Assembly (NCBI RefSeq): GCF_035953295.1
Contig: NZ_CP108370.1
Coordinates: 6,123,001-6,187,000 of the forward strand
DNA: 64,000 bases
Reading direction: 5' to 3'
Origin: Streptomyces sp. NBC_01335
GTDB lineage: Bacteria > Actinomycetota > Actinomycetes > Streptomycetales > Streptomycetaceae
In this document: positions 1-64,000 of the stretch, one piece after another
How the letters are laid out: the number at the start of each line of letters is the position of its first letter
How positions within the stretch are numbered: position 1 is the first letter of the stretch
Program-made: the position numbers and the translations under genes
The notes under the pieces: generated by a model
Databases searched by the model: none
The model's input: only the letters and a program-made list of their open reading frames with translations
Told to the model about the DNA's origin: nothing

Positions 1-285
1 ACGAGGCGAGCATGGTGAGTGAGCCGGGGAACGTGGCGCCGGCGCCGAGGCCGTTCAGCGCGGCGCCCGCCCAGAGGGTCTGCACGGTCGGCGCGAGTGC
101 CGCCACGGTCGAGCCGACGGCGACGAGGCCGGCTCCGGCGGAGATCAGCCGATTGCGGCCGAACAGGTCGCCGAGCGCGCCGAAGGTGAACCCGAAGCAG
201 ACCGCCGCGATCATGAACGCCGAGGTGAGCCAGGTCAATTGCGAGCCGTGGGTGCGCAGGTCTTCCTCGAGGAGTCCGTTGAGCG
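1..285 (-). pseudogene. MFS transporter remnant (N-terminal part), running off the left edge
   Basis: Read on the minus strand, this stretch gives the start of a drug-efflux type major facilitator protein: a PSLNGLLEEDL segment, then SQLTWLTSAFMI (end of helix 1 loop and helix 2) and the loop-2 signature GDLFGRNR, followed by two further hydrophobic segments. It is open to the left edge, so its 3' end is outside the window. The expected first transmembrane helix and a start codon are absent: homology stops near 285, exactly where a hydrolase tail begins on the other strand. I read it as a truncated, probably dead gene at a recombination junction. It could instead be a 5'-truncated but expressed gene. 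Confidence 0.6.
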
Positions 286-543
286 AGGGTGCAGTACGTG
301 CTGCGGGTCTACCCGTTCGCCACGACCTTTCTGCCGGGGCACCGGCTGGCCGTGGAGCTGTCCAACGACGAGCCGTTGGCGGACGAGCACAATGCGCTGC
401 TGCCGCCGGACGCGTTCCACCTGCCGGTGGGCCGCCCCGTCGCCCACAAGATCTACCGGGACGCGGCACACCCCTCCCGGCTGGTGCTGCCCTTCACGAC
501 GGCGAAGGCGGCGGAGGCCGAGGCGGGAGACACGCGTCGGTAA
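283..543 (+). pseudogene. C-terminal remnant of a CocE/NonD-family hydrolase
   Basis: About 85 codons encode the end of an X-Pro dipeptidyl-peptidase C-terminal (jelly-roll) domain as found in CocE-type serine esterases: YPFATTFLPGHRL, a SNDEPLADEHN segment and a closing RPVAHKIYRDAAHPSRL strand, ending at a TAA stop. The alpha/beta-hydrolase part and a real start are missing; an in-frame stop lies at 280-282, just upstream. The fragment begins where the opposing MFS remnant ends, so both were probably cut by the same rearrangement. No function is expected. Confidence 0.6.
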
Positions 544-585
544 GGGCGCGGGAAGGGGCACGGCGGCGCGCGGAGCCGGGTGAGA

Positions 586-1578
586 TCAGGTCGATTCACG
601 CACCACGAGTTCGTTCGGCATGATCACCGGCGTCGCGGGGCCGCCGTCGATCAGGCCGAGGAGCAGGTGGACGGCGGCGGTCGCCTGGTCGGCCATCGGG
701 CTGCGTACCGAGGTCAGGGCGGGGCTGGTGTAGGCCGCGGCTTCTATGTCGTCGAAGCCGATGACCGCCACGTCGTCGGGGACACGCCGGCCCGCCCGGT
801 GAAGGGTGCGCAGGGCTCCGATCGCCATCAGGTCGTTGGCCGCGAACACCGCGTCGAGGCCGGGGTCGTCCTCCAGGAGCTGCCGCATGGCTTCGGCGCC
901 TGAGGTTCTGGTGAAGTCGCCCAGTGCCACGATGGAGCGCCGGCCGGTGTCACGCAGCGTCCGACGGTAGCCGTCGAGGCGTTCGCGCGCTTCGTACAGT
1001 TCGAGGGGCCCGGTGATGGTGGCGATCCGGCGTCGCCCGCCCTCCAGGAGGTGACGCACGGCCAGTGCCGCTCCGCCGGCGTTGTCCAGCGCCACGTACG
1101 GAACGTCCTGGGCGGAGGTGCGGTTGAAGGACACGACGGGCAGGCCCTGCCGTGCCAGTGCGGCCGGCAGCGGATCCGTACCGTGCAGGGCGACCAGGAG
1201 TACGCCGTCCACGTGCCCGCCGGCGATGTACTGCACCACCCGGGTCCGGCTCGGGTCCGATTCCGCGAGCATGAGCACGAGCCGTTTGCCCGCTTTCTCC
1301 AGCTCCCTGCTGACGGCCCGCACCACGGCGGAGAAGAGGGGGTCGTCGGAGACGACTCCCTGAGGCGGGTCGGAGACCACGACGGCGACGGTGTCCGTGC
1401 GGCGGGTGACGAGGTTGCGTGCCGCCCCGTTGGGCACGTAGCCCAGTTCGTGGACGGCGCGCATGACGACGTCCCGGATCTGCGGGGCCACCGTCGTCTC
1501 GCCGTTGATGACACGGGAGACGCTCGACTTGGAGACGCCCGCCCGGGCGGCGACCACTTCGAGAGTGGGGCGTCTCAT
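586..1578 (-). CDS. LacI-family transcriptional regulator
   Basis: The 330-residue protein has the LacI layout. An N-terminal helix-turn-helix reads AARAGVSKSSVSRVINGE (about residues 10-27), a hinge follows (YVPNGAARNLVTRRT), and a periplasmic-binding-protein-like sensor domain fills about 60-330, including the characteristic FAANDLMAIGAL and VPDDVAVIGFDDIE segments. Such proteins repress sugar-utilisation genes until a sugar effector binds. It is transcribed away from the GH16 glucanase across a 362-nt gap, so local control of the glycan-degrading genes is plausible. The ATG at 1578 is placed directly before the HTH. Family assignment is sure; the effector is unknown. Confidence 0.93.
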   Translation of the reverse strand: MRRPTLEVVAARAGVSKSSVSRVINGETTVAPQIRDVVMRAVHELGYVPNGAARNLVTRRTDTVAVVVSDPPQGVVSDDPLFSAVVRAVSRELEKAGKRLVLMLAESDPSRTRVVQYIAGGHVDGVLLVALHGTDPLPAALARQGLPVVSFNRTSAQDVPYVALDNAGGAALAVRHLLEGGRRRIATITGPLELYEARERLDGYRRTLRDTGRRSIVALGDFTRTSGAEAMRQLLEDDPGLDAVFAANDLMAIGALRTLHRAGRRVPDDVAVIGFDDIEAAAYTSPALTSVRSPMADQATAAVHLLLGLIDGGPATPVIMPNELVVREST

Positions 1579-1940
1579 GCGGGGCCGCCCGCCGTGCCGC
1601 CGCCCGTGGCCCTGTCGCCGCCCGAGGCCCTGCGCGGGGCGGGTTTTCTCATCGGGGCGACCTCCGGCTCTGCGTCATGGCGATGTGAGCAGCGTATCCG
1701 CAGGCCGGAGTGGCAAGGGCAGGGTTCCGGCACGTTCCGCTCGGTGCCGCCCCCTCGTCCGCCGACGCGCCGGATGGCCCGTGAGAGACCGTTCCCTCAG
1801 CTCCTCCCAGGGGTGACGACGCTGTTTTTTCGAGGTGAGAGAAGTATTGACAGCCCTTACCCGCCGCTCCATCCTCCCTTCCAGGGAGCGCTCCCCGGCT
1901 TCCTTCTCCCTCTCCTTCCCCCCCACTTGAGGAGTCGCCC
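1579..1940. other. Divergent intergenic region between lacI-type gene and GH16 gene
   Basis: No gene is supported here. It must hold the divergent promoters. A TTGACA hexamer at 1847-1852 could be a -35 box for the glucanase gene, but the sequence 17 nt downstream (CATCCT) is a poor -10. A T-rich run (TTTTTT) lies at 1825-1830. I see no clear LacI palindrome. Confidence 0.4.
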
Positions 1941-3665
1941 GTGCACACGCTGCCGCGTCGCTTCGCCTTACTTCTGGCCCTCGTGGCCTCACTGGTCGCT
2001 TTCACCGCTCTCCCCGCCCCTTCCGCCCAGGCGGCGGAGGTACTGCTCTCGCAGGGAAAGCCCGCCACCGCTTCGAGCACCGAGGGTCCCTTCGTGGCGC
2101 AGAGCGTCGTCGACGGCGACCCCGGGACGCGCTGGTCCAGCGCCTTCGCGGACCCGCAGTGGATTCAGATCGACCTCGGGGCGAGTGCCGGGATCAGCCG
2201 GGTCGCCCTCAACTGGGAGGCCGCCTACGGCAAGGCGTTCAGGATCGAGGTGTCGAGCGACGCGGTGAGCTGGACCGTCGTCCACCAGACGACCACCGCC
2301 ACGGGCGGCATCCAGAACCTGGCCGTCTCCGGCACCGGCCGTTATGTGCGCATGTACGGGACGCAGCGCGCCACGCAGTACGGCTACTCGCTGTGGGAGT
2401 TCCAGGTCTACGGCACCGCCGGCACCGGCAACCCCGGCGGCGACACCGGCCGGCTCCTCTCCTACGGCAGGCCGGGCGCCGCTTCGTCCTCCCAGGCCGA
2501 CTCGAACTGCTGGGAGTGCACGCCGGCCAGGGCTTTCGACCGGGACCCGGCCTCCCGCTGGGCCACGAGCCCGACCACGGGATGGACCGACCCGGGCTGG
2601 ATCTCCGTCGATCTCGGCGCGACGGCACAGATCGACAAGGTGGTCCTGCAATGGGACCCCGCCTATGCCAAGTCCTTCCAGATCCAGGTCTCGCCGAACG
2701 GAGCCGACTGGACGCCGATCTACTCGACGACGTCCGGCACCGGCTTCAAGCAGACGCTCGCCGTCTCGGGCACCGGCCGTTACGTGCGCATGTACGGGAC
2801 GCAGCGCGCCACCCCTTACGGCTACTCGCTGTGGGAGTTCCAGGTGTACGGCACCGGCGGCGATCCGATACCGGCTCCGCCCCTGCCGAACGACCCCGCG
2901 AACCCGCCGCGGCTGGTGTGGAGCGACGAGTTCGACGGCGCGGCGGGCGGCAAGCCCGACGCGTCGAAGTGGAGGGCCGATCCGGGCGTCGGGTCCAACA
3001 ACGAGCTGGAGTACTACACCGATCACCGCAACGCCGCCCTGGACGGGGCGGGTCACCTGGTGATGGAAGCACGCAAGGAGACCACCGCCGGGTCCTCGTG
3101 CCCGCCCGACCCGCTGAGCGGCAGCACCACCTGTCAGTACACCTCGGCGCGGATGAACACCGGCGCGACCTTCCAGTTCACCTACGGGCGCGTCGAAGCG
3201 CGCGTCAAGGTTCCCAAGGGCAACGGTCTGTGGCCCGCGTTCTGGATGATGGGCGCCGACTTCCTGACGGGCCGCCCGTGGCCGTACAACGGCGAGGTCG
3301 ACATCATGGAGATCCTCGGCAAGGACGTGAAGACGGCGTACTCGACCGTCCACGCGCCCGCGTACAACGGCGGAGGTGGAATCGGCGCGCCGTACACCCT
3401 GCCCGGGAACGCCGACTTCTCCGACGACTACCACACCTGGGCCGCCGACTGGAACAGCCGAGGCATCACCTACAGCCTCGACGGCCGGACCGTCTTCACC
3501 CTCGACAAGGACCAGGTGGAGCAGACACGCGGGCCGTGGATCTTCGACCACCCGCACTACATGATCCTCAACCTGGCGGTCGGAGGCGACTGGCCGGGCC
3601 CGACGGACGCCAGTACCCCGTTCCCCGCCAAGATGCTCGTCGACTACGTGCGGATCTATCAGTAG
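1941..3665 (+). CDS. Secreted GH16-family beta-glucanase with two discoidin domains
   Basis: The 574-residue protein starts at GTG 1941 behind a GAGGAG ribosome site. A Sec signal peptide ends near AQAA (about residue 32). Two discoidin (F5/8 type C-like) domains follow (about 35-155 and 170-310), each ending in the same GRYVRMYGTQRAT...GYSLWEFQVYG strand, so they are internal duplicates. The C-terminal domain (about 320-574) is glycoside hydrolase family 16: the catalytic GEVDIMEILG motif places nucleophile E452, D454 and acid/base E457. GH16 enzymes of this type cut beta-1,3 or mixed-link glucans such as laminarin outside the cell; discoidin domains usually bind glycans. The LacI regulator is its likely controller. 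Exact substrate is not readable. Confidence 0.92.
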   Translation: MHTLPRRFALLLALVASLVAFTALPAPSAQAAEVLLSQGKPATASSTEGPFVAQSVVDGDPGTRWSSAFADPQWIQIDLGASAGISRVALNWEAAYGKAFRIEVSSDAVSWTVVHQTTTATGGIQNLAVSGTGRYVRMYGTQRATQYGYSLWEFQVYGTAGTGNPGGDTGRLLSYGRPGAASSSQADSNCWECTPARAFDRDPASRWATSPTTGWTDPGWISVDLGATAQIDKVVLQWDPAYAKSFQIQVSPNGADWTPIYSTTSGTGFKQTLAVSGTGRYVRMYGTQRATPYGYSLWEFQVYGTGGDPIPAPPLPNDPANPPRLVWSDEFDGAAGGKPDASKWRADPGVGSNNELEYYTDHRNAALDGAGHLVMEARKETTAGSSCPPDPLSGSTTCQYTSARMNTGATFQFTYGRVEARVKVPKGNGLWPAFWMMGADFLTGRPWPYNGEVDIMEILGKDVKTAYSTVHAPAYNGGGGIGAPYTLPGNADFSDDYHTWAADWNSRGITYSLDGRTVFTLDKDQVEQTRGPWIFDHPHYMILNLAVGGDWPGPTDASTPFPAKMLVDYVRIYQ

Positions 3666-3827
3666 TCGCCGTGCTCCGGCAGGAAGCAGGCCCTCACCCC
3701 AGGCCTGCACCCCCGGGCCTTCACTCCCGGCCTGGGGTGCAGGCCGTCACCCCCGGGCCCTCGGGACCGGGTCCGCACCTCCCAGGTCTTCACCCCCGTT
3801 CTTCCCTCCAGCCCGTGAGGAAGTGAC

Positions 3828-5201
3828 ATGCGCAGAACTCCCGTTCCTCTGTACACACTGTTGGCGAGCGCTCTGGTGGTCGTGCTGGCCGCCGCGTTGA
3901 GCCTGACCGTCTCGGCCCCTCAGGCACAGGCCGCGACGGTCACGGTCCAGGCCGAGTCCTACGCGGCCCAGTCGGGCGTCACCCTGGAGGCGACCGCGGA
4001 CACCGGCGGCGGGCAGAACGCCGCGTTCCTCGCCGACGGCGACTGGATGCGTTTCGACAACGTCGACCTCGGCGGAGCCGGCCGGCTGACGGTTTCGGTC
4101 CGGGCCGCTTCCGCCGTCGGCTCGGGCACGGTGGAGCTGCGTACCGCCGGACCGACCGGGCCGCTGCTCGCCGTCATACCGGTCTCCCCGACCGGCGGTT
4201 GGCAGAACTGGTCGACCCTGACCACCGAGGTCACCACGCATCCCACCGGCGCGCAGACGGTGTTCGCCGTGCTGCGTGGCACGACACCCGGCGACTTCGT
4301 CAACATCAACTGGTTCTCCTTCGCCGGTGAGGGGGACGGCGCGGCGGCCGGATGGGTCCCCGTCGACCAGGCCAAGTGGAACGCGCAACTGGCGCAGTTC
4401 CGCGCGATGACACCGGCCGCGGTGCCCGCGACCACGGTCCGGGTTCCGGAGTTCAACGCCACCTGCACCTACAGTCACTCCAAGCCGGACGATCCCATCG
4501 TTCTGCCGGGACTGCCCGGTGCGTCCCACATGCACAGCTTCTTCGGCAACAAGAGCACCGACGCGTTCTCCACTCCGGAGTCGTTGCTGGCCAGCACGCC
4601 GACCAGTTGCACCCCGGCCGCCGCCGACCTCTCGGCGTACTGGATTCCCACCCTCTACGAGGGCGACACGGCCGTCGAACCGGAGGGCATGATCGTCTAC
4701 TACGGTTCCCGGCTCACCGACCCGGCGGCGACCGTTCCCTTCCCGCAGGGATTCCGCATGATCGCGGGCAGCGCCAAGACGCAGACACCCACCCCGGCGG
4801 GATCACCCGGCCAGTTCTGGTGCGCCGGCCAGGGCGGCGAGACCGGACGCAGCTCCGACGGCAACTGGCCGGTATGCGCCCCCACGGCCCACCTCACCCA
4901 CCAACTGGTCTTCCCCGACTGCTGGGACGGCAAGAACCTCGACAGCCCCGACCACAAATCGCACGTGGCGTTCACGTACGACGGAAAATGCAGCGGCGCC
5001 TACCCCGTCGCCATCCCCAACCTCTCCTTCGTCACCAGTTACCCGACCAGCGGCGGCGCCGGCGGCTTCCGGCTGGCTTCGGGCATGGCATCGTCCATCC
5101 ACGGAGACTTCTTCAACGCCTGGGACAACGCCGCTCTCGGCCACCGCGTGAAGGACTGCATCAACCAGAAGGCCAAGTGCAACTCCGCCGGTACGTTCTG
5201 A
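3828..5201 (+). CDS. Secreted CBM6-like / DUF1996 protein
   Basis: The 457-residue protein has a Sec signal peptide (cleavage near AQAAT, about residue 36). A CBM6-like beta-sandwich follows (about 38-170; VQAESYAAQSG, DGDWMRFDNVDLGG, NWFSFAGEG). After a linker comes a DUF1996 domain (about 200-450) with the family's HMHSFFGN motif (H234, H236) and several conserved Trp/Cys positions. DUF1996 proteins are common secreted proteins of fungi and actinomycetes with no established reaction; the paired His suggest a metal or active site but this is inference. It lies 162 nt after the glucanase on the same strand, so it may share polysaccharide targets. The start follows a GAGGAAGTGAC ribosome site. 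Confidence 0.85.
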   Translation: MRRTPVPLYTLLASALVVVLAAALSLTVSAPQAQAATVTVQAESYAAQSGVTLEATADTGGGQNAAFLADGDWMRFDNVDLGGAGRLTVSVRAASAVGSGTVELRTAGPTGPLLAVIPVSPTGGWQNWSTLTTEVTTHPTGAQTVFAVLRGTTPGDFVNINWFSFAGEGDGAAAGWVPVDQAKWNAQLAQFRAMTPAAVPATTVRVPEFNATCTYSHSKPDDPIVLPGLPGASHMHSFFGNKSTDAFSTPESLLASTPTSCTPAAADLSAYWIPTLYEGDTAVEPEGMIVYYGSRLTDPAATVPFPQGFRMIAGSAKTQTPTPAGSPGQFWCAGQGGETGRSSDGNWPVCAPTAHLTHQLVFPDCWDGKNLDSPDHKSHVAFTYDGKCSGAYPVAIPNLSFVTSYPTSGGAGGFRLASGMASSIHGDFFNAWDNAALGHRVKDCINQKAKCNSAGTF

Positions 5202-5746
5202 CCCTGTGGTCGGCATGCGTCGTCGCCATGGCGCTGCCGGCTGTCGGCTGCACCGCGCAGCCGACGGCTGGAGCGTCGGCACCGGCGTTCAACGCCACCG
5301 ACAGCGCGTGGATCCTCCTGATGATCCCCATGGCCGAGCGTGCGCGGCTCCTGACCGATCTGGCGCCCTCCCGCACGGCGGACAGGGCCCTGGCCGCTTT
5401 GGCCGCGGACACCGGAGCGACACTGCGCGCCGACCTGAGCCGCTTGCGCGCGGTGCTGCGGCTCTCGGGCGTCCCCGACACCCATCCCCACGAGGGGCAC
5501 GACATGCCGGGCATGGTCAGCCTCGACACCCTTCGGAAGGCTTCCGACGCGAACGGCCAGGCGTTCGACCGGATTCTCACCGACGCGCTGCGCGCCCACT
5601 TCGCGCAGTCCGGGATGCTCTGTAGCAGCGAGCGGGCCCGAGGGGGCGCGGACCGGGCGAAGGACCTGGCCGCGGCCATCGCGAAGAGTACGGCCGTCGG
5701 GGCTTCCCGGCTGGACGAGCTGCGCGGGGCACAGCCACGGCTGTGA
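5177..5746 (+). CDS. DUF305-like lipoprotein with degenerate metal motif
   Basis: The reading frame overlaps the DUF1996 gene by 25 nt when started at GTG 5177. This start gives a lipoprotein signal (QLRRYVLTLW, hydrophobic stretch, lipobox PAVGC) and 189 residues. The body follows the two-repeat DUF305 pattern (DSAWILLMIPMAERARLL; then GHDMPGMVSLDTLRKAS, AFDRILTDALRAHFAQSGM). In ordinary DUF305 proteins both repeats carry paired His (M-I-x-H-H); here the first reads MIPMA and the second RAHFA, so the pairs are lost. The overlap suggests coupled translation with the DUF1996 protein, both acting outside the membrane. ATG 5228 is an alternative start but would break the signal peptide. Confidence 0.7.
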   Translation: MQLRRYVLTLWSACVVAMALPAVGCTAQPTAGASAPAFNATDSAWILLMIPMAERARLLTDLAPSRTADRALAALAADTGATLRADLSRLRAVLRLSGVPDTHPHEGHDMPGMVSLDTLRKASDANGQAFDRILTDALRAHFAQSGMLCSSERARGGADRAKDLAAAIAKSTAVGASRLDELRGAQPRL

Positions 5747-6250
5747 CGGCACCGGTCGACTGGGCCGTTTCCGCCACCGCCCGCCGGGAGAAGGTGTCCT
5801 GGCCGGCAGGTGGGGCCCGGTCGATCCGCCCGGCACGACGCCCTGCGCAGCAGGGGAGGGCAAACCGACGGACGTCCGTCGGCGTCGGAAGGCCCCGGCC
5901 CGTGAACACGGGCCGGGGCCTTCCGCGGTCCCTTCGACCCGGCGGTGCCGTCTGCCGGGCGGCGTCCGGCACGCACGCTCGCCGCGTTGTCGGATCGTCC
6001 TCGTACGCCCAGCACGAGGACGGTCCTCCGCTTTGCGATCGCACGCACCGGACGCCGTCCGGCCCGGCCTCCGGCCGAACAACGGCACGTTGACGACACA
6101 CCCTGGACCCGCGACGGCCCGACGTCGCCGTGGCCGACAGGATCCCGACGGCCCACCAGGAGTGCGCGGCCGTAATCGAGTCGGTGAAGAGCCCGCACGG
6201 CACGCCGGTGAAGAGCCCGCACGGCACGGTGCCTCGCGCACGGCGACCGG
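5747..6250. other. Intergenic region with terminator and a duplicated 24-mer
   Basis: About 500 nt lie between the convergent DUF305-like and padR-type genes. The region contains the strong hairpin at 5887-5924 and, near its right end, a 24-bp unit repeated twice in tandem (6182-6229; unit CGGTGAAGAGCCCGCACGGC plus four bases). No convincing gene is seen. Confidence 0.6.
5887..5924. terminator. Bidirectional terminator hairpin
   Basis: An 18-bp perfect inverted repeat (GGAAGGCCCCGGCCCGTG and its complement) is separated by only two bases. It lies between convergent genes, about 140 nt after the DUF305-like gene and beyond the 3' end of the padR-type gene. There is no U-tract, as is usual for Streptomyces terminators. 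Confidence 0.85.
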
Positions 6251-6820
6251 TCAGGCGCCGGCGGGCAGCGCCGGTGCCGGGGCGGGAGCCTCTTCCGCCG
6301 TGCGCTCCGAGGGGTCGAGGATCGCCGGCAGGTCGTCCATCCACGCGAGCACCGCTTCCTCGTACCGCAGGCCGAAGGCGAGGGTGGCGCCCAGGTGGGG
6401 GCCGCCCTCGGCGGTCGCGAGGCGGTCGCGGTAGTCGTCGTAGCGCTCCTGGTGGACGGTGCGGTGTTCCGCCACGAAGCGCATCAGGGTCTGCGTGTCG
6501 AGGTGGCCGCCGAAGATGATGGAGAGCAGCAGCGGGTAGCGGATCTGTTCCGTGCCCGGCGGCTGGAGTATCCAGTGGGCGAAGGCCTCACGGCCCTCGT
6601 CCGAGAGGTGGTAGCGGACGCGGGCGCGGGGGCCCGCGTCGCCGCCGGTGATGAGCCCGCGGTTCGCCAGCGCGGTCAGCTCGCGGTACACCTGGCTGCG
6701 AGTGAGCGTCCAGAAGGCGCCGACCGTCCTCTCGGCGACGGCCAGCAGCTCGTAACCGCTGGCCTCGCCGCTGTGCAGCAGGCCGAGGAGGGTGGCGGCG
6801 GTGGAGTTGAGGTTGTGCAT
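6251..6820 (-). CDS. PadR-family transcriptional regulator
   Basis: The 189-residue protein has a PadR winged helix at about residues 8-80 (LLGLLHSGEASGYEL, TRSQVYRELTALANRGLI, RVRYHLSDEGREAF) and a C-terminal helical dimerisation arm (about 95-170). PadR proteins are repressors released by small ligands and often guard efflux or antibiotic genes. ATG 6820 follows GGGAGAACC, so the longer upstream frame is rejected. It is transcribed away from the Pfa-type cluster across a 1.7-kb gap and could control it or itself; direct repeats lie just upstream of its start (6841-6900). Effector and targets are unknown. Confidence 0.9.
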   Translation of the reverse strand: MHNLNSTAATLLGLLHSGEASGYELLAVAERTVGAFWTLTRSQVYRELTALANRGLITGGDAGPRARVRYHLSDEGREAFAHWILQPPGTEQIRYPLLLSIIFGGHLDTQTLMRFVAEHRTVHQERYDDYRDRLATAEGGPHLGATLAFGLRYEEAVLAWMDDLPAILDPSERTAEEAPAPAPALPAGA

Positions 6821-6840
6821 TTCGGTTCTCCCTTGACACT

Positions 6841-6900
6841 CCTCAGTGGACGGTGCAATCTGGCGATCGACGATAGTCCACTGTGGTTGGTCCACTGTGG
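6841..6900. promoter_or_regulatory. Putative PadR operator: repeated GTCCACTGTGG sites
   Basis: GTCCACTGTGG occurs twice (6876-6886 and 6890-6900), and a near-complement CCTCAGTGGAC lies at 6841-6851 (10 of 11 matches to the reverse complement). The three sites cover the first 80 nt upstream of the padR-type start, the usual place for an autoregulatory operator. Confidence 0.5.
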
Positions 6901-8106
6901 CATGTTCAACGAGGCTGCGGAAGCCTCGACTTGGGCGAGGGTGGGAGCCGGGGGGCATGACGCGGTGCGGAGCGGGTTTCCGTGGCCCCGCCAAAGGGGG
7001 CGGCATCCATGGCGCTCGACACCCAGGGGGAGTGGACCGGACGGAGTGTTGTCGCCGGGAAACCGGTCGGCGCGGTCGGCCATGCCGACCGGTCGTCGTG
7101 CGGTGAACGACGGCCATCCGCACGGGGACCTGGTCGATCGGGCTGGTGAACCCCTTCTTTCTTTTGCCGAGTGGGCGGCCTGTCGAGCGGACGGCCTTTC
7201 GTCGGGAATTGCCGGTGAGAGCAGGAGTCGGGAATGTGCTTCGTGGTGACGGGGTATGAGGGCGGTCGCATGCGCGTGTAACTGGTGGGCCCGCCTTTTG
7301 GGCCTTTCCTCGCGTTGACGCATTTCCGGAGAAGGAGCGGTCCGGGCCGGTGCGCATGGATATGCGTGCCTGAACGGATGCCTCCTTCATTTGGCGTGCC
7401 CTTTGTCGGTTCTCTCTGTCGGTGCTCTCCGCGGCGACGGGTGATTTCCGCAGGAAATCCCCCTTCCGCTTCATTCTCGATTCGACCCGATTCGACCCGT
7501 GAAACGTCCCGGTCCGCGCACCGGCGGGGTGATGGACGGCGCTGCCGGTACGCGTACGGGACCGGTCGTGGCCACCGCGCGGACGACTTCCCGCACCGGC
7601 TCGTGAAGGCTGACCTCGACACCGTCCCGACGGTGGGACGGCCCGAGGACCGGCGCTGCCCCGGTGAGCCGGTGTGCGGCGCCGAGCGAGCGGCGCACTC
7701 CGGGACGGCGGCTCCGGGGCAGCCCGGGCGGAGGGGCGCGGGGTGGTGCCGTCCGTGGCGCTCCAGGTGGCCGGCGGCGGCACATCCATGTCGTTTCTGC
7801 TGGTCATGGGCGTGTGAACCGTCACCGCGCCGGTGCCGACCGTTGTTTCGTCCAGCTTCCACGGGCCCTTCCCGCGCGAGGTCCCGCTTCCCCGCGGTGT
7901 GACGGATCAGGCCGGCGGACCGTAGCCGGCTGAGTGTCCGGCACCCCTTCGCGGCGCCTCGTGTTCCCTCCCGCGGGTGCCGCACTCCCCGTGGCCGCGC
8001 GCCGTCCGCCCGCCGGCGGCCCGCCCCCGGAACGGTGTCGTGGCCTCCGTTCTCGTACGGGCATAAACCCTTGCCCGGGAGTCGGATGCCGCCTGTCGGT
8101 TTTCCC

Positions 8107-8200
8107 GGAATTTGTGATTCCAGAATGACGTCGGCGCGACTGCTCACGGGTAAACGTGAGCTGTCACACAAAGGAAACCCGGAGCCTCCATTTGTGGAGG
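8107..8200. promoter_or_regulatory. Cluster of three perfect short dyads upstream of the Pfa-type operon
   Basis: Three inverted repeats lie within 94 nt: GGAAT-N5-ATTCC (8107-8121), GCTCACG-N6-CGTGAGC (8142-8161) and CCTCCA-N4-TGGAGG (8185-8200). The middle one, with 7-bp arms and about 17-nt overall spacing between arm starts and ends, has the shape of a dimeric repressor site. No known consensus was matched. Confidence 0.4.
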
Positions 8201-8523
8201 GCGGGGCGGCCTCACGACTGGATTTGCGGAAATCGGCCATGCGGTGGCCGGAAAAAATCGTTGGGTTTGCGTCGGCCGTTCGGATACCTAAACTTAACGC
8301 AGTGCCCCTTGGCGGTGGCGTGATCCAGTCATATTGTTCTCGTGCCGCCACCGGGTCGGGGTTCGCCCCCTTGGTCGGTAATCGTTCCGGCGGGCGGAGC
8401 CCTATCCGCTTGGCCGTTCTGTGCCATTTCATGGTTTTCCCCCGGCGCCGCTGACGCGATGACGCGTGCGTGGTGCCGGCTCGACAGCTCGGGAACCAGC
8501 CCCGTTCACCGGAAGGAATCATC

Positions 8524-8796
8524 ATGCCCGCAGTGAGCACGCTCGAGGCGCAGCAGTGGCTGATCGAGAAGATCGCGCATCGCCTCGGCACCGAGCCCGC
8601 CGGGGTCTCACCCGAGATGTACTTCGACGAGATGGACCTGGACTCCACCGAGGCGCTGATCCTCGCAGGTGAGATAGAGAGCTGGCTGGGCTTCGAGCTG
8701 AGCACCACCACCCTCTGGTACCACCCGACCGTCAAGGACCTGGCCGCTCACCTCGCCGAGGAGAGTGACCAGCATGCGGCGGCCGCGCAAGCCTGA
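8524..8796 (+). CDS. Free-standing acyl carrier protein
   Basis: This 90-residue protein is a discrete ACP. The DLDSTEALIL motif carries the Ser that receives 4'-phosphopantetheine (S41); acidic helix II follows (AGEIESWLGFEL) and the PTVKDLAAHLA end is typical. ATG 8524 sits behind GGAAGGA; a longer GTG start is less likely. Its stop lies inside the start of the thioesterase gene, so the two are translationally linked. It is the first gene of the Pfa-type operon. Canonical PUFA synthases use only tandem in-protein ACPs, so an extra ACP suggests a loading or off-loading role, or carriage of a second building block. Confidence 0.92.
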   Translation: MPAVSTLEAQQWLIEKIAHRLGTEPAGVSPEMYFDEMDLDSTEALILAGEIESWLGFELSTTTLWYHPTVKDLAAHLAEESDQHAAAAQA

Positions 8797-9637
8797 ACAA
8801 CCCCTGGTCCACCGCCTGAAGGCGGCGGCCGAGGATCGGCACACGGTGTACCTGGTGCACCCGGGGGCGCTGGACGCCTCCGTGCACCGCTCCCTCGCCG
8901 ACGCCCTCCCCGACGGGATCGGGCTGACCGTCCTGGACCTGGGGGGCGTCGCCGAGTACTGGCAGGCGGCCCTGACCGGGGGACACGCCGACACCACCCT
9001 CGACGCGCTCGCCGCCCGCCTGATGACGGCGGTGGGCATCGGATCCGGTGACGGCCCGTACCTGCTGGCCGGATGGTCCTTCGGCGGGGTCGTCGCGCAC
9101 GCCATGACCGCCCTGGCGGCCCCGCGGCGCCGGCCCTCCCGGCTGGTCCTGCTGGACAGCATCGCCCCCGTCGACGCGTACAAGCACGACGACGACGCGC
9201 TGGAGCCGTCGCTGCTGCTCAACTGGTTCGCCATGTACCTCGGGGCGAAGCGCGGCCGGCTCGTGCCGGTCGAGGAGGAGCAGTTGGCGGGCCTGGGGAC
9301 GGAGGACGGGCTGAAGGTGGTGCTGGAGGCGGCGATCGCCGCCGAGGTGCTGCTGCCCTCCACCCCCCTGCCGGGCCTGCGCAAGCTCTACGACACCTAC
9401 GTCGACGGCCTGCTCCGCAACAACCGCCTGACGCTGCCTCACCGGCCGACGCCGTCGCCGGTACCGGTGGTGCTCGTACGGGCCGACCGGGGACTCGTCC
9501 CCGGCGACCGCGGTATGGGCTGGGAGTCTCTCGCGCCGCACGGTCTCGACGTCCGGGAGTGCCCCGGTGACCACTACACGATGCTGCTGCGCTCCGACGC
9601 CGCGACCACCGTGGCCTCCCTGCTGACCGAACCCTGA
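8774..9637 (+). CDS. PKS-type alpha/beta-hydrolase thioesterase
   Basis: The 287-residue protein resembles PKS/NRPS thioesterases. The nucleophile elbow is GWSFGG (S102), the acid LLDSIAP (D128, 26 residues later as in PKS thioesterases) and the base GDHYTML (H267). It would cut or transfer acyl chains from a carrier protein. The start overlaps the ACP gene by 23 nt at ATG 8774 (GTG 8765 is possible), implying coupled expression. It could be an editing (type II) enzyme or the release enzyme for the Pfa-type chain; the PfaA- and PfaC-like proteins show no terminal thioesterase, which favours release. Confidence 0.88.
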   Translation: MRRPRKPEQPLVHRLKAAAEDRHTVYLVHPGALDASVHRSLADALPDGIGLTVLDLGGVAEYWQAALTGGHADTTLDALAARLMTAVGIGSGDGPYLLAGWSFGGVVAHAMTALAAPRRRPSRLVLLDSIAPVDAYKHDDDALEPSLLLNWFAMYLGAKRGRLVPVEEEQLAGLGTEDGLKVVLEAAIAAEVLLPSTPLPGLRKLYDTYVDGLLRNNRLTLPHRPTPSPVPVVLVRADRGLVPGDRGMGWESLAPHGLDVRECPGDHYTMLLRSDAATTVASLLTEP

Positions 9638-9978
9638 ACCCGGAACGCACCCGGACCGGTGCGGGCCGACCGACCTGACCCCGACCGCTCCGGCCGCTCC
9701 TGACCACCCCGTGACCGCCCGTCGACCAGGGCGGCCGGGCTCAAGGCCCGCGGACTCCACGCGACATGGCGGCAGCCCCGTCCGTCGCGCGCCCCGCCGC
9801 GCCACGTCACCATCCGCGCCACCCCGCACGACCCGCCCGCACACCTGCGGTCCCCGTCACCGGGGCCGCCCGTCCCTCGGGCGTACCTCCAGCACCTCCA
9901 TGCCCTTCCTCCTCCCGCCGAGGCTGGGCCATGTCTTCCTGCATGTCTTCCTGCCCCGACTCGTGGAAGAGCCTCGCT
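9638..9978. other. 341-nt gap before the PfaA-like gene
   Basis: The reading frame of the PfaA-like protein is open back to 9766, but the codons there are Pro/Ala/Arg-rich with no homology, so I leave this as untranslated. No terminator or clear promoter is seen. ATG 9931 and 9943 (the duplicated ATGTCTTCCTGC) are possible earlier starts. Confidence 0.45.
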
Positions 9979-12900
9979 GTGAACGTTCAGGATCCCGACC
10001 TCGACCGCCGCCTCGCCCGCGACCCCATCGCGATCGTCGGCCTGTCCGCCCTCTATCCCCAGTCCCGTGACCTCCGGGAGTTCTGGGGCAACGTCGCCGC
10101 GGCGGCCGACTGCCTCACCGACGTGCCCGACACGCACTGGGACGTCGAGGAGTTCTACGACCCGGACCCCACGGTGCCGGACAAGACGTACGCCAAGCGC
10201 GGCGGGTTCATCCCCGACACCCCCTTCAACCCGCTGGAGTTCGGTCTGCCGCCGAACACCCTGGAGGTCACCGACGTCCTGCAGCTGCTGAGCCTGGTCG
10301 TCGCCCGTGACCTGCTGAAGGACGCCGGAGCCGAACAGCCCTGGTACGACGCCTCCCGCACCGGCGTCGTCCTCGGCATCACCGGCGCCAACCAGCTCAC
10401 CCAGCCCCTCACCGCGCGCCTGCAGAGCCCGGTCCTGAAGGAGGTCGTGCGCAGCTGCGGCCTCACCGAGCGCGACGCCGAGGAGATCGCCGCCAAGTTC
10501 CGCAAGGCGTACGCCCCGTGGGAGGAGAACTCCTTCCCCGGCATGCTCGGCAACGTCGTCGCCGGCCGTATCGCCAACCGGATGGACCTCGGCGGCATCA
10601 ACATGACCGTCGACGCCGCGTGCGCCAGCTCGCTCGGCGCGGTCAAGGCGGCCGTCAGCGAACTGCTGGAGCGGCGCGCCGACACGATGCTGGTGGGCGG
10701 CTGCGACGCCGAGAACACCATCTTCATGTACATGTGCTTCAGCAAGACCCCGGCGTTGTCCAAGGCGGGCCGCATCCGCCCGTTCGACGACGACGCCGAC
10801 GGCACCCTCATCGGCGAGGGCATCGGCATGCTGGCGCTGCGCCGCCTCTCCGACGCCGAACGGGACGGCAACCGCGTCTACGCGGTGCTGCGCGGTATCG
10901 GCGCCTCCTCCGACGGGCGCTTCAAGTCCATCTACGCGCCCCGCAAGGAGGGCCAGGTCCTGGCCCTGGAGCGGGCCTACCAGGACGCCGACTGCTCACC
11001 CGCCGACGTGGGGCTGTTCGAGGCGCACGGTACGGGGACGGCCGTGGGGGACGCCACCGAACTGTCGTCGCTGGCCGCGGTCATCAACGCCGCCACCGAC
11101 GAGCGGCAGTACGCGGCGGTCGGCAGCGTCAAGTCGCAGATCGGGCACACCAAGGCCGCCGCCGGCGCCGCCGGCATGATCAAGCTGGCGCTGGCCCTGC
11201 ACCACAAGGTGCTGCCGCCCACCATCAACGTCGACCGGCCCAACACCGCCGTCGACTTCGAGAACGGCCCCTTCTACGTCAACTCCCGCCTGCGCCCCTG
11301 GATCAAGACGCCCCAGCGCCCCCGGCGTCTCGCCGCGGTGTCGTCGTTCGGGTTCGGTGGCACCAACTTCCACGTGGTGCTGGAGGAGCACGGGCAGGGC
11401 GAGGACCTGAAAGTCATGTTCCCCGTCGCCCGCGTGCACCTGTGGCACGCCCCCGACACCGACGCCCTGCTGCACGCCCTGGAGTCCGGCGCCGCGCCCC
11501 AGGGCGGACCCGCCCCGCAGGACCACGCGCGGGTGGCGTTCGCCGCCCGGAGCGAGGAGGACGCGGCGGCGCTGCGAGAGCTGGCCGTCCGCGAGCTGCG
11601 GAAGCGGGCCGCCGAGAGCGCCTGGTCCCACCCCAAGGGCGTGCACTTCCGCCGCACGGCCGCCGGCGCCGAGGAGATCGGCCGTGTCGGGGCGCTGTTC
11701 GCCGGGCAGGGCAGCCAGTACGTCGAACCGGGCCTGACCGCCGTCCTCGCGCTGCCGCCGCTGCGCGCCGCGTTCGACGAGGCCAACCGGCCCTTCGCCG
11801 ACGAACTCCCGCTGTCCGCCGTCGCGTTCCCGCCGCCCGTCTTCGACGCCGCCGCGGTCGCGGCGCAGGAGGACGCGCTGCGCGCCACCCGTTACGCCCA
11901 GCCCGCCATCGGGGCGCTCTCCGCCGGCCAGTTCCGCTACCTCACCGGTCTCGGCTTCGACCCGGCCGGCTGCCTCGGGCACAGCTTCGGTGAGCTGACC
12001 GCCCTGTGGGCGGCGGGGGCCCTGGGGGACGAGGCGTACTTCGCCCTCGCCCGCGCCCGCGGCGCGGCGATGGCACCGCCGGCCGACGGCGCCGAGGGTG
12101 CCGCGGGTGCCGACGCCGGGGCCATGGCCGCGGTCAGCGCCCCCGAGGAGCGGGTCGCGCAGCTGCTCGCCGCCCTCCCCGACGGCACCGACCTGCGCGT
12201 GTGCAACCGCAACGCCTCGGACCAGATCGTCGTCGGGGGCGCCACCGCCGCCGTCGAGCAGCTGGTGGCGGCGGCGCAGGCCGCCGGGGTCAAGGCGTCC
12301 CGGCTGCCCGTCTCGGCCGCCTTCCACACCCCCTACGTCAGCCACGCCGTGGAGACCTTCCGCGCCGACGTCGACGCCGTCGGGGTGGGCGCGCCCCGCC
12401 GCGCCGTGTACGCCAACACCCGCGGCGCCTCCTACGGCGACGACACCGCCGCCAACGCCCGCATCCTCGCCGAACAGCTCCTCAACCCGGTGGACTTCGC
12501 CGCACGGGTGGAGGAGATGTACGAGGCGGGGTACCGCACGTTCGTCGAGTTCGGGCCGAAGGGCGTCCTGACGCAGCTGGTGCGTCGCGTCCTGAAGGAC
12601 CGGCCGCACACCGTGCTGGCCACCGACGCGGGACCCGGCCGCGACGCGGACGTGGCGCTGAAGCAGACCGTCGCCCAACTCGCCGTCCTCGGCCTGCCGC
12701 TGCGCACGGCGGACGACTACGTCGCGCCGCCGGTGGAGCGCGAGGCCGTCAAGGGCATGTCGATCCTGCTCAACGGCATCAACTACGTCTCCCCGCAGCG
12801 CAAGGCCGCCTACCGGGACGCGTTGGAGAACGGCTACCGGGTGCCGCAGGTGGTGACAGGCCCGACCGGGGGATCGTCGGCCGTTCCGGTCGCCGTGACG

Positions 12901-15900
12901 CCGTCCGCGCCCGTCGCCGTGACGCCGGTCGTCGCGACGCCGTCCGCGCCCGCCGCGACGCCGTTCCCTGTGGCGCCGTCCGCGCCGGTCGTGCCCGTCG
13001 GCCCGTCCGCTCCCGTCGCTCCGCCCCGCGGCCCGGCGGCGCCCGTACCGGTGGGTGCCTCCGCCGGGTCCGCCCCCGGTGGCACCGCAGCCTTCGGCGC
13101 CTCCACCGCCACCGCCCTCGCCGTCCGGCCGGACGTGGCGCCGCCCGCCCCGGCGGCCGCACCCGCCCCCCTTCCCGCCGCCGCCCACGTCGCCGCGTCG
13201 CTCGCGACCACCGCGCCCGCACCCCTTGCCCAGGAGGCCACATCCGTGGACAACGACCACCTGGCCGGCGTCATCGCCGACCACCTGGCGCTGCACGACG
13301 AATACCTGAGCGGACAGCTGGACAGCGCCCAGCGTCTCGCCGCCCTGCTGGAACGCGCCTATGACCAGGGCAGGTTGCCGCAGGTTCTGTCCGGGGTGAC
13401 CGCGGTGAAGGACCACAGCCTGGCCATCGGTCGCACCCACCTGCACGCCCACGAGATCCTCAGCCGCCTCGCCGGGCTGGAGAGGGGCGCGGCGGTGCCC
13501 GCCGCGCCCGCCGTACCCGCCGCTCTGGCTCCCGTACCGGCCGCTCTGGCTCCCGCCGCGCTGGCTCCCGCCCCCGCCGCACCGCAACCGCTCGCGGCAC
13601 CGCAGCCGGTGGCGATTCCCGCCGCCGCGACGGCCGTCGCGCTGCCCGCCCCGACCGCCCCCGCCCCGGTGCTGCCGACGGTGCCGCACCAGGCCGGCGG
13701 CCCCACCTCCACCCCGGCGGCACCGGCTCCCACCGCCACGGCTCCCGCCCCCGCCGTCGCTCCCACCTCCGCCGGTCCGTCCGCGGACGAGATCGCCGGG
13801 GCCCTCCTCGACGTCGTCTCGCAGAAGACGGGTTATCCGGCGGAGATGCTGGAGCTCGGGATGGATGTGGAGGCGGATCTGGGGATCGACTCCATCAAGC
13901 GGGTGGAGATCATGGGTGTGTTGCACGAGCGGTTCGCCGCTGGTGCGCCTGCCGCGGGTCCTGAGCAGTTGGGTGAGTTGCGGTCTCTGCAGGACATCGT
14001 GTCGTTCATGGCGGCTCCTGCCGGGGCTGTCGCGGCTGTGGTCGCGGCGCCGGTGGCTGCTGGTCCGTCCGTGTCCGAGGTGACGGCCGCTCTGCTGGCG
14101 GTGGTTTCGGAGAAGACGGGTTATCCGGCGGAGATGCTGGAGCTCGGGATGGATGTGGAGGCGGATCTGGGGATCGACTCCATCAAGCGGGTGGAGATCA
14201 TGGGTGTGTTGCACGAGCGGTTCGCCGCCGGTGCGCCTGCCGCGGGTCCTGAGCAGTTGGGTGAGTTGCGGTCTCTGCAGGACATCGTGTCGTTCATGGC
14301 GGCTCCTGCCGGGGCTGTCGCGGCTGTGGTCGCGGCGCCGGTGGCTGCTGGTCCGTCCGTGTCCGAGGTGACGGCCGCTCTGCTGGCGGTGGTTTCGGAG
14401 AAGACGGGTTATCCGGCGGAGATGCTGGAGCTCGGGATGGATGTGGAGGCGGATCTGGGGATCGACTCCATCAAGCGGGTGGAGATCATGGGTGTGCTGC
14501 ACGAGCGGTTCGCCGCCGGTGCGCCTGCCGCGGGTCCTGAGCAGTTGGGTGAGTTGCGGTCTCTGCAGGACATCGTGTCGTTCATGGCGGCTCCTGCCGG
14601 GGCTGTCGCGGCTGTGGTCGCGGCGCCGGTGGCTGCTGGTCCGTCCGTGTCCGAGGTGACGGCCGCTCTGCTGGCGGTGGTTTCGGAGAAGACGGGTTAT
14701 CCGGCGGAGATGCTGGAGCTCGGGATGGATGTGGAGGCGGATCTGGGGATCGACTCCATCAAGCGGGTGGAGATCATGGGTGTGCTGCACGAGCGGTTCG
14801 CCGCCGGTGCGCCTGCCGCGGGTCCTGAGCAGCTGGGTGAACTGCGGTCTCTGCAGGACATCGTCAGCTTCCTCACCGGCACCCCCGCCGACGCCGCTCC
14901 CGCCACCACCGACCTGGCCGCCCCGGCGCCCACCGCCCCCGCCACCCCCGAGCCGCCCCGTATAGGCCGGGCCCGGGCCGCGGTCGTCGCTCTCCCGGCA
15001 CCGGACGAACTCCTCGCCGCCTACCCCGAGTCGTCGGCCGCCCTGCTGGTCGACGACGGCGGTGAGCTCGCCCCCGCACTCGCCGCACGCCTGCAGGGCC
15101 AGGGCTGGAAGGTGCACGTGCTGCGCCTGCCCGGCGTCCCGCAGCGGGTGGACGGCGCCGTCGACCACGCCCTGACCGGATGGGGCGTCACCGAACTCGC
15201 CGCCCGTACCGGGGAGATCGTCACCGAGGGCGTCAGCCTCGTCCTGGACCTGTGCACGAAGGAGCCCACCGACTGGGCCGAGGCGGTCCGCCGCCTGGCG
15301 CACACCCTGCTCACCGCCAAGCACCTGGTGGAGCCGCTGAGCGCCGGCGCCGCCACCGGCCGCACCGCCTACACCACCGTCACCCGCCTCGACGGCGTGT
15401 TCGGCGTCACCGGCGTCGACGAGGCCCGTACCCCCCTCGGCGGGGTCGCCGGCCTGGTGAAGACCCTCGCCGTGGAGGCGCCCCGCGTGTTCTGCCGGGC
15501 CGTCGACCTGGCCCCGCACCTCGACGCGGACACCGCCGCCGACCTGGTCCTCGCCGAGACACGCGACGCCGCCACCACCCCCGTCCAGGCCGGTCACGAC
15601 GGCATCCGCCGCGTCACCCTCACCGTCGGCGAGCGCGCCCCGCACCCGGCCGGGGCCGAGGTGCCCCCCGTCGGCCCCGATGACCTGCTGGTCGTCACCG
15701 GTGGCGCCCGCGGCATCACCGCCGTCTGCGTCGCCGAACTCGCCAGACGTCACCAGGTGGGCCTGCTCCTGCTGGGCCGCACCCCCCTCGTCGACGAGCC
15801 CGCCTGGGCGCACGGTCTGCACGACGCCGCCGCGCTGAAGGCCGCCGCGGTCGCCGACCTGAAGGCGGCCGGGGAGAAGCCCACCCCCAAGCGCATCGAG

Positions 15901-17367
15901 GACGCCTACCGCGCCGTCACCGGCTGCCGGGAGATCCGCGAGACGCTGGAGGGACTGCGGGCCGCCGGATCCGACGCCCACTACCTGGCCGTCGACATCA
16001 CCGACCCGCAGGCCGTAGCCGCCGCCCTCGCCCCCTACCGGGACCGCGTCACCGGCCTGGTGCACGGCGCGGGGGTCCTCGCGGACCAGCTCATCGCGCA
16101 GAAGAAGGCCAGCGAGATCGAGCGTGTCTTCGCGCCGAAGCTCACCGGGCTGCGCGCGGTGACCGCCGCCCTCGACGAGGAGACGCTCCGCCACGTGGTG
16201 CTCTTCTCCTCCGTCGCCGGCTTCTTCGGCAACCGCGGCCAGTCCGACTACGCCATGGCCAACGAGACCCTCAACGCCTGGGCGTCCGCGTTCAAGCGCC
16301 GCCACTCCCGCGCCCGCGTCACCTCCCTCAACTGGGGCGCCTGGGACAGCGGCATGGTCTCCCCGCAGATCAAGGCGGTGTTCGCCGAACGCGGCATCAC
16401 CCTCATCCCGCAGGACCTCGGCGCCCAGCTGTTCGCCGACCAGTTCACCGCCGAGCACGCCGACGACGTCGTCACCGTCCTCGGCCCCACCACGCCCCTG
16501 TCCGAACCGGACGCGGCGCCCGCGACGCCCGTCACCGTCCGCCGCGCCCTCGCGCCGCTGACCGACGAGACCTTCCTCACCGACCACGTCATCGGGGACG
16601 CCGCCGTGCTGCCCGCGGCCCTCGCCCTGGGCCTGGCGATCGGCATCACCGAACGCCTCACCGGCCAGGAGGTGCGCACCGTACGGGACTTCGCGGTGCA
16701 CAAGGGCATCGTCTTCGACGGTGCCGAGCCCGCCGCCCTCGACGTGACCCTCACCCCCGCCCAGCAGGGCGACAGCACGGTGACGGCCGCCCTGCGCTCC
16801 CACACCGCCGACGGCGCGCTCCGCCCGCACTACGCCGCCGTCCTGGACACCACCGCCGCGCCGCTGCCGGCGCCCCTGACGGACCTGCCGGCCCTGGGCG
16901 GCGGTGAGGTGGCCGACGGCCTCTACCAGGACGGCACCCTCTTCCACGGCCCGTCCCTGCGGGGCCTGCGGCGCATCCTCGCCGACGAGGAGACGCGCCT
17001 CGTGCTGGAGTGCTCCCTGCCCGAACCGCAGCTCGGCGACGGGGCGTTCAGCGGGCACCGGTACGCGCCGGGCGCCTCCGACCTGCTGCTGCAGTCCGCC
17101 CTGGTGTGGGTGCGGCGCTTCCGCGACGCGGCCGGGCTGCCCCTGTCCGTCGGCCGCGCCGCCCTGCACCAGCCGCTGCCCGACGGCGAGCCGTTCCTCG
17201 TCGTGGTGGAGCCCGCCGGCGCCACCACCGGCGGCCCGACCCGCCTCACCGTCACCGCCTGCACCCCCGACGGCACGGTCCTCACCGTCTGGGACGAGGT
17301 ATCCGTGATCTCGGCTCCGCAGCTCACGGCCAAGTTCGTCGTCCGACCGGCCACCGAAACCGCCTGA
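9979..17367 (+). CDS. pfaA-like: PfaA-like iterative type I PKS: KS-MAT-ACP4-KR-DH
   Basis: This multidomain protein (2,462 residues from GTG 9979, GGAAGA nine nt upstream) has the order of PUFA synthase subunit A. The ketosynthase (about 15-470) has C215 in DAACASS, H350 in EAHGTGT and H390 in GHTKAAA. The malonyl transferase (about 560-900) has GHSFGEL (S669). Pro/Ala linkers surround a helical segment (about 1090-1180). Four tandem ACPs carry DLGIDSIKRVE with Ser at 1305, 1401, 1497 and 1593. A long ketoreductase region (about 1680-2140) has TGGARGIT near 1905 and Tyr2091 in SDYAMAN. A C-terminal hotdog dehydratase-like domain has DHVIGDAAVLP (H2203). It would build and reduce an acyl chain iteratively with the PfaC- and PfaD-like partners; chain length and unsaturation cannot be predicted. 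Confidence 0.95.
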   Translation: MNVQDPDLDRRLARDPIAIVGLSALYPQSRDLREFWGNVAAAADCLTDVPDTHWDVEEFYDPDPTVPDKTYAKRGGFIPDTPFNPLEFGLPPNTLEVTDVLQLLSLVVARDLLKDAGAEQPWYDASRTGVVLGITGANQLTQPLTARLQSPVLKEVVRSCGLTERDAEEIAAKFRKAYAPWEENSFPGMLGNVVAGRIANRMDLGGINMTVDAACASSLGAVKAAVSELLERRADTMLVGGCDAENTIFMYMCFSKTPALSKAGRIRPFDDDADGTLIGEGIGMLALRRLSDAERDGNRVYAVLRGIGASSDGRFKSIYAPRKEGQVLALERAYQDADCSPADVGLFEAHGTGTAVGDATELSSLAAVINAATDERQYAAVGSVKSQIGHTKAAAGAAGMIKLALALHHKVLPPTINVDRPNTAVDFENGPFYVNSRLRPWIKTPQRPRRLAAVSSFGFGGTNFHVVLEEHGQGEDLKVMFPVARVHLWHAPDTDALLHALESGAAPQGGPAPQDHARVAFAARSEEDAAALRELAVRELRKRAAESAWSHPKGVHFRRTAAGAEEIGRVGALFAGQGSQYVEPGLTAVLALPPLRAAFDEANRPFADELPLSAVAFPPPVFDAAAVAAQEDALRATRYAQPAIGALSAGQFRYLTGLGFDPAGCLGHSFGELTALWAAGALGDEAYFALARARGAAMAPPADGAEGAAGADAGAMAAVSAPEERVAQLLAALPDGTDLRVCNRNASDQIVVGGATAAVEQLVAAAQAAGVKASRLPVSAAFHTPYVSHAVETFRADVDAVGVGAPRRAVYANTRGASYGDDTAANARILAEQLLNPVDFAARVEEMYEAGYRTFVEFGPKGVLTQLVRRVLKDRPHTVLATDAGPGRDADVALKQTVAQLAVLGLPLRTADDYVAPPVEREAVKGMSILLNGINYVSPQRKAAYRDALENGYRVPQVVTGPTGGSSAVPVAVTPSAPVAVTPVVATPSAPAATPFPVAPSAPVVPVGPSAPVAPPRGPAAPVPVGASAGSAPGGTAAFGASTATALAVRPDVAPPAPAAAPAPLPAAAHVAASLATTAPAPLAQEATSVDNDHLAGVIADHLALHDEYLSGQLDSAQRLAALLERAYDQGRLPQVLSGVTAVKDHSLAIGRTHLHAHEILSRLAGLERGAAVPAAPAVPAALAPVPAALAPAALAPAPAAPQPLAAPQPVAIPAAATAVALPAPTAPAPVLPTVPHQAGGPTSTPAAPAPTATAPAPAVAPTSAGPSADEIAGALLDVVSQKTGYPAEMLELGMDVEADLGIDSIKRVEIMGVLHERFAAGAPAAGPEQLGELRSLQDIVSFMAAPAGAVAAVVAAPVAAGPSVSEVTAALLAVVSEKTGYPAEMLELGMDVEADLGIDSIKRVEIMGVLHERFAAGAPAAGPEQLGELRSLQDIVSFMAAPAGAVAAVVAAPVAAGPSVSEVTAALLAVVSEKTGYPAEMLELGMDVEADLGIDSIKRVEIMGVLHERFAAGAPAAGPEQLGELRSLQDIVSFMAAPAGAVAAVVAAPVAAGPSVSEVTAALLAVVSEKTGYPAEMLELGMDVEADLGIDSIKRVEIMGVLHERFAAGAPAAGPEQLGELRSLQDIVSFLTGTPADAAPATTDLAAPAPTAPATPEPPRIGRARAAVVALPAPDELLAAYPESSAALLVDDGGELAPALAARLQGQGWKVHVLRLPGVPQRVDGAVDHALTGWGVTELAARTGEIVTEGVSLVLDLCTKEPTDWAEAVRRLAHTLLTAKHLVEPLSAGAATGRTAYTTVTRLDGVFGVTGVDEARTPLGGVAGLVKTLAVEAPRVFCRAVDLAPHLDADTAADLVLAETRDAATTPVQAGHDGIRRVTLTVGERAPHPAGAEVPPVGPDDLLVVTGGARGITAVCVAELARRHQVGLLLLGRTPLVDEPAWAHGLHDAAALKAAAVADLKAAGEKPTPKRIEDAYRAVTGCREIRETLEGLRAAGSDAHYLAVDITDPQAVAAALAPYRDRVTGLVHGAGVLADQLIAQKKASEIERVFAPKLTGLRAVTAALDEETLRHVVLFSSVAGFFGNRGQSDYAMANETLNAWASAFKRRHSRARVTSLNWGAWDSGMVSPQIKAVFAERGITLIPQDLGAQLFADQFTAEHADDVVTVLGPTTPLSEPDAAPATPVTVRRALAPLTDETFLTDHVIGDAAVLPAALALGLAIGITERLTGQEVRTVRDFAVHKGIVFDGAEPAALDVTLTPAQQGDSTVTAALRSHTADGALRPHYAAVLDTTAAPLPAPLTDLPALGGGEVADGLYQDGTLFHGPSLRGLRRILADEETRLVLECSLPEPQLGDGAFSGHRYAPGASDLLLQSALVWVRRFRDAAGLPLSVGRAALHQPLPDGEPFLVVVEPAGATTGGPTRLTVTACTPDGTVLTVWDEVSVISAPQLTAKFVVRPATETA
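13823..14865 (+). repeat. 3.6 near-identical 288-bp repeats encoding four ACP domains
   Basis: The four ACP segments recur at exactly 288 bp (96 codons). Within the array I see only scattered silent differences, such as gtgttgcac against gtgctgcac and cgctggt against cgccggt; the last copy diverges after about 14840. Codon use is less GC3-rich (gct, ggt, gtt, ttg) than in the flanking PKS sequence. This points to recent duplication or continuing gene conversion. Confidence 0.93.
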
Positions 17368-17377
17368 CGACCTGACC

Positions 17378-17421
17378 CGGTCGGCCCGCCGGGTGCCCCC
17401 GAGCACCCGGCGGGCCGACCG
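17378..17421. terminator. 19-bp perfect hairpin between the PfaA- and PfaC-like genes
   Basis: CGGTCGGCCCGCCGGGTGC pairs perfectly with its complement at 17403-17421 across a six-base loop. It begins 11 nt after the PfaA-like stop and ends six nt before the ribosome site of the PfaC-like gene. It has the form of a Streptomyces terminator but sits inside an operon, so it may be an attenuator, a partial terminator that sets subunit ratio, or an mRNA stabiliser. Confidence 0.75.
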
Positions 17422-17443
17422 TCCACGAAGGGACCCCGCTCGC

Positions 17444-20400
17444 ATGAGCAAGTACGCCATCGTCGGCCTGTCCTGCCTCTTCCCCGGCGCCCCCACCCCC
17501 GAGCGGTACTGGGAGAACCTCCGTGACGGCCGTGACTGCCGCCACGAGGGTGGAGCGGAGGTCTTCACGGACCAGCCCGCGGAAGCCGACCTCGACCCCC
17601 GGCACCGCCTCGACTGCCGCCGCGGCGGCTTCATCACCGACTTCAGCTTCGACCCCACCGGCTACCACCTCGACGCCGACACCCTGACCGGCCTCGACCG
17701 CATCCACCACTGGTCGATGTACACCGCGCGGGAGGCGCTGCGCGACAGCGGCCACCAGGACGACCCCGACGTCCGGCAGCGCACCGCCCTCATCCTCGGC
17801 AACTACTCCTTCCCCACCCCCACCTCCGCCGCCCTCAGCGTCCCCCTCGCCCAGGAGGCCGTCCTGGAGGGGCTGCGCCGCTCCGGCGTCCCCGCCCTCG
17901 CCGCCCTCCCCGACGGCCGGCCGCTCGTCGACCCGGCGCTGCTGCGGGAGGAGAACCTGCGCGTCAGCGGCTCCCCGGCGGCCGTCACCGCCAACGCCCT
18001 GGGCCTGGGCGGCCCCCGCTACACCCTCGACGCGGCCTGCTCCTCCGCCCTGTACGCCCTGAAGCTGGCCTGCGCGCACCTCGCCTCCGGTCAGGCCGAC
18101 CTGGTCCTCGCCGGCGGGGTCTGCGCCCCCGACCCCACCCTCATCCACCTGTCCTTCGGCGATCTCCACGCCTACCCCGAGGACGGTTTCAGCCAGCCCT
18201 TCGACGACCGTTCCGGCGGCATCCTCACCGGGCAGGGCGCCGGGATGGTCGCCGTCAAACGCCTCGCCGACGCCGTCCGCGACGGGGACCGGGTGCACGC
18301 CGTCATCGACGGCATCGGCCTCACCAACGACGGCAGCGGACGCCACCTCCTCGTCCCCCAGGGCGGCGGCCAGCTCGCCTGCTACGAACTGGCCTACGCG
18401 GAGGCGGGCGTGGACCCGGCGGCCGTCGACTACCTGGAGTGCCACGCCACCGGCACCCCCCTCGGCGACACCACCGAGGCCGAGTCCGTCGCCGCGTTCT
18501 TCGGCGGGCACGGCAAGGTGCCGCTGCTGGGCTCCGTCAAGGGCAACATCGGTCACCTGCTGACCGTCGCCGGCCTCAGCAGCATGCTCAAGGTCATCCT
18601 CGCCATCGACAAGGGCCGCATCCCCGCCACCATCGGCGTGGAACGCCCCGTGACGAGCGCCGACGGGCGGGTCGGCCCCGGCCGGCTGGTACGTGAACTG
18701 CGGCCCTGGCCGCGGGAGCCCGGACCGCTGCGCGCGGCCGTGTCCGCCTTCGGTTTCGGCGGCACCAACGCCCACGTCGTCCTCTCCGCCCCCGAAGCCG
18801 CCGACACCGCCCCCGTGGAGAGCGCCGACTTCGTGCCCCTGCCCACGCTCGACATCGTCGGCCTCGGCGCGCACTTCGGGGCGCTGGGCGACGTGGACGC
18901 CGTGGAGCGGGCCGTGCACGAGGGCACCGACACCCTCCGGCCGCTCCCGCCGCGCCGCTGGCGCGGGCTGGAGCAGACCACCGGCGGCACCCTCGCCGCC
19001 GCCGGTCTCGCCGGCGGCGACGCGCCCGCCGGAGGCTACGTCGACGGGGTCGACGTCGACCCAGTCGACCAGAAGATCCCCCCGTCCGACCTGCGCACCT
19101 ACAACCTCCAGCACGCCCTCGCCACGCAGGTCGCCGACGAGGCGCTGCGGAACGCCGGGTACAGCCGCGCCGCGGCGCCCGGCGCCGGCGCGCCGCCCGC
19201 CCGCCGCGTCGGCGTGATCGTCGCGATGGAGCTGGAGCCCTACACCAGCGCCCGCCTCACCCGCCACACCATGGGTACCTTCCTGCGCGCCCAGTGCGAG
19301 GCCGCCGGCGTCGAGGTCACCGGCGAGGTGCTGGCGGCGCTCAGCGAGGTCGCGCGGGACGCGGTGGTGCCGCCGATCGTCGCCAACGAGGTCCTCAGCT
19401 ACATCGGCAACGTCATGGCCAGCCGCATCTCCTCGCTGTGGAACTTCACCGGCCCGTCCTTCACCGTCTCCGCCGAGGGCTCCGGCACCGCCGAAGCCCT
19501 CCAGGCGGCGCGGCTGCTGCTGCTCGACGAAGGGCTGGAGGCCGTCCTCGTCGGCGCCGTCGACCTCACCGGCAGCGCCGAACACGCCCTGCTGCGGCCG
19601 GACGCCCTCAGCGAGGCGGGCCTGGCGTTCGCCGACGGCCCCCACGGTCCGCGCCTGGGGGAGGGGGCAGGGGCCGTCGTCCTCACCCGCTCCGACTCCC
19701 GGCACGGCCGCCGCGTCTACGCCCGCCTGGACGCCCTCGCCACCGGCATCACCCCCGCCCGCGACGGACAGCGCCCCGCACCCGACGCCGGCACCCTCGC
19801 CGCCACCGCCCGTACCGCCCTCGCCGAGGCCGGGATCGGGGCCGACGCCGTCGGCTACGTCGAGGCGCACGCCGGCGGGCTCCTCCCCGAGGACCTCGCC
19901 GAAGTCACCGCCCTGGGCGAGGTGTACCGGGCACCGGACGGGGCGGGACGGCCCGAGCACGAGCGGCGCACCACCGCGCTGGGCTCCGCCGCCGCCCAGT
20001 TCGGTTCGGCGGGCAGCGCCGCCGGCATGGCCGGCCTGCTGCGCACCGTACTGAGCCTGCACCACGGCTACCTGCCCGGCACCACCGGCTGGAGCGGCCC
20101 CGCGCAGACGTTCACCGACGCCCTCGACCCGTCCGCCCTGTACGTCCCCGACCGGTCCCGGCCGTGGCTGCGCGAGCGGGCGGGGGAGCGGCGGCACGCC
20201 GCCGTCAGCATGCTCGGCGCGCACGGCGCCCACGCCCACCTGGTGCTCTCCGGCGACGCCACCGCCGGCCGCACCGAAGCCACCGGTTTCGGGCGCGCCC
20301 GCGGGCCCGTCCTGCTGGCGCTGTCCGCCACCACCGTCGGTGACCTGCTCGTCGCCGTCGACGCGCACGTCGCCGCCCTCCGCGACGGCGCCGACCCGCT

Positions 20401-23400
20401 GGCCCTGGCCCGCGCGGCGGCCGCCGCCCTGCCCGGGCGCCCGCTGCGCGTGGTCCTCACCGGACGCGACCGCCAAGAGCTGCTGCTGCAGGCGGAGTCG
20501 GCCGCGAGGGACCTGCCCGGGGTGTTCGCGTCCGGCGGCGAGTGGGCCACCCCCGCCGGCTCCTACGCCACCGCCCGCCCCCTCGGCCCCGACGGCAAGG
20601 TCGCCCTCGTCTACCCGGGCGCCTTCAACTCCTACCCGGGGCTCGGTCAGGACCTCTTCCGTGCCTTCCCCGGCCTGCTGGAGCACTTCGAGGCGCAGGC
20701 CGACGAACCGGCGCGGCAACTCCGCGCCCCGCTGCTGTACCCGCGGACCCTGCGCACGCCGGGACGACGGGAGTTGATGCAGCTGGAGGACACCCTCTCC
20801 CAGGACGTGCCGTTCATGCTCGCCACCGGCACCTCCTTCGCCATCCTCTACACCCACCTGGTGCGCCGGGTGCTGGGCGTCACCGCGCACGGCGGGTTCG
20901 GCTACAGCCTGGGCGAGTCCAGCATGCTGTTCGCCACCGGCGGGTGGAGCGCGGAGGGCCGCCGCGACGACCTCATCAGCGACACGCCCGTCTTCAAGGA
21001 CCGTCTCGTGGGGCGCCGCCGCACGGTGCGGGAACTGTGGGACGTACCGGACGGGACGCCCGACAAGGACCTGTGGGCCTCGCACGTGCTGCTCACCGAC
21101 CGGGACACCGTCGAGAAGGCCCTCGCCTCCTACGACCGGGTCTTCCTCACCCACGTCAACACCCCGGCGGAGCTGGTCGTCGCCGGAGACCCGGCCCAGT
21201 GCCGGGCGCTGATAGCCGAGTTGGGCTGCCAGGCGGCGCGCTCCCCGGTCAGCGTCGTCATGCACTGCCCGGTGGTGGACGCCGACGTCGACGCGCTCGC
21301 CGACCTGAACGACTACCCGACCGGCTCCCTCGGCGGCCTGGAGCTGCTGTCGGCCTACGACTACCAGGAGTTGCCCGGTCTGGAGCGGCGACGGGTGGCC
21401 GAGCGCATCGCGCACACCCTGCGCTCACCCATCGACTTCCCCCGCCTGGTGCACACCGCCTACGAGCGCGGTTACCGCTACTTCCTGGAGGTCGGCCCCG
21501 GCGCCACCTGCACCCGCTGGGTGAAGGACACCCTCGGCGACCTGCCGCACACCGCGGTGTGCGTGGACCGACGGGGGGTGCCGGCCGCGAAGTCGGTGGC
21601 TCAGCTCGTCGCCCGGCTCGTCGGCAACGGCCTGCCGGTGGACCTGGGGGCGCTGCTCGGCGGCCTGGACGCCACCTCGGCGACCGCCGCCGCGCCCGCC
21701 ACCCGTCCCCGCCCGCGGTTCCGGGTGGGCGGGGGCGACCCCGTGCCGGAGAAGGTGGCGGCAGGGGTGCGGGCCGTCCTGGGCGCGCCCGTCGTCGCGG
21801 AGGGCCGCGCCGCCGACGGCGCGGGCGTGTCCGCCGGCGGCCGTGCCGTGGGCGGACGCCTCGACGCGGTCGTGTCCACGGCGCCCGCGGTGGCCACCGT
21901 CTCCGCCGGTGTCCCCGGTGCCGGCGCCTCCGCCGTCTCCGGCGGTGTCCCCGTTCCCGCCGTCTCCACCGCTTTCCCCACCCCCGCCCCGTCCCTCCCG
22001 ACACCCGTGTCCGCCGCGGCGCCCGCCGCCGTACCCCAGCCGCCCGCCGTACCCCCCACCGCATCCGAGGAGCCCGATCCCATGCCCGCCGACCCGACCC
22101 TCGCGGACCCCGAGGTCATCGTCTTCGACGGGGACCCGATCACCTTCCTGCCCTGGGCCACGCCCGGCGCGCAGCCCGCCGCCGTCCCCGCGGCCCACGA
22201 CACCCTCGCCGCGGAGCGCGCTCTCCCCGAGCCCGCCTCCCCCTCCCCGGCCGCCCTCCCCGCACCGGCGGGCCCGGAGGCCCCCGTGGCCGACCCGGCC
22301 CGCCCGACCGGGCACCCGGCGGCCGACACCGTGCGGGAGCTGCGCCGCCAGATCCTCGCCACGCACGCCGTGGTGATGGAGACGCAGCGCATCCTCCAGG
22401 ACGCCACCCTCGCCCGCGCCGAGTCCCTGCTCGACGCGGCCACCGCCCCGGCCCCCGCCCCGGTTCCCGCGCCCGTCGCGCAGCCGACCGGACACGCGCC
22501 CGCCGCCCCGGCGCTCCCGCAGGCCGAGGAGCGCCCGCAGGCCCCTGTCCCCGTGACGCCCCGGCCCCTCCCGGCCGGCCCGTCCGCCACGCCCACGACC
22601 ACCGAGCCCACCCCTCCCCAGCAGCTCCACCGGTCCTCCGGTACTCCCGGCGTCATCTGGGACGAGGCCGCTCTGCTGGAATTCGCCACCGGGAAGGTCG
22701 CGAACGTCTTCGGCCCCGAGTTCGCCCCTCTCGACTCCTACGCCAAGCGGGTGAGGCTGCCCGCGCCCCCGTACCACTTCGCCACCCGCGTGACCCGCCT
22801 GGAGGCCACCCCCGGCAAGCTCGGGCCGGCCCGCATCACCACCGAGTACGACATCCCCCACGACGCCTGGTACCTGGTGGACGGGGCCGCCCCGCCCGCC
22901 GTCACCGTCGAGGCGGGCCAGTGCGACCTGCTGCTCGTCAGCTACCTCGGCATCGACTTCCGCAACAAGGGCGAGCGGGTCTACCGGCTGCTGGACTCCT
23001 CGCTCATCTTCAAGGGCCCGCTGCCGCTGGCCGGACAGACGCTGCGCTACGAGATCTCCATCGACCGGTTCGTCCACAACGGCGACACCACCCTCTTCTT
23101 CTTCAGTTACGACTGCTTCGCCGACGACCGGCTGATCCTGCAACTGCGGGACGCCTGCGCCGGGTTCTTCACCCAGGAGGAACTCGACGCCTCCCTCGGC
23201 GTCGTCATCAGCGACCGCGACCGCGCCGAACGGGCCGCCCTCACCCCCGGCTACTTCAAGCCCCTGGCCCGTACCGACGTCACGCACCTGACCGGCGACG
23301 ACCTCGAACTGCTCGCCCAGGGGCGCCCGGGAGACGTCTTCGGCCCCGAGCACGTCCAGGACGAGGGCCTGAACCCGGCGTTGCGCCTGCCCGACCCGAT

Positions 23401-25042
23401 GCTGCGCATGGTCGACGAGGTCACCATCGACCGCCTCGGCGGGCCGCGGGGCCTGGGCAAGCTCACCGCCGTCAAGCGCCTCACCCCCGACGCCTGGTAC
23501 TTCGCCTGCCACTTCCCCGACGACCCGGTCCTCGCCGGCTCCCTCGTCGCCGAGGGCGCGGTGCAGCTCCTGCAGATCCACCTGCTGTACCTGGGCATGC
23601 ACCTGACGCTGCCGGACGCCCGCTTCCAGACCGTCACCGACGAACGCATCGACGTGCAGGTGCGCGGCCAGATCACCCCCGAGCACCGGGAGATCCGCTA
23701 CGAGGTGGAGATCACCGACGTCACCCTGCTGCCGCGCCCCACGGTGCGGGCGGACATCATCGTCCACCTCGGCGACAAGCCGGCCATCCGGATGCGCAAC
23801 CTCGGCCTCCAGGTCCAGGAGAAGGACGGCGCCCCCTACCGCCCGGGGCCGGGCGGAGTGCCCGTCTTCCTCGGGCGCCGCAACCGCTCGGGCGAACCCG
23901 CCATGATCAACGAGCTGCACCTCGCGCACGCCGCGAAGGGCCTGCTCGACATGGCGATGGGCCCGGAGTTCGAGGTGTACCGCGAAAGCCGCGCCCCCTA
24001 CATCCCCAACGGCGACTTCCGGTTCGTCGACCGCGTCATGTCCCTCAAGGGCACCCGCGGCGACCTCAGCCCCGGTTCGGAGATGGTCACCGAGTACGAC
24101 TCACCGGACGACGCCTGGTACTACCGCCAGAACTCCCACCCGCACATGCCGAACTGCGTCTACATGGAGTCCTCCCTCCAGGCGGCGATCTTCCTCGGCT
24201 ACTACCTCGGCGCCACCCTCAAGGACCCCGCGCAGCAGTACGCCATCCGCAACCTCGACGGCCGCGCCACCCTCGTGCGCGACATCGACCTGCGCGGCAA
24301 GACCATCCGCCACCACTCCAAGCTGCTGATGACCTCCGCCATCTCCGGCGCCGTCCTGCAGAACTTCTCCTACGAACTCTCCGCCGACGGCGAGGTGTTC
24401 TACACCGGCGAGTCCCTCTTCGGGTACTTCTCCGAGGCCGCCCTCGCCAACCAGGTGGGCCTGGACAACGGCGGCTACACCGCCCCGTGGATCGAACAGG
24501 AGCAGCCCGCCGCCGACCGGGTGCGCCGCCTCGAACTCACCGCCGACGCACCCTGGTTCACCGACCCCGACGGCGGCCACCTGCGTCTGCCCGCGGACCA
24601 CTTCCACCTGGTGGACCACGTCGACCTGGTGGCCGACGGCGGGCGGTTCGGCAACGGCTACCTGCACGGCCAGCGCGCGGTGCGGCCCGACGAGTGGTAC
24701 TTCTCCTGCCACTTCCACCGCGACCCGGTGATGCCCGGTTCCCTCGGTGTGGAGGCCGTCCTGCAGGCGCTGCGCCTGTTCGTGATGGAGCAGGACCTGG
24801 CCGCCGGCATCGACGCCCCGCACTTCGCGATGGCCACCGGCGTGGGGATGAGCTGGAAGTACCGCGGCCAGATCCTGCGCCACGACCGTGAACTGCGCTT
24901 CGACGTCCACGTCAAGGAGGTGCGGCGCGAAGCGGACCGGCTGCTGGTGATCGCCGACGCCGAACTGTGGAAGCCGGGCCTGCGCATCTACCAGCTCACC
25001 GACGCGGCCATCGAAGTCCGCTCCGCCACCGACCCCGCCTGA
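17444..25042 (+). CDS. pfaC-like: PfaC-like PKS subunit: KS-CLF-AT-DH-DH
   Basis: The 2,532-residue protein starts at ATG 17444 behind GAAGGGA. The first ketosynthase (about 1-455) is complete: C199 (DAACSSA), H334 (CHATGTP), H371 (GHLLTVA). The second (about 466-960) is a chain-length factor: the Cys site reads SAEGSGT, with Gly at 679. An acyltransferase (about 1045-1410) has GYSLGESS (S1155). After an Ala/Pro linker come two FabA-like double-hotdog dehydratases (about 1730-2135 and 2150-2532), with catalytic His in CHFPDDPVLAGSL (H2023) and CHFHRDPVMPGSL (H2423). FabA-type domains dehydrate and can isomerise to cis double bonds. The AT is fused here, as in some bacterial and thraustochytrid synthases, so no separate PfaB is needed. 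Confidence 0.94.
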   Translation: MSKYAIVGLSCLFPGAPTPERYWENLRDGRDCRHEGGAEVFTDQPAEADLDPRHRLDCRRGGFITDFSFDPTGYHLDADTLTGLDRIHHWSMYTAREALRDSGHQDDPDVRQRTALILGNYSFPTPTSAALSVPLAQEAVLEGLRRSGVPALAALPDGRPLVDPALLREENLRVSGSPAAVTANALGLGGPRYTLDAACSSALYALKLACAHLASGQADLVLAGGVCAPDPTLIHLSFGDLHAYPEDGFSQPFDDRSGGILTGQGAGMVAVKRLADAVRDGDRVHAVIDGIGLTNDGSGRHLLVPQGGGQLACYELAYAEAGVDPAAVDYLECHATGTPLGDTTEAESVAAFFGGHGKVPLLGSVKGNIGHLLTVAGLSSMLKVILAIDKGRIPATIGVERPVTSADGRVGPGRLVRELRPWPREPGPLRAAVSAFGFGGTNAHVVLSAPEAADTAPVESADFVPLPTLDIVGLGAHFGALGDVDAVERAVHEGTDTLRPLPPRRWRGLEQTTGGTLAAAGLAGGDAPAGGYVDGVDVDPVDQKIPPSDLRTYNLQHALATQVADEALRNAGYSRAAAPGAGAPPARRVGVIVAMELEPYTSARLTRHTMGTFLRAQCEAAGVEVTGEVLAALSEVARDAVVPPIVANEVLSYIGNVMASRISSLWNFTGPSFTVSAEGSGTAEALQAARLLLLDEGLEAVLVGAVDLTGSAEHALLRPDALSEAGLAFADGPHGPRLGEGAGAVVLTRSDSRHGRRVYARLDALATGITPARDGQRPAPDAGTLAATARTALAEAGIGADAVGYVEAHAGGLLPEDLAEVTALGEVYRAPDGAGRPEHERRTTALGSAAAQFGSAGSAAGMAGLLRTVLSLHHGYLPGTTGWSGPAQTFTDALDPSALYVPDRSRPWLRERAGERRHAAVSMLGAHGAHAHLVLSGDATAGRTEATGFGRARGPVLLALSATTVGDLLVAVDAHVAALRDGADPLALARAAAAALPGRPLRVVLTGRDRQELLLQAESAARDLPGVFASGGEWATPAGSYATARPLGPDGKVALVYPGAFNSYPGLGQDLFRAFPGLLEHFEAQADEPARQLRAPLLYPRTLRTPGRRELMQLEDTLSQDVPFMLATGTSFAILYTHLVRRVLGVTAHGGFGYSLGESSMLFATGGWSAEGRRDDLISDTPVFKDRLVGRRRTVRELWDVPDGTPDKDLWASHVLLTDRDTVEKALASYDRVFLTHVNTPAELVVAGDPAQCRALIAELGCQAARSPVSVVMHCPVVDADVDALADLNDYPTGSLGGLELLSAYDYQELPGLERRRVAERIAHTLRSPIDFPRLVHTAYERGYRYFLEVGPGATCTRWVKDTLGDLPHTAVCVDRRGVPAAKSVAQLVARLVGNGLPVDLGALLGGLDATSATAAAPATRPRPRFRVGGGDPVPEKVAAGVRAVLGAPVVAEGRAADGAGVSAGGRAVGGRLDAVVSTAPAVATVSAGVPGAGASAVSGGVPVPAVSTAFPTPAPSLPTPVSAAAPAAVPQPPAVPPTASEEPDPMPADPTLADPEVIVFDGDPITFLPWATPGAQPAAVPAAHDTLAAERALPEPASPSPAALPAPAGPEAPVADPARPTGHPAADTVRELRRQILATHAVVMETQRILQDATLARAESLLDAATAPAPAPVPAPVAQPTGHAPAAPALPQAEERPQAPVPVTPRPLPAGPSATPTTTEPTPPQQLHRSSGTPGVIWDEAALLEFATGKVANVFGPEFAPLDSYAKRVRLPAPPYHFATRVTRLEATPGKLGPARITTEYDIPHDAWYLVDGAAPPAVTVEAGQCDLLLVSYLGIDFRNKGERVYRLLDSSLIFKGPLPLAGQTLRYEISIDRFVHNGDTTLFFFSYDCFADDRLILQLRDACAGFFTQEELDASLGVVISDRDRAERAALTPGYFKPLARTDVTHLTGDDLELLAQGRPGDVFGPEHVQDEGLNPALRLPDPMLRMVDEVTIDRLGGPRGLGKLTAVKRLTPDAWYFACHFPDDPVLAGSLVAEGAVQLLQIHLLYLGMHLTLPDARFQTVTDERIDVQVRGQITPEHREIRYEVEITDVTLLPRPTVRADIIVHLGDKPAIRMRNLGLQVQEKDGAPYRPGPGGVPVFLGRRNRSGEPAMINELHLAHAAKGLLDMAMGPEFEVYRESRAPYIPNGDFRFVDRVMSLKGTRGDLSPGSEMVTEYDSPDDAWYYRQNSHPHMPNCVYMESSLQAAIFLGYYLGATLKDPAQQYAIRNLDGRATLVRDIDLRGKTIRHHSKLLMTSAISGAVLQNFSYELSADGEVFYTGESLFGYFSEAALANQVGLDNGGYTAPWIEQEQPAADRVRRLELTADAPWFTDPDGGHLRLPADHFHLVDHVDLVADGGRFGNGYLHGQRAVRPDEWYFSCHFHRDPVMPGSLGVEAVLQALRLFVMEQDLAAGIDAPHFAMATGVGMSWKYRGQILRHDRELRFDVHVKEVRREADRLLVIADAELWKPGLRIYQLTDAAIEVRSATDPA

Positions 25043-25065
25043 CCAGCCGAGGAGCCACGTTCCCC

Positions 25066-26715
25066 ATGTCCACCCCGCACTCCACCCCACCCCCGGCCGG
25101 CACCTCCTTGCGCTGGTACGGCGAAGGCTTCCCCGCCACCGACCCCTCCGGCATCTACCAGGCGCTCGCCGACCTGGAGAACCCCTGCTTCGTCCTCGCC
25201 ACCCCCGCCGGGCCCGGCGCCGTCTCCGGCGGCGCCGCCGCCCCGGGCGGGCACGGCCCCGGGGTACTCGCCGCCGCCGCGCCGCTGCCCCCGCACCGCC
25301 TCGGCTCGGCGGCGTTCACCGCCGCCCACGGCGTGCGCCTGCCCTACATGGCGGGCGCCATGGCGGGCGGCATCGCCTCCGCCGACCTCGTCGTCGCCAT
25401 GGCCCGCGAGAACCTCCTCGCCTCCTTCGGCGCGGCCGGACTGCTGCCGTCCGTCGTGGAGGACAGCCTGCGCCGCTTCGAGCGGGAGATCCCCGGCCTG
25501 CCCTACGCGATCAACGTCATCCACAGCCCCAGCGAGGACCGCCTGGAGCGGGAGACCGTGGAGCTGGCGCTGCGGCACGGTGTGCGCTGCGTGGAGGCGT
25601 CCGCGTACATGGACCTCACCCCGCACATCGTCCGCTACCGGCTGGCCGGGCTGCGGCGCGGACCGGACGGCCGGGTCATCACCGGCAACCGGCTCATCGC
25701 GAAGGTCTCCCGCCCCGAGACCGCGACCCGCTTCATGCGGCCGGCGCCCGCCGCCACCGTCGCCGCCCTGCTGGAGCAGGGCCTGATCACCGCCGAACAG
25801 GCGTCGCTCGCCCACCACGTGCCGCTGGCCGACGACATCACCGTCGAGGCGGACTCCGGCGGCCACACCGACCGCCGCCCCCTGCCGGCCCTCTTCCCCG
25901 TCCTGGCACGGCTGCGGGACGCGGTGCAGCGCGAGCACCGCTACCAGGTCGGCATCCGCCTCGGCGCCGCCGGGGGCCTGGGCACGCCCGCCTCGCTGGC
26001 CGCCGCGTTCGCGATGGGCGCCGACTACGTCGTGACGGGTTCGGTGAACCAGTCCTGCCTGGAGGCGGGCACCTCCCCGCAGGTGCGGGCGATGCTCGCC
26101 GAGGCCGGCATCGCCGACTGCGAGATGGCACCGGCCGCCGACATGTTCGAAATGGGCGTGGACCTGCAGGTGCTGAAGAAGGGCACCCTCTTCCCGATGC
26201 GTGCCCGCCGCCTCTACCAGCTCTACCAGACGTACGACGGGCTGGAGGCGCTGCCGGCGGAGGAGCGCGACCGGCTGGAGAAGCAGATCTTCCGCCGCCC
26301 CCTGGAAGAGGTGTGGGCGGACTGCGTCGCCTACTTCACCCGCCGCGACCCCGAGCAGCTCACCCGTGCCGCCGACAACCCGCGCCGCCGCATGGCGCTG
26401 GTGTTCCGCTGGTACCTGGGCATGGCCTCCCGCTGGGCCGTCACCGGCGACGACGCACGCACCGCCGACTACCAGATCTGGTGCGGACCGGCGATGGGCT
26501 CCTTCAACGACTGGGTGACCGGCAGCTACCTGAAGAACCCGAGCAACCGGCGCGTCGCCGACGTCGCCCACCACCTCATGCGCGGCGCCGCGTTCCACAC
26601 CCGCCTCGCCCAACTGCGCCTGGCGGGCGTACGGGTGCCCGCCGGCGCGGTCGGCTACCTGCCGGTACCGCAGGACGGGCCGATGCCCCTGGCCCCCACG
26701 GCGGGTGCGTCATGA
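25066..26715 (+). CDS. pfaD-like: PfaD-family enoyl reductase (FMN TIM barrel)
   Basis: This 549-residue protein matches PfaD, the trans-acting enoyl reductase of PUFA and some trans-AT synthases, related to nitronate monooxygenase. Visible signs are the N-terminal LRWYGEGFPATDPSGIYQAL segment split around the family's short first domain, the INVIHSP strand, the FMN-phosphate region GADYVVTGSVNQSCLEAGTS, and the conserved C-terminal half (AAADMFEMGVDLQVLKKGTLFPMRA, IWCGPAMGSFNDWV). It would reduce selected enoyl-ACP intermediates with NAD(P)H. ATG 25066 follows GAGGAG, 23 nt after the PfaC-like stop. Its stop overlaps the next start (ATGA). Confidence 0.94.
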   Translation: MSTPHSTPPPAGTSLRWYGEGFPATDPSGIYQALADLENPCFVLATPAGPGAVSGGAAAPGGHGPGVLAAAAPLPPHRLGSAAFTAAHGVRLPYMAGAMAGGIASADLVVAMARENLLASFGAAGLLPSVVEDSLRRFEREIPGLPYAINVIHSPSEDRLERETVELALRHGVRCVEASAYMDLTPHIVRYRLAGLRRGPDGRVITGNRLIAKVSRPETATRFMRPAPAATVAALLEQGLITAEQASLAHHVPLADDITVEADSGGHTDRRPLPALFPVLARLRDAVQREHRYQVGIRLGAAGGLGTPASLAAAFAMGADYVVTGSVNQSCLEAGTSPQVRAMLAEAGIADCEMAPAADMFEMGVDLQVLKKGTLFPMRARRLYQLYQTYDGLEALPAEERDRLEKQIFRRPLEEVWADCVAYFTRRDPEQLTRAADNPRRRMALVFRWYLGMASRWAVTGDDARTADYQIWCGPAMGSFNDWVTGSYLKNPSNRRVADVAHHLMRGAAFHTRLAQLRLAGVRVPAGAVGYLPVPQDGPMPLAPTAGAS

Positions 26716-28457
26716 GCGCCGCCCGGACCCCCGCCGTCGCCACCGCCCTCACCCCCGAGGAGGTGGAACTCATCCTCGGTGACCCCACCGACCCCGCCAA
26801 CGCGTACGGCTACGCGGCCGCCGTCGCCCGCGACGAGGCCGATGCCTTCCCCGAGGAACTGTGCGGCCTGCTCTTCGAGGCGGGCTTCCACCTCGCCTAT
26901 CTGCCCCGCGAGTGGGGAGGCACCTTCGAGTCCTTCGACCGCAGCCTCACCCTGGTACGGGCCGCCGCACGCCGCGACGTGACGGTGATGCCCGGCACCA
27001 TGTTCAGCATCATCGCCGCGACCTGCCTGCAGGTGCACGGTTCGCTCGGGCAGCGCGAGAAGGTGGCGCGCGTGCTGCGGGAGGGCGGCGCCGTCGCGTT
27101 CGCCATGACGGAGGCCGCCCACGGCAGCGACCTGGTCTCCGGCGCGCTGCACCTGGACGCGCAGGGCCGGCTGCAGGGCGAGAAGTGGCTGGTCGGCAAC
27201 GGGACGCGGTGCGAGGCGGTGTACGTGGTGGCCCGCACCGGCGAGCGCGGCCCCGGCGCGTTCACCGCCTACCTGATCGACACCCCGCGCGGCGCCGACC
27301 CGGACGGCCTGACCCGCCTGCCGGCACCCCGCACCGACGGCATGCGCGGGGTGGACCTCGCCACCCTGCGCTTCGACGGGCTGACGGTCCCGCCCGACGC
27401 GCAGGTCGGCAAGGAGGGCGAGGGCCTGGAGGTCGCCCTGCGCGCCCAGCAGGCGGTGCGGCTGATGAGCATGGCGGGGTCGCTGGGCATCGCCGACACG
27501 GCGCTGCGCCTGACCCTGGACTTCGTCGCCACCCGCCGCTTCGGCCGCGCGACCCTGGACGCCACGCCCTACGCCCGCCGCGAGTGCGCGACCGCGAGCG
27601 CCGCGCTGCTGGCCGCCGACGCGGTGGCGTTGGCGGCGGCCCGCGGGGCGCACGTGACACCGCAGGCGTGCAGCGTCTGGGGGCCCGCCGCCAAGCACCT
27701 CGTCGCCGAGGCCACCCAGGACGTGCTGCGGCACTGCTCCACCGTGCTGGCCACCCGCTCGGTCCTGCGGGGGCAGGCGCCGGGGGACGGCGTGTTCCAG
27801 AAGCTGCGCCGCGACGCGGCGGTGGTCCGCGTCATCGACGCCAGCCCCTACGCCAACCTCCGCTCCTACGCCGCCCAGTTGCCCACGCTCGTCGCCGCCA
27901 CCGCCGCGGGCGGGCCGGCGCCGTCCGTCGACGCCGTCTTCGCCCTCGACGCGCCTCTGCCCGCCTACGAACCGGCCAGGCTGGACCTCCTGGTCCGCGG
28001 CGCCGACCCGGTCCTGGCCGCCCTGCCCGCCGTCACGGCGGACCTGGCCGAGGAGACGGACGCGGAGACCGCGGCGCTGCTGGCGGAGCTGACGTCCGCC
28101 GTCGCGGCGCTGCCGGCCCTCGCCACCCGCACCCGCGGCGCGGACGCCGACCCGCACGCTCTCGCCGACCTCGGCGAGAGCTACGCCTGGCTGCACGGCG
28201 CCGCCGCCTGCGTCCAGCTGTGGGCCGCCTCCCGCACCACGGGCCTGTACGGGGCCGAGCCGGGCGACACCGGCTGGCTGCGCGCCGTCCTCGCCTACCT
28301 CCTGTCCCGCGCCGCCGGCACCGACCCGCGCCGCCGCGCCGCGGACCTGGAGCCGGCCCGTACCACCGTCGGCGCCCTCCACACCGCCCACGCGCTGTTC
28401 ACCGCCCTGCCCGTCCCGCTCGCCGCCCCGCAGGAGACCACCCATGCCCAGGGCTGA
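26712..28457 (+). CDS. Acyl-CoA dehydrogenase homologue 1 (acyl-ACP oxidation?)
   Basis: The 581-residue protein starts in a 4-nt overlap with the PfaD-like gene. It has the acyl-CoA dehydrogenase fold: an N-terminal helical domain (LAYLPREWGGTFESFDRSL), a middle beta domain (FAMTEAAHGSDLVSG, EKWLVGNGTRCEAVYVVARTG) and a C-terminal helical domain (GEGLEVALRAQQAVRLMSMAGSLGIADTALRLTLDFVATR) plus an extra C-terminal extension of about 180 residues. Family members remove hydrogens at C2-C3 using FAD. Tight coupling to the Pfa genes suggests action on the ACP- or CoA-bound Pfa product, adding or moving a double bond. The catalytic Glu was not located. It is a distant paralogue of the next gene. 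Confidence 0.85.
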   Translation: MSAARTPAVATALTPEEVELILGDPTDPANAYGYAAAVARDEADAFPEELCGLLFEAGFHLAYLPREWGGTFESFDRSLTLVRAAARRDVTVMPGTMFSIIAATCLQVHGSLGQREKVARVLREGGAVAFAMTEAAHGSDLVSGALHLDAQGRLQGEKWLVGNGTRCEAVYVVARTGERGPGAFTAYLIDTPRGADPDGLTRLPAPRTDGMRGVDLATLRFDGLTVPPDAQVGKEGEGLEVALRAQQAVRLMSMAGSLGIADTALRLTLDFVATRRFGRATLDATPYARRECATASAALLAADAVALAAARGAHVTPQACSVWGPAAKHLVAEATQDVLRHCSTVLATRSVLRGQAPGDGVFQKLRRDAAVVRVIDASPYANLRSYAAQLPTLVAATAAGGPAPSVDAVFALDAPLPAYEPARLDLLVRGADPVLAALPAVTADLAEETDAETAALLAELTSAVAALPALATRTRGADADPHALADLGESYAWLHGAAACVQLWAASRTTGLYGAEPGDTGWLRAVLAYLLSRAAGTDPRRRAADLEPARTTVGALHTAHALFTALPVPLAAPQETTHAQG

Positions 28458-30240
28458 TCTGACCGCGCTCGCCGCCCGCCTGGAGGAGTTCCTGGGCTGC
28501 CCGCACGACGAGTCCTCCGCGATGCCCTTCCGCCGCGTGCTGGAACTGGACGAACGCGAGTCCTACCCGTACGAGTTCGTCAACCCCCTGCGTGCCTGGG
28601 GCGTGCCCGAGTACGCCCTGCCCGGGGAGCACGGGGGACGGGCGGGCGACGTGGAGGCGGAGTTCAACCTGGTGCGGCTCATCGCCCGCCGCGACTCCAC
28701 CACCGCCACCGCCCTCATCATCACCAACCTCGCCTTCATGACCGTCTGGACCGGCGGAAGCGCCGAACAGCAGGCGGAGTTCGTCGCCGCGGTCAAGAAC
28801 GGCTACCGCCTCTCCTGGGGCCTGTCCGAACGCGGCTACGGCAGCGATCTGCTGGCCAACGCCATGCGGGCGCGTCCCGTCGAGGGCGGGTACCTGCTCA
28901 GCGGGGAGAAGTGGCTGATCGGCAACGCCACCCGCGCCGACGCGATGGTGGTGTTCGCCCGCACGGGAGAGCGCGGCGGCAGCGGCGACTTCTCCGTCCT
29001 GGTCCTCGACAAGCGCGCCGCCCCCGCCGGCTCGGTGGTGGAGCTGCCGGGGGAGCGCCTGCACGGCATCCGAGGGATGGACCTGAGCGGGGTGCGGATG
29101 GAGGACGTGTTCGTGCCCGGCTCCGCCCTCATCGGGCGGGAGGGGCAGGGCCTGGAGATCGCGCTCAAGGCGGCGCAGGCCGCCAGGGCTCAGATCTCCG
29201 GCATGGCGATCTCCGCCGTCGACACCGGCCTGCGCGTGACGCTGGACTTCACCGAGGGCCGCGTCATCCTCGGCAAGACGGTCAGCGACATCCCCTACAG
29301 CCGCCGCCAGTTGACGGAGGTGTTCGCCGACCTGATGGTCGCCGACGCCGTGAGCCTGGGGGCCGTGCGGGGCCTGCAGCAGGCACCGGAGCAGGCCAGC
29401 GTCCACTCGTCGGTGGCGAAGTACCTGGTGCCCACCATGATGGAACGCGCCATGTCGCAGCTGGCCGTCGTCCTCGGCGCCCGCTACTTCCTGCGCGACC
29501 ACCCGCACTACGCGGTGTTCCAGAAGATGCTGCGCGACCTGCCGGTGGCGAACTTCGCCGACGGCAACACGGTGGTCAACCTGCGCAACCTCGCCGGCCA
29601 GCTCCAGTCGCTGCTGACCCGCGCCGCCGAGGCCACCGGCGCCGACCGGGAGGCCGCGGAGGCGAACGCGGCGGTGCTGTACGGCATGGGCACCGGCCTG
29701 CCGACGTACGAGCCGTGGCGGCAGGAGCTGTTCGCGCGGGGCCGTGACGACACCCTGCTGGCCGCCCCGGGCTCCCTGGCCGCGCTGCGGGCCCTGGCGG
29801 AGGACGCCAAGGAGGACGACCAGCGCGGGTGGCTGCGCCGGGCCGCGGCCACCGCGGAGGAACTGCTCGACCGCACCGCCTCCTTGCGGGAGCGCTCCGA
29901 GCGGTTGCGCGGGGAGCTGGGCCGCGCCTTCGGCAACAGCGCGGAGCTGTTCGACCTGGCGAAGGAGTACTGCCTGCTGCACGCCGCGGCCGCCTGCGTG
30001 CACACCTTCGTCCACTCCCACGAGGTGATGGACGAGCCGCTGCCCAACGGGGCGCTGCTGCTGCTGCAACTGGAGCGGCTGCGACGGTGCCTGGCCCCCC
30101 ACGAGTCGGTCACCGACGCGGCGGTGGTCGACGAGGTCATGCGGGTGCTGCGGCACTTCCACAGCTCCGACCAGCTGTTCTCGCACTGGCAGTTCCCGCT
30201 CGCGCCACGGGAGCTGGACGCGGAGACCGTGCGGCGCTGA
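28444..30240 (+). CDS. Acyl-CoA dehydrogenase homologue 2
   Basis: This 598-residue protein overlaps the preceding gene by 14 nt and shares its layout: YALPGEHGGRAGDVEAEFNLV at the N-terminus, SWGLSERGYGSDLLAN and GEKWLIGNATRADAMVVFARTGERGG in the flavin-binding middle domain, and GQGLEIALKAAQAARAQISGMAI in the C-terminal helical domain, with an extra helical tail to 598. Two adjacent long paralogues suggest a heterodimer, as known for some actinobacterial acyl-CoA dehydrogenases; only one partner may be catalytic. It is probably the last gene of the tightly packed Pfa block, since 118 nt with a GC hairpin follow. Confidence 0.85.
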   Translation: MPRADLTALAARLEEFLGCPHDESSAMPFRRVLELDERESYPYEFVNPLRAWGVPEYALPGEHGGRAGDVEAEFNLVRLIARRDSTTATALIITNLAFMTVWTGGSAEQQAEFVAAVKNGYRLSWGLSERGYGSDLLANAMRARPVEGGYLLSGEKWLIGNATRADAMVVFARTGERGGSGDFSVLVLDKRAAPAGSVVELPGERLHGIRGMDLSGVRMEDVFVPGSALIGREGQGLEIALKAAQAARAQISGMAISAVDTGLRVTLDFTEGRVILGKTVSDIPYSRRQLTEVFADLMVADAVSLGAVRGLQQAPEQASVHSSVAKYLVPTMMERAMSQLAVVLGARYFLRDHPHYAVFQKMLRDLPVANFADGNTVVNLRNLAGQLQSLLTRAAEATGADREAAEANAAVLYGMGTGLPTYEPWRQELFARGRDDTLLAAPGSLAALRALAEDAKEDDQRGWLRRAAATAEELLDRTASLRERSERLRGELGRAFGNSAELFDLAKEYCLLHAAAACVHTFVHSHEVMDEPLPNGALLLLQLERLRRCLAPHESVTDAAVVDEVMRVLRHFHSSDQLFSHWQFPLAPRELDAETVRR

Positions 30241-30245
30241 CGGGT

Positions 30246-30279
30246 GGGGCGGGGCGGGTGCGGTCCGCCGCCCCGCCCC
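30246..30279. terminator. Possible GC-rich hairpin after the second dehydrogenase gene
   Basis: GGGGCGGGGCGG pairs with CCGCCCCGCCCC (12 bp, ten-base loop), six nt after the stop codon. The arms are low-complexity GC, so it may be incidental. If real it would reduce read-through into the phosphopantetheinyl transferase gene. Confidence 0.45.
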
Positions 30280-30358
30280 GTCCGGGGCACCCGCCCCGTC
30301 CGTAGCACCCCTCCGTTCGCCCGTCCCGTCCGCCCGTCCTTGAGAGGAGCTGCCGCCA

Positions 30359-31243
30359 GTGCCCCCGCCACGCCCCACCGACCTCCTCCCAGCGGACGCC
30401 GGCACCCGGTCCGCCCCGGTCGTCCACCACCTCGCCCCGGGCCCCGCGACGCTGCACCTGCTGCCGGAGACGGCGGTGGACGCCTTCGCCGCCCGGGTGG
30501 GCGGTACGGGCGCGCTGAGCGAGGCGGAACGCACCCGGTGGGCGCGCCTGCGGGGGCCGGGGGCGCGCCGCCGCTACCTCGGCGCGCGCCTGCTCGTCCG
30601 GCACGCCCTCAGCGCCGCCGACGGCCGTCCCCCGGACCGGTGGCGCTTCACCACCGGTCCGTGGGGCCGTCCCGAGCTGCCGCCCCCGGACGACGGGCTG
30701 CGGTTCAACGTCTCGCACACCGAGGGGCTCCTCGCCTGCGTCGTCACCCGGCACGGCGGTTGCGGGGTGGACGTGGAGAGCGTCCCCGCCCGCCCCGACG
30801 CCGTGATCCACCTGCCGCCGCACCTCGCGCCCGCGGAGCGCGCCGCTCTCGCCGCCCTGGACGGTGAGGCCCGCGCGGTGCGGCTGGCGGAGCTGTGGGT
30901 GCTGAAGGAGGCGTACCTCAAGGCGCTCGGCACCGGCCTGACCCGCCCCCTGGCCTCCTTCACGTTCCGCGACGGCGACCCCACCGCCCCCGATGACCCC
31001 ACCGCCCCCGATGACCCCACCGGCCCCACCGGCCCGAGCCGCCCCACCGGCCCGAGCCACCCCGACGGCCCAGGCGGCGTCACCCTCACCGTCGACGACC
31101 CGCGGCTGTCCGTCGCCGAGGCCGCGACCTGGCGCCTGCGCCTGATGCGCCCCGGCCCCCGGCACGTCCTGGGGCTGGCCCTCCAGGACCCCGCCGCCCG
31201 TACGCCCGGACCGGCGCGCCCGCCCGGGCCACTCACCACCTGA
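30359..31243 (+). CDS. Sfp-type 4'-phosphopantetheinyl transferase
   Basis: The 294-residue protein has the three signature motifs of Sfp-like transferases: FNVSHTEG, GVDVES (D138 and E140 bind Mg) and WVLKEAYLKALG (K183, E184). It would load the ACP domains of the Pfa-type synthase and the free ACP with phosphopantetheine from CoA. PUFA synthase loci carry a dedicated enzyme (PfaE) for this role. GTG 30359 follows GAGGAG. A low-complexity insert with repeated PTAPDD and PSRPTGPSHP units near residues 205-240 is unusual and probably forms a loop. Confidence 0.93.
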   Translation: MPPPRPTDLLPADAGTRSAPVVHHLAPGPATLHLLPETAVDAFAARVGGTGALSEAERTRWARLRGPGARRRYLGARLLVRHALSAADGRPPDRWRFTTGPWGRPELPPPDDGLRFNVSHTEGLLACVVTRHGGCGVDVESVPARPDAVIHLPPHLAPAERAALAALDGEARAVRLAELWVLKEAYLKALGTGLTRPLASFTFRDGDPTAPDDPTAPDDPTGPTGPSRPTGPSHPDGPGGVTLTVDDPRLSVAEAATWRLRLMRPGPRHVLGLALQDPAARTPGPARPPGPLTT

Positions 31244-31305
31244 GCCACCCAACCCGAGCCACCCCCCGTCCGTCAGCCCCCGCAGCACCCGACCGTGGAG
31301 AGACC

Positions 31306-32607
31306 ATGTCGCAGCCCCACACGCCCCGCATCGCCGTCGTCGGCGCCGGCCCGTCCGGCATCTCCGCCGCCTACCACCTGCGCGAGCGCGCCCACATCAC
31401 CCTCTACGAGAAGGAGGACCGGCTCGGCGGCCACGCCAACACCGTCGAGGTCGAGGACGACGGCCGCACCCTGGGCCTGGACACCGCCTTCATCGTCTTC
31501 AACCGCCTCGCCTACCCCACCATGACGCCGGTCTTCGACGAACTGGGCGTGGAGATGGTCGACCACCCCGGCGGCTTCAACTTCTTCGACCTGGACTCGG
31601 GACTGGAGTACGGCACGCGGGAGCTGGACCTTCCCGAGGAGGAGATCACCGCCCGGTACGCGGCGACGCCGGAGTTCCTGCCCGTGTGGCGGGAGGTGCG
31701 CCGGTTCCACACCGAGGGCCGCCGCGACTTCCTGCGCGGGCGCGCGGAGATGCCGATGCAGGAGTACCTCGACGCGGGCGGCTACAGCGCCGAGTTCCGC
31801 CACTCCTACCTCATCCTGCTGTGCTCCGCGGTGTGGTCGGTGCCGGCCGAGCAGATCTGGGAGATGCCGGCCGCCACCGTCATCGCCTTCTTCATGGGCC
31901 ACGACGAGGGCGGCCTGGGCGGCAGCCGCGTCGACTGGCGCACGGTGGGCGGGGGCTCCATCAGCTACGTGCGCAAGGCCATCGCCGCCATCGGCCCGGA
32001 GATCCGCACCGGTGACCCGGTGACCGCCGTCGAGCAGGGCGCGGACCACGCCACCGTGGTCACCGCCAAGGGCCGCGAGCGCTACGACCACGTCATCCTC
32101 GCCGCCCACGCCGACCAGTCACTGGCCCTGCTGGGCAACCCCACCGACCACCAGCGCTCCGTACTGTCCACCGTCCGCTACAACGCCTCCGACGTGGCGC
32201 TGAGCACCGACACCTCCGTCATCTCCGGTGGCCGCGAGCGCTGGGAGTCGTGGAACTACGGCAAGGTGGAGGTGGACGGCGCGCCGCGCACCTACGTCGT
32301 GTACTACCTCAACAAGCTGCACGACTTCACCTCCCGCCGCGACTACTTCGTCACCCTCGACTACCCGCGCGAGCTGGACCCGGAGAAGGTCATCGCCCGC
32401 TTCCGCTACACCCACCCCATCCTCGACGGTGCGGTCCGGGAGCTGCAGAAGGACATCTACCGGGTCAACGAGAACACCCGCGTGAAGCTGGCCGGCTCCT
32501 ACTTCCACTCCCCGAAGCTGGGCGTGGACCAGATCGGCTCGCACGAGGCGGCGTGGGCGTCGGGCAAGCAGGCCGCGGTGCGGCTGCTGGCCGAACTGGA
32601 CGGCTGA
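31306..32607 (+). CDS. FAD-dependent oxidoreductase (COG2907-like amine oxidase fold)
   Basis: The 433-residue protein begins with a dinucleotide-binding motif (VVGAGPSGISAAYHL) followed by the acidic end of strand 2 (LYEKEDRLGGHAN), as in the amine oxidase/phytoene desaturase superfamily. TAFIVFNRLAYPTMTPVFDELG and the C-terminal region GSYFHSPKLGVDQIGSHEAAWASGKQAA resemble the predicted NAD/FAD-binding proteins of COG2907, often found near fatty-acid-modifying enzymes. It may desaturate or otherwise oxidise the acyl product. ATG 31306 follows GGAGAG, 62 nt after the transferase gene. It ends the + strand block; the MerR gene converges on it. The substrate is unknown. Confidence 0.8.
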   Translation: MSQPHTPRIAVVGAGPSGISAAYHLRERAHITLYEKEDRLGGHANTVEVEDDGRTLGLDTAFIVFNRLAYPTMTPVFDELGVEMVDHPGGFNFFDLDSGLEYGTRELDLPEEEITARYAATPEFLPVWREVRRFHTEGRRDFLRGRAEMPMQEYLDAGGYSAEFRHSYLILLCSAVWSVPAEQIWEMPAATVIAFFMGHDEGGLGGSRVDWRTVGGGSISYVRKAIAAIGPEIRTGDPVTAVEQGADHATVVTAKGRERYDHVILAAHADQSLALLGNPTDHQRSVLSTVRYNASDVALSTDTSVISGGRERWESWNYGKVEVDGAPRTYVVYYLNKLHDFTSRRDYFVTLDYPRELDPEKVIARFRYTHPILDGAVRELQKDIYRVNENTRVKLAGSYFHSPKLGVDQIGSHEAAWASGKQAAVRLLAELDG

Positions 32608-32685
32608 GCGCGGGGCCCGGCGGCGGGGCAGGGGCCCGGAAGCGGGTGAGGTGGCGCAGAGGCCCCGGGCCGGGGCCCGCGCCGC

Positions 32686-33402
32686 TCACCACTCGTGGCG
32701 CCGCGCCGACTCGTGCTCCTGCGCGAGGCGGCGCAGCGCCAGGAGGGCAGGTTCCAGCAGGGTCGTGACGACGACGGCCCGCTCCGCCATCTCCAGCGGG
32801 TCGCCCAACCCGTCCAGCTGGTTGAGGTCGAGGCGGGCGGTGTCGGCCGCCAGACGCGCGTACGGGAGAAGCGCGCGCCAGTCGTCGGCGACGCCGAACC
32901 GCCGCAGGGCGGTGAGGGTGTCGGCGAGCGCCTCCCGGGCCGGGGCGTTCTTGCTGACGTGCCAGCCCAGTTCGTCCAGCAGCTCGACGACGGACTGCTC
33001 GGCGCCGTCCGTGTCCCCCGAGTCCCCGGACGTCCCGGAGTCCGTCGTGCCCCCGGAGCCCGCCGTGCCCCCGGAGTCCCCGGACGACGCGGGTGGTGCC
33101 GGCGGCGCCTGCTCGGCCTGTTCCCTGCCCACCCGGATGACGCCCAGGGCCAGGCCGAGGACGTGGTGGGGGGAGGAGCTGCGTTCGCCGAGGGCGAGGA
33201 GCACCTGGCGGGTGGCCTCCACGGACAGACCGCGCGTCCCGATCAGCGCCCGCAACAGCCGCAGCCGGCGCAGGTGCTGATCGTCGTACTCGGCCTGGGT
33301 GGCGGAGACGAGGCGGCCGGGGGGCAGCAAGTCCTCACGAATGTAGTACTTGATCGTGGGCACGGAGACGCCGCTGTGCTTGCTGAGTTCGGAGATTCGC
33401 AC
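32686..33402 (-). CDS. MerR-family transcriptional regulator
   Basis: The 238-residue protein (GTG 33402, GGAAGG eight nt upstream) starts with a MerR helix-turn-helix: RISELSKHSGVSVPTIKYYIRE (about 2-23) and the wing LLPPGRLVSATQAEYDD. A dimer helix follows, then a Gly/Ser/Thr-rich linker (about 125-150; SGDSGG, TDSGTSGDSGD) and a C-terminal helical effector region of unknown type, with no metal-binding Cys pattern. It converges with the flavoprotein gene and diverges from the DUF3291-like/MFS genes; the dyad at 33429-33447 in the shared promoter is the natural operator. Earlier starts (GTG 33426, 33411) fit the ribosome site less well. Confidence 0.9.
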   Translation of the reverse strand: MRISELSKHSGVSVPTIKYYIREDLLPPGRLVSATQAEYDDQHLRRLRLLRALIGTRGLSVEATRQVLLALGERSSSPHHVLGLALGVIRVGREQAEQAPPAPPASSGDSGGTAGSGGTTDSGTSGDSGDTDGAEQSVVELLDELGWHVSKNAPAREALADTLTALRRFGVADDWRALLPYARLAADTARLDLNQLDGLGDPLEMAERAVVVTTLLEPALLALRRLAQEHESARRHEW

Positions 33403-33428
33403 GATGTTCACCTTCCTTCTGGCCACTC

Positions 33429-33447
33429 GATAGTCCTACTGTCTATC
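33429..33447. promoter_or_regulatory. Putative MerR operator dyad
   Basis: GATAG-N9-CTATC, a 19-bp perfect dyad, lies 27 nt upstream of the MerR start and 84 nt before the divergent small gene. MerR proteins bind dyads of this size within unusually spaced promoters. The surrounding sequence is locally AT-rich. Confidence 0.5.
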
Positions 33448-33530
33448 ATGGGTAGTGTCACTGTCCAATAGGTCACGAGCGGGGTCCGCGAGGGATCGCG
33501 CGCGGGGCCCTCCATGTCGGGAGCACCGCT

Positions 33531-33995
33531 GTGCCCACCCTCCCCTGGACCACCCCGAACCCTCCGAGCACCGGTCTGACCGGCGCACTCGTCATGGCCT
33601 CCCGCCTGGAAGTGCGGTCCCTCAAGGACGTGCCGAAGTTCTTCCTGCGCTCGCTGAGCGCCTGGAAGCAGGTGCGTGGCGCGAAGGGGGCCCTCGGCGC
33701 CTCCCTCATCGCCGACCCGCTGCGACGCACCTTCTGGACGCTGTCCGCCTGGGAGAGCCGCGAGCTGCTGTACGACTACGCGAAGACCGAACCCCACAAG
33801 TCGATCATGAACGGGCTGCGGCCCACCATGCGCCGCTCGGACTTCACCTTCTGGGAGGTCCCCGTCGGCGAACTCCCCATCACCTGGGCGGACGCCAAGG
33901 CGCGCCTGGCGCAGCGCATGGCCGAACAGGACGCGCAGGACGCCGGGCAGACCGGCTCCGGCCCCTCCGGCGAGCCCGGCCCGTCCGCTTCCTGA
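33531..33995 (+). CDS. Small DUF3291 / monooxygenase-like (ABM fold) protein
   Basis: The 154-residue protein begins MPTLPWT and has a ferredoxin-like fold pattern: MASRLEVRS, RSLSAWKQVRG, RRTFWTLSAWESRELLYDYAK, then TEPHKSIMNGLRP and SDFTFWEVP. This resembles DUF3291 and antibiotic-biosynthesis-monooxygenase-like proteins common in Streptomyces; enzymes with this fold include quinone-forming monooxygenases and haem-binding proteins, but many have no known role. GTG 33531 follows GGGAG. It lies 102 nt before the MFS exporter on the same strand, divergent from merR, so it may form a small regulated export/modification unit. A Gly/Ser/Pro-rich tail ends the protein. Confidence 0.72.
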   Translation: MPTLPWTTPNPPSTGLTGALVMASRLEVRSLKDVPKFFLRSLSAWKQVRGAKGALGASLIADPLRRTFWTLSAWESRELLYDYAKTEPHKSIMNGLRPTMRRSDFTFWEVPVGELPITWADAKARLAQRMAEQDAQDAGQTGSGPSGEPGPSAS

Positions 33996-34097
33996 CGCCG
34001 CTCCCCGCACCCGCCCCGTCCGGTTTCCGCCCCGTCCGATCCCGCCCGATCCCACCCGTCCGCCCCGCGGTGGACCGTTCCGTTGGAGAGCCTCACC

Positions 34098-35540
34098 ATG
34101 ACCAAGCCCGAACCCCGGTCGGTGCCCTTGTGGCTGTCGATCGTGGCGTGCAGCGTTCCGATGTTCATGGTCGCGTTGGACAACCTGGTCGTCTCGACCG
34201 CCCTGCACACCCTCGCCGGCGAACTGAACGCCGACACCCAGGCGTTGCAGTGGTTCGTCAACGCCTACGTGCTGAGCTTCGCCTGTCTGCTCCTGACCGG
34301 CGCCGCCCTCGGCGACCGGTTCGGGCGGCGGCGGGTGTTCATGCTGGGCATCGTCCTGTTCACCGTCGCGTCCGTCTTCTGCGGCCTGGCCGACACCAGC
34401 GGTGAGCTGATCGCGGCCCGCGCCGTCCAGGGCGTCGGCGGTGCCGCCGTCATGCCGCTGTCGCTGACCCTGCTGTCGCAGGCGGTGCCCAGCCGGTTGC
34501 GCGGCCTGGCTCTGGGCCTGTGGTCGGGGATCAGCGGCCTGGCCGTCGCCCTGGGCCCGGTCGTCGGCGGCGCCGTCGTCGAGGGGCTCGACTGGCAGTG
34601 GATCTTCTGGGTGAACGTGCCCGTCGGCATCGTCGCCCTGCCGCTGATCCGCTTCGTGCTGCGGGAGAGCCGCCAGGACGGGGTGAGCCTGGACCTGCCC
34701 GGCATGGTGCTGGCCTCCGCCGCGCTGTTCGCCGCCGTGTGGGGCATCGTGCACGGAGAGACCGACGGCTGGACCTCCGCCACCGTCATCGGCTCCTTCG
34801 CGGCCGCGGTGGTCCTGCTGGTGGTGTTCCTGCTGTGGGAGCGCCGCACGCCGCAGCCGATGCTGCCGCTGTCGTTCTACAAGGTGCGGGCGTTCACCCT
34901 CACCAACGTCGTCTCCGCCGCCATGTACTTCGGCGTCTTCGGTTCGCTGTTCCTCCTTGCCCAGTACCTGCAGATCGCCCCGCCGCGCTCCCCGCTGGAG
35001 GCCGGTGTGCGCACCCTCTCCTGGACGCTGATGCCGATGTTCGTCGCCCCCGTGGCGGGCCTGCTGACCAACAAGGTGGGCGGCGGGCGCCTGATGGCGC
35101 TGGGGCTGTTCCTGCAGGGCGCGGGCCTGGCCTGGATCAACCTCGTCGCCGACGCCGACACCCCGTACGCCACCCTCGTCGCGCCGATGGCCGTCGCCGG
35201 CATCGGCATGGGCTTCGTGTTCGCGCCGACCGCCGCGGTGGTGATGGGATCGGTCGGCCCGCAGCACGTGGGGAAGGCGTCGGGTGCCAACACCACCGTC
35301 CGCGAGGTCGGCGGGGCGCTGGGCATCGCCGTGCTGAGCACCGTGTTCGCCGGCTCCGGCTCCGCCGCGTCGCCGCAGGCGTTCGTCGACGGCCTGCACC
35401 CGGCGGTGTGGGTGGGCGTCGGGGTGGTGCTGGCCGGCGCGGTGTGCGCCCTCGGCATCCCGCGTCGGACATCCGCCCCGGACGCGGCACCCGGCGAGGG
35501 CGTCCCCGACGCCGAGCGCGCCGCCGCGGCCGCCATCTGA
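34098..35540 (+). CDS. MFS drug exporter, DHA2 (14-TM) type
   Basis: The 480-residue membrane protein has DHA2 signs: the motif LDNLVVSTALHTL in helix 1, QWFVNAYVLSFACLLLTGAALGDRFGRRR covering helix 2 and the loop-2 motif, and ARAVQGVGGAAVMPLSL in helix 4. Fourteen hydrophobic segments can be counted roughly. Proteins of this class export drugs and self-made antibiotics in exchange for protons. The position between merR and the SARP gene, inside the locus, makes it the likely exporter or resistance pump for the product. ATG 34098 follows TTGGAG. Confidence 0.93.
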   Translation: MTKPEPRSVPLWLSIVACSVPMFMVALDNLVVSTALHTLAGELNADTQALQWFVNAYVLSFACLLLTGAALGDRFGRRRVFMLGIVLFTVASVFCGLADTSGELIAARAVQGVGGAAVMPLSLTLLSQAVPSRLRGLALGLWSGISGLAVALGPVVGGAVVEGLDWQWIFWVNVPVGIVALPLIRFVLRESRQDGVSLDLPGMVLASAALFAAVWGIVHGETDGWTSATVIGSFAAAVVLLVVFLLWERRTPQPMLPLSFYKVRAFTLTNVVSAAMYFGVFGSLFLLAQYLQIAPPRSPLEAGVRTLSWTLMPMFVAPVAGLLTNKVGGGRLMALGLFLQGAGLAWINLVADADTPYATLVAPMAVAGIGMGFVFAPTAAVVMGSVGPQHVGKASGANTTVREVGGALGIAVLSTVFAGSGSAASPQAFVDGLHPAVWVGVGVVLAGAVCALGIPRRTSAPDAAPGEGVPDAERAAAAAI

Positions 35541-35654
35541 CCCTCCTTCCCGCACCACCGACCCTCCCTTCCCGCACCACCTCCCCGACCCAGCGGTCCC
35601 TGCCCCCGGTGGCCCCGGCGCCTCCGGGGGTGTGGGCCGCCTCCCAGGAGCGCC

Positions 35655-36125
35655 ATGCCCGCCGTTTCCGAATCCGTGACGACCACCGACCCCGGCACGA
35701 CACCGGACACCGCGCCGGACACCGCGGCCGCCCCCGCGCCGGACACCCCGTCGGACGCCCCCCTCGCCCAGCTGCCCGGCACCCCTTCCCTGGAGGGCTG
35801 GTCCATCGTCCACGTCGACGACTCGGTGCCGTGGGTCCCCTGGGGTTCCGACGGCAAGGCCCGTGCCCGCCTCACCGCCCGGGCCGACGGCTACCTCATG
35901 GCCCTGGTCGAGGCGGAGCCCGGGTACGTCACCGACCCGCACGTCCACGCCCACACCGAGTTCCTCTACGTCATCGAGGGCACCTGCGTGAACCAGGGCG
36001 TGACGATGACCACCGGGGACGTGTTCGCCGCCGCCGTCGGATCGCACCACAGCCATTTCCAGGCCCGCACGCCGCTGCGTTACCTCTCCGTCTTCAAGAT
36101 GCCGCAGGACGGCGAGGACGACTGA
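35655..36125 (+). CDS. Cupin-domain protein
   Basis: The 156-residue protein has a disordered Thr/Pro/Asp-rich N-terminus (about 1-45) and one cupin barrel (about 55-150) with the metal-site strand DPHVHAHTEFLYVIEG (three His plus Glu) and a second-motif region GDVFAAAVGSHHSHF. Single-domain cupins act as dioxygenases, isomerases or binding proteins; no reaction can be assigned. ATG 35655 follows CAGGAG. It lies 114 nt after the exporter gene on the same strand. The stop codon falls inside the first unit of a 16-bp tandem repeat. Confidence 0.82.
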   Translation: MPAVSESVTTTDPGTTPDTAPDTAAAPAPDTPSDAPLAQLPGTPSLEGWSIVHVDDSVPWVPWGSDGKARARLTARADGYLMALVEAEPGYVTDPHVHAHTEFLYVIEGTCVNQGVTMTTGDVFAAAVGSHHSHFQARTPLRYLSVFKMPQDGEDD

Positions 36126-36174
36126 CGGCGAGGACGACCGACGGCGAGGACGACCGACCGCGAGGACGACCGAC
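36111..36174 (+). repeat. Four tandem 16-bp repeats over the cupin gene 3' end
   Basis: The unit GGCGAGGACGACCGAC occurs four times head to tail (36111, 36127, 36143, 36159) with one change each in the first and last copies. The cupin stop codon lies in unit one, so most of the array is untranslated. Expansion of the array would not alter the protein. Confidence 0.9.
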
Positions 36175-36372
36175 CTCCCCCGCGACGTCGCCCCCGCCCG
36201 GTCCCACCGCCACGGGGCCGCACCCCGTGGCGGTCCCACCGGACGGGGTCTCCGCCGCCCGTCCCGCCCAGGGCCGCACCGCCTCCGCATCCGCCGCTTC
36301 CCGCTCTGTCGCGCCAACCCACGCCGGACGGACCCGCCGTGGGCCCGACCCTCTGCAGAACCGGAGAATCCC

Positions 36373-37254
36373 ATGCGTCTGGCACCTTCCTCCGGCACCA
36401 CCCCCCGCACCTCCCGCAACCAGTTCACCGCCACCGCCACCGCCACCGCCACCGCCACCGCCACCGCCACCGCACCCGTTCCCCGCCTGAGCGGGCGGCG
36501 CGTCCCCGAGGTGTCCTTCGCCCTCCTCGGGCCCCTGCGCGTGCGCGTCGACGGCCGTGACGTACACCTTCCCGAGAGCCGCCAGCTGACGGTTCTGGCC
36601 GTGCTGCTGACGGAGGCCGACCGGGTCGTCCCGGTCAGCCGGCTGGTGGACGCGGTATGGGGCGGCACACCGCCCGCAACCGCCGACAAGCAGATCCAGA
36701 CGTGTGTGTGGCGCCTGCGCAAGGCGTGGACGGAGGCCGGCGGTCCCCCCGACCTCATAGAGACCGTCCGCGGGGGCTACCTGCTGCGGGTGTCCGACGA
36801 CGGCCTGGACACCCGCCAGTTCGAGAGACACCGAGAGCGGGGCCGGGCCGCCGGTGACCTGGAGGGCGCCGTCGAGCACTACCGCGCCGCCCTGGCCCTC
36901 TTCCGCGGCGAACCTCTCGCCGGCCTCACCAGCCGGGGCCTGGCACCCGTCGCCGCGTACTGGGCGGAGCGCCGCCTGACGCTGCTGGAGGAGTGCTTCG
37001 ACGCCGAACTCGGCCTGGGACGCCACCGGGAGCTCGTCGGTGAGCTCAGCCTCCTGGTCGACGAACACCCCCTGCGGGAACAGCTGCGGGGCCGCCTGAT
37101 GACGGCGCTGTACCTCTCCGACCGGCGTGCCGACGCCCTCGCCACCTACCGTGCCGGGCGCGCCGCCCTCGTCAGCCACGTCGGCCTCGACCCGTGCGCC
37201 CGTCTCCAGGACCTGCACCAGCGGATCATCGACGGGCACCCGGTGAACGTCTGA
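36373..37254 (+). CDS. SARP-family pathway activator
   Basis: The 293-residue protein has an OmpR-type winged helix (about 48-125; FALLGPLRVRVDGRDVHLPESRQLTVLAVLL, then LVDAVWGGTPPATADKQIQTCVWRLRK and VRGGYLLRV) followed by a bacterial transcriptional activator domain (about 132-285; AALALFRGEPLAGL, LVDEHPLREQLRGRLMTALYLSDRRADAL). This is the small-SARP layout of ActII-ORF4 and DnrI, which switch on antibiotic clusters by binding direct heptamer repeats near -35. The repeat array at 45077-45220 is a likely target. The N-terminus carries a (Thr-Ala)8 run from a hexanucleotide repeat. ATG 36373 follows GGAG; a later GTG at 36511 is possible. Confidence 0.93.
   Translation: MRLAPSSGTTPRTSRNQFTATATATATATATATAPVPRLSGRRVPEVSFALLGPLRVRVDGRDVHLPESRQLTVLAVLLTEADRVVPVSRLVDAVWGGTPPATADKQIQTCVWRLRKAWTEAGGPPDLIETVRGGYLLRVSDDGLDTRQFERHRERGRAAGDLEGAVEHYRAALALFRGEPLAGLTSRGLAPVAAYWAERRLTLLEECFDAELGLGRHRELVGELSLLVDEHPLREQLRGRLMTALYLSDRRADALATYRAGRAALVSHVGLDPCARLQDLHQRIIDGHPVNV
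36427..36474 (+). repeat. ACCGCC hexanucleotide repeat inside the SARP gene
   Basis: Seven perfect ACCGCC units (36427-36468) plus a near-copy encode alternating Thr-Ala before the DNA-binding domain. The unit length is a multiple of three, so slippage would change the linker by two residues without a frameshift. Confidence 0.95.
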
Positions 37255-37315
37255 CCACGCGTGTCGGGCGCCGCACACCCGACGGGACCGGCCGGACAGG
37301 GCCTGCGGCGGCACG

Positions 37316-37357
37316 GGCCGTACGGGGCACCCCGCGCGCGAGGTGCCCCGTACGGCC
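37316..37357. terminator. Bidirectional terminator between SARP and LysK-like genes
   Basis: GGCCGTACGGGGCACC and its perfect complement (16 bp) flank a ten-base loop. The hairpin lies between the convergent 3' ends of the SARP gene (37254) and the AmCP operon (37425), so it can stop transcription from both sides. Confidence 0.88.
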
Positions 37358-37424
37358 ACTGACCCCGACCGCCGCCCCCGCCGCCCGGAGTGTCCGGACG
37401 GCGGGGGCGCCGGTCGGTCCCGGT

Positions 37425-38516
37425 TCACCGGCCCGCCACCACCGCCTCCGCCTCCGGTGCGGCACTGGCGGCGAGCTCCGCCGCCAGTGCCTCCAGGCCG
37501 TGCCGGAGTACCTCGATCGCGGTGGCGTACTCGCGCAGGTCGATGTGCTCGTGGTCGGTGTGGTCCAGCGCGGAGTCCCCGGGCCCGTACACCGCCGCCG
37601 GACAACCCCAGGCGGGCTCCAGGATGTTCAGGTCCGCCGTCCCCGTCTTCAGCTTCAACGTGGGGCGACCCCCCTGGGCGCGGATGCCGGCGCACAGCGC
37701 CCGCACGGCCGCACCCCGGTGGTCCACGCGCACCGCCGGGGTGCGGTCGTCGATCCACAGCCGCGCGTCCCGGGCCGCCTCGGTGAGGAACGCCTCGAAG
37801 CGCGGCAGGTCGAAGCCGGGCGGGGTGCGTACGGCCAGCGTCAGCCGGGCGTGCTCGATGGTGCCTTCCACGTGCAGCAGCGTCGTCAGCGGCTGGTCGA
37901 AGGCGCGCGGCCCGGTGACGTGCTCCTCGCAGTAGCCGACCACCGCCCGGTGGAACGCGACCGCCGCCTCCGACGCCTTCTCCTCCGGTGACGCGGTGTG
38001 CACCGCGGGGCGCCGTACCTCGTAGCGCACCACCACCCGGCCCTTGTAGCCGATGCCCACACCGGCCCACCCGTTGGGCTCACCGACGATCAACGCGTCC
38101 GGCCGGGGCCCGAGCGCGAGGTGGGTGGCACCACGGCCGAACGTCTCCTCCTCCACGACCCCGGCGACCACGATCCGCACCGGTCCCGTCCGCGCGCTCG
38201 CGGCGGCGCACACCATCGTCGCCAGCGGCCCCTTGGCGTCGACGGTGCCCCGCCCGTAGAGCAGGTCCCCCTCCCGCCGTACCGGCACCGGGTCGGGGAC
38301 GGTGTCCATGTGGCCGACCAGCATGATGACGGGCCCGTCGGCGGGTCCTCTCTCCGCCAGGACGTTCCCCACGCCGTCCCGCCGGGTGCGAAACCCCCAC
38401 TCCGTCAACTCCCGCTCCAGGTAAGCGGAAAGGTCCTGTTCGGAGCCGGAGGGGGAGGGGATCTCCACCATGCGCCGCAGCAGCGTCTCGGCACGCTCGG
38501 CCGGAGCGGCGCTCAT
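37425..38516 (-). CDS. lysK-like: LysK-like M20 peptidase releasing product from the LysW-type carrier
   Basis: The 363-residue protein is an M20 metallopeptidase of the ArgE/LysK/DapE kind. Metal and catalytic residues are recognisable: GHMDTVP (H69, D71), GTVDAKGP (D93), VEEETFG (E122-E124) and GEPN (E146); the second half has the dimerisation insert and the closing DHTDHEHID segment. LysK cleaves the isopeptide bond between the LysW C-terminal Glu and the alpha-amino group of the finished amino acid. It is the last gene of the eight-gene operon and overlaps the kinase gene by ATGA. General arginine deacetylation is less likely in this context. Confidence 0.9.
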   Translation of the reverse strand: MSAAPAERAETLLRRMVEIPSPSGSEQDLSAYLERELTEWGFRTRRDGVGNVLAERGPADGPVIMLVGHMDTVPDPVPVRREGDLLYGRGTVDAKGPLATMVCAAASARTGPVRIVVAGVVEEETFGRGATHLALGPRPDALIVGEPNGWAGVGIGYKGRVVVRYEVRRPAVHTASPEEKASEAAVAFHRAVVGYCEEHVTGPRAFDQPLTTLLHVEGTIEHARLTLAVRTPPGFDLPRFEAFLTEAARDARLWIDDRTPAVRVDHRGAAVRALCAGIRAQGGRPTLKLKTGTADLNILEPAWGCPAAVYGPGDSALDHTDHEHIDLREYATAIEVLRHGLEALAAELAASAAPEAEAVVAGR

Positions 38517-39538
38517 CGGGCCGACCCCGGGACGGCGGCCGCGGCCCCGCCCCGTGCGGAGGTCCGCGCGGACGATCGCGCGGACCCGGTGGACGACGAG
38601 GGGGCCGTGGCCCTCCCGCGCGTCTTCCGCCCGGCCGGCGCGGGGCGCGCACCGGCGACGAACGTCGTGCCCGCGCCCGCGCGTGCCGCGGTCACGGGCG
38701 ACTCCAGCCGCCCGTCACCGATCACCACGTGCGGCACCCCGCCGGCGAACGCCTCGGCGGCGCTGCGGACCTTCACCCGCATCCGCCCCGACGCCATCGG
38801 CAGGTGGGCGTCCAACTCGTCGTGCGGCAGCCGCTCCACGACACTGGTCGCGTCCGTGCCGTCGCGCAGCAGTCCGGGGACGTCCGACAGCAGGATGAGC
38901 CAGTCGGCCCCCACCGCGACGGCCAGGCGGGCGGCGAGCCGGTCGGCGTCGACGTTGACCATGCCCTCCGCCGCGTCCAGCGCCGGCGGGGAGACGACCG
39001 GGGTGAACCCGCCGCCGAGCAGCGTCAGCAGCAGCGCCGGGTCGACCTCGCCGATGCGGCCGGAGTGGTCGTCGCGCACCACGCATTCCACCCCGTCCAC
39101 CACCGCCCGCGCCGGCGGGTTGCGTTGCGCGGTGACGAGCGTCCCGTCCAGTCCCGAGAGCCCCACCGGCCACAGCCCCGAGCCGCTGAGCGCCGCCAGC
39201 AGCGTCGGCTTGACGCGGCCCAGCATCGCCATGGCGAGCACGTCGAGGGCGGGGCCGTCGGTGTAGCGGCTCTGCCGGCCGCCGGGGGCGGTCATCCGCC
39301 GTGTGGGCCGCCCGAGTTCGGCGGCGAGCCGGTCCGCCTCGGCGCCCCCGCCGTGCACCACGACCACGTGGTGCCCGGCGGCGCTCAGGCGGGCGATGTC
39401 GGCGCCGGCGTCGCCGATCCGCTCCTGCAGGGAACCTCCGAGCTTGACGACGATCCGCTCAGGCCGGGTGGAGCCCGGCGAAGGAAAGTCCCGCCGACTC
39501 CTCGAGTCCGGCGGCGATGTTGACGCACTGGACGGCAT
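38513..39538 (-). CDS. lysZ-like: LysZ-like [LysW]-aminoadipate/glutamate kinase
   Basis: The protein belongs to the amino-acid kinase family (acetylglutamate kinase/LysZ): RIVVKLGGSLQ binds ATP phosphates, VVVVHGGGAEAD binds substrate, and GLSGLDGTLVTA, NVDADRLAARLAVAVGADWLILLSDVPGLL complete the fold. It would phosphorylate the side-chain carboxylate of carrier-bound glutamate. The start is uncertain: homology begins about 30 codons inside; ATG 39538 has GAAAGGTGG eight nt upstream and overlaps the LysY-like gene by 80 nt, while no start codon exists nearer the domain. The C-terminal 50 residues are Ala/Arg/Ser-rich and atypical. Confidence 0.85.
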   Translation of the reverse strand: MPSSASTSPPDSRSRRDFPSPGSTRPERIVVKLGGSLQERIGDAGADIARLSAAGHHVVVVHGGGAEADRLAAELGRPTRRMTAPGGRQSRYTDGPALDVLAMAMLGRVKPTLLAALSGSGLWPVGLSGLDGTLVTAQRNPPARAVVDGVECVVRDDHSGRIGEVDPALLLTLLGGGFTPVVSPPALDAAEGMVNVDADRLAARLAVAVGADWLILLSDVPGLLRDGTDATSVVERLPHDELDAHLPMASGRMRVKVRSAAEAFAGGVPHVVIGDGRLESPVTAARAGAGTTFVAGARPAPAGRKTRGRATAPSSSTGSARSSARTSARGGAAAAVPGSAR

Positions 39539-40481
39539 TGCCGGCACCACCTTTCACCAGGTTGTCCATGGCCGCCACCACGATCAGGTGGTCCCCCTCG
39601 GAGTTGAGGGAGAGGCCGATGTCGCAGAAGTTCGTCCCGCTGAGGATCTTCGGGTCGGGCATGCGGCGCAGCGCGGACCGCTCCCGCACCAGTCGTACGA
39701 AAGGCTCGCCACCGTAGGCGTCGCGGTACAGCGCCCACACCTCCCGCTCGGTGACGGGCCGGGACGGGGTGATGTGCACCGCCACCTGGATGCCCCGGAC
39801 GGCGTCGACGGCGGTGACCGTCATCCGTACCGGCACCCCGCAGGCCTGCTCGATCTCCGCGGTGTGCCGGTGCCCGTGCGGTTTCGCCATGCGCAGCGCG
39901 CCCGCCCGCTCCGGATGGTGGCTGCCCTCGTCGGGCACCCGGCCGCCGCCGCTGGAGCCGGTACGGGCGTCCACCAGTGCCGGCCCCGCCACCAGACCGG
40001 CGGCGGCCAGCGGGTGCAGGGCCAGGATGCCCGCCCCGGCCATGCACCCGGCCACCGCGATGTGCGAGGCGCCGCGCAGCCGTTCCCGGTACAACTCCGG
40101 TACGCCCGGCTGGAAGCGGTCCAGCCACTCCCGGGTGGCGGTGGATTTCGGGTAGTGGCGTGCGCGGAGGGCGTCGTCGTGGACGCGGTGGTCGGCGCTG
40201 AGGTCGATGACGGTGGGCGCCAGTGCCGACCAGCGCTCCACCGCCTCCGCCGACGCGCCGTGGGGCACGGCGAGGAACACCACGTCGGACTCGGTGGCGT
40301 CCTCCGAGGCGATGAACGCCGGTGCGCTGGCCCCGCGCAGGTTGGGGTGCGCGGCGTGGAGGGGGCGGCCGCGCAGCCGGGTGGAGGTGGCCTGCGCCAG
40401 CTCCAGGTGGGGGTGTCCCAGCAGCAGTCGGAGCAGTTCGCCGCCGATGTAGCCGCCGGCGCCGACCACGGTGGCTTTCAC
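39459..40481 (-). CDS. lysY-like: LysY/ArgC-like [LysW]-acyl-phosphate reductase
   Basis: The 340-residue protein is a semialdehyde dehydrogenase of the ArgC/LysY type. The N-terminus has the NADP-binding VVGAGGYIGGELLRLLLGHP, the catalytic Cys is C146 in AVAGCMAGAG (normally NPGC), and the later segment KPHGHRHTAEIEQ carries the His that completes the active site. It would reduce the carrier-bound glutamyl phosphate to the semialdehyde, the acceptor for the transketolase step. GTG 40481 overlaps the LysX-like stop (GTGA). The changed residues around C146 fit secondary-metabolic LysY branches but were not compared with any alignment. Confidence 0.9.
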   Translation of the reverse strand: MKATVVGAGGYIGGELLRLLLGHPHLELAQATSTRLRGRPLHAAHPNLRGASAPAFIASEDATESDVVFLAVPHGASAEAVERWSALAPTVIDLSADHRVHDDALRARHYPKSTATREWLDRFQPGVPELYRERLRGASHIAVAGCMAGAGILALHPLAAAGLVAGPALVDARTGSSGGGRVPDEGSHHPERAGALRMAKPHGHRHTAEIEQACGVPVRMTVTAVDAVRGIQVAVHITPSRPVTEREVWALYRDAYGGEPFVRLVRERSALRRMPDPKILSGTNFCDIGLSLNSEGDHLIVVAAMDNLVKGGAGNAVQCVNIAAGLEESAGLSFAGLHPA

Positions 40482-41371
40482 GCCGCCGTCACCTCCTCGT
40501 CGCGCAGGGCGTCCAGGACGTGGTCGACGACGAGGCCCGCGACGTCCAGACCGGTCGCGGCCATCAGGCCGTGGAACTCCATCGTGTGGTTGACCTCCGT
40601 CACCAGCACCTCGCCGTCGCGGCGTTCGATGAGGTCGACGGCGAGCATGCCGCCGCCGACCGCCTCCGCCGCAGCGAGGGCGAGCTTCGCCAGCTCCGGC
40701 GTCACCTCGCACACCTGGGTGGAGGCGCCCCGCGCGGTGTTGGTGATCCAGTGGTCGGAGGTGCGGTACACCGCCGCCACGACCCGGTCGCCCAGCACCA
40801 GCGCGCGGATGTCCCGGCCGGGCGCGTCGATGAACTCCTGGACGTAGAACACCGAGTGCTGGGGGGAGCGCAAGGACTGCCGGTGTTCGATGACGGTCTC
40901 GGCGGCGTCGCGGTCGTTGACCTTCGACAGCAGCCGCCCCCACGACCCGACGAGCGGTTTGAGCACTGCCGGGTACCCGATCTCCTCGACGGCGCGCAGG
41001 GCGGCGTCGGGGGTGAGGGCGACGACGGTACGAGGGGTGGGGACACCGGCGTCGACGAGGGCGAGGGAGGTACGGAGCTTGTCGCCGCACACGTCGATGA
41101 CGTCGGCGGTGTTGAACACCGTGTGCCCCGCCGACTCGTACAGGCGGGCGGCGTAGAGGCTGCGGGTGTGGGACATGATCCGGTTCAGCACGCCGCGGTG
41201 GCGCACCCCGGTCCGCGACGCGAGGTCGCGGACCAGGGTGCGGTCATCCACGGACTCGTGCGGCACGCCCCGGTGTTCCAGGGCCTCCAGGATCAGCCGT
41301 TCCTCCAGCCGGATCCGCGTGGTGAGGACGGCGAGGGTGCCGTCCGGTGACGCACTCGTCTGCACGGTCAC
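40478..41371 (-). CDS. lysX-like: LysX-like ATP-grasp ligase charging the LysW-type carrier
   Basis: The 297-residue protein is a RimK/LysX ATP-grasp ligase. Visible parts are the N-terminal domain (TTRIRLEERLILEALEHRG), CGDKLRTSLALVDAGVPTP, the ATP-binding YPAVLKPLVGSWGRLLSKV, the FYVQEFIDAPGRDIRALVLG strand and the metal site AVDLIE...VTEVNHTMEFHG. LysX joins the alpha-amino group of an amino acid to the C-terminal Glu of LysW. Glutamate is the expected substrate by analogy with vazabitide-type pathways; the sequence alone does not separate glutamate from aminoadipate. GTG 41371 overlaps the carrier gene stop (GTGA); the long upstream frame is a shadow. Confidence 0.92.
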   Translation of the reverse strand: MTVQTSASPDGTLAVLTTRIRLEERLILEALEHRGVPHESVDDRTLVRDLASRTGVRHRGVLNRIMSHTRSLYAARLYESAGHTVFNTADVIDVCGDKLRTSLALVDAGVPTPRTVVALTPDAALRAVEEIGYPAVLKPLVGSWGRLLSKVNDRDAAETVIEHRQSLRSPQHSVFYVQEFIDAPGRDIRALVLGDRVVAAVYRTSDHWITNTARGASTQVCEVTPELAKLALAAAEAVGGGMLAVDLIERRDGEVLVTEVNHTMEFHGLMAATGLDVAGLVVDHVLDALRDEEVTAA

Positions 41372-41547
41372 TCCCCGAAGTCTTCTTCGATCTCCGGCGC
41401 GAGCGCGTACTCGACCGGGCTCGCGATGATGACTTCCAGCTCCACGGAGCAGGACGGGCAGACGACGATGGACGCGACGCGGACGTCGGCGGGCGCGGGG
41501 ACGCTCTGCGCGCACTCGGGGCAGGCGCTGGTGACGGCGGTGGTCAT
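41368..41547 (-). CDS. lysW-like: LysW-like amino-group carrier protein (AmCP)
   Basis: This 59-residue acidic protein has the LysW pattern: a zinc ribbon with CPEC near the N-terminus and CPSC in the middle, a strand of ELEVIIASP type, and the C-terminal signature EEDFGE (canonical EDWGE). The last Glu is the attachment site to which LysX links the substrate amino group, so intermediates ride on this protein while the side chain is modified. ATG 41547 follows GAGGAG and overlaps the transketolase stop (ATGA). The Trp-to-Phe change in the tail is seen by eye only. It was too short to be found easily by gene callers. Confidence 0.93.
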   Translation of the reverse strand: MTTAVTSACPECAQSVPAPADVRVASIVVCPSCSVELEVIIASPVEYALAPEIEEDFGE

Positions 41548-42638
41548 GACACGTTCTCCTCTTCGGTCGGGTGGTGCGGGGCATGGTGCGGGTCGTGCTG
41601 GTGATGGTGCGGGTGGTGCGGATGGCGGTCGTAGGGGCGGCCGTCGACGACGGCCCGCGCTGCGCGGTGCACGGCCTCGGCGGTGACGCCGGCGCCGGCC
41701 AGCTGCTCCCGGTGCCCGCCCGGCCGGGTGGCGAACACGTCGGGGACCCCCAACGCCACCACCCGCGCCGGAGCGTGCGCGGAGAGCGTCTCGGCGACGG
41801 CGCCGCCGAGTCCGCCGAGCACCGAGTGGTCCTCGACCGTGACGAGGCCGGCGCCGGCGCGGGCCGCCTCCACCAGCGCCGCCACGTCCAACGGCTTGAT
41901 CGTGTGCATGTCCAGGACGGCGGCCCGGACGCCCTCGGCGGCCAGCGACCGGGCGGCTTGCAGCGCGAAGAGCACCGGGAGGGAGCCGGCCGCGACGATC
42001 GTCACGTCCCCGCCCTCCCGCAGCCGCCGCGCCCGCCCGACGGTGAACTCCGCCGGACCGCCCACCGACTCCGTCGCCGCCCGGCCCAGCCGGATGTACA
42101 CCGGTCCCGGCAGGTCGGCCGCCGCCCGCACCATCCGTACCGTCTCGTCGGCGTCGGCGGGCGTCATCACCGTCATCCCGGGCAGCGTCCGCAGCGCCGC
42201 GAAGTCCTGCGTGGCGTGGTGGGTCGGCCCCAGGTGCCCGGCGGACAACCCGGAGTGGGTGGCGACGATCCGTACCGGCAGACCGGGATAGGCGATGTCC
42301 GTCTTCACCTGCTCCAGGGCCCGCGCGGAGGCGAACGCGGCCATGGTGTTGACGAACGGCCGTACGCCGGTCGCCGCCAGGCCCGCCGCGACCGACACCA
42401 TGTTCGCCTCGGCTATGCCCAGGTCCACGTACCGGTCGGGCAGCGCCGCCTGGAACGACTTCTCCAGGCCGCCCATGTCGGAGTCCAGGCACCAGATCCG
42501 CCCGTCGGACAGGGCGAGTTCCAGCAGCGTGATCCGGTAGGCGGTACGGTCCGAGCCGTCCCACGACGGCGCGTGGGCGGCCACGGCGTCCTGCGCGGAG
42601 GCGGGGGCGGGGGTGGCCGGTACCGGCACGCCGCTCAC
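41544..42638 (-). CDS. Transketolase, C-terminal (pyrimidine/transferase) subunit
   Basis: The 364-residue protein has the pyrimidine-binding and C-terminal domains of a split transketolase: DLGIAEANMVSVAAGLAATG, THSGLSAGHLGPTHHATQDFAALR, and DMHTIKPLDVAALVEAARAG. Together with the N-terminal subunit it binds thiamine diphosphate and moves a two-carbon ketol unit. In vazabitide biosynthesis such a pair extends carrier-bound glutamate semialdehyde; the same job is inferred here. The last 30 residues are striking: eleven His in a His/Pro tail before TEEENVS, which may bind metal or contact the zinc carrier. GTG 42638 overlaps the preceding stop (GTGA). Confidence 0.92.
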   Translation of the reverse strand: MSGVPVPATPAPASAQDAVAAHAPSWDGSDRTAYRITLLELALSDGRIWCLDSDMGGLEKSFQAALPDRYVDLGIAEANMVSVAAGLAATGVRPFVNTMAAFASARALEQVKTDIAYPGLPVRIVATHSGLSAGHLGPTHHATQDFAALRTLPGMTVMTPADADETVRMVRAAADLPGPVYIRLGRAATESVGGPAEFTVGRARRLREGGDVTIVAAGSLPVLFALQAARSLAAEGVRAAVLDMHTIKPLDVAALVEAARAGAGLVTVEDHSVLGGLGGAVAETLSAHAPARVVALGVPDVFATRPGGHREQLAGAGVTAEAVHRAARAVVDGRPYDRHPHHPHHHQHDPHHAPHHPTEEENVS

Positions 42639-43567
42639 CGCCCGGCCCGCAGCGCGGCCAGCGCCCTGTCGTACGCGGACGCCGACAGCTTCGCGAAGTG
42701 CCCCTGCTTACGGTGCTCCAGGTGTCGCACCCCCCGGCCCTTGACGGTGTCGGCGATGACCACCGACGGGCGGCCCGGTACCGGGGGCCGCTCCAGCGCC
42801 GGCACCAGCCGCGTGAAGTCGTGCCCGTCGGTCTCCGTCACCCGCCACCCGAAGGCGCGCCACTTGTCGGCCAGCGGCTCCAGCCCCATGCGTTCCTCCG
42901 TGCCGCCGCTGATCTGCAGCCGGTTCCGGTCGACGACGGCGGTGAGGTTGTCCAGCCCCAGGTGCGCGGCGGACATCGCCGCCTCCCAGTTGGACCCCTC
43001 CTGCAACTCCCCGTCGCCCAGCAGGGTGTAGACGCGGGTGTCCGCCCCCGCCCGGTGCGCGGCCAGCGCCAGCCCGGTGGCCAGCGACAGGCCGTGACCG
43101 AGGGACCCGGTGGCGAACTCCACCCCCGGCACCGCCGGAGTCGGGTGCGCCCCCAGATGCCCGGCGGGCGTGCCGTAGGTGTCGAGGTCCGCCGTCGGGA
43201 AGAAGCCCCGTTCGGCGAGGGTGGCGTACAGTGCCGCCCCCGCGTGGCCCTTGCTCAGCACGAAGCGGTCGCGCCCCTCCCACCGGGGCTCCTCGGGCCT
43301 GATCCGCAGCACCCGGAAGTGCAGCGCCACCAGCAGGTCGGTCGCCGACAGACAGCCGCCTATGTGCGCGCCGACCGTGCCGGCCGCCATCCGCAGCACG
43401 TGCTCCCGCACCGCCAGCGCCTTCTCCCGGAGGTCGTCGTGGGGGTCGGTGGGCAACCCCTCGACCAGCTCCGGGGCCGGGCCGGGGACCAGCCCCGGCG
43501 CGGACGGTACGGACGGGTGATCGGTCGCCGCCTGCGCGGACACCGGGCGCGCCAGCGGCACGCTCAC
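42635..43567 (-). CDS. Transketolase, N-terminal (thiamine diphosphate-binding) subunit
   Basis: The 310-residue protein has the diphosphate-binding domain of split transketolases: GTVGAHIGGCLSATDLLVALHF, the RFVLSKGHAGAALYATLAERG segment, GSLGHGLSLATGLALA, and the Mg/thiamine motif GDGELQEGSNWEA followed by VVDRNRLQISG. It pairs with the downstream subunit. Transketolase genes of this size inside a LysW operon are the mark of AmCP-dependent specialised metabolism rather than lysine or arginine synthesis. GTG 43567 overlaps the aminotransferase stop (GTGA). The first 40 residues are Pro/Ala-rich and probably disordered. Confidence 0.92.
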   Translation of the reverse strand: MSVPLARPVSAQAATDHPSVPSAPGLVPGPAPELVEGLPTDPHDDLREKALAVREHVLRMAAGTVGAHIGGCLSATDLLVALHFRVLRIRPEEPRWEGRDRFVLSKGHAGAALYATLAERGFFPTADLDTYGTPAGHLGAHPTPAVPGVEFATGSLGHGLSLATGLALAAHRAGADTRVYTLLGDGELQEGSNWEAAMSAAHLGLDNLTAVVDRNRLQISGGTEERMGLEPLADKWRAFGWRVTETDGHDFTRLVPALERPPVPGRPSVVIADTVKGRGVRHLEHRKQGHFAKLSASAYDRALAALRAGR

Positions 43568-44916
43568 GCGGTCCTCCCGGCGGCCCCGTGACCCGGCACG
43601 ACCGCCCACGGCGGCGCGTAGTCCAGCGACCGGGCGATGCGCCCGATGACGTCCAGGTTCTCCCACACCCGCTCGAACGCGGTCGCGTAGGCGTCCAGCG
43701 CCGGGCCCGCGTCCGGGTTGAGGTGCATGCGGCGCAGGCACAGCGAGTCCTCGATGACCTGGCAGGTGACGGGGTAGTCCGCGAGGTCGTACCGCTGCGG
43801 GTTGACGCCCGGCAGCGTCCACGGGTAGCCCTTGCCGTAGGCGTCCTGCTTCTGGAACACCGGCTGACCGGGCAGCGGGATGATCTGGTAGTGGGTCAGC
43901 GGCACCCCCTCGGCGAGCAGCGCCCGGCGCAGAGCCTGCCGGAACGGACCGGCCTCCACGCCCTCCAGGCCCGCCGCGCTCGGGTCGAAGCGGAACCGCA
44001 GCATGTGCCACATGTGGGTGCGGTCCTCCGGCACGGTGGGGACGACGATGCCGGGCAGCGCCGCCAGCCGGTCCAGGAACACCGGGATGTTCTTGTCCCG
44101 CCGCTCCTGGTAGTCCCAGAACCGGTCCAGCTGCGCCCGGGTGAACGCCGCCAGCACGGAGGACAGCTTGAGGTTGGAGCCGCGCGTGGCGGACACGTAC
44201 AGCCGCTCGTCCGTGCTCAGGTCCTCGCCCAGCACGCGCAGACTGCGGCAGCGCGTGGCGACCTCCTCGTCGTCGGTGACGATCAGCCCGCCCTCGCCGC
44301 ACGTCGGGATCGACTTCTCCACGTTGAGGCTGAACACCGACGCGGCACCCATCGAACCGGCCGTCTCACCGCGGTACTTGCCGCCCTGCGCCTGCACGGC
44401 GTCCTCGATCACCAGCAGGTTGTGGCGCCGCGCCAGGGCCCGGATCTCGTCCATGTCGGCGGGCAGCCCACCCAGGTGGACGGGGATGATGGCACGCGTG
44501 CGGTTGGTGATCTTCTCCTCGATGCGGGTGACGTCGATGTTGAAGGTGACGGGGTCGATGTCGACGAACACCGGCACCGCCAGCTGGTACAGCGGCGCCA
44601 TCGCGGTCGCCACGTAGCTCAGCGCCGGCACGATGACCTCGTCACCGGGCTGGATGCCCAGCGCCGTCAGCGCCAACTCCAGCGCCACCGTGCCGCTGTT
44701 GACGGCCACCGCGTGGCGGGTGCCGCAGAACTCGGCCCACTCGCTCTCCAGGCCGCTGATCTCCGGCTCGTTCTTCGCGCCGACGGTGAACTTGCGGCTG
44801 TCCAGGACCCGCAGCACGGCGTCCCTGTCGGCCTGCGTCACCACCGGCCACTCCAGCCGCCGGTGCTCCGGTTCCACCACGGGCTTGTTACCGAACATCG
44901 CCAGCTGTGCCGTCAT
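43564..44916 (-). CDS. DegT/DnrJ/EryC1-family PLP aminotransferase
   Basis: The 450-residue protein belongs to the DegT sugar-aminotransferase family: VNSGTVALELALTALGI near the cofactor phosphate, IEDAVQAQGG (D172 pairs with the pyridine nitrogen), FSLNVEKSIPTCGEGG with Schiff-base Lys201, and LRVLGED further on. It would aminate the ketone made by the transketolase pair on the carrier-bound chain, giving the second amino group. It is the first gene of the operon; ATG 44916 follows GGAGAGAG. The gene is divergent from the acyltransferase gene across the repeat-rich promoter. A role on a sugar nucleotide is unlikely, since no sugar genes are present. Confidence 0.9.
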   Translation of the reverse strand: MTAQLAMFGNKPVVEPEHRRLEWPVVTQADRDAVLRVLDSRKFTVGAKNEPEISGLESEWAEFCGTRHAVAVNSGTVALELALTALGIQPGDEVIVPALSYVATAMAPLYQLAVPVFVDIDPVTFNIDVTRIEEKITNRTRAIIPVHLGGLPADMDEIRALARRHNLLVIEDAVQAQGGKYRGETAGSMGAASVFSLNVEKSIPTCGEGGLIVTDDEEVATRCRSLRVLGEDLSTDERLYVSATRGSNLKLSSVLAAFTRAQLDRFWDYQERRDKNIPVFLDRLAALPGIVVPTVPEDRTHMWHMLRFRFDPSAAGLEGVEAGPFRQALRRALLAEGVPLTHYQIIPLPGQPVFQKQDAYGKGYPWTLPGVNPQRYDLADYPVTCQVIEDSLCLRRMHLNPDAGPALDAYATAFERVWENLDVIGRIARSLDYAPPWAVVPGHGAAGRTA

Positions 44917-45272
44917 TTCTCTCTCCAGGTGAGCTGAGGCGGAGCCTGACTGTTCTCTCGTCGTGCCCGGCGCCGGCCGGGCGCCGTGGGCCGCGGCCCG
45001 GCTGGGACGCTACGGTCCGCCGTTCTCCCGCCCCTCTCACCCCGCTCCGCGCCGACGAGAGCGACGCGGGGCCCCGGGTGAGAGCGGCGTGAGACCGCCC
45101 GGTGAGAACCTCGCGGGGCCCCCGGGCGAGAGCGCCGTGAGAGCCCCGGGTGAGAGCGCCGTGAGAGCACCCGGTGAGAGCGTCGTGAAAGCACCCGGTG
45201 AGAGCGTCGTGAGAGCGCTCGCTCCTACCGTGGCCCGGGTGTGACCAGGACGGCCGAGCAGGAGGTTGCGGG
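44917..45272. promoter_or_regulatory. Divergent promoter region of the AmCP operon and acyltransferase gene
   Basis: This 356-nt region separates the aminotransferase gene (minus) from the GNAT/FemAB-like gene (plus). It holds the six-unit 24-bp array (45077-45220) and a candidate -10 box for the plus strand, TACCGT at 45226-45231. Frames across it encode only eight-residue repeats created by the array and are not genes. Confidence 0.75.
45077..45220 (+). repeat. Six tandem 24-bp units; probable SARP-binding direct repeats
   Basis: Units start at 45077, 45101, 45125, 45149, 45173 and 45197; the common form is GGTGAGAGCGYCGTGAGAGC followed by four bases, and the second unit is the most degenerate. 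Each good unit holds two GTGAGAGC elements 11 bp apart. In the last unit GAGAGCG occurs at 45200-45206 and 45211-45217, and the second ends eight nt before the possible -10 TACCGT. Heptamer direct repeats with 11-bp spacing about eight nt upstream of -10 are the known arrangement for SARP activators. Confidence 0.8.
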
Positions 45273-46373
45273 ATGGACGTCACGCGAACCGGGCGGGGCG
45301 TCGTGACCGCGCCCACCTGGCGCATCTCACCGACGGTGCCCGAGCAGGTGGCGCCCAGCTGCCTGTACGACTCGGAGCCCTGGCTGCGCGGCTGGGAGCG
45401 GGTCACCGTGGAACGCCGCGCCCGCACGGCGTACGTGCACACCGACCCCGACGCCCCCGGCGCCCGCGCCGACGACGGGGTGGCGGTGCTGCCCCTGTAC
45501 GCCCTGCACGAGAGCCCCTTCTGGGACGGCTACGAACGGCAGGTGGACCTCGTCGGCCGCTTCGGCGACCCCGTCGTCTTCGCCGGCTCGCCCTATTCCA
45601 TGTACACCCGCCGCGGTCACGTGCCCGCCGCCCTCATCGAGGGAGCCCACACCACCGCCATGGAGTGGATCGCCGAGGGCGTCGGGGAACTCCTCGTCGT
45701 CCCCAACCTCACCGAGGAGGGGGTGGAGGACTGGCTGCGGGTGGCCGGTGAGCCGGTGGGGCGCCTGCTGCTGGAACGCACCTACGCCACCGACCTCGCC
45801 GACGACCTCGACACCCAGCTCCACCGCACCACCAACAAGATCCGCCGGGACGTGGCGCGGCGCCTGCGCCGTGCCGACGAACGCGGCCTGACGGTACGGG
45901 TGGTGGAGGGGGAGGAGGCGCGCGCCCTGGTGCCCGCCGTGTACCCGCTGACGGTCGACACCAGCGACAAGAACGACTGGCCGCCGCTCTTCGACGAGGC
46001 GTCGCTGACCGCCCTGCTGGAGATTCCGGGGGCGTTCCTCCTCGTCGCGGAGGTCGACGGCCGGCTCGTCGGCGCGTTCTTCGCCTTCCGGCGCGGCACC
46101 GAGGTCACCTTCATGTGCGGCGGCGTCAGCTACGCCACCCTGCACGACCTGAGCACGTACGTGGCGCTGATGTACCGCGGCACCGAGTGGGCCTACGCCA
46201 ACGGTGTGCGGCGCCTGGAGTGGGGCCGGGACAACTACCGCTTCAAGGAGCGGCACGCGCTGACCGGAACGGACCTGTACGCCCTCGTCTACGCACCCGG
46301 CCCGCGCCCGGACCTGGTCCCCGAACTGCGGCGCATGCACGCGGAACTGTCCGCCTACATCGAGGGGGAGTAG
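45273..46373 (+). CDS. GNAT-fold / FemAB-like acyltransferase
   Basis: The 366-residue protein has a two-part layout. The second half shows the GNAT/FemAB core: TTNKIRRDVARRLRRADERGLTVRV, LLVAEVDGRLVGAFFAFRRGTEVTFMCGG, and YVALMYRGTEWAYANGVRRLEWGRDNYRFKERHAL, close in style to DUF482/BioF2-type acyltransferases. Relatives transfer aminoacyl or acyl groups onto amines. It is the first gene rightward of the shared promoter and is probably co-expressed with the AmCP operon, so it may join the amino acid to an acyl chain or another amino acid. ATG 45273 follows AGGAGG. The donor and acceptor are unknown. Confidence 0.75.
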   Translation: MDVTRTGRGVVTAPTWRISPTVPEQVAPSCLYDSEPWLRGWERVTVERRARTAYVHTDPDAPGARADDGVAVLPLYALHESPFWDGYERQVDLVGRFGDPVVFAGSPYSMYTRRGHVPAALIEGAHTTAMEWIAEGVGELLVVPNLTEEGVEDWLRVAGEPVGRLLLERTYATDLADDLDTQLHRTTNKIRRDVARRLRRADERGLTVRVVEGEEARALVPAVYPLTVDTSDKNDWPPLFDEASLTALLEIPGAFLLVAEVDGRLVGAFFAFRRGTEVTFMCGGVSYATLHDLSTYVALMYRGTEWAYANGVRRLEWGRDNYRFKERHALTGTDLYALVYAPGPRPDLVPELRRMHAELSAYIEGE

Positions 46374-46376
46374 TCG

Positions 46377-47666
46377 ATGGGAGCGGCCCGGCGTCGCGCG
46401 GCGTTGCTGTTGGCGGCCGTCGTCAGCGTGAACGCCTCCTACACCGTCATGATCCCGTTCGTGCCGGACCTGGAGCACCGCGTCGGTGCGGGCCCGCTGG
46501 TGGTGGCGCTCACCTTCGCGCTGTTCGCGGCGGCGAAAGCACTGGCGCAGCCCGTCGGCGGCTGGTGGGTCGACCGGTGGCGCGCCGACCGGGTGGCCAT
46601 GCTGTCGATGCTGCTCGCCGCCGTCGGCATCGCCGCCACCGCCCTCGCGACCGACGGGGTGACCCTGCTCACCGCCCGCGTCGTGTGGGGCGTGGGCGAA
46701 GGGCTGGTCAGCCCCGCCCTCTACGCAGGGATGGCCGCCCTGTGCCGTCGCTACGACGTGCCGACGAGCCGCATGATGGGCTCCTTCGGCGCCGCCGCCA
46801 TCGCCGGCTTCCTCCTCGGGCCGCTCATCGCGGGCGTGGCGGGGCCGGCGGGGCTCACCGGGCTGTTCCTCGGCGGGGCGGTGGTGACGGCCGTGACGGC
46901 GGTCGGCCTGGTCCTGGCGATCCCCGGACCCGACGCCGGGAAGACCGCGGACACCGGCGCCCCCGGGGAGGCGGCGGCAGGGACCGGCGCACCCGCGCCG
47001 ACGGAGCCCCCCACAGCCGAGGGCGCCCCGGCCTCCCCGTCCCGCTGGTACGTGTGGGCGCTGTTGCTGGGCCTGATGGACATGTTCACCTTCATCGTCT
47101 ACTCGGCCCTGGAACCTCTGCTCCCCATGCACCTGCGCGCCGTCGACGACGGCTCCTCCCGCTCCGTGATCTCCGCCGTGCTCGTCGGGGGCCTGGCGGT
47201 GTCCGCGTTCGTCATGTGGCTGATGGGCCGCTTCTCCCCTTCGCTGCGGCGCCTCACCGTGACGGGCCTGGCGCTCAGCGCCGTCGGCCTGTGCGCGCTG
47301 GCCGCCGGCACCTCCGTCTGGGTCGTCGCCGCCTGCTTCCTGGTCTACATGGCCGGCTACGCGACGCTGTTCCTGGCGGCGCGGCGGGGTGTGGTGGAGC
47401 TGAAGGCGGCCCATGCCGACGACGGCAAGGCGTACGGCCTGTTCGGCTTCGTCTCCGACCTCGGCAACGTCGTCGGCCCGCTGATCGGCGTCGCGCTGTA
47501 CGAGGCGACCGGCCGGTTCACCTTCGCCCTGCTGGGGGCGGCGAGCGCGGTGGCGCTGGTGGCGGTGACGGTCGTGCTGCGCCGCCCGGGGCTGATCCCC
47601 GGCCGCGTCGCCGCGCAGGGCGGCCCCTCCCGCACCCCGGCGGCGGTCGCGGGCACCGCGCCCTGA
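46377..47666 (+). CDS. MFS exporter (12-TM type)
   Basis: The 429-residue membrane protein has twelve predicted hydrophobic segments in two halves joined by a Gly/Ala/Pro/Thr-rich cytoplasmic linker (about 180-222). Helix 1 is followed by VPDLEHRVGAGPLVV; the loop-2 region reads AQPVGGWWVDRWRADR; helix 4 has ARVVWGVGEGLVSPALY. It starts three nt after the acyltransferase stop, so the two form an operon. It is the second exporter of the locus and is likely to move the product or an intermediate. Substrate specificity cannot be read from the sequence. Confidence 0.9.
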   Translation: MGAARRRAALLLAAVVSVNASYTVMIPFVPDLEHRVGAGPLVVALTFALFAAAKALAQPVGGWWVDRWRADRVAMLSMLLAAVGIAATALATDGVTLLTARVVWGVGEGLVSPALYAGMAALCRRYDVPTSRMMGSFGAAAIAGFLLGPLIAGVAGPAGLTGLFLGGAVVTAVTAVGLVLAIPGPDAGKTADTGAPGEAAAGTGAPAPTEPPTAEGAPASPSRWYVWALLLGLMDMFTFIVYSALEPLLPMHLRAVDDGSSRSVISAVLVGGLAVSAFVMWLMGRFSPSLRRLTVTGLALSAVGLCALAAGTSVWVVAACFLVYMAGYATLFLAARRGVVELKAAHADDGKAYGLFGFVSDLGNVVGPLIGVALYEATGRFTFALLGAASAVALVAVTVVLRRPGLIPGRVAAQGGPSRTPAAVAGTAP

Positions 47667-47827
47667 GCCCGCCGGGCGGCCGCTCGGCGACCCGGCCCGG
47701 CCGGAGTCCTCGGCGTCGGGTTCCTCGTCGGGCACTGGTGCGAAGTCCCAGCCGCTTTCTGGACACTTGGGGAGTTCCCCGGCCGGCGGACGCGTGATCT
47801 CCAGGGGCGGCGCTTTGGTGTGCCTTA

Positions 47828-48687
47828 AGAGGTTGTCTCATTTGGTGAGTCGTCGGTGGCAGATGAGGGTTGCTGCTATGCCGACGAAGGCGAGGAAGTG
47901 CTCGGGTTTGCGTTCGTAGCGGCGGTGGAGGCGTCGGCAGCCGGCCAGCCAGGAGACGGTTCGTTCGACGACCCAGCGGTGACGGCCGAGCCGGGTGGAC
48001 GACTCGACTCCCTTGCGGGCGATGCGGTGACGTATGCCGCGTGAACGAAGCCATCGCCGCAGGTGGTTGTAGTCGTAGCCCTTGTCCGCATGAAGCTTTG
48101 CCGGCCGCCTGCGGCGTGGACCGCGACGGGAACGGATGGGCGGGATTCCGCGGACGAGCGGTTCCAGTCCCTGGCTGTCGTGCATGTTGGCGCCGGAGAT
48201 GCCGAGTGAGAGCGGCAGTCCGTTCCGGTCGGTGACCAGATGGATTTTCGATCCCAACTTGCCTCGGTCGGTCGGATTCGGTCCCGTCAGAAGCCCCCTT
48301 TTGCCGCCCGGACGCTGACCGAGTCGATCGCGCACCGCGACCAGTCCAGCTCACCCCGCGCCCCGAGTTCGTCCAGGACCACGCGGTGGAGACGGGCCCA
48401 GACCCGGTCCGTGCTCCACTGGGCGAACCGCCGGTAAACCGTCTGCCAGGCCGGGCCGAACACCGGCGGCAGCTGCCGCCACGTACAGCCCGAGGTGGCC
48501 ACGAAGACGACCGCCGCCAGAACCTCACGGTCACCGGCCCGACGACGGCCCCCGCCCTGCGGACGCCTCACCTCCGTGGGCGGCACCACCCGCCGGAACA
48601 ACACCCACAACTCATCCGGCACCAACCGCTCAACCAGATCCGTCATGCACAGACCAACGAGCGACCACGCCATAAGAAACGACGTCT
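47828..48687 (-). mobile_element. IS5-like insertion sequence, about 860 bp
   Basis: The element carries one transposase read through a frameshift and imperfect terminal repeats. The left end AGAGGTTGTCTCATTTGGTG (47828) and the complement of the right end AGACGTCGTTTCTTATGGCG (ending 48687) match at about 14 of 20 positions. A TA dinucleotide at each border (47826-47827 and 48687-48688) could be the target duplication, as in IS427-group IS5 elements, but the exact ends are uncertain by a base or two. It sits between the last cluster gene and an unrelated operon. Confidence 0.85.
47838..48646 (-). CDS. IS5-family DDE transposase, two frames joined by -1 frameshift
   Basis: Frame A (48646-48287) begins MTDLVERLVPDELW, contains TSGCTWRQLPPVFGPAWQTVYRRFAQW and the first catalytic Asp in CAIDSVSVRA, and stops at 48287. 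Frame B continues from the overlap to 47838 with GPNPTDRGKLGSKIHLVTD, the second Asp in LHADKGYDY and the Glu in RWVVERTVSWL. The overlap holds a slippery run AAAAGGGGG (complement of 48294-48302); a -1 slip joins the frames in register, giving about 269 residues. This is the usual programmed frameshift of the group, so the element may be intact. Confidence 0.85.
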
Positions 48688-48957
48688 AAGTTGCGGAGCC
48701 GATCGCGGCCACTCAGGTCCACGAGCGAAGTCCACCCGTCGCTGTTCTCCTGCTGCGTCGGCCTCGCCGATCCCCCGCGGTGCGGGGGCCGCGCCGGAAG
48801 CCAGCTCGCTGACGCGGGAGTTGGCGCTTTCGTCCGTAATTCGGGGAATCCTCACCAGCCGCCCGGGCGCCGGCGCGGATCCAGACGATACGGTGATTGC
48901 GTCGGTGGCCGCGCGAATACGGTGGAGCGGCCTGCCCGGATGGACTTGGGGGAATTC

Positions 48958-49389
48958 GTGACGTTCGAGCAAGAATGGGCGGAACTGCGCGCGGCGGCGG
49001 CCAAGCGGACCGCCATGCAGATCGACCACGTCCCGGCCGACGGCGGCAGTGGTGGCGGTGGCGACGGAGACCTGGTGGTCAATGACGACGAGCTCGGCGC
49101 CATCGGCAATGAGGCTTTCGGGCTGCGGAATCGGCTGACGAAGGAGGGCAACATCGCCCGTGACTCGACGGCCGACGCGGCGACGGCGCTGACCAGCGGG
49201 AACTTCACGAGCGGTGCGGCCGTGCTGAAGGTGCACGACTCCTGGCAGACCCATCTGAAGACGCTGCTGGATTCCTGTGCGCAGATCTCGAATCATCTCG
49301 ATTACACCAAGGCGCAGCACGCCAAGGACGAGGTGAAGGTCGACGGAGATCTGACGAAGATATCCGTGCTCACGGAATACATGAACTAG
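48958..49389 (+). CDS. Small helical protein of a WXG100-like operon
   Basis: The 143-residue protein (GTG 48958 behind GGGGGA) is predicted helical: FEQEWAELRAAAAKRTAMQ, a flexible Gly-rich loop (GGSGGGGDGD), LGAIGNEAFGLRNRLTKEGN, and a second hairpin with SWQTHLKTLLDSCAQISNHLDYTK. It has no signal peptide. The size, helical-hairpin pattern and position directly before a WXG-containing protein suggest an ESX/type VII-associated partner or chaperone-like subunit. No closer family is recognised. It begins 270 nt after the IS element. Confidence 0.65.
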   Translation: MTFEQEWAELRAAAAKRTAMQIDHVPADGGSGGGGDGDLVVNDDELGAIGNEAFGLRNRLTKEGNIARDSTADAATALTSGNFTSGAAVLKVHDSWQTHLKTLLDSCAQISNHLDYTKAQHAKDEVKVDGDLTKISVLTEYMN

Positions 49390-49408
49390 GGCTCGGGGGA
49401 GCACGCAC

Positions 49409-51739
49409 ATGCTGAAGTACGAGGACATAGTCGACGCCCCGGTGGCGAAGCTGAAGGCCGCCGCCGACGACTGGTCGGAGATGGCGGGAAAGCTGGACAA
49501 GCTCGCCGCCGATGCCGCGAGCGGGATGAAGGCCAAGGCGGACGGGGCGTCCTGGGCGGGCGTCAACGCGGGGGTCACCAAGGAGTTCATCGGTAAGACG
49601 ACCAAGGAGTTCTCGGACGCCGCGGCCGAGGCGAAGGGCGTGAAGTCGGTCCTCGAAGACGGCTACACGGCCATCAAGAAGGCCAAGGACGAGCTGGTCA
49701 GGATCCGGGACCACGACGGTCCGGCGGCCGGTGTCAAGGTGGACGGCAGTGGCAAGGTCGCGGCGAAGAACCCCCTGTCCGAGAGCAACGCGGCCCGGCA
49801 CGACCCCGACTACCCCGACCTCCTGCACCAGGAGCGGGAGAACATCGCGTCGTGGCAGAAGAAGATCGACCTCATCGTCGACAACTGCAACGACGACGAC
49901 CTCGCCTTCAAGAACTCCCTCGAAGCCAACTTCGGCGACCGCAAGGACTTCAGCGCCCCGAAGTACACGAAGCTGGACCAGGAGGAGGCGGACCGCGCCG
50001 CCGCCCTGGCGGCCAAGGGCCGTGACATCACGCACACCGAGCTTCAGCAGCTCAACGAGCTTCTGAAGGACAACAGTTCGTCGGTCGAGTTCTCCAAGGA
50101 CTTCTACCAGAAGCTCGGCCCCGAGAAGTCGCTTGCGTTCTTCGGCCAGCTCTCCACGGACACGTACGAGTACGGCAAGGTCGACCCGGAGCGCCTCAAG
50201 GACGTCCAGGAGCTCCAGAAGAACCTCGGCCTGAACCTGGCCACCGCCTCCCACGACAAGGAGTTCACCGAGAAGTGGGGCCCGGAGCTCCGCAAGTTGG
50301 GCACGGAGCGCGTTCCGCTGGGCAAGAACGACTACAACGGGCCGTACGGGTACCAGCTGCTCGGCGGGATCATGCGGTACGGGAACTACGACGCGAAGTT
50401 CCTCAACCCGATCGCCGAACACGTGGCGCAGCTCCACCAGAAGGACCCGTACATGTTCGCCGACAACAAGGTGGTGAACAGCCCGTTCAAGAACCCGTTC
50501 AACCCCTCCGGTGTGAACGGGGCGGGGTACGACCCGGTCTCCGCCATGCTGGAGGCGCTCGGCAACAGCCCTGACGCGGCGAAGCACTTCTTCGCGGACG
50601 ACCCGACGGCCTACAACGAGGACGGCACGGTCAACACCGGCGCCACGGCCAACCTCGGCAAGGGCATCGACAACTACCTCGACTTCTTCGGCAACGAGAA
50701 GTGGGAGTCCTTCCCCGACGTCAACTCGCTGGACGACAAGGAGCTCAAGGCATCGCTCGACCAGATGCCCGACGCCCTCGGCCACGCCCTGGAGGCGGCG
50801 ACGCTCGGCTACCCGGACGGGCAGCCGGACGCCGGCGTGGTGCGGGACGAGGACAACGTCGCGGTCATGGAAAAGGTCATGGAGAAGTACGGCGCGGACC
50901 CGAAGCTTCTCAAGGACAACGGGGCGATGTCCGACAGCCTGGGCACCATGGGCGCCGGCTACATCAACGACATCAACTGGGCGCTGGACAAGAACGACCC
51001 GGGCAGCGTGTTCGCGCCGGGCGACGGCAAAGGCGCGCACCTCGACTTCGCGGACACCGCGGACGGGAACGGGCGGAGCGTCGCGCGGAGCTTCCTCAGC
51101 ACCCTGGGCCAGCACCCGGACGCCTACGCGACGGTTTCGACGGCGGAGCAGGCCTACACCGGCAGCGCCCTGGAGAACACAGTGGGGCCGGACGGGAAGA
51201 TCGACGAGGGCGCGGCCCGGGCGACCGTGCGCGTGGGCGCCGAGGTGCAGGGCATGCTCGACCAGTCCCGGGCCGACCAGGTCGAGGCGACGAACCTCAA
51301 GACCCACGAGGAGTACGAGAAGGCGGTCGAGAAGCGTTCGGGCTGGGTCGAGTTCGGGGCCGCGGCGGGCGTTGCCGCAGGCGTCGCCTTCCTGCCCGCG
51401 ACGGCGGCCGTCGGCGCGGCCGCGGTGCTCATCCCGCTGGCGACCGACACCGCCAGCGGCGCTGTCGAGCAGGTCATGGGCCAGATGGTCGGCGACTTCT
51501 CCGACAACTCGGTGGACGCGAACGCGGACAAGCTGGACGACCTCACCCGGGAGGAGAAGACCAAGATCTACGCCGGCGGTGAGAGCATGGCCGAGTCCCC
51601 GACGGAGGAGTTCCTGAATCGGCACGGCGTGGGGGACCGGGACACCTTCAGGCAGGACCTGAAGGAATCGATGCTGATCGGTTACGGGGTCGGCAACGAC
51701 CGGGAGAACCAGCAGGGCAACGACCCGGAGACCGACTGA
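49409..51739 (+). CDS. Large WXG100-like N-domain protein (DUF6571-like), possible type VII substrate
   Basis: The 776-residue protein has no Sec signal. Its first 100 residues form a helical hairpin with a WXG motif (W49-A50-G51 in GASWAGVNAG). The long middle part (about 130-600) is charged with repeated Asn/Asp-rich turns (FADNKVVNSPFKNPFN, KHFFADDPTAYNEDG, YPDGQPDAGVVRDEDNVAVMEKVMEKYG) and resembles the DUF6571 proteins of Streptomyces. A hydrophobic region (about 645-690; AAGVAAGVAFLPATAAVGAAAVLIPLATD) could span or insert into a membrane. No polymorphic toxin domain is recognisable at the C-terminus. The stop overlaps the lipoprotein start (TGATG), so the trio is one operon. Confidence 0.7.
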   Translation: MLKYEDIVDAPVAKLKAAADDWSEMAGKLDKLAADAASGMKAKADGASWAGVNAGVTKEFIGKTTKEFSDAAAEAKGVKSVLEDGYTAIKKAKDELVRIRDHDGPAAGVKVDGSGKVAAKNPLSESNAARHDPDYPDLLHQERENIASWQKKIDLIVDNCNDDDLAFKNSLEANFGDRKDFSAPKYTKLDQEEADRAAALAAKGRDITHTELQQLNELLKDNSSSVEFSKDFYQKLGPEKSLAFFGQLSTDTYEYGKVDPERLKDVQELQKNLGLNLATASHDKEFTEKWGPELRKLGTERVPLGKNDYNGPYGYQLLGGIMRYGNYDAKFLNPIAEHVAQLHQKDPYMFADNKVVNSPFKNPFNPSGVNGAGYDPVSAMLEALGNSPDAAKHFFADDPTAYNEDGTVNTGATANLGKGIDNYLDFFGNEKWESFPDVNSLDDKELKASLDQMPDALGHALEAATLGYPDGQPDAGVVRDEDNVAVMEKVMEKYGADPKLLKDNGAMSDSLGTMGAGYINDINWALDKNDPGSVFAPGDGKGAHLDFADTADGNGRSVARSFLSTLGQHPDAYATVSTAEQAYTGSALENTVGPDGKIDEGAARATVRVGAEVQGMLDQSRADQVEATNLKTHEEYEKAVEKRSGWVEFGAAAGVAAGVAFLPATAAVGAAAVLIPLATDTASGAVEQVMGQMVGDFSDNSVDANADKLDDLTREEKTKIYAGGESMAESPTEEFLNRHGVGDRDTFRQDLKESMLIGYGVGNDRENQQGNDPETD

Positions 51740-52452
51740 TGTCGGTGGACGACCGAGTACACAGAAGGATGCGGATAGTGATCAGTCGTAGGTCAGCACG
51801 CGGGGGGCTCCTCGCGGTGGCCATGGCCGGCTCGTTGTTTCTCGGGGCCACCGGCTGTGGAGGAGACGAGGACCCGGCTGCGAAGGCGGCCGACAAGGCG
51901 GTGGCGGGGACGCAGCTCTGCGGCGGCAACGCCGTGTCCGCGGACGCCGCCAAGGCGCTGAAGGTGATCACGGGGGAGTCGCGGCTGGAGGCTTCGGCGA
52001 AGAAGTACTCGATCGCGAAGGCCGCGAGCGCCCTGCGGGAGAAATTCATCACCGAGAGCGTCGGCACGGGGGACATCTGCCGTGTCTTCACACCCGTCGG
52101 TACGCCCGAGATCCAGCTCAGGATCACCTGGAATCTGGCACACGGCGGCCCGGCGGGCGACATGGGCCCCGAGTACACCGAGTTGAAGATGGGCGAGTCG
52201 GCCTGGACCATGGCGGACAAGGCGCTCATCGAGTTCGCGTGCCGGAGCGACAAGCTCGCCGGGACGAATCCGGCCCACATCTCCGTCGAAGTGATGCGCT
52301 GGGGCATGCCCAAGGACATCGATGACGAAAGCGGGGCGTTGAAGGACGCCTACGCGACCGTGGCCCACTCCATCTCCGTGGCCATGGCCAAGGAGATGGG
52401 CTGCGCGGAGAACGGCGGGCTTCCCGCGCAGGTCGTGCTGGACCGGGCGTAG
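51739..52452 (+). CDS. Lipoprotein of the WXG100-like operon
   Basis: The 237-residue protein starts at ATG 51739, sharing one base with the previous stop. The N-terminus has Arg residues (RRMRIVISRRSARGG), a hydrophobic stretch and a lipobox ending GATGC before GGDED, so it should be anchored outside the membrane. The body has four further Cys (QLCGG, DICRV, EFACRS, MGCAE) that could form two disulfides. No domain is recognised. Coupling suggests it works with the WXG protein, perhaps as a surface receptor or immunity-type partner; this is inference. Confidence 0.75.
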   Translation: MSVDDRVHRRMRIVISRRSARGGLLAVAMAGSLFLGATGCGGDEDPAAKAADKAVAGTQLCGGNAVSADAAKALKVITGESRLEASAKKYSIAKAASALREKFITESVGTGDICRVFTPVGTPEIQLRITWNLAHGGPAGDMGPEYTELKMGESAWTMADKALIEFACRSDKLAGTNPAHISVEVMRWGMPKDIDDESGALKDAYATVAHSISVAMAKEMGCAENGGLPAQVVLDRA

Positions 52453-52485
52453 CCGCTGCCGTACGCGGAAACGACCATGATCAGG

Positions 52486-52517
52486 GGCGGCCCTTCCTGT
52501 CTACGGGAAGGGCCGCC
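52486..52517. terminator. Terminator hairpin after the lipoprotein gene
   Basis: GGCGGCCCTTCC pairs perfectly with GGAAGGGCCGCC across an eight-base loop. It lies 34 nt after the lipoprotein stop and before the convergent DUF397 remnant, so it can serve both strands. Confidence 0.85.
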
Positions 52518-52570
52518 TGCTGCATGCGGTGCCTCCGCACGGACGGGTGGTCAGGTGCGTGGCGCGGGGC

Positions 52571-52672
52571 TCAGCCCCGGGCGGCGTAGGCGACGAAGTC
52601 GCGCCATGCGGTGAGGGAGAGGGCGAGTTCGGGGCTGCGCTGGTCCTTGGAGTCGCGGACGTGGATCGCCTG
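52571..52672 (-). pseudogene. Truncated DUF397-domain gene
   Basis: The last 33 codons encode the C-terminal half of a DUF397 domain (VRDSKDQRSPELALSLTAWRDFV, cut here for length: VRDSKDQ, LALS, AWRDFVAYA). The N-terminal half with the usual SSYSG and CVEV segments is missing upstream, where the frame runs into unrelated Arg/Pro-rich codons. DUF397 proteins normally follow an XRE-type regulator gene and sit beside an RsbW-like ATPase gene; here only the ATPase partner survives. A deletion probably removed the regulator and the front of this gene. Confidence 0.65.
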
Positions 52673-52904
52673 CGTTCTCTGAGCCCCGAGCGAAGCTGTC
52701 CGCTCTGTCACCCGTTCGAGGGTCGGGACGCGAGGTCCGGCGGAGAGAGGCGAACCTGATGCGCCGCCCTGACGGCGGCCGGGCGAAGGCGTGTCCCGGC
52801 GCTCTGGCCGGTGTCGCGTACCGGCCCTTCCGGTGTGCGTACGCCCGGGTCGCGTACGCGCGTCGTCGCTGGTGAAGGGGGGCGAGCGGCGCCATCGTGG
52901 GGCC

Positions 52905-53480
52905 ATGACTCCACCGTTCGTCCCCGCGACCGGCCAAGTGCCCCTCGCCGCCCGGATGCTCGTACATCGCTTCAGCTCCACCCCGCGCGGCGCACGCCTC
53001 GCCCGTCGGCTCGTGGTGCACCAACTCGACGTCTGGGGCGTGCCGTACGGCAGTGAGGCATCGGACACCGCCGCGCAGCTCGTGGCGGAGCTGACCGCCA
53101 ACGCCGTCACACACGGCCGTGTCCCCGGGCGTGACTTCGAGATCACCGCAGAGATCACCGAAGGGATTACCGCGGAGACCACCCCAAGGATCACCGCGGA
53201 GACCACCGCAGGGACCGTCGAGGGGATCGCCGCTGCTGCCCTCGGTGCCGGGAGGTGCGGCCGGACCCTGCGTATCGCGGTGTCCGACGCCCGGAGCGAA
53301 CTCCGGCCGCCCGCGCCGGAGATGCCGCCTCCGCCAGTGCCGCCGCTGGCGGAGAACGGCCGTGGCATGCTTCTGGTGAAGGCGCTCGCCGACCGGTGGG
53401 CCGTGCTCGACCGTCCGCCCGTCGGCAAGACGGTCGTGGCCGAACTGGACCTGCCGCCGGGACCGGTACAGGTGGCCTGA
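52905..53480 (+). CDS. RsbW-like HATPase anti-sigma/regulatory protein
   Basis: The 191-residue protein has the histidine-kinase-like ATPase fold of anti-sigma factors: TPRGARLARRLVVHQLDVWG, the N-box AAQLVAELTANAVTHG with Asn for Mg-ATP, and ENGRGMLLVKALADRWAV as G-box. Between the boxes is an unusual insert of degenerate Thr/Ile/Glu repeats (EITAEITEGITAETTPRI...) absent from normal family members, encoded by near-repeats at about 53139-53220. In Streptomyces such proteins pair with XRE/DUF397 systems; that partner is damaged here. ATG 52905 precedes the homologous region. Confidence 0.82.
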   Translation: MTPPFVPATGQVPLAARMLVHRFSSTPRGARLARRLVVHQLDVWGVPYGSEASDTAAQLVAELTANAVTHGRVPGRDFEITAEITEGITAETTPRITAETTAGTVEGIAAAALGAGRCGRTLRIAVSDARSELRPPAPEMPPPPVPPLAENGRGMLLVKALADRWAVLDRPPVGKTVVAELDLPPGPVQVA

Positions 53481-53607
53481 GGAACCAGCGGTGGCCGATG
53501 CCACCGGGCGCGGGGGAGCAGCGGTGTGGGGCAACACGAGCGAAGGCGGCCGGCGCGACGTGAAGAGGACGTGGCGCCGCGTGCGGCGCGAGGAGGGAGC
53601 CGTCGAC

Positions 53608-54030
53608 ATGCCGGTCGGAGCGGCGCAGCTCGTCGTCCCCGTCGTGCTGGGGATGGCTCTCGCGACGGGCCTGCTCTACCTGGGGCTGCGCTGGACCGCC
53701 GACCCCATGACGGCCGGGGAACTGCGCACCTGCGCGCACACGGCCGTCGTAGGTGTCGTCGGCATACGGATCCTGACGCGTGACCGGGGCACGCGGCTGA
53801 CGCCGGAGTGTCTGGAGGCCTATTCGCCCGTCTCCCAACGGGAGCGCCGCATCCCCTGGGCGGACATAGCGAGGGTCGATGTCCGGCGCAGCGCCGGAGT
53901 GCGCCGGGTGCGCCTTGCGCTGGTGACGGGCGAACACCTGACCCTGGCCGCACCCATGTCCTTCCTCGACCGTCGCTTCGACGCCCGTGTCGAGGAACTG
54001 ACCGGGTGGTGGGAGGGCCACCGTCGTTGA
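53608..54030 (+). CDS. Membrane protein with PH-like domain
   Basis: The 140-residue protein starts at ATG 53608 behind GGAGGGAG (a longer frame from 53491 lacks support). Two hydrophobic segments (about 5-25, LVVPVVLGMALATGLLYLGL, and 42-55) are followed by a bacterial PH-like beta domain (ILTRDRGTRLTPECLEAYSP, RRIPWADIARVDVRR, RRVRLALVTGEHLTLAAP). Such proteins are frequent in actinomycetes and have no clear function. It follows the ATPase gene by 127 nt on the same strand; a strong hairpin comes next. Confidence 0.75.
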   Translation: MPVGAAQLVVPVVLGMALATGLLYLGLRWTADPMTAGELRTCAHTAVVGVVGIRILTRDRGTRLTPECLEAYSPVSQRERRIPWADIARVDVRRSAGVRRVRLALVTGEHLTLAAPMSFLDRRFDARVEELTGWWEGHRR

Positions 54031-54056
54031 AGACGGGCCTGTCGCGAAGTCGTCCG

Positions 54057-54094
54057 GGCCGCCCGTGCCCGCGCGGTGGCGGGCACGGGCGGCC
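54057..54094. terminator. Bidirectional terminator hairpin
   Basis: A 16-bp perfect stem (GGCCGCCCGTGCCCGC and complement) closes a six-base loop between the convergent PH-like gene and secreted nuclease-fold gene, 26 nt after one stop and about 50 nt after the other. Confidence 0.88.
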
Positions 54095-54145
54095 GCAGGC
54101 CGGGGCACCAGGTCGCGTTTCGCGAGCCGCGCCTCGAAACGAGCT

Positions 54146-55090
54146 TCAGCTGACGGTCACCGTGCCGATGGTGATGCGGTGGTCCGAGCAGGCCGTGACG
54201 CCCGTGCAGGACGTCGAGATCCCGAGCGAGTCCCCGCTGTACGATCCGGCCAGCGTGCTCTCGCGGACGAAGATGAGGTCGAGCTTCGCGTTGCCCCCGC
54301 ACGGCGGCGCCGAGCCGGGGGTGCCTTCCGAGGTCCACTCCCCGTAGCCGAGGCAGTTGCCCGTGTCGTTGTCGTCCAGCTCCCGGTACGCGCCGGTGTT
54401 GTTGCCGTTGTTCGGCACGTCGAGGCTCGGCGCGTAGAAGGAGTTCAGCCGGCCGTAGCTCGGCTGGGCGTTGAAGTCGCCCGCGATCAGGACCGTCTCG
54501 CCGGCGGCGTGGTAGGCCTCCAGCTTCGCCCGTACCGCCTCCAGCTGAGCGACGTTGTACGTCCCCTGCGTGGTGATGTGCGTCGTGCAGAACCGGGTCC
54601 CGGAGCCGTCGGTGAGCGGCGCGCACAGCAGGTTGCGCTTCTCGGCCGTACCGTCGTCCGGCAGCGTGATCCGGTCGGCCGTGCCGAGCGGACGCTTGCT
54701 GAACAGCGCGTTGCCGAACGCCTCGCCCTTGCACACCGAGGAGTTGCCGGCCTCGCGGCTCGGTTCGAAGCGGGCGAAGTTCTGCGTGTCCGTGGGCCAG
54801 CCCTCGGCGCGCAGCGCGGTCACGAGGGCGTCGTACTGTCCCCGGCACAGCTCGTTGAACGAGACGAAGTCCGCCGAACGGTTCACGATCGAGGAGGCCG
54901 CCTGGTCGATCAGGCCGTCGGTCGTGGAGCCCTCGTGGATCTTGTCGCCCGCCACGTTCCACTGCCACACGTTGTACGTGTGGGACGTCGCCGCCCCGGC
55001 CTGTGCCGCCGTCACCGGCAGCAGCACCCCCGCCAGTACCCCCGCGAGCGCGAGCCGGACACCACGTCGTCGGATGCCGTGAAGTCGCAT
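54146..55090 (-). CDS. Secreted endonuclease/exonuclease/phosphatase-family protein
   Basis: The 314-residue protein has a Sec signal peptide (Arg-rich start, cleavage near AGAAT, about residue 34). The mature part has the DNase I-like fold: WQWNVAGDKIHEG, FVSFNELCRGQYDAL with the metal Glu, TTHITTQG, LIAGDFNAQPS and the closing SDHRITIGTV with catalytic Asp-His. Members are extracellular nucleases, phosphodiesterases or sphingomyelinases; the substrate is not clear. ATG 55090 follows GGAGGGG. It lies downstream of a phospholipase C gene on the same strand but is separated by a hairpin, so they are probably separate units. Confidence 0.9.
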   Translation of the reverse strand: MRLHGIRRRGVRLALAGVLAGVLLPVTAAQAGAATSHTYNVWQWNVAGDKIHEGSTTDGLIDQAASSIVNRSADFVSFNELCRGQYDALVTALRAEGWPTDTQNFARFEPSREAGNSSVCKGEAFGNALFSKRPLGTADRITLPDDGTAEKRNLLCAPLTDGSGTRFCTTHITTQGTYNVAQLEAVRAKLEAYHAAGETVLIAGDFNAQPSYGRLNSFYAPSLDVPNNGNNTGAYRELDDNDTGNCLGYGEWTSEGTPGSAPPCGGNAKLDLIFVRESTLAGSYSGDSLGISTSCTGVTACSDHRITIGTVTVS

Positions 55091-55258
55091 GGTCGATTCC
55101 CCTCCCTGTTCCTGGCACCGCCACTCTGCGGCAGGAAGCCGCACCGCCGCGCCGGCGCGGGATGATCGTACGTGGCAGGTACACACACGTGGACGAGGGG
55201 TGGAGGAACGGTGAGGCCCGACCCTGGGTCCTCCCGCAGCCGCCTCCCGCAGCCGCCC

Positions 55259-55302
55259 GCAGTCGCCGCCCGGGGACCTGCCGGTCCCGGGGCGGCGACT
55301 GC
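55259..55302. terminator. Terminator hairpin after the phospholipase C gene
   Basis: GCAGTCGCCGCC and its complement form a perfect outer stem, continued by nearly complementary CGGGGACC/GGTCCCGG around a four-base loop. It lies 45 nt beyond the phospholipase stop on the minus strand. Confidence 0.8.
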
Positions 55303-55346
55303 CGCGCACCCGGAGGGGCGGCGTCACCGTCACGGCGGGAACGGCG

Positions 55347-57407
55347 TCACGCGGTCCTGATCGCCGGGTCGGAGACGCCAGGGGCGCCGGTCTCCACATG
55401 GCCGGCGAACCGGCGCAGGAAGGTGGCGTCGGCGTCCGAGACGACCTCGACGTCGTACCAGCGGGAGGTCGTCCGCAGGTCGAGCGTGTGGGAGACGGTC
55501 GCGCCGGGGTTGACCTTGAAGGTCTGGGCCGCTCCGCCGTAGGCGTTGGTCACCGTCAGGTGCACCGCCTTCGGTCCGGGGTTGGTCAGGGTGAGCCGCA
55601 GCTTCCCGCCCGCCGCCACGTGGCGTGCGGTGACCTCGGGGCCCGGTGTCGCCGCCGGGCCGCGCCAGGTGCGGAGGAAGCCGTTCGGGCCCCAGACCGT
55701 GAGATCGATCCGGTTGCCGGTGGAGGCGCTGGTGCTCCAGGTGTCCGAGAGGGTCCTGCCCGCCTCGACGGAGTAGGGCCAGGGGCCGTCCGTACGGTTG
55801 CCCGAGGTGCTGTGGAAGTGGGCGCCGAGGGTGGGGCCGCCGGAGAAGGTCAGGGTGAACGTGCCGGTGGAGACCGTGGCCCGGCCGTCCACGTACGGGC
55901 TGTAGCCGAGGGCACGGGTCGGCTTGGAACCCGGCTCCTGCTTCGGGAGGGTGCCCGTGGCCGGCGGGATCGGGTGGAAGGACGGGTGGCGGTTCTTGTC
56001 CGGCGGCACGTATCCGGCCGTGGAGGGAAGCGCGGCGGGGGCCTTGTCCGCCCGGGTGAAGTCGAAGGCGGAGGTCAGATCACCGCAGACGGCACGGCGC
56101 CACGGCGAGATGTTGGGCTCGCGCACCCCGAAGCGCTTCTCCATGAAGCGGATCACCGAGGTGTGGTCGAAGGTCTCGGAGCAGACCCAGCCGCCCTTGC
56201 TCCACGGCGAGACCACGATCATCGGCACGCGCGGGCCGAGCCCGAACGGGCCCGCCGCGTAGTCCGCGCCACCCGCGTACAGATCCTTCGACACGTCCGC
56301 CGTGGACAGCCCCTGGGCGGCGGACGCCGGCGGGTACGGCGGCACCACGTGGTCGAAGAAGCCGTCGTTCTCGTCGTAGGTGATGAACAGGGCGGTCTTC
56401 GCCCACACCGCCGGGTTCGCGGTCAGTGCGTCCAGGACCTGCGAGATGTACCAGGCGCCGAAGTTCGTGGGCCAGTTCGCGTGCTCGCTGAAGGCCTCGG
56501 GGGCGGCGATCCAGGAGACCTTCGGGAGGGTTCCGGCGGTCACGTCCGCGCGCAGCCGGTCGAAGTACGTGCCGCCCGACTTGACGTCGGTGCCGGTGCG
56601 GGCCTTCTCGTAGAGGGGGCTCCCGGGCTGGGCGTTGCGGTAACTGTCAAAGTACAGCAGGGAGTTGTCGCCGTAGTTGCCGCGGAAGGCGTCGTTGATC
56701 CAGCCCCAGGACCCGGCGGCGTCCAGGCCGTCGCCGATGTCCTGGTAGATCTTCCAGGAGACCCCGGCCGCCTCCAGCCGCTCGGGATAGGTCTTCCAGC
56801 CGTAACCGGCCTCCTGGTTGCCGAGGACCGGGCCGCCGCCCGTACCGTCGTTGCCGGTGTGGCCCGACCACAGGTAGTAGCGGTTGGGGTCGGTGGCTCC
56901 GATGAACGAGCAGTGGTACGCGTCGCACACGGTGAAGGCGTCGGCGAGCGCGTAGTGGAACGGGATGTCGTTCCGCGTCATGTGCGACATGGTGGTGGCC
57001 GTCTTGGCCGGTACCCACTTGTCGTACTTGCCCTTGTCGTACGCCTGCTGGCCGCCCGCCCAGTCGTGGTTCAGCCCCTCCAGGAACTGCATCCCGAGGT
57101 CGTCCACCTGCGGGTTGAACGGAAGGATGTCCTTCGTCCCGTCGGACTGGTGGAAGACGGACTTGCCGTTGTCCTGGAGCACCGGCCGGGGGTCGCCGAA
57201 GCCGCGGACCCCCTTCATCGTCCCGAAGTAGTGATCGAAGGAACGATTCTCCTGCATCAGTACGACGATGTGCTCGACGTCCTGGATGGTTCCGGTCCTG
57301 CCCTGCGCCGGAATGGCGGCGGCCCGCGCGATGCTCTCGTTCAGCATCGTGAGGGCCGCGGTACCACCGGCGATCCGCAAGAACCTGCGACGGTCCAGCT
57401 CTGTCAT
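55347..57407 (-). CDS. Secreted phosphocholine-type phospholipase C
   Basis: The 686-residue protein begins with a twin-arginine signal (ELDRRRFLRIAGGTAAL). The catalytic domain (about 38-480) is of the acid phosphatase/phospholipase C type: HIVVLMQENRSFDHYFGTMKG, MTRNDIPFHYALADAFTVCDAYHCS, ATDPNRYYLWSG, ITYDENDGFFDHVVPP and GPRVPMIVVSPWSKGG. Two DUF756-like beta domains end the protein (about 520-690; TGTFTLTFSG, VHLTVTNAYGG). Such enzymes cleave phosphatidylcholine outside the cell and are often induced by phosphate starvation. ATG 57407 precedes the twin Arg; the longer frame is rejected. Confidence 0.93.
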   Translation of the reverse strand: MTELDRRRFLRIAGGTAALTMLNESIARAAAIPAQGRTGTIQDVEHIVVLMQENRSFDHYFGTMKGVRGFGDPRPVLQDNGKSVFHQSDGTKDILPFNPQVDDLGMQFLEGLNHDWAGGQQAYDKGKYDKWVPAKTATTMSHMTRNDIPFHYALADAFTVCDAYHCSFIGATDPNRYYLWSGHTGNDGTGGGPVLGNQEAGYGWKTYPERLEAAGVSWKIYQDIGDGLDAAGSWGWINDAFRGNYGDNSLLYFDSYRNAQPGSPLYEKARTGTDVKSGGTYFDRLRADVTAGTLPKVSWIAAPEAFSEHANWPTNFGAWYISQVLDALTANPAVWAKTALFITYDENDGFFDHVVPPYPPASAAQGLSTADVSKDLYAGGADYAAGPFGLGPRVPMIVVSPWSKGGWVCSETFDHTSVIRFMEKRFGVREPNISPWRRAVCGDLTSAFDFTRADKAPAALPSTAGYVPPDKNRHPSFHPIPPATGTLPKQEPGSKPTRALGYSPYVDGRATVSTGTFTLTFSGGPTLGAHFHSTSGNRTDGPWPYSVEAGRTLSDTWSTSASTGNRIDLTVWGPNGFLRTWRGPAATPGPEVTARHVAAGGKLRLTLTNPGPKAVHLTVTNAYGGAAQTFKVNPGATVSHTLDLRTTSRWYDVEVVSDADATFLRRFAGHVETGAPGVSDPAIRTA

Positions 57408-57622
57408 GGGTGACGACTCCGGGGGGTGAGGGGGGATGGGCGGTGCGGGGCGCCCCAAGAACAGCGGTCTCTCCTTACGGGGCGGGGGCGGGTTCGTGAC
57501 ACCGCGCCGTACGGCCGGCGAACGGAGAGCCCTTTGTCGCGGGGTGGACTGCCTCGCGGCGCACTTTCGAAGCAACGCCCGGCTGCCGCTTGCCGAGGGT
57601 GGCACTCCGCCCATGATCCGTC

Positions 57623-58219
57623 CTACCGCCGGCGGACACCGCGGCGCTTGCCCTTCGCGGCGGCGCGTTCACGCAACAGGGCCTGGTGGAAGGCGGATCT
57701 CTCGCCATCGAGATCGACGAGCTCGCACACGTCGGCCGCGGTGTCGGCATCATCCGCGCCGCCCGTGAGCCCGATCTGCACGATCAGCCACAGGCCCTCC
57801 CTGGCCCTGGTCCGGCACTCGTCGCCGAGGCCGCACCGACCGAGAACCTGCTCGGTCCGATGGGCGTCGCCGCCGGCCAGGCGCCACAGCGTAGTGAGGA
57901 AGTGGGCGCGGGCCAGTGGCGACAACCCGCCTGCCAATGCGGCGAGGATCACGCTGACCGCCGGAACAGAGACCTCGAACAGGTTCGCATTGAGCTCAAG
58001 GTGATCGTCGAGGGCGTATCCGATCATGTCCCCGGGGGCTTCGGCTTCGATGATCACCTCGAACATCAGGGGCACGTGCTCAGCGGAGTCACCGCAGCCG
58101 CACCGCAGGGCTCGCCAATCGTGCCGCTCCAGCTCAGCACGCACCAACGCGCTGACAGCCACCATGTCCCCCGCTCGTCGACGCAGCCCGCCGACGGGCC
58201 GGTCGGCAGTGATCAGCAT
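57623..58219 (-). CDS. Conserved-looking hypothetical protein
   Basis: I do not recognise this 198-residue protein. It has a CGCGDSAEHVPLMFEVII segment with two close Cys, an acidic GYALDDHLELNANLFEV region, then hydrophobic helices (SVILAALAGGLSPLARAHFLTTLWRLAGG) and a CGLGDECRTRAREGLWLIVQIGL repeat-like part with two more Cys, ending in a Lys/Arg-rich tail. There is no signal peptide. Codon usage is normal for the genome, which supports a real gene. ATG 58165, with GGGGG just upstream, is a credible alternative start. The neighbouring DUF6086 gene is divergent. Confidence 0.6.
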   Translation of the reverse strand: MLITADRPVGGLRRRAGDMVAVSALVRAELERHDWRALRCGCGDSAEHVPLMFEVIIEAEAPGDMIGYALDDHLELNANLFEVSVPAVSVILAALAGGLSPLARAHFLTTLWRLAGGDAHRTEQVLGRCGLGDECRTRAREGLWLIVQIGLTGGADDADTAADVCELVDLDGERSAFHQALLRERAAAKGKRRGVRRR

Positions 58220-58275
58220 GGTCCAGCAGAGACGCCCCCGCCACCACGACCTGCGGAGCGCGCACCGAAGGGCGA

Positions 58276-58316
58276 GCGCTGCCCGTTCCCGGTGACACGG
58301 CGCTGCCCGTTCCCGG
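58276..58316. repeat. Two copies of a 17-bp direct repeat
   Basis: GCGCTGCCCGTTCCCGG occurs at 58276-58292 and 58300-58316, in the divergent promoter region of the hypothetical and DUF6086 genes. The 24-bp period suggests a duplicated protein-binding site or a small tandem duplication. Confidence 0.7.
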
Positions 58317-58390
58317 GCTCTGGCTCACTTTCCGTGGCGTGCTGACTGACCGTAATGTCGACCTCCCATGACCAGAGTTGAGAGGCTGAC

Positions 58391-58804
58391 GTGAGCCAGT
58401 ACTACGACTTGGGCGACCGAACCCTATGGAACCCGTCCAACGGGGCGTCCCGGCTGTTCATGAGCCAGGTCACCGTCTATCAGGCCGAAGTGGGGCTGCC
58501 ATCCGGCATCGGCCCCATGGAAGCTGATGAGTGTCAGATCGACCCCATCGCATTCGCGGCGTTCGTCGACGCCCTGCTCACCTGGCATGGCAAAACCAGG
58601 CACGCCGTCATGGCCACACTGTCCGAAGGGTTCGTTGCCACGGTGCTGGCCTTGGCTGAGAAGGCCGACATCGAGGTGGGCCGGCAGGGGGCCGACCACG
58701 CCGAGAGCCACTGTCTCAAGACGGCTTCGGACCCCCATGCAAAGGAGTGGACAGCCGAACTGCGGCAGAAGTCACGGGAGCTTGTCCGACACATGGCGCC
58801 CTGA
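58391..58804 (+). CDS. DUF6086-family protein
   Basis: The 137-residue cytoplasmic protein matches the DUF6086 pattern known from Streptomyces: SQYYDLGDRTLWNPSNGASRLF at the start, then QVTVYQAEVGLPSGIGPMEADECQID and LSEGFVATVLALAEKAD. No function is established for the family. GTG 58391 follows GAGAGG. It converges on the LysR gene and does not appear to be in an operon. Confidence 0.78.
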   Translation: MSQYYDLGDRTLWNPSNGASRLFMSQVTVYQAEVGLPSGIGPMEADECQIDPIAFAAFVDALLTWHGKTRHAVMATLSEGFVATVLALAEKADIEVGRQGADHAESHCLKTASDPHAKEWTAELRQKSRELVRHMAP

Positions 58805-58839
58805 GCCTTTGACGGCGACGGGCCCGCCTGCCCTGGCGG

Positions 58840-59817
58840 TTACGGCCTGAGGACCGCCTGCTCCGGACGCTGGCGCCGCGAGCGTCCGTCCGGCGCGTCG
58901 TCGTCCGGTCCGTCGTCGTCCGGTGCGCCCGTGCCCGGGGCGGTGAACGACTCCCGGCAGTGCGCGAGGAGTTCGCGCAGCGCCGGGCTCTTGGTGGGCG
59001 CGGAGACCAGGGCCAGTACGGCAGGGGTGTCCGCGTCGGTGAGGGGCACGGTCACCAGCCCCGGCCGCCGGGCCACCATGGACGCGGAGAGCACCGCCGC
59101 CCCCAGCCCGCGTTCCGCGAGCCGCATCACCGCGTCCGGTGCGGTGGCCCCCAGGGACACCGTGGGCGTGAGCCCCCGGGCGGCCGAGACCTGGTCCAGC
59201 ACCGTCCGGATGCCGGTGCCCGTGGGCAGGCAGATGAGGGGATGGACGCACAGTTCGGCGAGGGTGACCCCGTCGGCCTCCCGGGCGGCGAGCGGATGCC
59301 CGGGCGGGACGGCCGCGACGATCGGCTCGCTGATCACCTCGTGCCCGTCCAAGTCCTCCGGCGCCCGCCCCGCCGCACCGATCAGCGCGAGGTCGACGTC
59401 CCCCTCGCGGACCCGCTCGACCAGCCGGTCGGAGTCGTCCTCGACGAGGCCGATCTCGACGCCCGGGTGCGCCAGATGGAACGTGGACAGCGCCTCGAAG
59501 AGCGGCTCCACCGTGCACGCCGTCACCATGCCGACGACCAGCCGGCCCCGGACCAGCCCGTTCATCTCGTCCACCGTGTGCCGCAGCGCCTCCACGGCGT
59601 CGAGCACCGCGCGCGCGTGTCCGAGGGCAACCTCACCCACTGCGGTCAGACCGGCTCTGCGGCCCGAGCGGTCGATGAGGGTGGCGCCGAGATCGTGCTC
59701 CAGCTGACGGATCTGGGCGCTGATCCCGGGCTGGCTGATGTGCACGCGCTCGGCTGCCCGGGTGAAGTTGGACTCTTCGGCCACGGCGAGAAAGTACTTC
59801 AGCTGCCTGAGTTCCAT
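58840..59817 (-). CDS. LysR-family transcriptional regulator
   Basis: The 325-residue protein has a standard LysR layout: winged helix (about 1-60; RQLKYFLAVAEESNFTRAAERVHISQPGISAQIRQLE, shown only as landmarks RQLKYFLAV and HISQPGISAQI), a linker helix and a periplasmic-binding-like effector domain (about 90-290; GRLVVGMV, DLALIGAAG). The last 30 residues are Asp/Pro/Arg-rich. It is divergent from the SnoaL-like gene across 100 nt that contain a perfect AACCTC-N11-GAGGTT box, so it very probably controls that gene and itself. Confidence 0.95.
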   Translation of the reverse strand: MELRQLKYFLAVAEESNFTRAAERVHISQPGISAQIRQLEHDLGATLIDRSGRRAGLTAVGEVALGHARAVLDAVEALRHTVDEMNGLVRGRLVVGMVTACTVEPLFEALSTFHLAHPGVEIGLVEDDSDRLVERVREGDVDLALIGAAGRAPEDLDGHEVISEPIVAAVPPGHPLAAREADGVTLAELCVHPLICLPTGTGIRTVLDQVSAARGLTPTVSLGATAPDAVMRLAERGLGAAVLSASMVARRPGLVTVPLTDADTPAVLALVSAPTKSPALRELLAHCRESFTAPGTGAPDDDGPDDDAPDGRSRRQRPEQAVLRP

Positions 59818-59840
59818 AACCTCTGATTATAGGGGAGGTT
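59818..59840. promoter_or_regulatory. LysR-type operator AACCTC-N11-GAGGTT
   Basis: A perfect 6-bp dyad with an 11-nt AT-rich spacer overlaps the LysR start codon region by one base beyond its end and lies 78 nt before the SnoaL-like start. It fits the LysR T-N11-A box rule. Confidence 0.75.
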
Positions 59841-59917
59841 GGGATGATTGATTGGACTTCTTCCGCGTCCCCGAAGGACCATGGGAAGGCAGAGATCACG
59901 TACCGGAAAGGAACGTC

Positions 59918-60283
59918 GTGTCCGAGAACGAGAAGGCCCTGAAGCCGGAGGACCTCACCCGCCTGTTCGTGGAACGCGCCAACGCGGGGGACGCCGCCGG
60001 ACTCGCGGCGCTCTACGAGGAGGACGCGGTGATGGCGTACCCGCCCGGCAGCACCACGGTCGGCCGGGAGGCGATCCGGCAGCTGTGGGAGCAAGTGCTC
60101 TCCCACGCACCGAAGTTCGAGGCCGAGGAACCGCTCCCGACCCTCGTCGTCGGTGACATCGCGCTGACCTCCACGCCCCCGAAGGACGGATCCGGTGCCC
60201 GCGCCCAGGTGGTCCGGCGCCAGGCGGACGGGAGTTGGCTGCGCATCATCGACCAGCCGGAGTTCCGTCCGCCGACCGGCTGA
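59918..60283 (+). CDS. SnoaL-like / NTF2-fold protein
   Basis: The 121-residue protein starts at GTG 59918 behind GGAAAGGA. It has the cone-like NTF2 fold pattern of SnoaL and YybH-type proteins: LFVERANAGDAAGLAALYEEDAVMAYPPG, VGREAIRQLWEQVL, and a closing antiparallel sheet ARAQVVRRQADGSWLRIIDQPEF. These small proteins act as isomerases, cyclases or binding proteins; nothing shows which. Divergent position and the shared LysR box make it the likely regulated target of the LysR protein. Confidence 0.85.
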   Translation: MSENEKALKPEDLTRLFVERANAGDAAGLAALYEEDAVMAYPPGSTTVGREAIRQLWEQVLSHAPKFEAEEPLPTLVVGDIALTSTPPKDGSGARAQVVRRQADGSWLRIIDQPEFRPPTG

Positions 60284-60307
60284 GGAGCGTGTGCGAGGGG
60301 CGCGGGA

Positions 60308-61564
60308 TCAGCTTCCCTCCACCGCTGCGCCGGTGCCGAGGGACGCCCGGTGTGCCGTACCGGCGTGGGCCCGGCGTACCGCCGGGCCCATCGCCGTGCC
60401 GGCGGCCAGGAAGAGTCCGCCGAGCACCAGCCAGCCGGTGAAGCCCCAGGACAGGATCAGCGTGGTGAGCAGCAGCGGCCCGATCAGGCGTGCGACTGCG
60501 GTCCCGGAGCCGTAGAAGCCCTGGTACTGGCCCTGCTTGTCGGCCGGAGCGAGCCCGAAGCCGATCTCCCACGAGCCGGACCCGAGCAGCATCTCCCCGA
60601 GGACCTGGATCACCGCCGCCGTCAGCAGCAGCGCGCCGGCCGCCCACGCCGAGGTAGCCAGGGACGAGCAGGCGAAGACGAGGCAGGCCAGCAGCAGGAC
60701 GTAACCGGCGTGCCGGACCGACCGGGACGCCGAGTCCAGGCCGGTCACCCGGGACGCGATCCGCACCTGGAAGAGCACCACGCTCACGGTGTTGACCGCC
60801 AGCAGCGCGGAGACGGTCCACTCCGGAGCCTCGGTGCGCCGCACGATCCAGAGCGGCAACGCGACGCTCAGCAGCGGCATGTAGAGCAGCATGACCGTGT
60901 TGAGCAGGGACACCACCGCGTACGGCCGGTCCCGCAGGACCGCCAACCGGCGCTCGCCCACGGGCCGTTCGGTGTGCGCCGCTCCCTCCGGGGCCGGCAG
61001 GCGGTGCAGGAGCCGGGCCGAGACCACGAAGCTGAGCGCGTCCAGCGCCAGCGCGGTCAAGTACGCACTCGTGGTGTCGAGTTGCAGGGCGACTCCGCCG
61101 AGCGCCGCACCGAGGGCGAGTCCCGCGTTCACCGTCGACTGGAGGTGGGCGCGGGTCTCCGTACGCCGGGCGGGCTCCACCAGGGCCGCGAGCAGGGCCT
61201 GCCGGGCCGCCGCGAGACCGCACTGGGCGCAGGCGTACACGCACACCGCCACCAGGAACGCCGGGTAGGCGCGTACGAAGAGGAAGGAGGCGACCGCCGC
61301 CCCGGTGACCAGGGACATCAGGACCGCGACCCCGCGTGGGCCGCGCCGGTCGGCGAGGTGCCCCAGCGGCACTCCGGCCACCGCTCCGAGTGCCCAGCCC
61401 AGTGTGAGCGCCGCGCCGATCGCGGTGGGGGAGAGCCCGACGACACGGTTGAAGTAGAGCACCGACACCACGTAATAGGCGCCGTCGCCCACCGAGTTGG
61501 TCAGCTGGGCCAGGGCGAGCTTCCTCGGCGCCCCCGCCGGGGGGATGATCCGTCTCATGCGCAT
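60308..61564 (-). CDS. MFS transporter (12-TM)
   Basis: The 418-residue membrane protein has about twelve hydrophobic segments. LTNSVGDGAYYVVSVLYFNRVVGLSP marks helix 1 and the following loop, GHLADRRGPRGVAV the loop-2 motif, and the second half has GSWEIGFGLAPADKQGQYQGFYG typical of MdtH/antibiotic-efflux type MFS proteins. The substrate is unknown. ATG 61564 (MRMRRII) begins just before the first helix. It converges with the SnoaL-like gene 24 nt away and follows the next MFS gene on the same strand by 97 nt, so the two pumps may be co-transcribed. Confidence 0.88.
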   Translation of the reverse strand: MRMRRIIPPAGAPRKLALAQLTNSVGDGAYYVVSVLYFNRVVGLSPTAIGAALTLGWALGAVAGVPLGHLADRRGPRGVAVLMSLVTGAAVASFLFVRAYPAFLVAVCVYACAQCGLAAARQALLAALVEPARRTETRAHLQSTVNAGLALGAALGGVALQLDTTSAYLTALALDALSFVVSARLLHRLPAPEGAAHTERPVGERRLAVLRDRPYAVVSLLNTVMLLYMPLLSVALPLWIVRRTEAPEWTVSALLAVNTVSVVLFQVRIASRVTGLDSASRSVRHAGYVLLLACLVFACSSLATSAWAAGALLLTAAVIQVLGEMLLGSGSWEIGFGLAPADKQGQYQGFYGSGTAVARLIGPLLLTTLILSWGFTGWLVLGGLFLAAGTAMGPAVRRAHAGTAHRASLGTGAAVEGS

Positions 61565-61661
61565 GGGGTTCCTCTCCGTCGCCGCCGGTCGTGGCGCGCG
61601 TCGCCCGTGAGTCTGCGCCTCGGAGCGGCCGGGCGGGACCGAATTCGAGGGGGTGCGTGGT

Positions 61662-63221
61662 TCATCCGAGGCCGAGTCGCGCGGAACGAGTAGCCTCCGG
61701 GACCGCCTGGGGCTGCCGCGCGCCCTGGAAGTCGGCCGCCCGGATCAGAAGCAGGGACACCACGCCGCCCACCAGCGCGAGGCCGGCGGAGAAGGCGAGG
61801 AGGGTGTTCAGCCCGTCGACGTACCCCGTCACGGCGAGCCGCTCGACGGTCCCCCGCCGCGCCTCGGGGACCAGTGCCGCGGCCCGGTCGATATCGCCGC
61901 CCCGTACGAGGGAGACGATCCGGTCCGTGCGGTCACCGACACCCGGTACGCCCGCCAGCCCGTCGCGCACCCGGTTGCCGATGACGACGGCGAAAGTGGA
62001 ACCCAGCACCGCGACCCCCGCGCTCACCCCGAGCTGCCGGAACGTACCGCTGATGCCCGAGGCCATCCCGGAGCGGGAGAAGTCGACGACGCCCACGGCG
62101 GTCGAGGCGAGCGGCGGGTTCACCAGCCCGGCGCCGAACCCGCCCAGCACCAGCCCGGGGAGGAAGTGTTCCCAGCCGGAGCGTGCGCCGACCCCGCCCA
62201 TCAGCAGGAGACCGGCGCCCACCAGGAGCAGCCCGCCACCGATCAGGAAGCGGGGCGGAACCCTGGCGCCGAGCCGGCCCGCGAGCAGAGAGGCGAGGAG
62301 CATCGCCAGCGAGGAGGCCAGCAGCCGCACCCCCGTCTCCAGCGAGGAGTACCGGAGCACTTCCTGGAAGTGCACGGCGAGGAAGAGGAACATCGCGAAC
62401 AGCGAGCCGTTCATCGCGAACGCCGCGACGGACCCGCCGACGAAGGTCGGGATACGGAACAGCCGCAGCTCGAACATCGGCTCCGCCACCCGCGCTTCGA
62501 CGACGAGGAAGGCCGCCAGCAGCACCCCGCCCACGACGAGGAAGGTGAACACGCGGGAGTCGCTCCAGCCGCCCTCGCCCGCGCGGATCAGGCCGTAGCC
62601 GAGGGTCGCGAGGCCCGAGGTCAGCAGGGCGAACCCGGGCCAGTCGAGCCGGCGGGCGGACGGTGAGCGGGACTCGTCCACCCGCAGTACGACGATCAGG
62701 ACGACCAGGACGCCGACCGGCACGTTGACCAGGAAGACGCCCCGCCAGCTGATGCCACTGGAGATCAGCCCGCCGGCGACCGGGCCGATCGCGGAGGCGA
62801 GGCCGGTGACCATACCCCACACGCCGAACGCCGTGCCGCGCTCCTTGCCCTCGAAGCTGCCCGCGAGCAGCGCCAGTCCGGTCGCGAACATCACCGAGCC
62901 GCCCATGCCCTGGAAGATCCGGGCGAGGACCAGCATCGACGGAGACTGGGCCAGGCCGCACAGGAGGGAGGCGAGCGTGAAGAGGACGACGCCGAGGGCG
63001 TAGAGGCGTCGGCGCCCGAACCGGTCCGCGAGGGTCCCGCTCGTCAGCAGCAGGGCCGCGAGCGCGAGGGCGTATCCGTCGATCACCCACTGGAGGTCCG
63101 AGAACCCGGCGTTCAGGTCCTCCTGCACGTCGGGCATGACGACGTAGACGACGGTGGTGTCCAGCAGGAGCATGAACGTCCCGCCGCAGACCCCCAGCAG
63201 CGTCCACCACTTCTTCCGCAT
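61662..63221 (-). CDS. MFS drug exporter, EmrB/QacA (14-TM) type
   Basis: The 519-residue membrane protein has the DHA2 motifs LLLDTTVVYVVMPDVQEDL in helix 1, SDLQWVIDGYALALAALLLTSGTLADRFGRRR across helix 2 and loop 2, and ARIFQGMGGSVMFATGLALLAGSF in helix 4, and about fourteen hydrophobic segments. It exports drugs or metabolites by proton exchange. ATG 63221 (MRKKWW) fits the membrane topology. No dedicated regulator is adjacent. It lies 201 nt downstream of pstB with a terminator between, so it has its own promoter. Confidence 0.93.
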   Translation of the reverse strand: MRKKWWTLLGVCGGTFMLLLDTTVVYVVMPDVQEDLNAGFSDLQWVIDGYALALAALLLTSGTLADRFGRRRLYALGVVLFTLASLLCGLAQSPSMLVLARIFQGMGGSVMFATGLALLAGSFEGKERGTAFGVWGMVTGLASAIGPVAGGLISSGISWRGVFLVNVPVGVLVVLIVVLRVDESRSPSARRLDWPGFALLTSGLATLGYGLIRAGEGGWSDSRVFTFLVVGGVLLAAFLVVEARVAEPMFELRLFRIPTFVGGSVAAFAMNGSLFAMFLFLAVHFQEVLRYSSLETGVRLLASSLAMLLASLLAGRLGARVPPRFLIGGGLLLVGAGLLLMGGVGARSGWEHFLPGLVLGGFGAGLVNPPLASTAVGVVDFSRSGMASGISGTFRQLGVSAGVAVLGSTFAVVIGNRVRDGLAGVPGVGDRTDRIVSLVRGGDIDRAAALVPEARRGTVERLAVTGYVDGLNTLLAFSAGLALVGGVVSLLLIRAADFQGARQPQAVPEATRSARLGLG

Positions 63222-63265
63222 CTCTGCTTCCTTCGCTCGTGTCGGCCGGACCTGTGCCGGACCGA

Positions 63266-63302
63266 CGAACGCGCCGCCGGAAAGGGTCCGGCGGCGCGTT
63301 CG
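63266..63302. terminator. Terminator hairpin downstream of pstB
   Basis: CGAACGCGCCGCCGGA and its perfect complement (16 bp) enclose five bases (AAGGG). It lies about 120 nt after the pstB stop on the minus strand and before the MFS start, so it can end pst operon transcription. Confidence 0.8.
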
Positions 63303-63422
63303 TCCCGCGGTCCATGCTTGCGAGCGGGGTGTCAGAAGTCCAAGACCTGGTATTTCGGGATGACCGAACTTCTGCTTATGGCGTACGGGTTGATCCCGGG
63401 AGAAGCCGTGTCGTGCGTCGGC

Positions 63423-64000
63423 TCAGCCGAACCGCCCGTTGACGTAGTCGGCCGTGCGCGCGTCCCGGGGGGAGGCGAACATGGCCTGGGTGTCGCCGTG
63501 TTCGACGATGAGGCCGGGCGTCCCCTGCGAGGCGAGGAAGAACGCGCAGGTGTCCGAGACACGGGCGGCCTGCTGCATGTTGTGGGTGACGATGACGATG
63601 GTCACCTCCGACTTCAGCTCGGCGATGGTCTCCTCGATACGCCGCGTCGAGGTCGGGTCGAGCGCGGAGCACGGCTCGTCCATCAGCAGGACGCGGGGGC
63701 GCACCGCGAGGGAGCGGGCGATGCACAGGCGCTGCTGCTGGCCGCCGGAGAGCGCGCCGCCTGGCTGGCGCAGCCGGTCCTTGACCTCCCGCCACAGCCC
63801 CGCCTTGGTCAGGCACTCCTCGACCAGGTCGTCGCGGGCGTCGCGGCCGGCCTTGATGGCGTTGAGCTTGAGGCCCGCCAGGACGTTGTCGTACAGCGAC
63901 ATCGCGGGGAACGGGTTGGGCTTCTGGAACACCATGCCGATGTTGCGGCGGGCCTGCGTGATGCGGCGGCCCCGGTCGTAGATGTCGTCGCCGTCCAGCA
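63423..64000 (-). CDS. pstB: Phosphate ABC transporter ATP-binding protein PstB (5' end outside window)
   Basis: The 192 visible codons are the C-terminal three quarters of PstB: the strand [11 protein letters not shown], the Q-loop [10 protein letters not shown], the signature [16 protein letters not shown], Walker [14 protein letters not shown] and the switch His in [13 protein letters not shown]. The Walker A part and start lie beyond 64000. The NPFP run after the Q-loop and the CSALDP form are typical of PstB. It powers high-affinity phosphate uptake with PstS, PstC and PstA, which should lie upstream outside the window. PhoP control is expected for the operon but its promoter is not here. 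Confidence 0.95.

Follow-up and report, generated by a model that had tools for sequence, protein, structure and literature searches.

PUFA and secondary lipid synthases (Types A-T, PMC3098273) share a PfaA with KS, AT, tandem ACP and KR domains, a PfaC with KS-CLF-DH2 architecture, a PfaD and a phosphopantetheinyl transferase (PPTase); for Types C and D, that work reports a fusion of PfaB and PfaC with the domain order KS-CLF-AT-DH2. The Streptomyces sp. NBC_01335 locus described here has this gene set and, beyond the synthases as that source presents them, encodes a free ACP together with an FAD oxidoreductase, a DUF3291 protein and a pair of acyl-dehydrogenase-like proteins. The Type L synthase of S. 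coelicolor differs, with the order KS-CLF-DH2-AT and pfaD at the 5' end (PMC3098273). Like the hybrid PUFA-PKS-NRPS systems of the zeamines, fabclavines, megapolipeptins and chitinimines (PMC13291983), the locus combines a Pfa-type chain with a second pathway for the head; unlike these hybrids as described in that source, it has neither an NRPS nor a modular PKS, and the predicted source of its head is an amino-group carrier protein (AmCP) pathway. The closest relatives of this second pathway are those to the diamino-dihydroxy acid (DADH) of vazabitide A and azinomycin (PMC9570651), which have the same kinase, reductase, two-part transketolase and aminotransferase, with an AmCP for vazabitide A. 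In contrast to the gene sets given there, this cluster has no sulfotransferase, but has a Pfa synthase and a FemX-like GNAT. The latter resembles DhpH-C, VlmA, PacB and Orf11, which are FemABX-like aminoacyl-tRNA transferases of natural product pathways (PMC12945691), in its double GNAT fold (predicted) and in N, F and K residues at DhpH-C spacing, but no solved structure matches it significantly in sequence. We found no compound class from a Pfa and AmCP pairing in the open-access literature (most subscription papers lie outside it), in agreement with the original prediction.

The window (the whole 64,000-nucleotide stretch of DNA analysed) contains one biosynthetic gene cluster of about 6.25-47.7 kb (Table 1). 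Pfam and NCBIfam profile searches, in which 25 cluster proteins were scanned, recovered all of the genes named in the original prediction, each on the strand given. Overlooked at that time were the two acyl-CoA-dehydrogenase-like proteins, the FAD oxidoreductase, the DUF3291 protein, the cupin, the PadR regulator and the FemX-like GNAT.

Table 1. Features of the cluster, with their positions in the window.
Feature	Position	Strand	Evidence
PadR-family regulator	6251..6820	-	Pfam PadR + Vir_act_alpha_C; kept in SPB074
Free acyl carrier protein (ACP)	8524..8796	+	PF00550, 45 bits
Thioesterase	8765..9637	+	GWSFGG motif; PF00975, 58 bits
PfaA-like	9766..17367	+	TIGR02813, 2295 bits (cut-off 1010)
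PfaBC-like (PfaC with fused PfaB-type AT)	17393..25042	+	KS, CLF, AT, two FabA-type DH/isomerase domains
PfaD enoyl reductase	24967..26715	+	TIGR02814, 645 bits (cut-off 449); PF18328
Acyl-CoA-dehydrogenase-like protein 1	26712..28457	+	
Acyl-CoA-dehydrogenase-like protein 2	28444..30240	+	
PPTase	30359..31243	+	PF01648, 51 bits (cut-off 25)
FAD oxidoreductase (AO), lipid-core marker	31306..32607	+	amine-oxidase fold
MerR regulator	32686..33426	-	
DUF3291 protein	33531..33995	+	
MFS exporter 1	34083..35540	+	
Cupin	35655..36125	+	
SARP activator	36373..37254	+	
LysK-like [LysW]-amino acid hydrolase	37425..38516	-	TIGR01902, 266 bits (cut-off 163)
LysZ-like [LysW]-glutamate/aminoadipate kinase	38513..39367	-	NF010659, 234 bits (cut-off 223)
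LysY/ArgC-like semialdehyde-forming reductase	39459..40481	-	TIGR01850, 322 bits (cut-off 233.6)
LysX-like ligase	40478..41371	-	TIGR02144, 316.5 bits (cut-off 275.6); nearest solved structure 3vpd
LysW amino-group carrier protein, 59 aa	41368..41547	-	PF21344, 38.2 bits (cut-off 27)
Transketolase C-terminal subunit	41544..42638	-	
Transketolase N-terminal subunit	42635..43567	-	
DegT-family aminotransferase	43564..44916	-	PF01041, 305 bits
FemX-like double-GNAT transferase	45273..46373	+	PF13480; predicted fold; N-x-x-F-K residues
MFS exporter 2, adjoining the GNAT	46377..47666	+	

The lipid half encodes the parts of a PUFA synthase. The PfaA-like protein has KS, AT (GHSFG), KR and DH domains and four tandem ACPs, in which LGIDSIKRVEI is repeated at 96 aa spacing; its start codon may be at 9979 instead. 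In the PfaBC-like protein, a KS-CLF pair (the CLF without an active-site Cys) is accompanied by two FabA-type DH/isomerase domains, with Pfam matching both FabA (258 bits) and KS over two stretches each. The AT of this protein has a Pfam score of 29.3, below the cut-off of 32.7; its GYSLGE motif places a Tyr before the catalytic Ser, as described for PfaB acyltransferases (PMC12895367). PfaD, which may start at 25066, and the PPTase are also present. Among nine named relatives, the DUF3291 protein accompanies the lipid core in all and the free ACP in eight, the ninth being TP-A0356, where it is absent because the contig end cuts the locus. The nearest solved structure to AO is LkcE (E 9e-26), whose key residues are given as E64 and R326 (PMC6162330); AO has Ile63 and Tyr333 at these positions (phmmer alignment, counted by hand, the second position being poorly aligned). 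An LkcE-type amide oxidase/cyclase role for AO was rejected, as these residues are absent.

The carrier half includes homologues of LysX, LysZ, LysY and LysK, the last of which scores above the cut-off of its subfamily model and slightly below that of equivalog NF003367 (351.6 versus 363 bits). LysW proteins canonically end in EDWGE; in three species, the LysW encoded here has the two CPxC pairs of a Zn-ribbon carrier and the C-terminal sequence EDFGE, retaining the terminal Glu. Together with a two-subunit transketolase and an aminotransferase, as in the DADH branch, this gene content makes a DADH-type pathway the most likely assignment for the carrier half. An omega-3-type (Pfa) fatty-acid assembly line paired with a diamino-acid carrier pathway in one conserved cluster suggests a natural product that combines lipid and amino acid.

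The block that starts with the free ACP (8524) and ends with exporter 2 (47666) behaves as a single unit. As originally predicted, one locus unites both halves: gene content is kept and gene order is identical in Streptomyces SPB074 and TP-A0356 (the TP-A0356 contig stops within PfaA, and the comparison there starts inside this gene). The regulators and exporter 1 lie between the lipid and carrier halves, an arrangement kept in all three species. Flanking ORFs, where tested, are unconserved, except for the PadR gene, which is kept in SPB074 and is the probable left edge of the cluster. In a fourth genome (G326), only the two ends of the block are left, fused at one junction: a 79-base piece of the PadR gene on the left and a GNAT remnant of 69 residues. 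Collinearity in three species and this single junction rule out a chance neighbourhood.

We favour, with some reservation, the reading in which both halves feed one molecule and the cluster is a pathway to a Pfa lipid with a DADH head. We infer each reaction from known enzyme families. The Pfa-type synthase, with the ACP, PPTase, two acyl-dehydrogenase-like enzymes and FAD oxidoreductase, would make a long polyunsaturated acyl chain. LysX would load an amino acid, probably glutamate, onto LysW; LysZ and LysY would convert it to a semialdehyde on the carrier; the split transketolase would add two carbons; the DegT enzyme would aminate the product; and LysK would free DADH. The FemX-like GNAT probably uses aminoacyl-tRNA to aminoacylate the DADH head at one of its amino groups. 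The acyl chain would then be joined in a putative step (no clear acyl-to-amine ligase is evident among the cluster proteins), and the two MFS pumps would export the product. The earlier proposal of a Pfa-derived chain joined to a carrier-built diamino-dihydroxy acid is thus strengthened in two parts, namely the conserved unity of the halves and the presence in the carrier half of the components of a DADH-type pathway; the joining itself keeps the more guarded standing given above.

The distribution of the two halves bears on whether they share a product. AO was sought among the 37 PfaD-bearing genomes of 392 in the genus, and the lipid core (PfaD + AO) is present in 28. In 25 of these 28, the core has no linked LysW: a LysW match is absent from 20 and lies elsewhere in five (far away in G129 and G354, on another contig in G017, G135 and, weakly, G214). 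No LysW was found in the seven named relatives without an AmCP. PfaD and LysW are found together in 10 genomes versus 5.6 expected (hypergeometric p 0.035), a weak statistic uncorrected for kinship, and the argument therefore rests on linkage: the halves are not always apart in related genomes, as they are linked in three of these 10. Most simply, the carrier half joined the lipid core once.

Synonymous divergence differs between the two halves in one of the two relatives. Mean dS in TP-A0356 is greater for the carrier half (0.73, 10 genes) than for the lipid half (0.55, 8 genes; Mann-Whitney p 0.023), whereas SPB074 has no such difference (0.245, 10 genes, versus 0.251, 11 genes). This comparison excluded PfaC, the cupin and SARP for both relatives and PfaA for TP-A0356; the front part of PfaA is missing there, and the match obtained for it, to a different KS (37%), was not counted. 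The dS gap in TP-A0356, the unlinked cores in 25 of 28 genomes and the separable GNAT-exporter 2 pair (also side by side in two genomes from a different genus, without either half) are points against one product. They would fit two neighbouring pathways, one to a polyunsaturated lipid and the other to a DADH-containing peptide, whose linkage is maintained by co-regulation or joint action. This would also fit several genomes in which the lipid core shows no recognised partner within the flanks read, and 20 further LysW loci read, where DADH-type gene sets occur with no Pfa genes. We consider such separate products rather unlikely, given that the three species are collinear and have regulators and exporter 1 between the halves, and that the entire block is missing at a single junction in G326.

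The GNAT has been assigned from its predicted double GNAT fold, the closest folds to which are aminoacyl-tRNA-dependent peptide synthases, and from the residues N321-Y-R-F324-K325, in which the catalytic Lys stands at the same distances from N and F as described for DhpH-C (PMC12945691). The tryptophan also named for DhpH-C in that source was not located in the GNAT. The N-x-x-F-K residues are kept in SPB074, TP-A0356, the G326 remnant, G406 and G455; of four distant relatives, two have N..YK, one has N..AK and one has neither. A sequence profile search against solved structures gave nothing credible (two short, unrelated matches, E 0.023 and 0.4), and the FemX kinship therefore rests on predicted fold and residues. 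On this basis, aminoacyl transfer from tRNA is the probable reaction of the GNAT, and lipid and head need not be joined by this enzyme.

That the GNAT is itself the joining enzyme, N-acylating DADH with the Pfa chain from acyl-ACP, is unlikely. In its favour, N-myristoyltransferases share the double GNAT fold, and the Q/R-x-x-G-x-G/A pattern by which GNATs bind CoA is absent from this sequence. Moreover, close matches (>=74%) are confined to the three cluster-bearing genomes and the G326 remnant, the other four being at 27-30% (392 genomes, 5 candidates scored in each), and no GNAT match was found at the 20 other LysW loci read. Against this, the nearest folds and the N-x-x-F-K residues typify aminoacyl-tRNA-dependent enzymes, and a 51% relative has a carboxylate-reductase-like protein and an aminotransferase as neighbours, while the stretch read around it contains no Pfa genes.

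It is very unlikely that the carrier half makes an azinomycin- or vazabitide-like aziridine azabicycle, a DNA-alkylating warhead on a lipid: the kinase, reductase, transketolase and aminotransferase steps are as in azinomycin, and the AmCP as in vazabitide A, but aziridine closure is described via a sulfated intermediate (PMC9570651) and scanning the 25 cluster proteins revealed no member of a sulfotransferase family. Primary lysine and arginine AmCP pathways use a class-III aminotransferase in place of the transketolase and DegT enzyme. Ordinary lysine or arginine biosynthesis, present here by chance, shares the LysX/Y/Z/K families, but was rejected on this difference in gene content, on collinearity with Pfa genes in three species and on the rarity of LysW, for which 333 of 392 genus genomes gave no match and which therefore meets no general need of the genus.

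If the favoured reading of one product is correct, the cluster would make a lipid-amino acid from three non-NRPS template systems: a Pfa synthase, an amino-group carrier protein and an aminoacyl-tRNA ligase. The Streptomyces lipid core, for which no described product was found, is also present on its own or next to a 3-hydroxyanthranilate-type module; no literature with terms of both 3-hydroxyanthranilate and PUFA was among the matches listed. Tentatively, the Streptomyces Pfa core may be a plug-in lipid-tail module with exchanged heads, aromatic (3-hydroxyanthranilate-type) in some species and in this cluster a carrier-built DADH that an aminoacyl-tRNA-dependent ligase extends, giving lipopeptide-like products without an NRPS. 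As the core (28 of 392 genomes) changes partners, head-group exchange becomes testable by gene swaps.

Flanks were read in part in 21 core-bearing genomes (one piece for G135, G315, G269 and G323, two for G214), leaving out G011, G017 and G071; S. lichenis and S. ruber were read until inside or just past PKS genes. A contig scan with two short peptide patterns gave at least nine loci, versus the 28 genus genomes with PfaD and AO. The thioesterase is absent from PTY087I2, ISL-1, S. lichenis and S. ruber, all of which show PKS genes. A link between thioesterase loss and modular PKS was dropped, given that NBC_01481 also lacks the thioesterase with no PKS in the sequence read, and that G211 has a partial thioesterase and a 3-hydroxyanthranilate-type module. 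Four further flanking families are common to G286 and G096.

Profile searches of the locus in Streptomyces sp. NBC_01335 (G000; 8.36 Mb genome; window at C1:6123001-6187000) recovered every gene that the original prediction had named, each in the place and on the strand expected. In the lipid half, PfaA scores 2295 bits against the PUFA-synthase model TIGR02813 (cut-off 1010) and has four tandem ACPs with the motif LGIDSIKRVEI at a spacing of 96 residues; PfaD scores 645 bits against TIGR02814 (cut-off 449). The domains of PfaC are a KS, a chain-length factor that lacks the active Cys, an acyltransferase of PfaB type fused into the protein (motif GYSLGE; Pfam score slightly below the cut-off) and two FabA-type domains. 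In the carrier half, LysW is the single match in the whole genome; LysX, LysZ and LysY each exceed their curated cut-offs; and the LysK-like hydrolase is above the cut-off of its subfamily model and just below that of the equivalog model. The set also includes a transketolase in two subunits and an aminotransferase of the DegT family. Both acyl-CoA-dehydrogenase-like (ACAD) proteins apparently have, by eye, an Asp at the expected catalytic position, which in this family is usually occupied by Glu.

Further features of the cluster and its border (window positions)
Feature	Position	Remark
PadR regulator	6251-6820	absent from original prediction
ACAD-like protein 1	26712-28457	absent from original prediction
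ACAD-like protein 2	28444-30240	absent from original prediction
FAD oxidoreductase (AO)	31306-32607	absent from original prediction
FemX-like GNAT	45273-46373	absent from original prediction
DUF3291 protein		absent from original prediction
Cupin		absent from original prediction
776-residue ORF	49409-51739	just beyond cluster; strong coding signal, no Pfam match

Among the 392 genus genomes searched, PfaD was found in 37, LysW in 59 and both in 10 (counting G214 and G302, where the LysW match is below its cut-off). In three of these ten, NBC_01335, Streptomyces sp. SPB074 (G010) and Streptomyces sp. TP-A0356 (G169), PfaD and LysW lie approximately 16 kb apart in an identical arrangement. Among the other seven, they are separated by 198 kb to 2.8 Mb in G093, G129 and G354, and are on different contigs in G017, G135, G214 and G302. 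By tblastn, SPB074 (whose draft sequence is interrupted by stretches of N in and around PfaA, PfaC and ACAD1) is collinear from the thioesterase through the second exporter, and TP-A0356 from inside PfaA, where its contig ends, onward. With the exception of PadR in SPB074, none of the flanking ORFs tested beyond this block is conserved.

The dN/dS ratio (NG86; PfaC not included) is below 0.5 in 22 of 23 genes relative to SPB074 and in all 20 validly compared with TP-A0356; the sole exception is LysW versus SPB074 (59 aa, dS 0.07, ratio 1.33). For rpoB, dS is 0.29 (SPB074) and 0.27 (TP-A0356). Mean dS is equal between the halves in SPB074 (0.251 versus 0.245). The carrier half of TP-A0356, by contrast, shows greater divergence than its lipid half (0.73 versus 0.55, p 0.023), which counts against a strictly common history of the halves in that strain.

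The lipid core is wider than its pairing with the carrier half, as the distribution of AO, the core flanks and the AO tree indicate. AO, a marker of the core, was sought among the 37 PfaD-bearing genomes of the 392 and occurs in 28, within 18 kb of PfaD on the same contig in 26 and on another contig in G017 and G071. When the species collection was scanned for two AO peptide patterns, nine loci emerged, of which two are accompanied by LysW; the genomes of the other seven loci show no LysW match at all. The genes called there include, in every one of the seven, ACP, PfaA, PfaBC, PfaD, a pair of ACADs, PPTase, AO and DUF3291; MerR is present in six and the thioesterase in two. A second core layout (AO first, then ACP, TE, PfaA, PfaC, PfaD) is seen in G129, G354, G214, G315 and G269 (loci L161-L170). 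G129 and G354 also have a diverged LysW operon, far off in the genome.

Parts of the flanking sequence were also read in another 21 genomes of the genus that carry the core. Adjoining the core in six of these (G066, G225, G027, G250, G211 and G131), and in PTY087I2 and ISL-1 from the pattern scan, are genes for a DAHP synthase (the sequence read in G027 and G250 stops short of it), a chorismate-binding enzyme (PhzE-like), an isochorismatase (PhzD-like), an SDR, an amidohydrolase, an AMP ligase and a KSIII, which together we take to be a 3-hydroxyanthranilate-type module. A Pfa tail with an aromatic head may represent a separate compound class. At L095, L132, L134, L136, L138, L146 and L148 (eight Streptomyces), modular PKS genes are present or absent where this module stands beside the core. 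Such a partner was not seen in seven others of the 21, G033, G091, G193, G262, G275, G377 and G323 (one side read), nor beside the core in Wenjunlia, S. tateyamensis and NBC_01481. G286 and G096 have other flanking genes in common, the G135 sequence is cut, and the remaining five have the layout with AO first. In the midpoint-rooted AO tree (31 rows), the three carrier-bearing clusters form one clade (100/100) inside a supported seven-row set that also holds two aromatic-module rows and two partnerless rows. Most simply, therefore, the carrier half joined the lipid core once, as far as sampled.

G326 (L125) retains a 79-base piece of PadR (81%) followed directly by the last 67 GNAT residues and the adjacent MFS exporter (exporter 2), the remainder of the cluster being missing between them. 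The junction passes from window base 6390 to about 46161, the two matches sharing 7 bases, and is most simply one 39.8 kb deletion. The remnant has 90% DNA identity to TP-A0356.

In the open-access literature (subscription papers and MIBiG being outside the scope), we found no paper with terms of both the Pfa and the carrier-pathway field and none combining LysW, transketolase and biosynthetic gene cluster. Following azinomycin/vazabitide chemistry (PMC9570651), glutamate on the carrier would be phosphorylated and then reduced, the transketolase would add two carbons, and the carrier-bound intermediate would be aminated and then released. An aziridine in the product is unlikely, because no sulfotransferase family was detected in the 25 cluster proteins scanned. 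The lipid part would be made as in PUFA synthases (PMC13291983 and PMC3098273). Since PfaB is described as the terminal acyltransferase (PMC12895367), the chain may be passed to the head by either the fused acyltransferase or the thioesterase.

Outside the genus, G406 and G455 (L180 and L183; another genus of the family) have a small cluster comprising an adenylation-carrier-reductase protein (profiled in G406 only), a class-III aminotransferase, a FemX-like GNAT and an MFS exporter.
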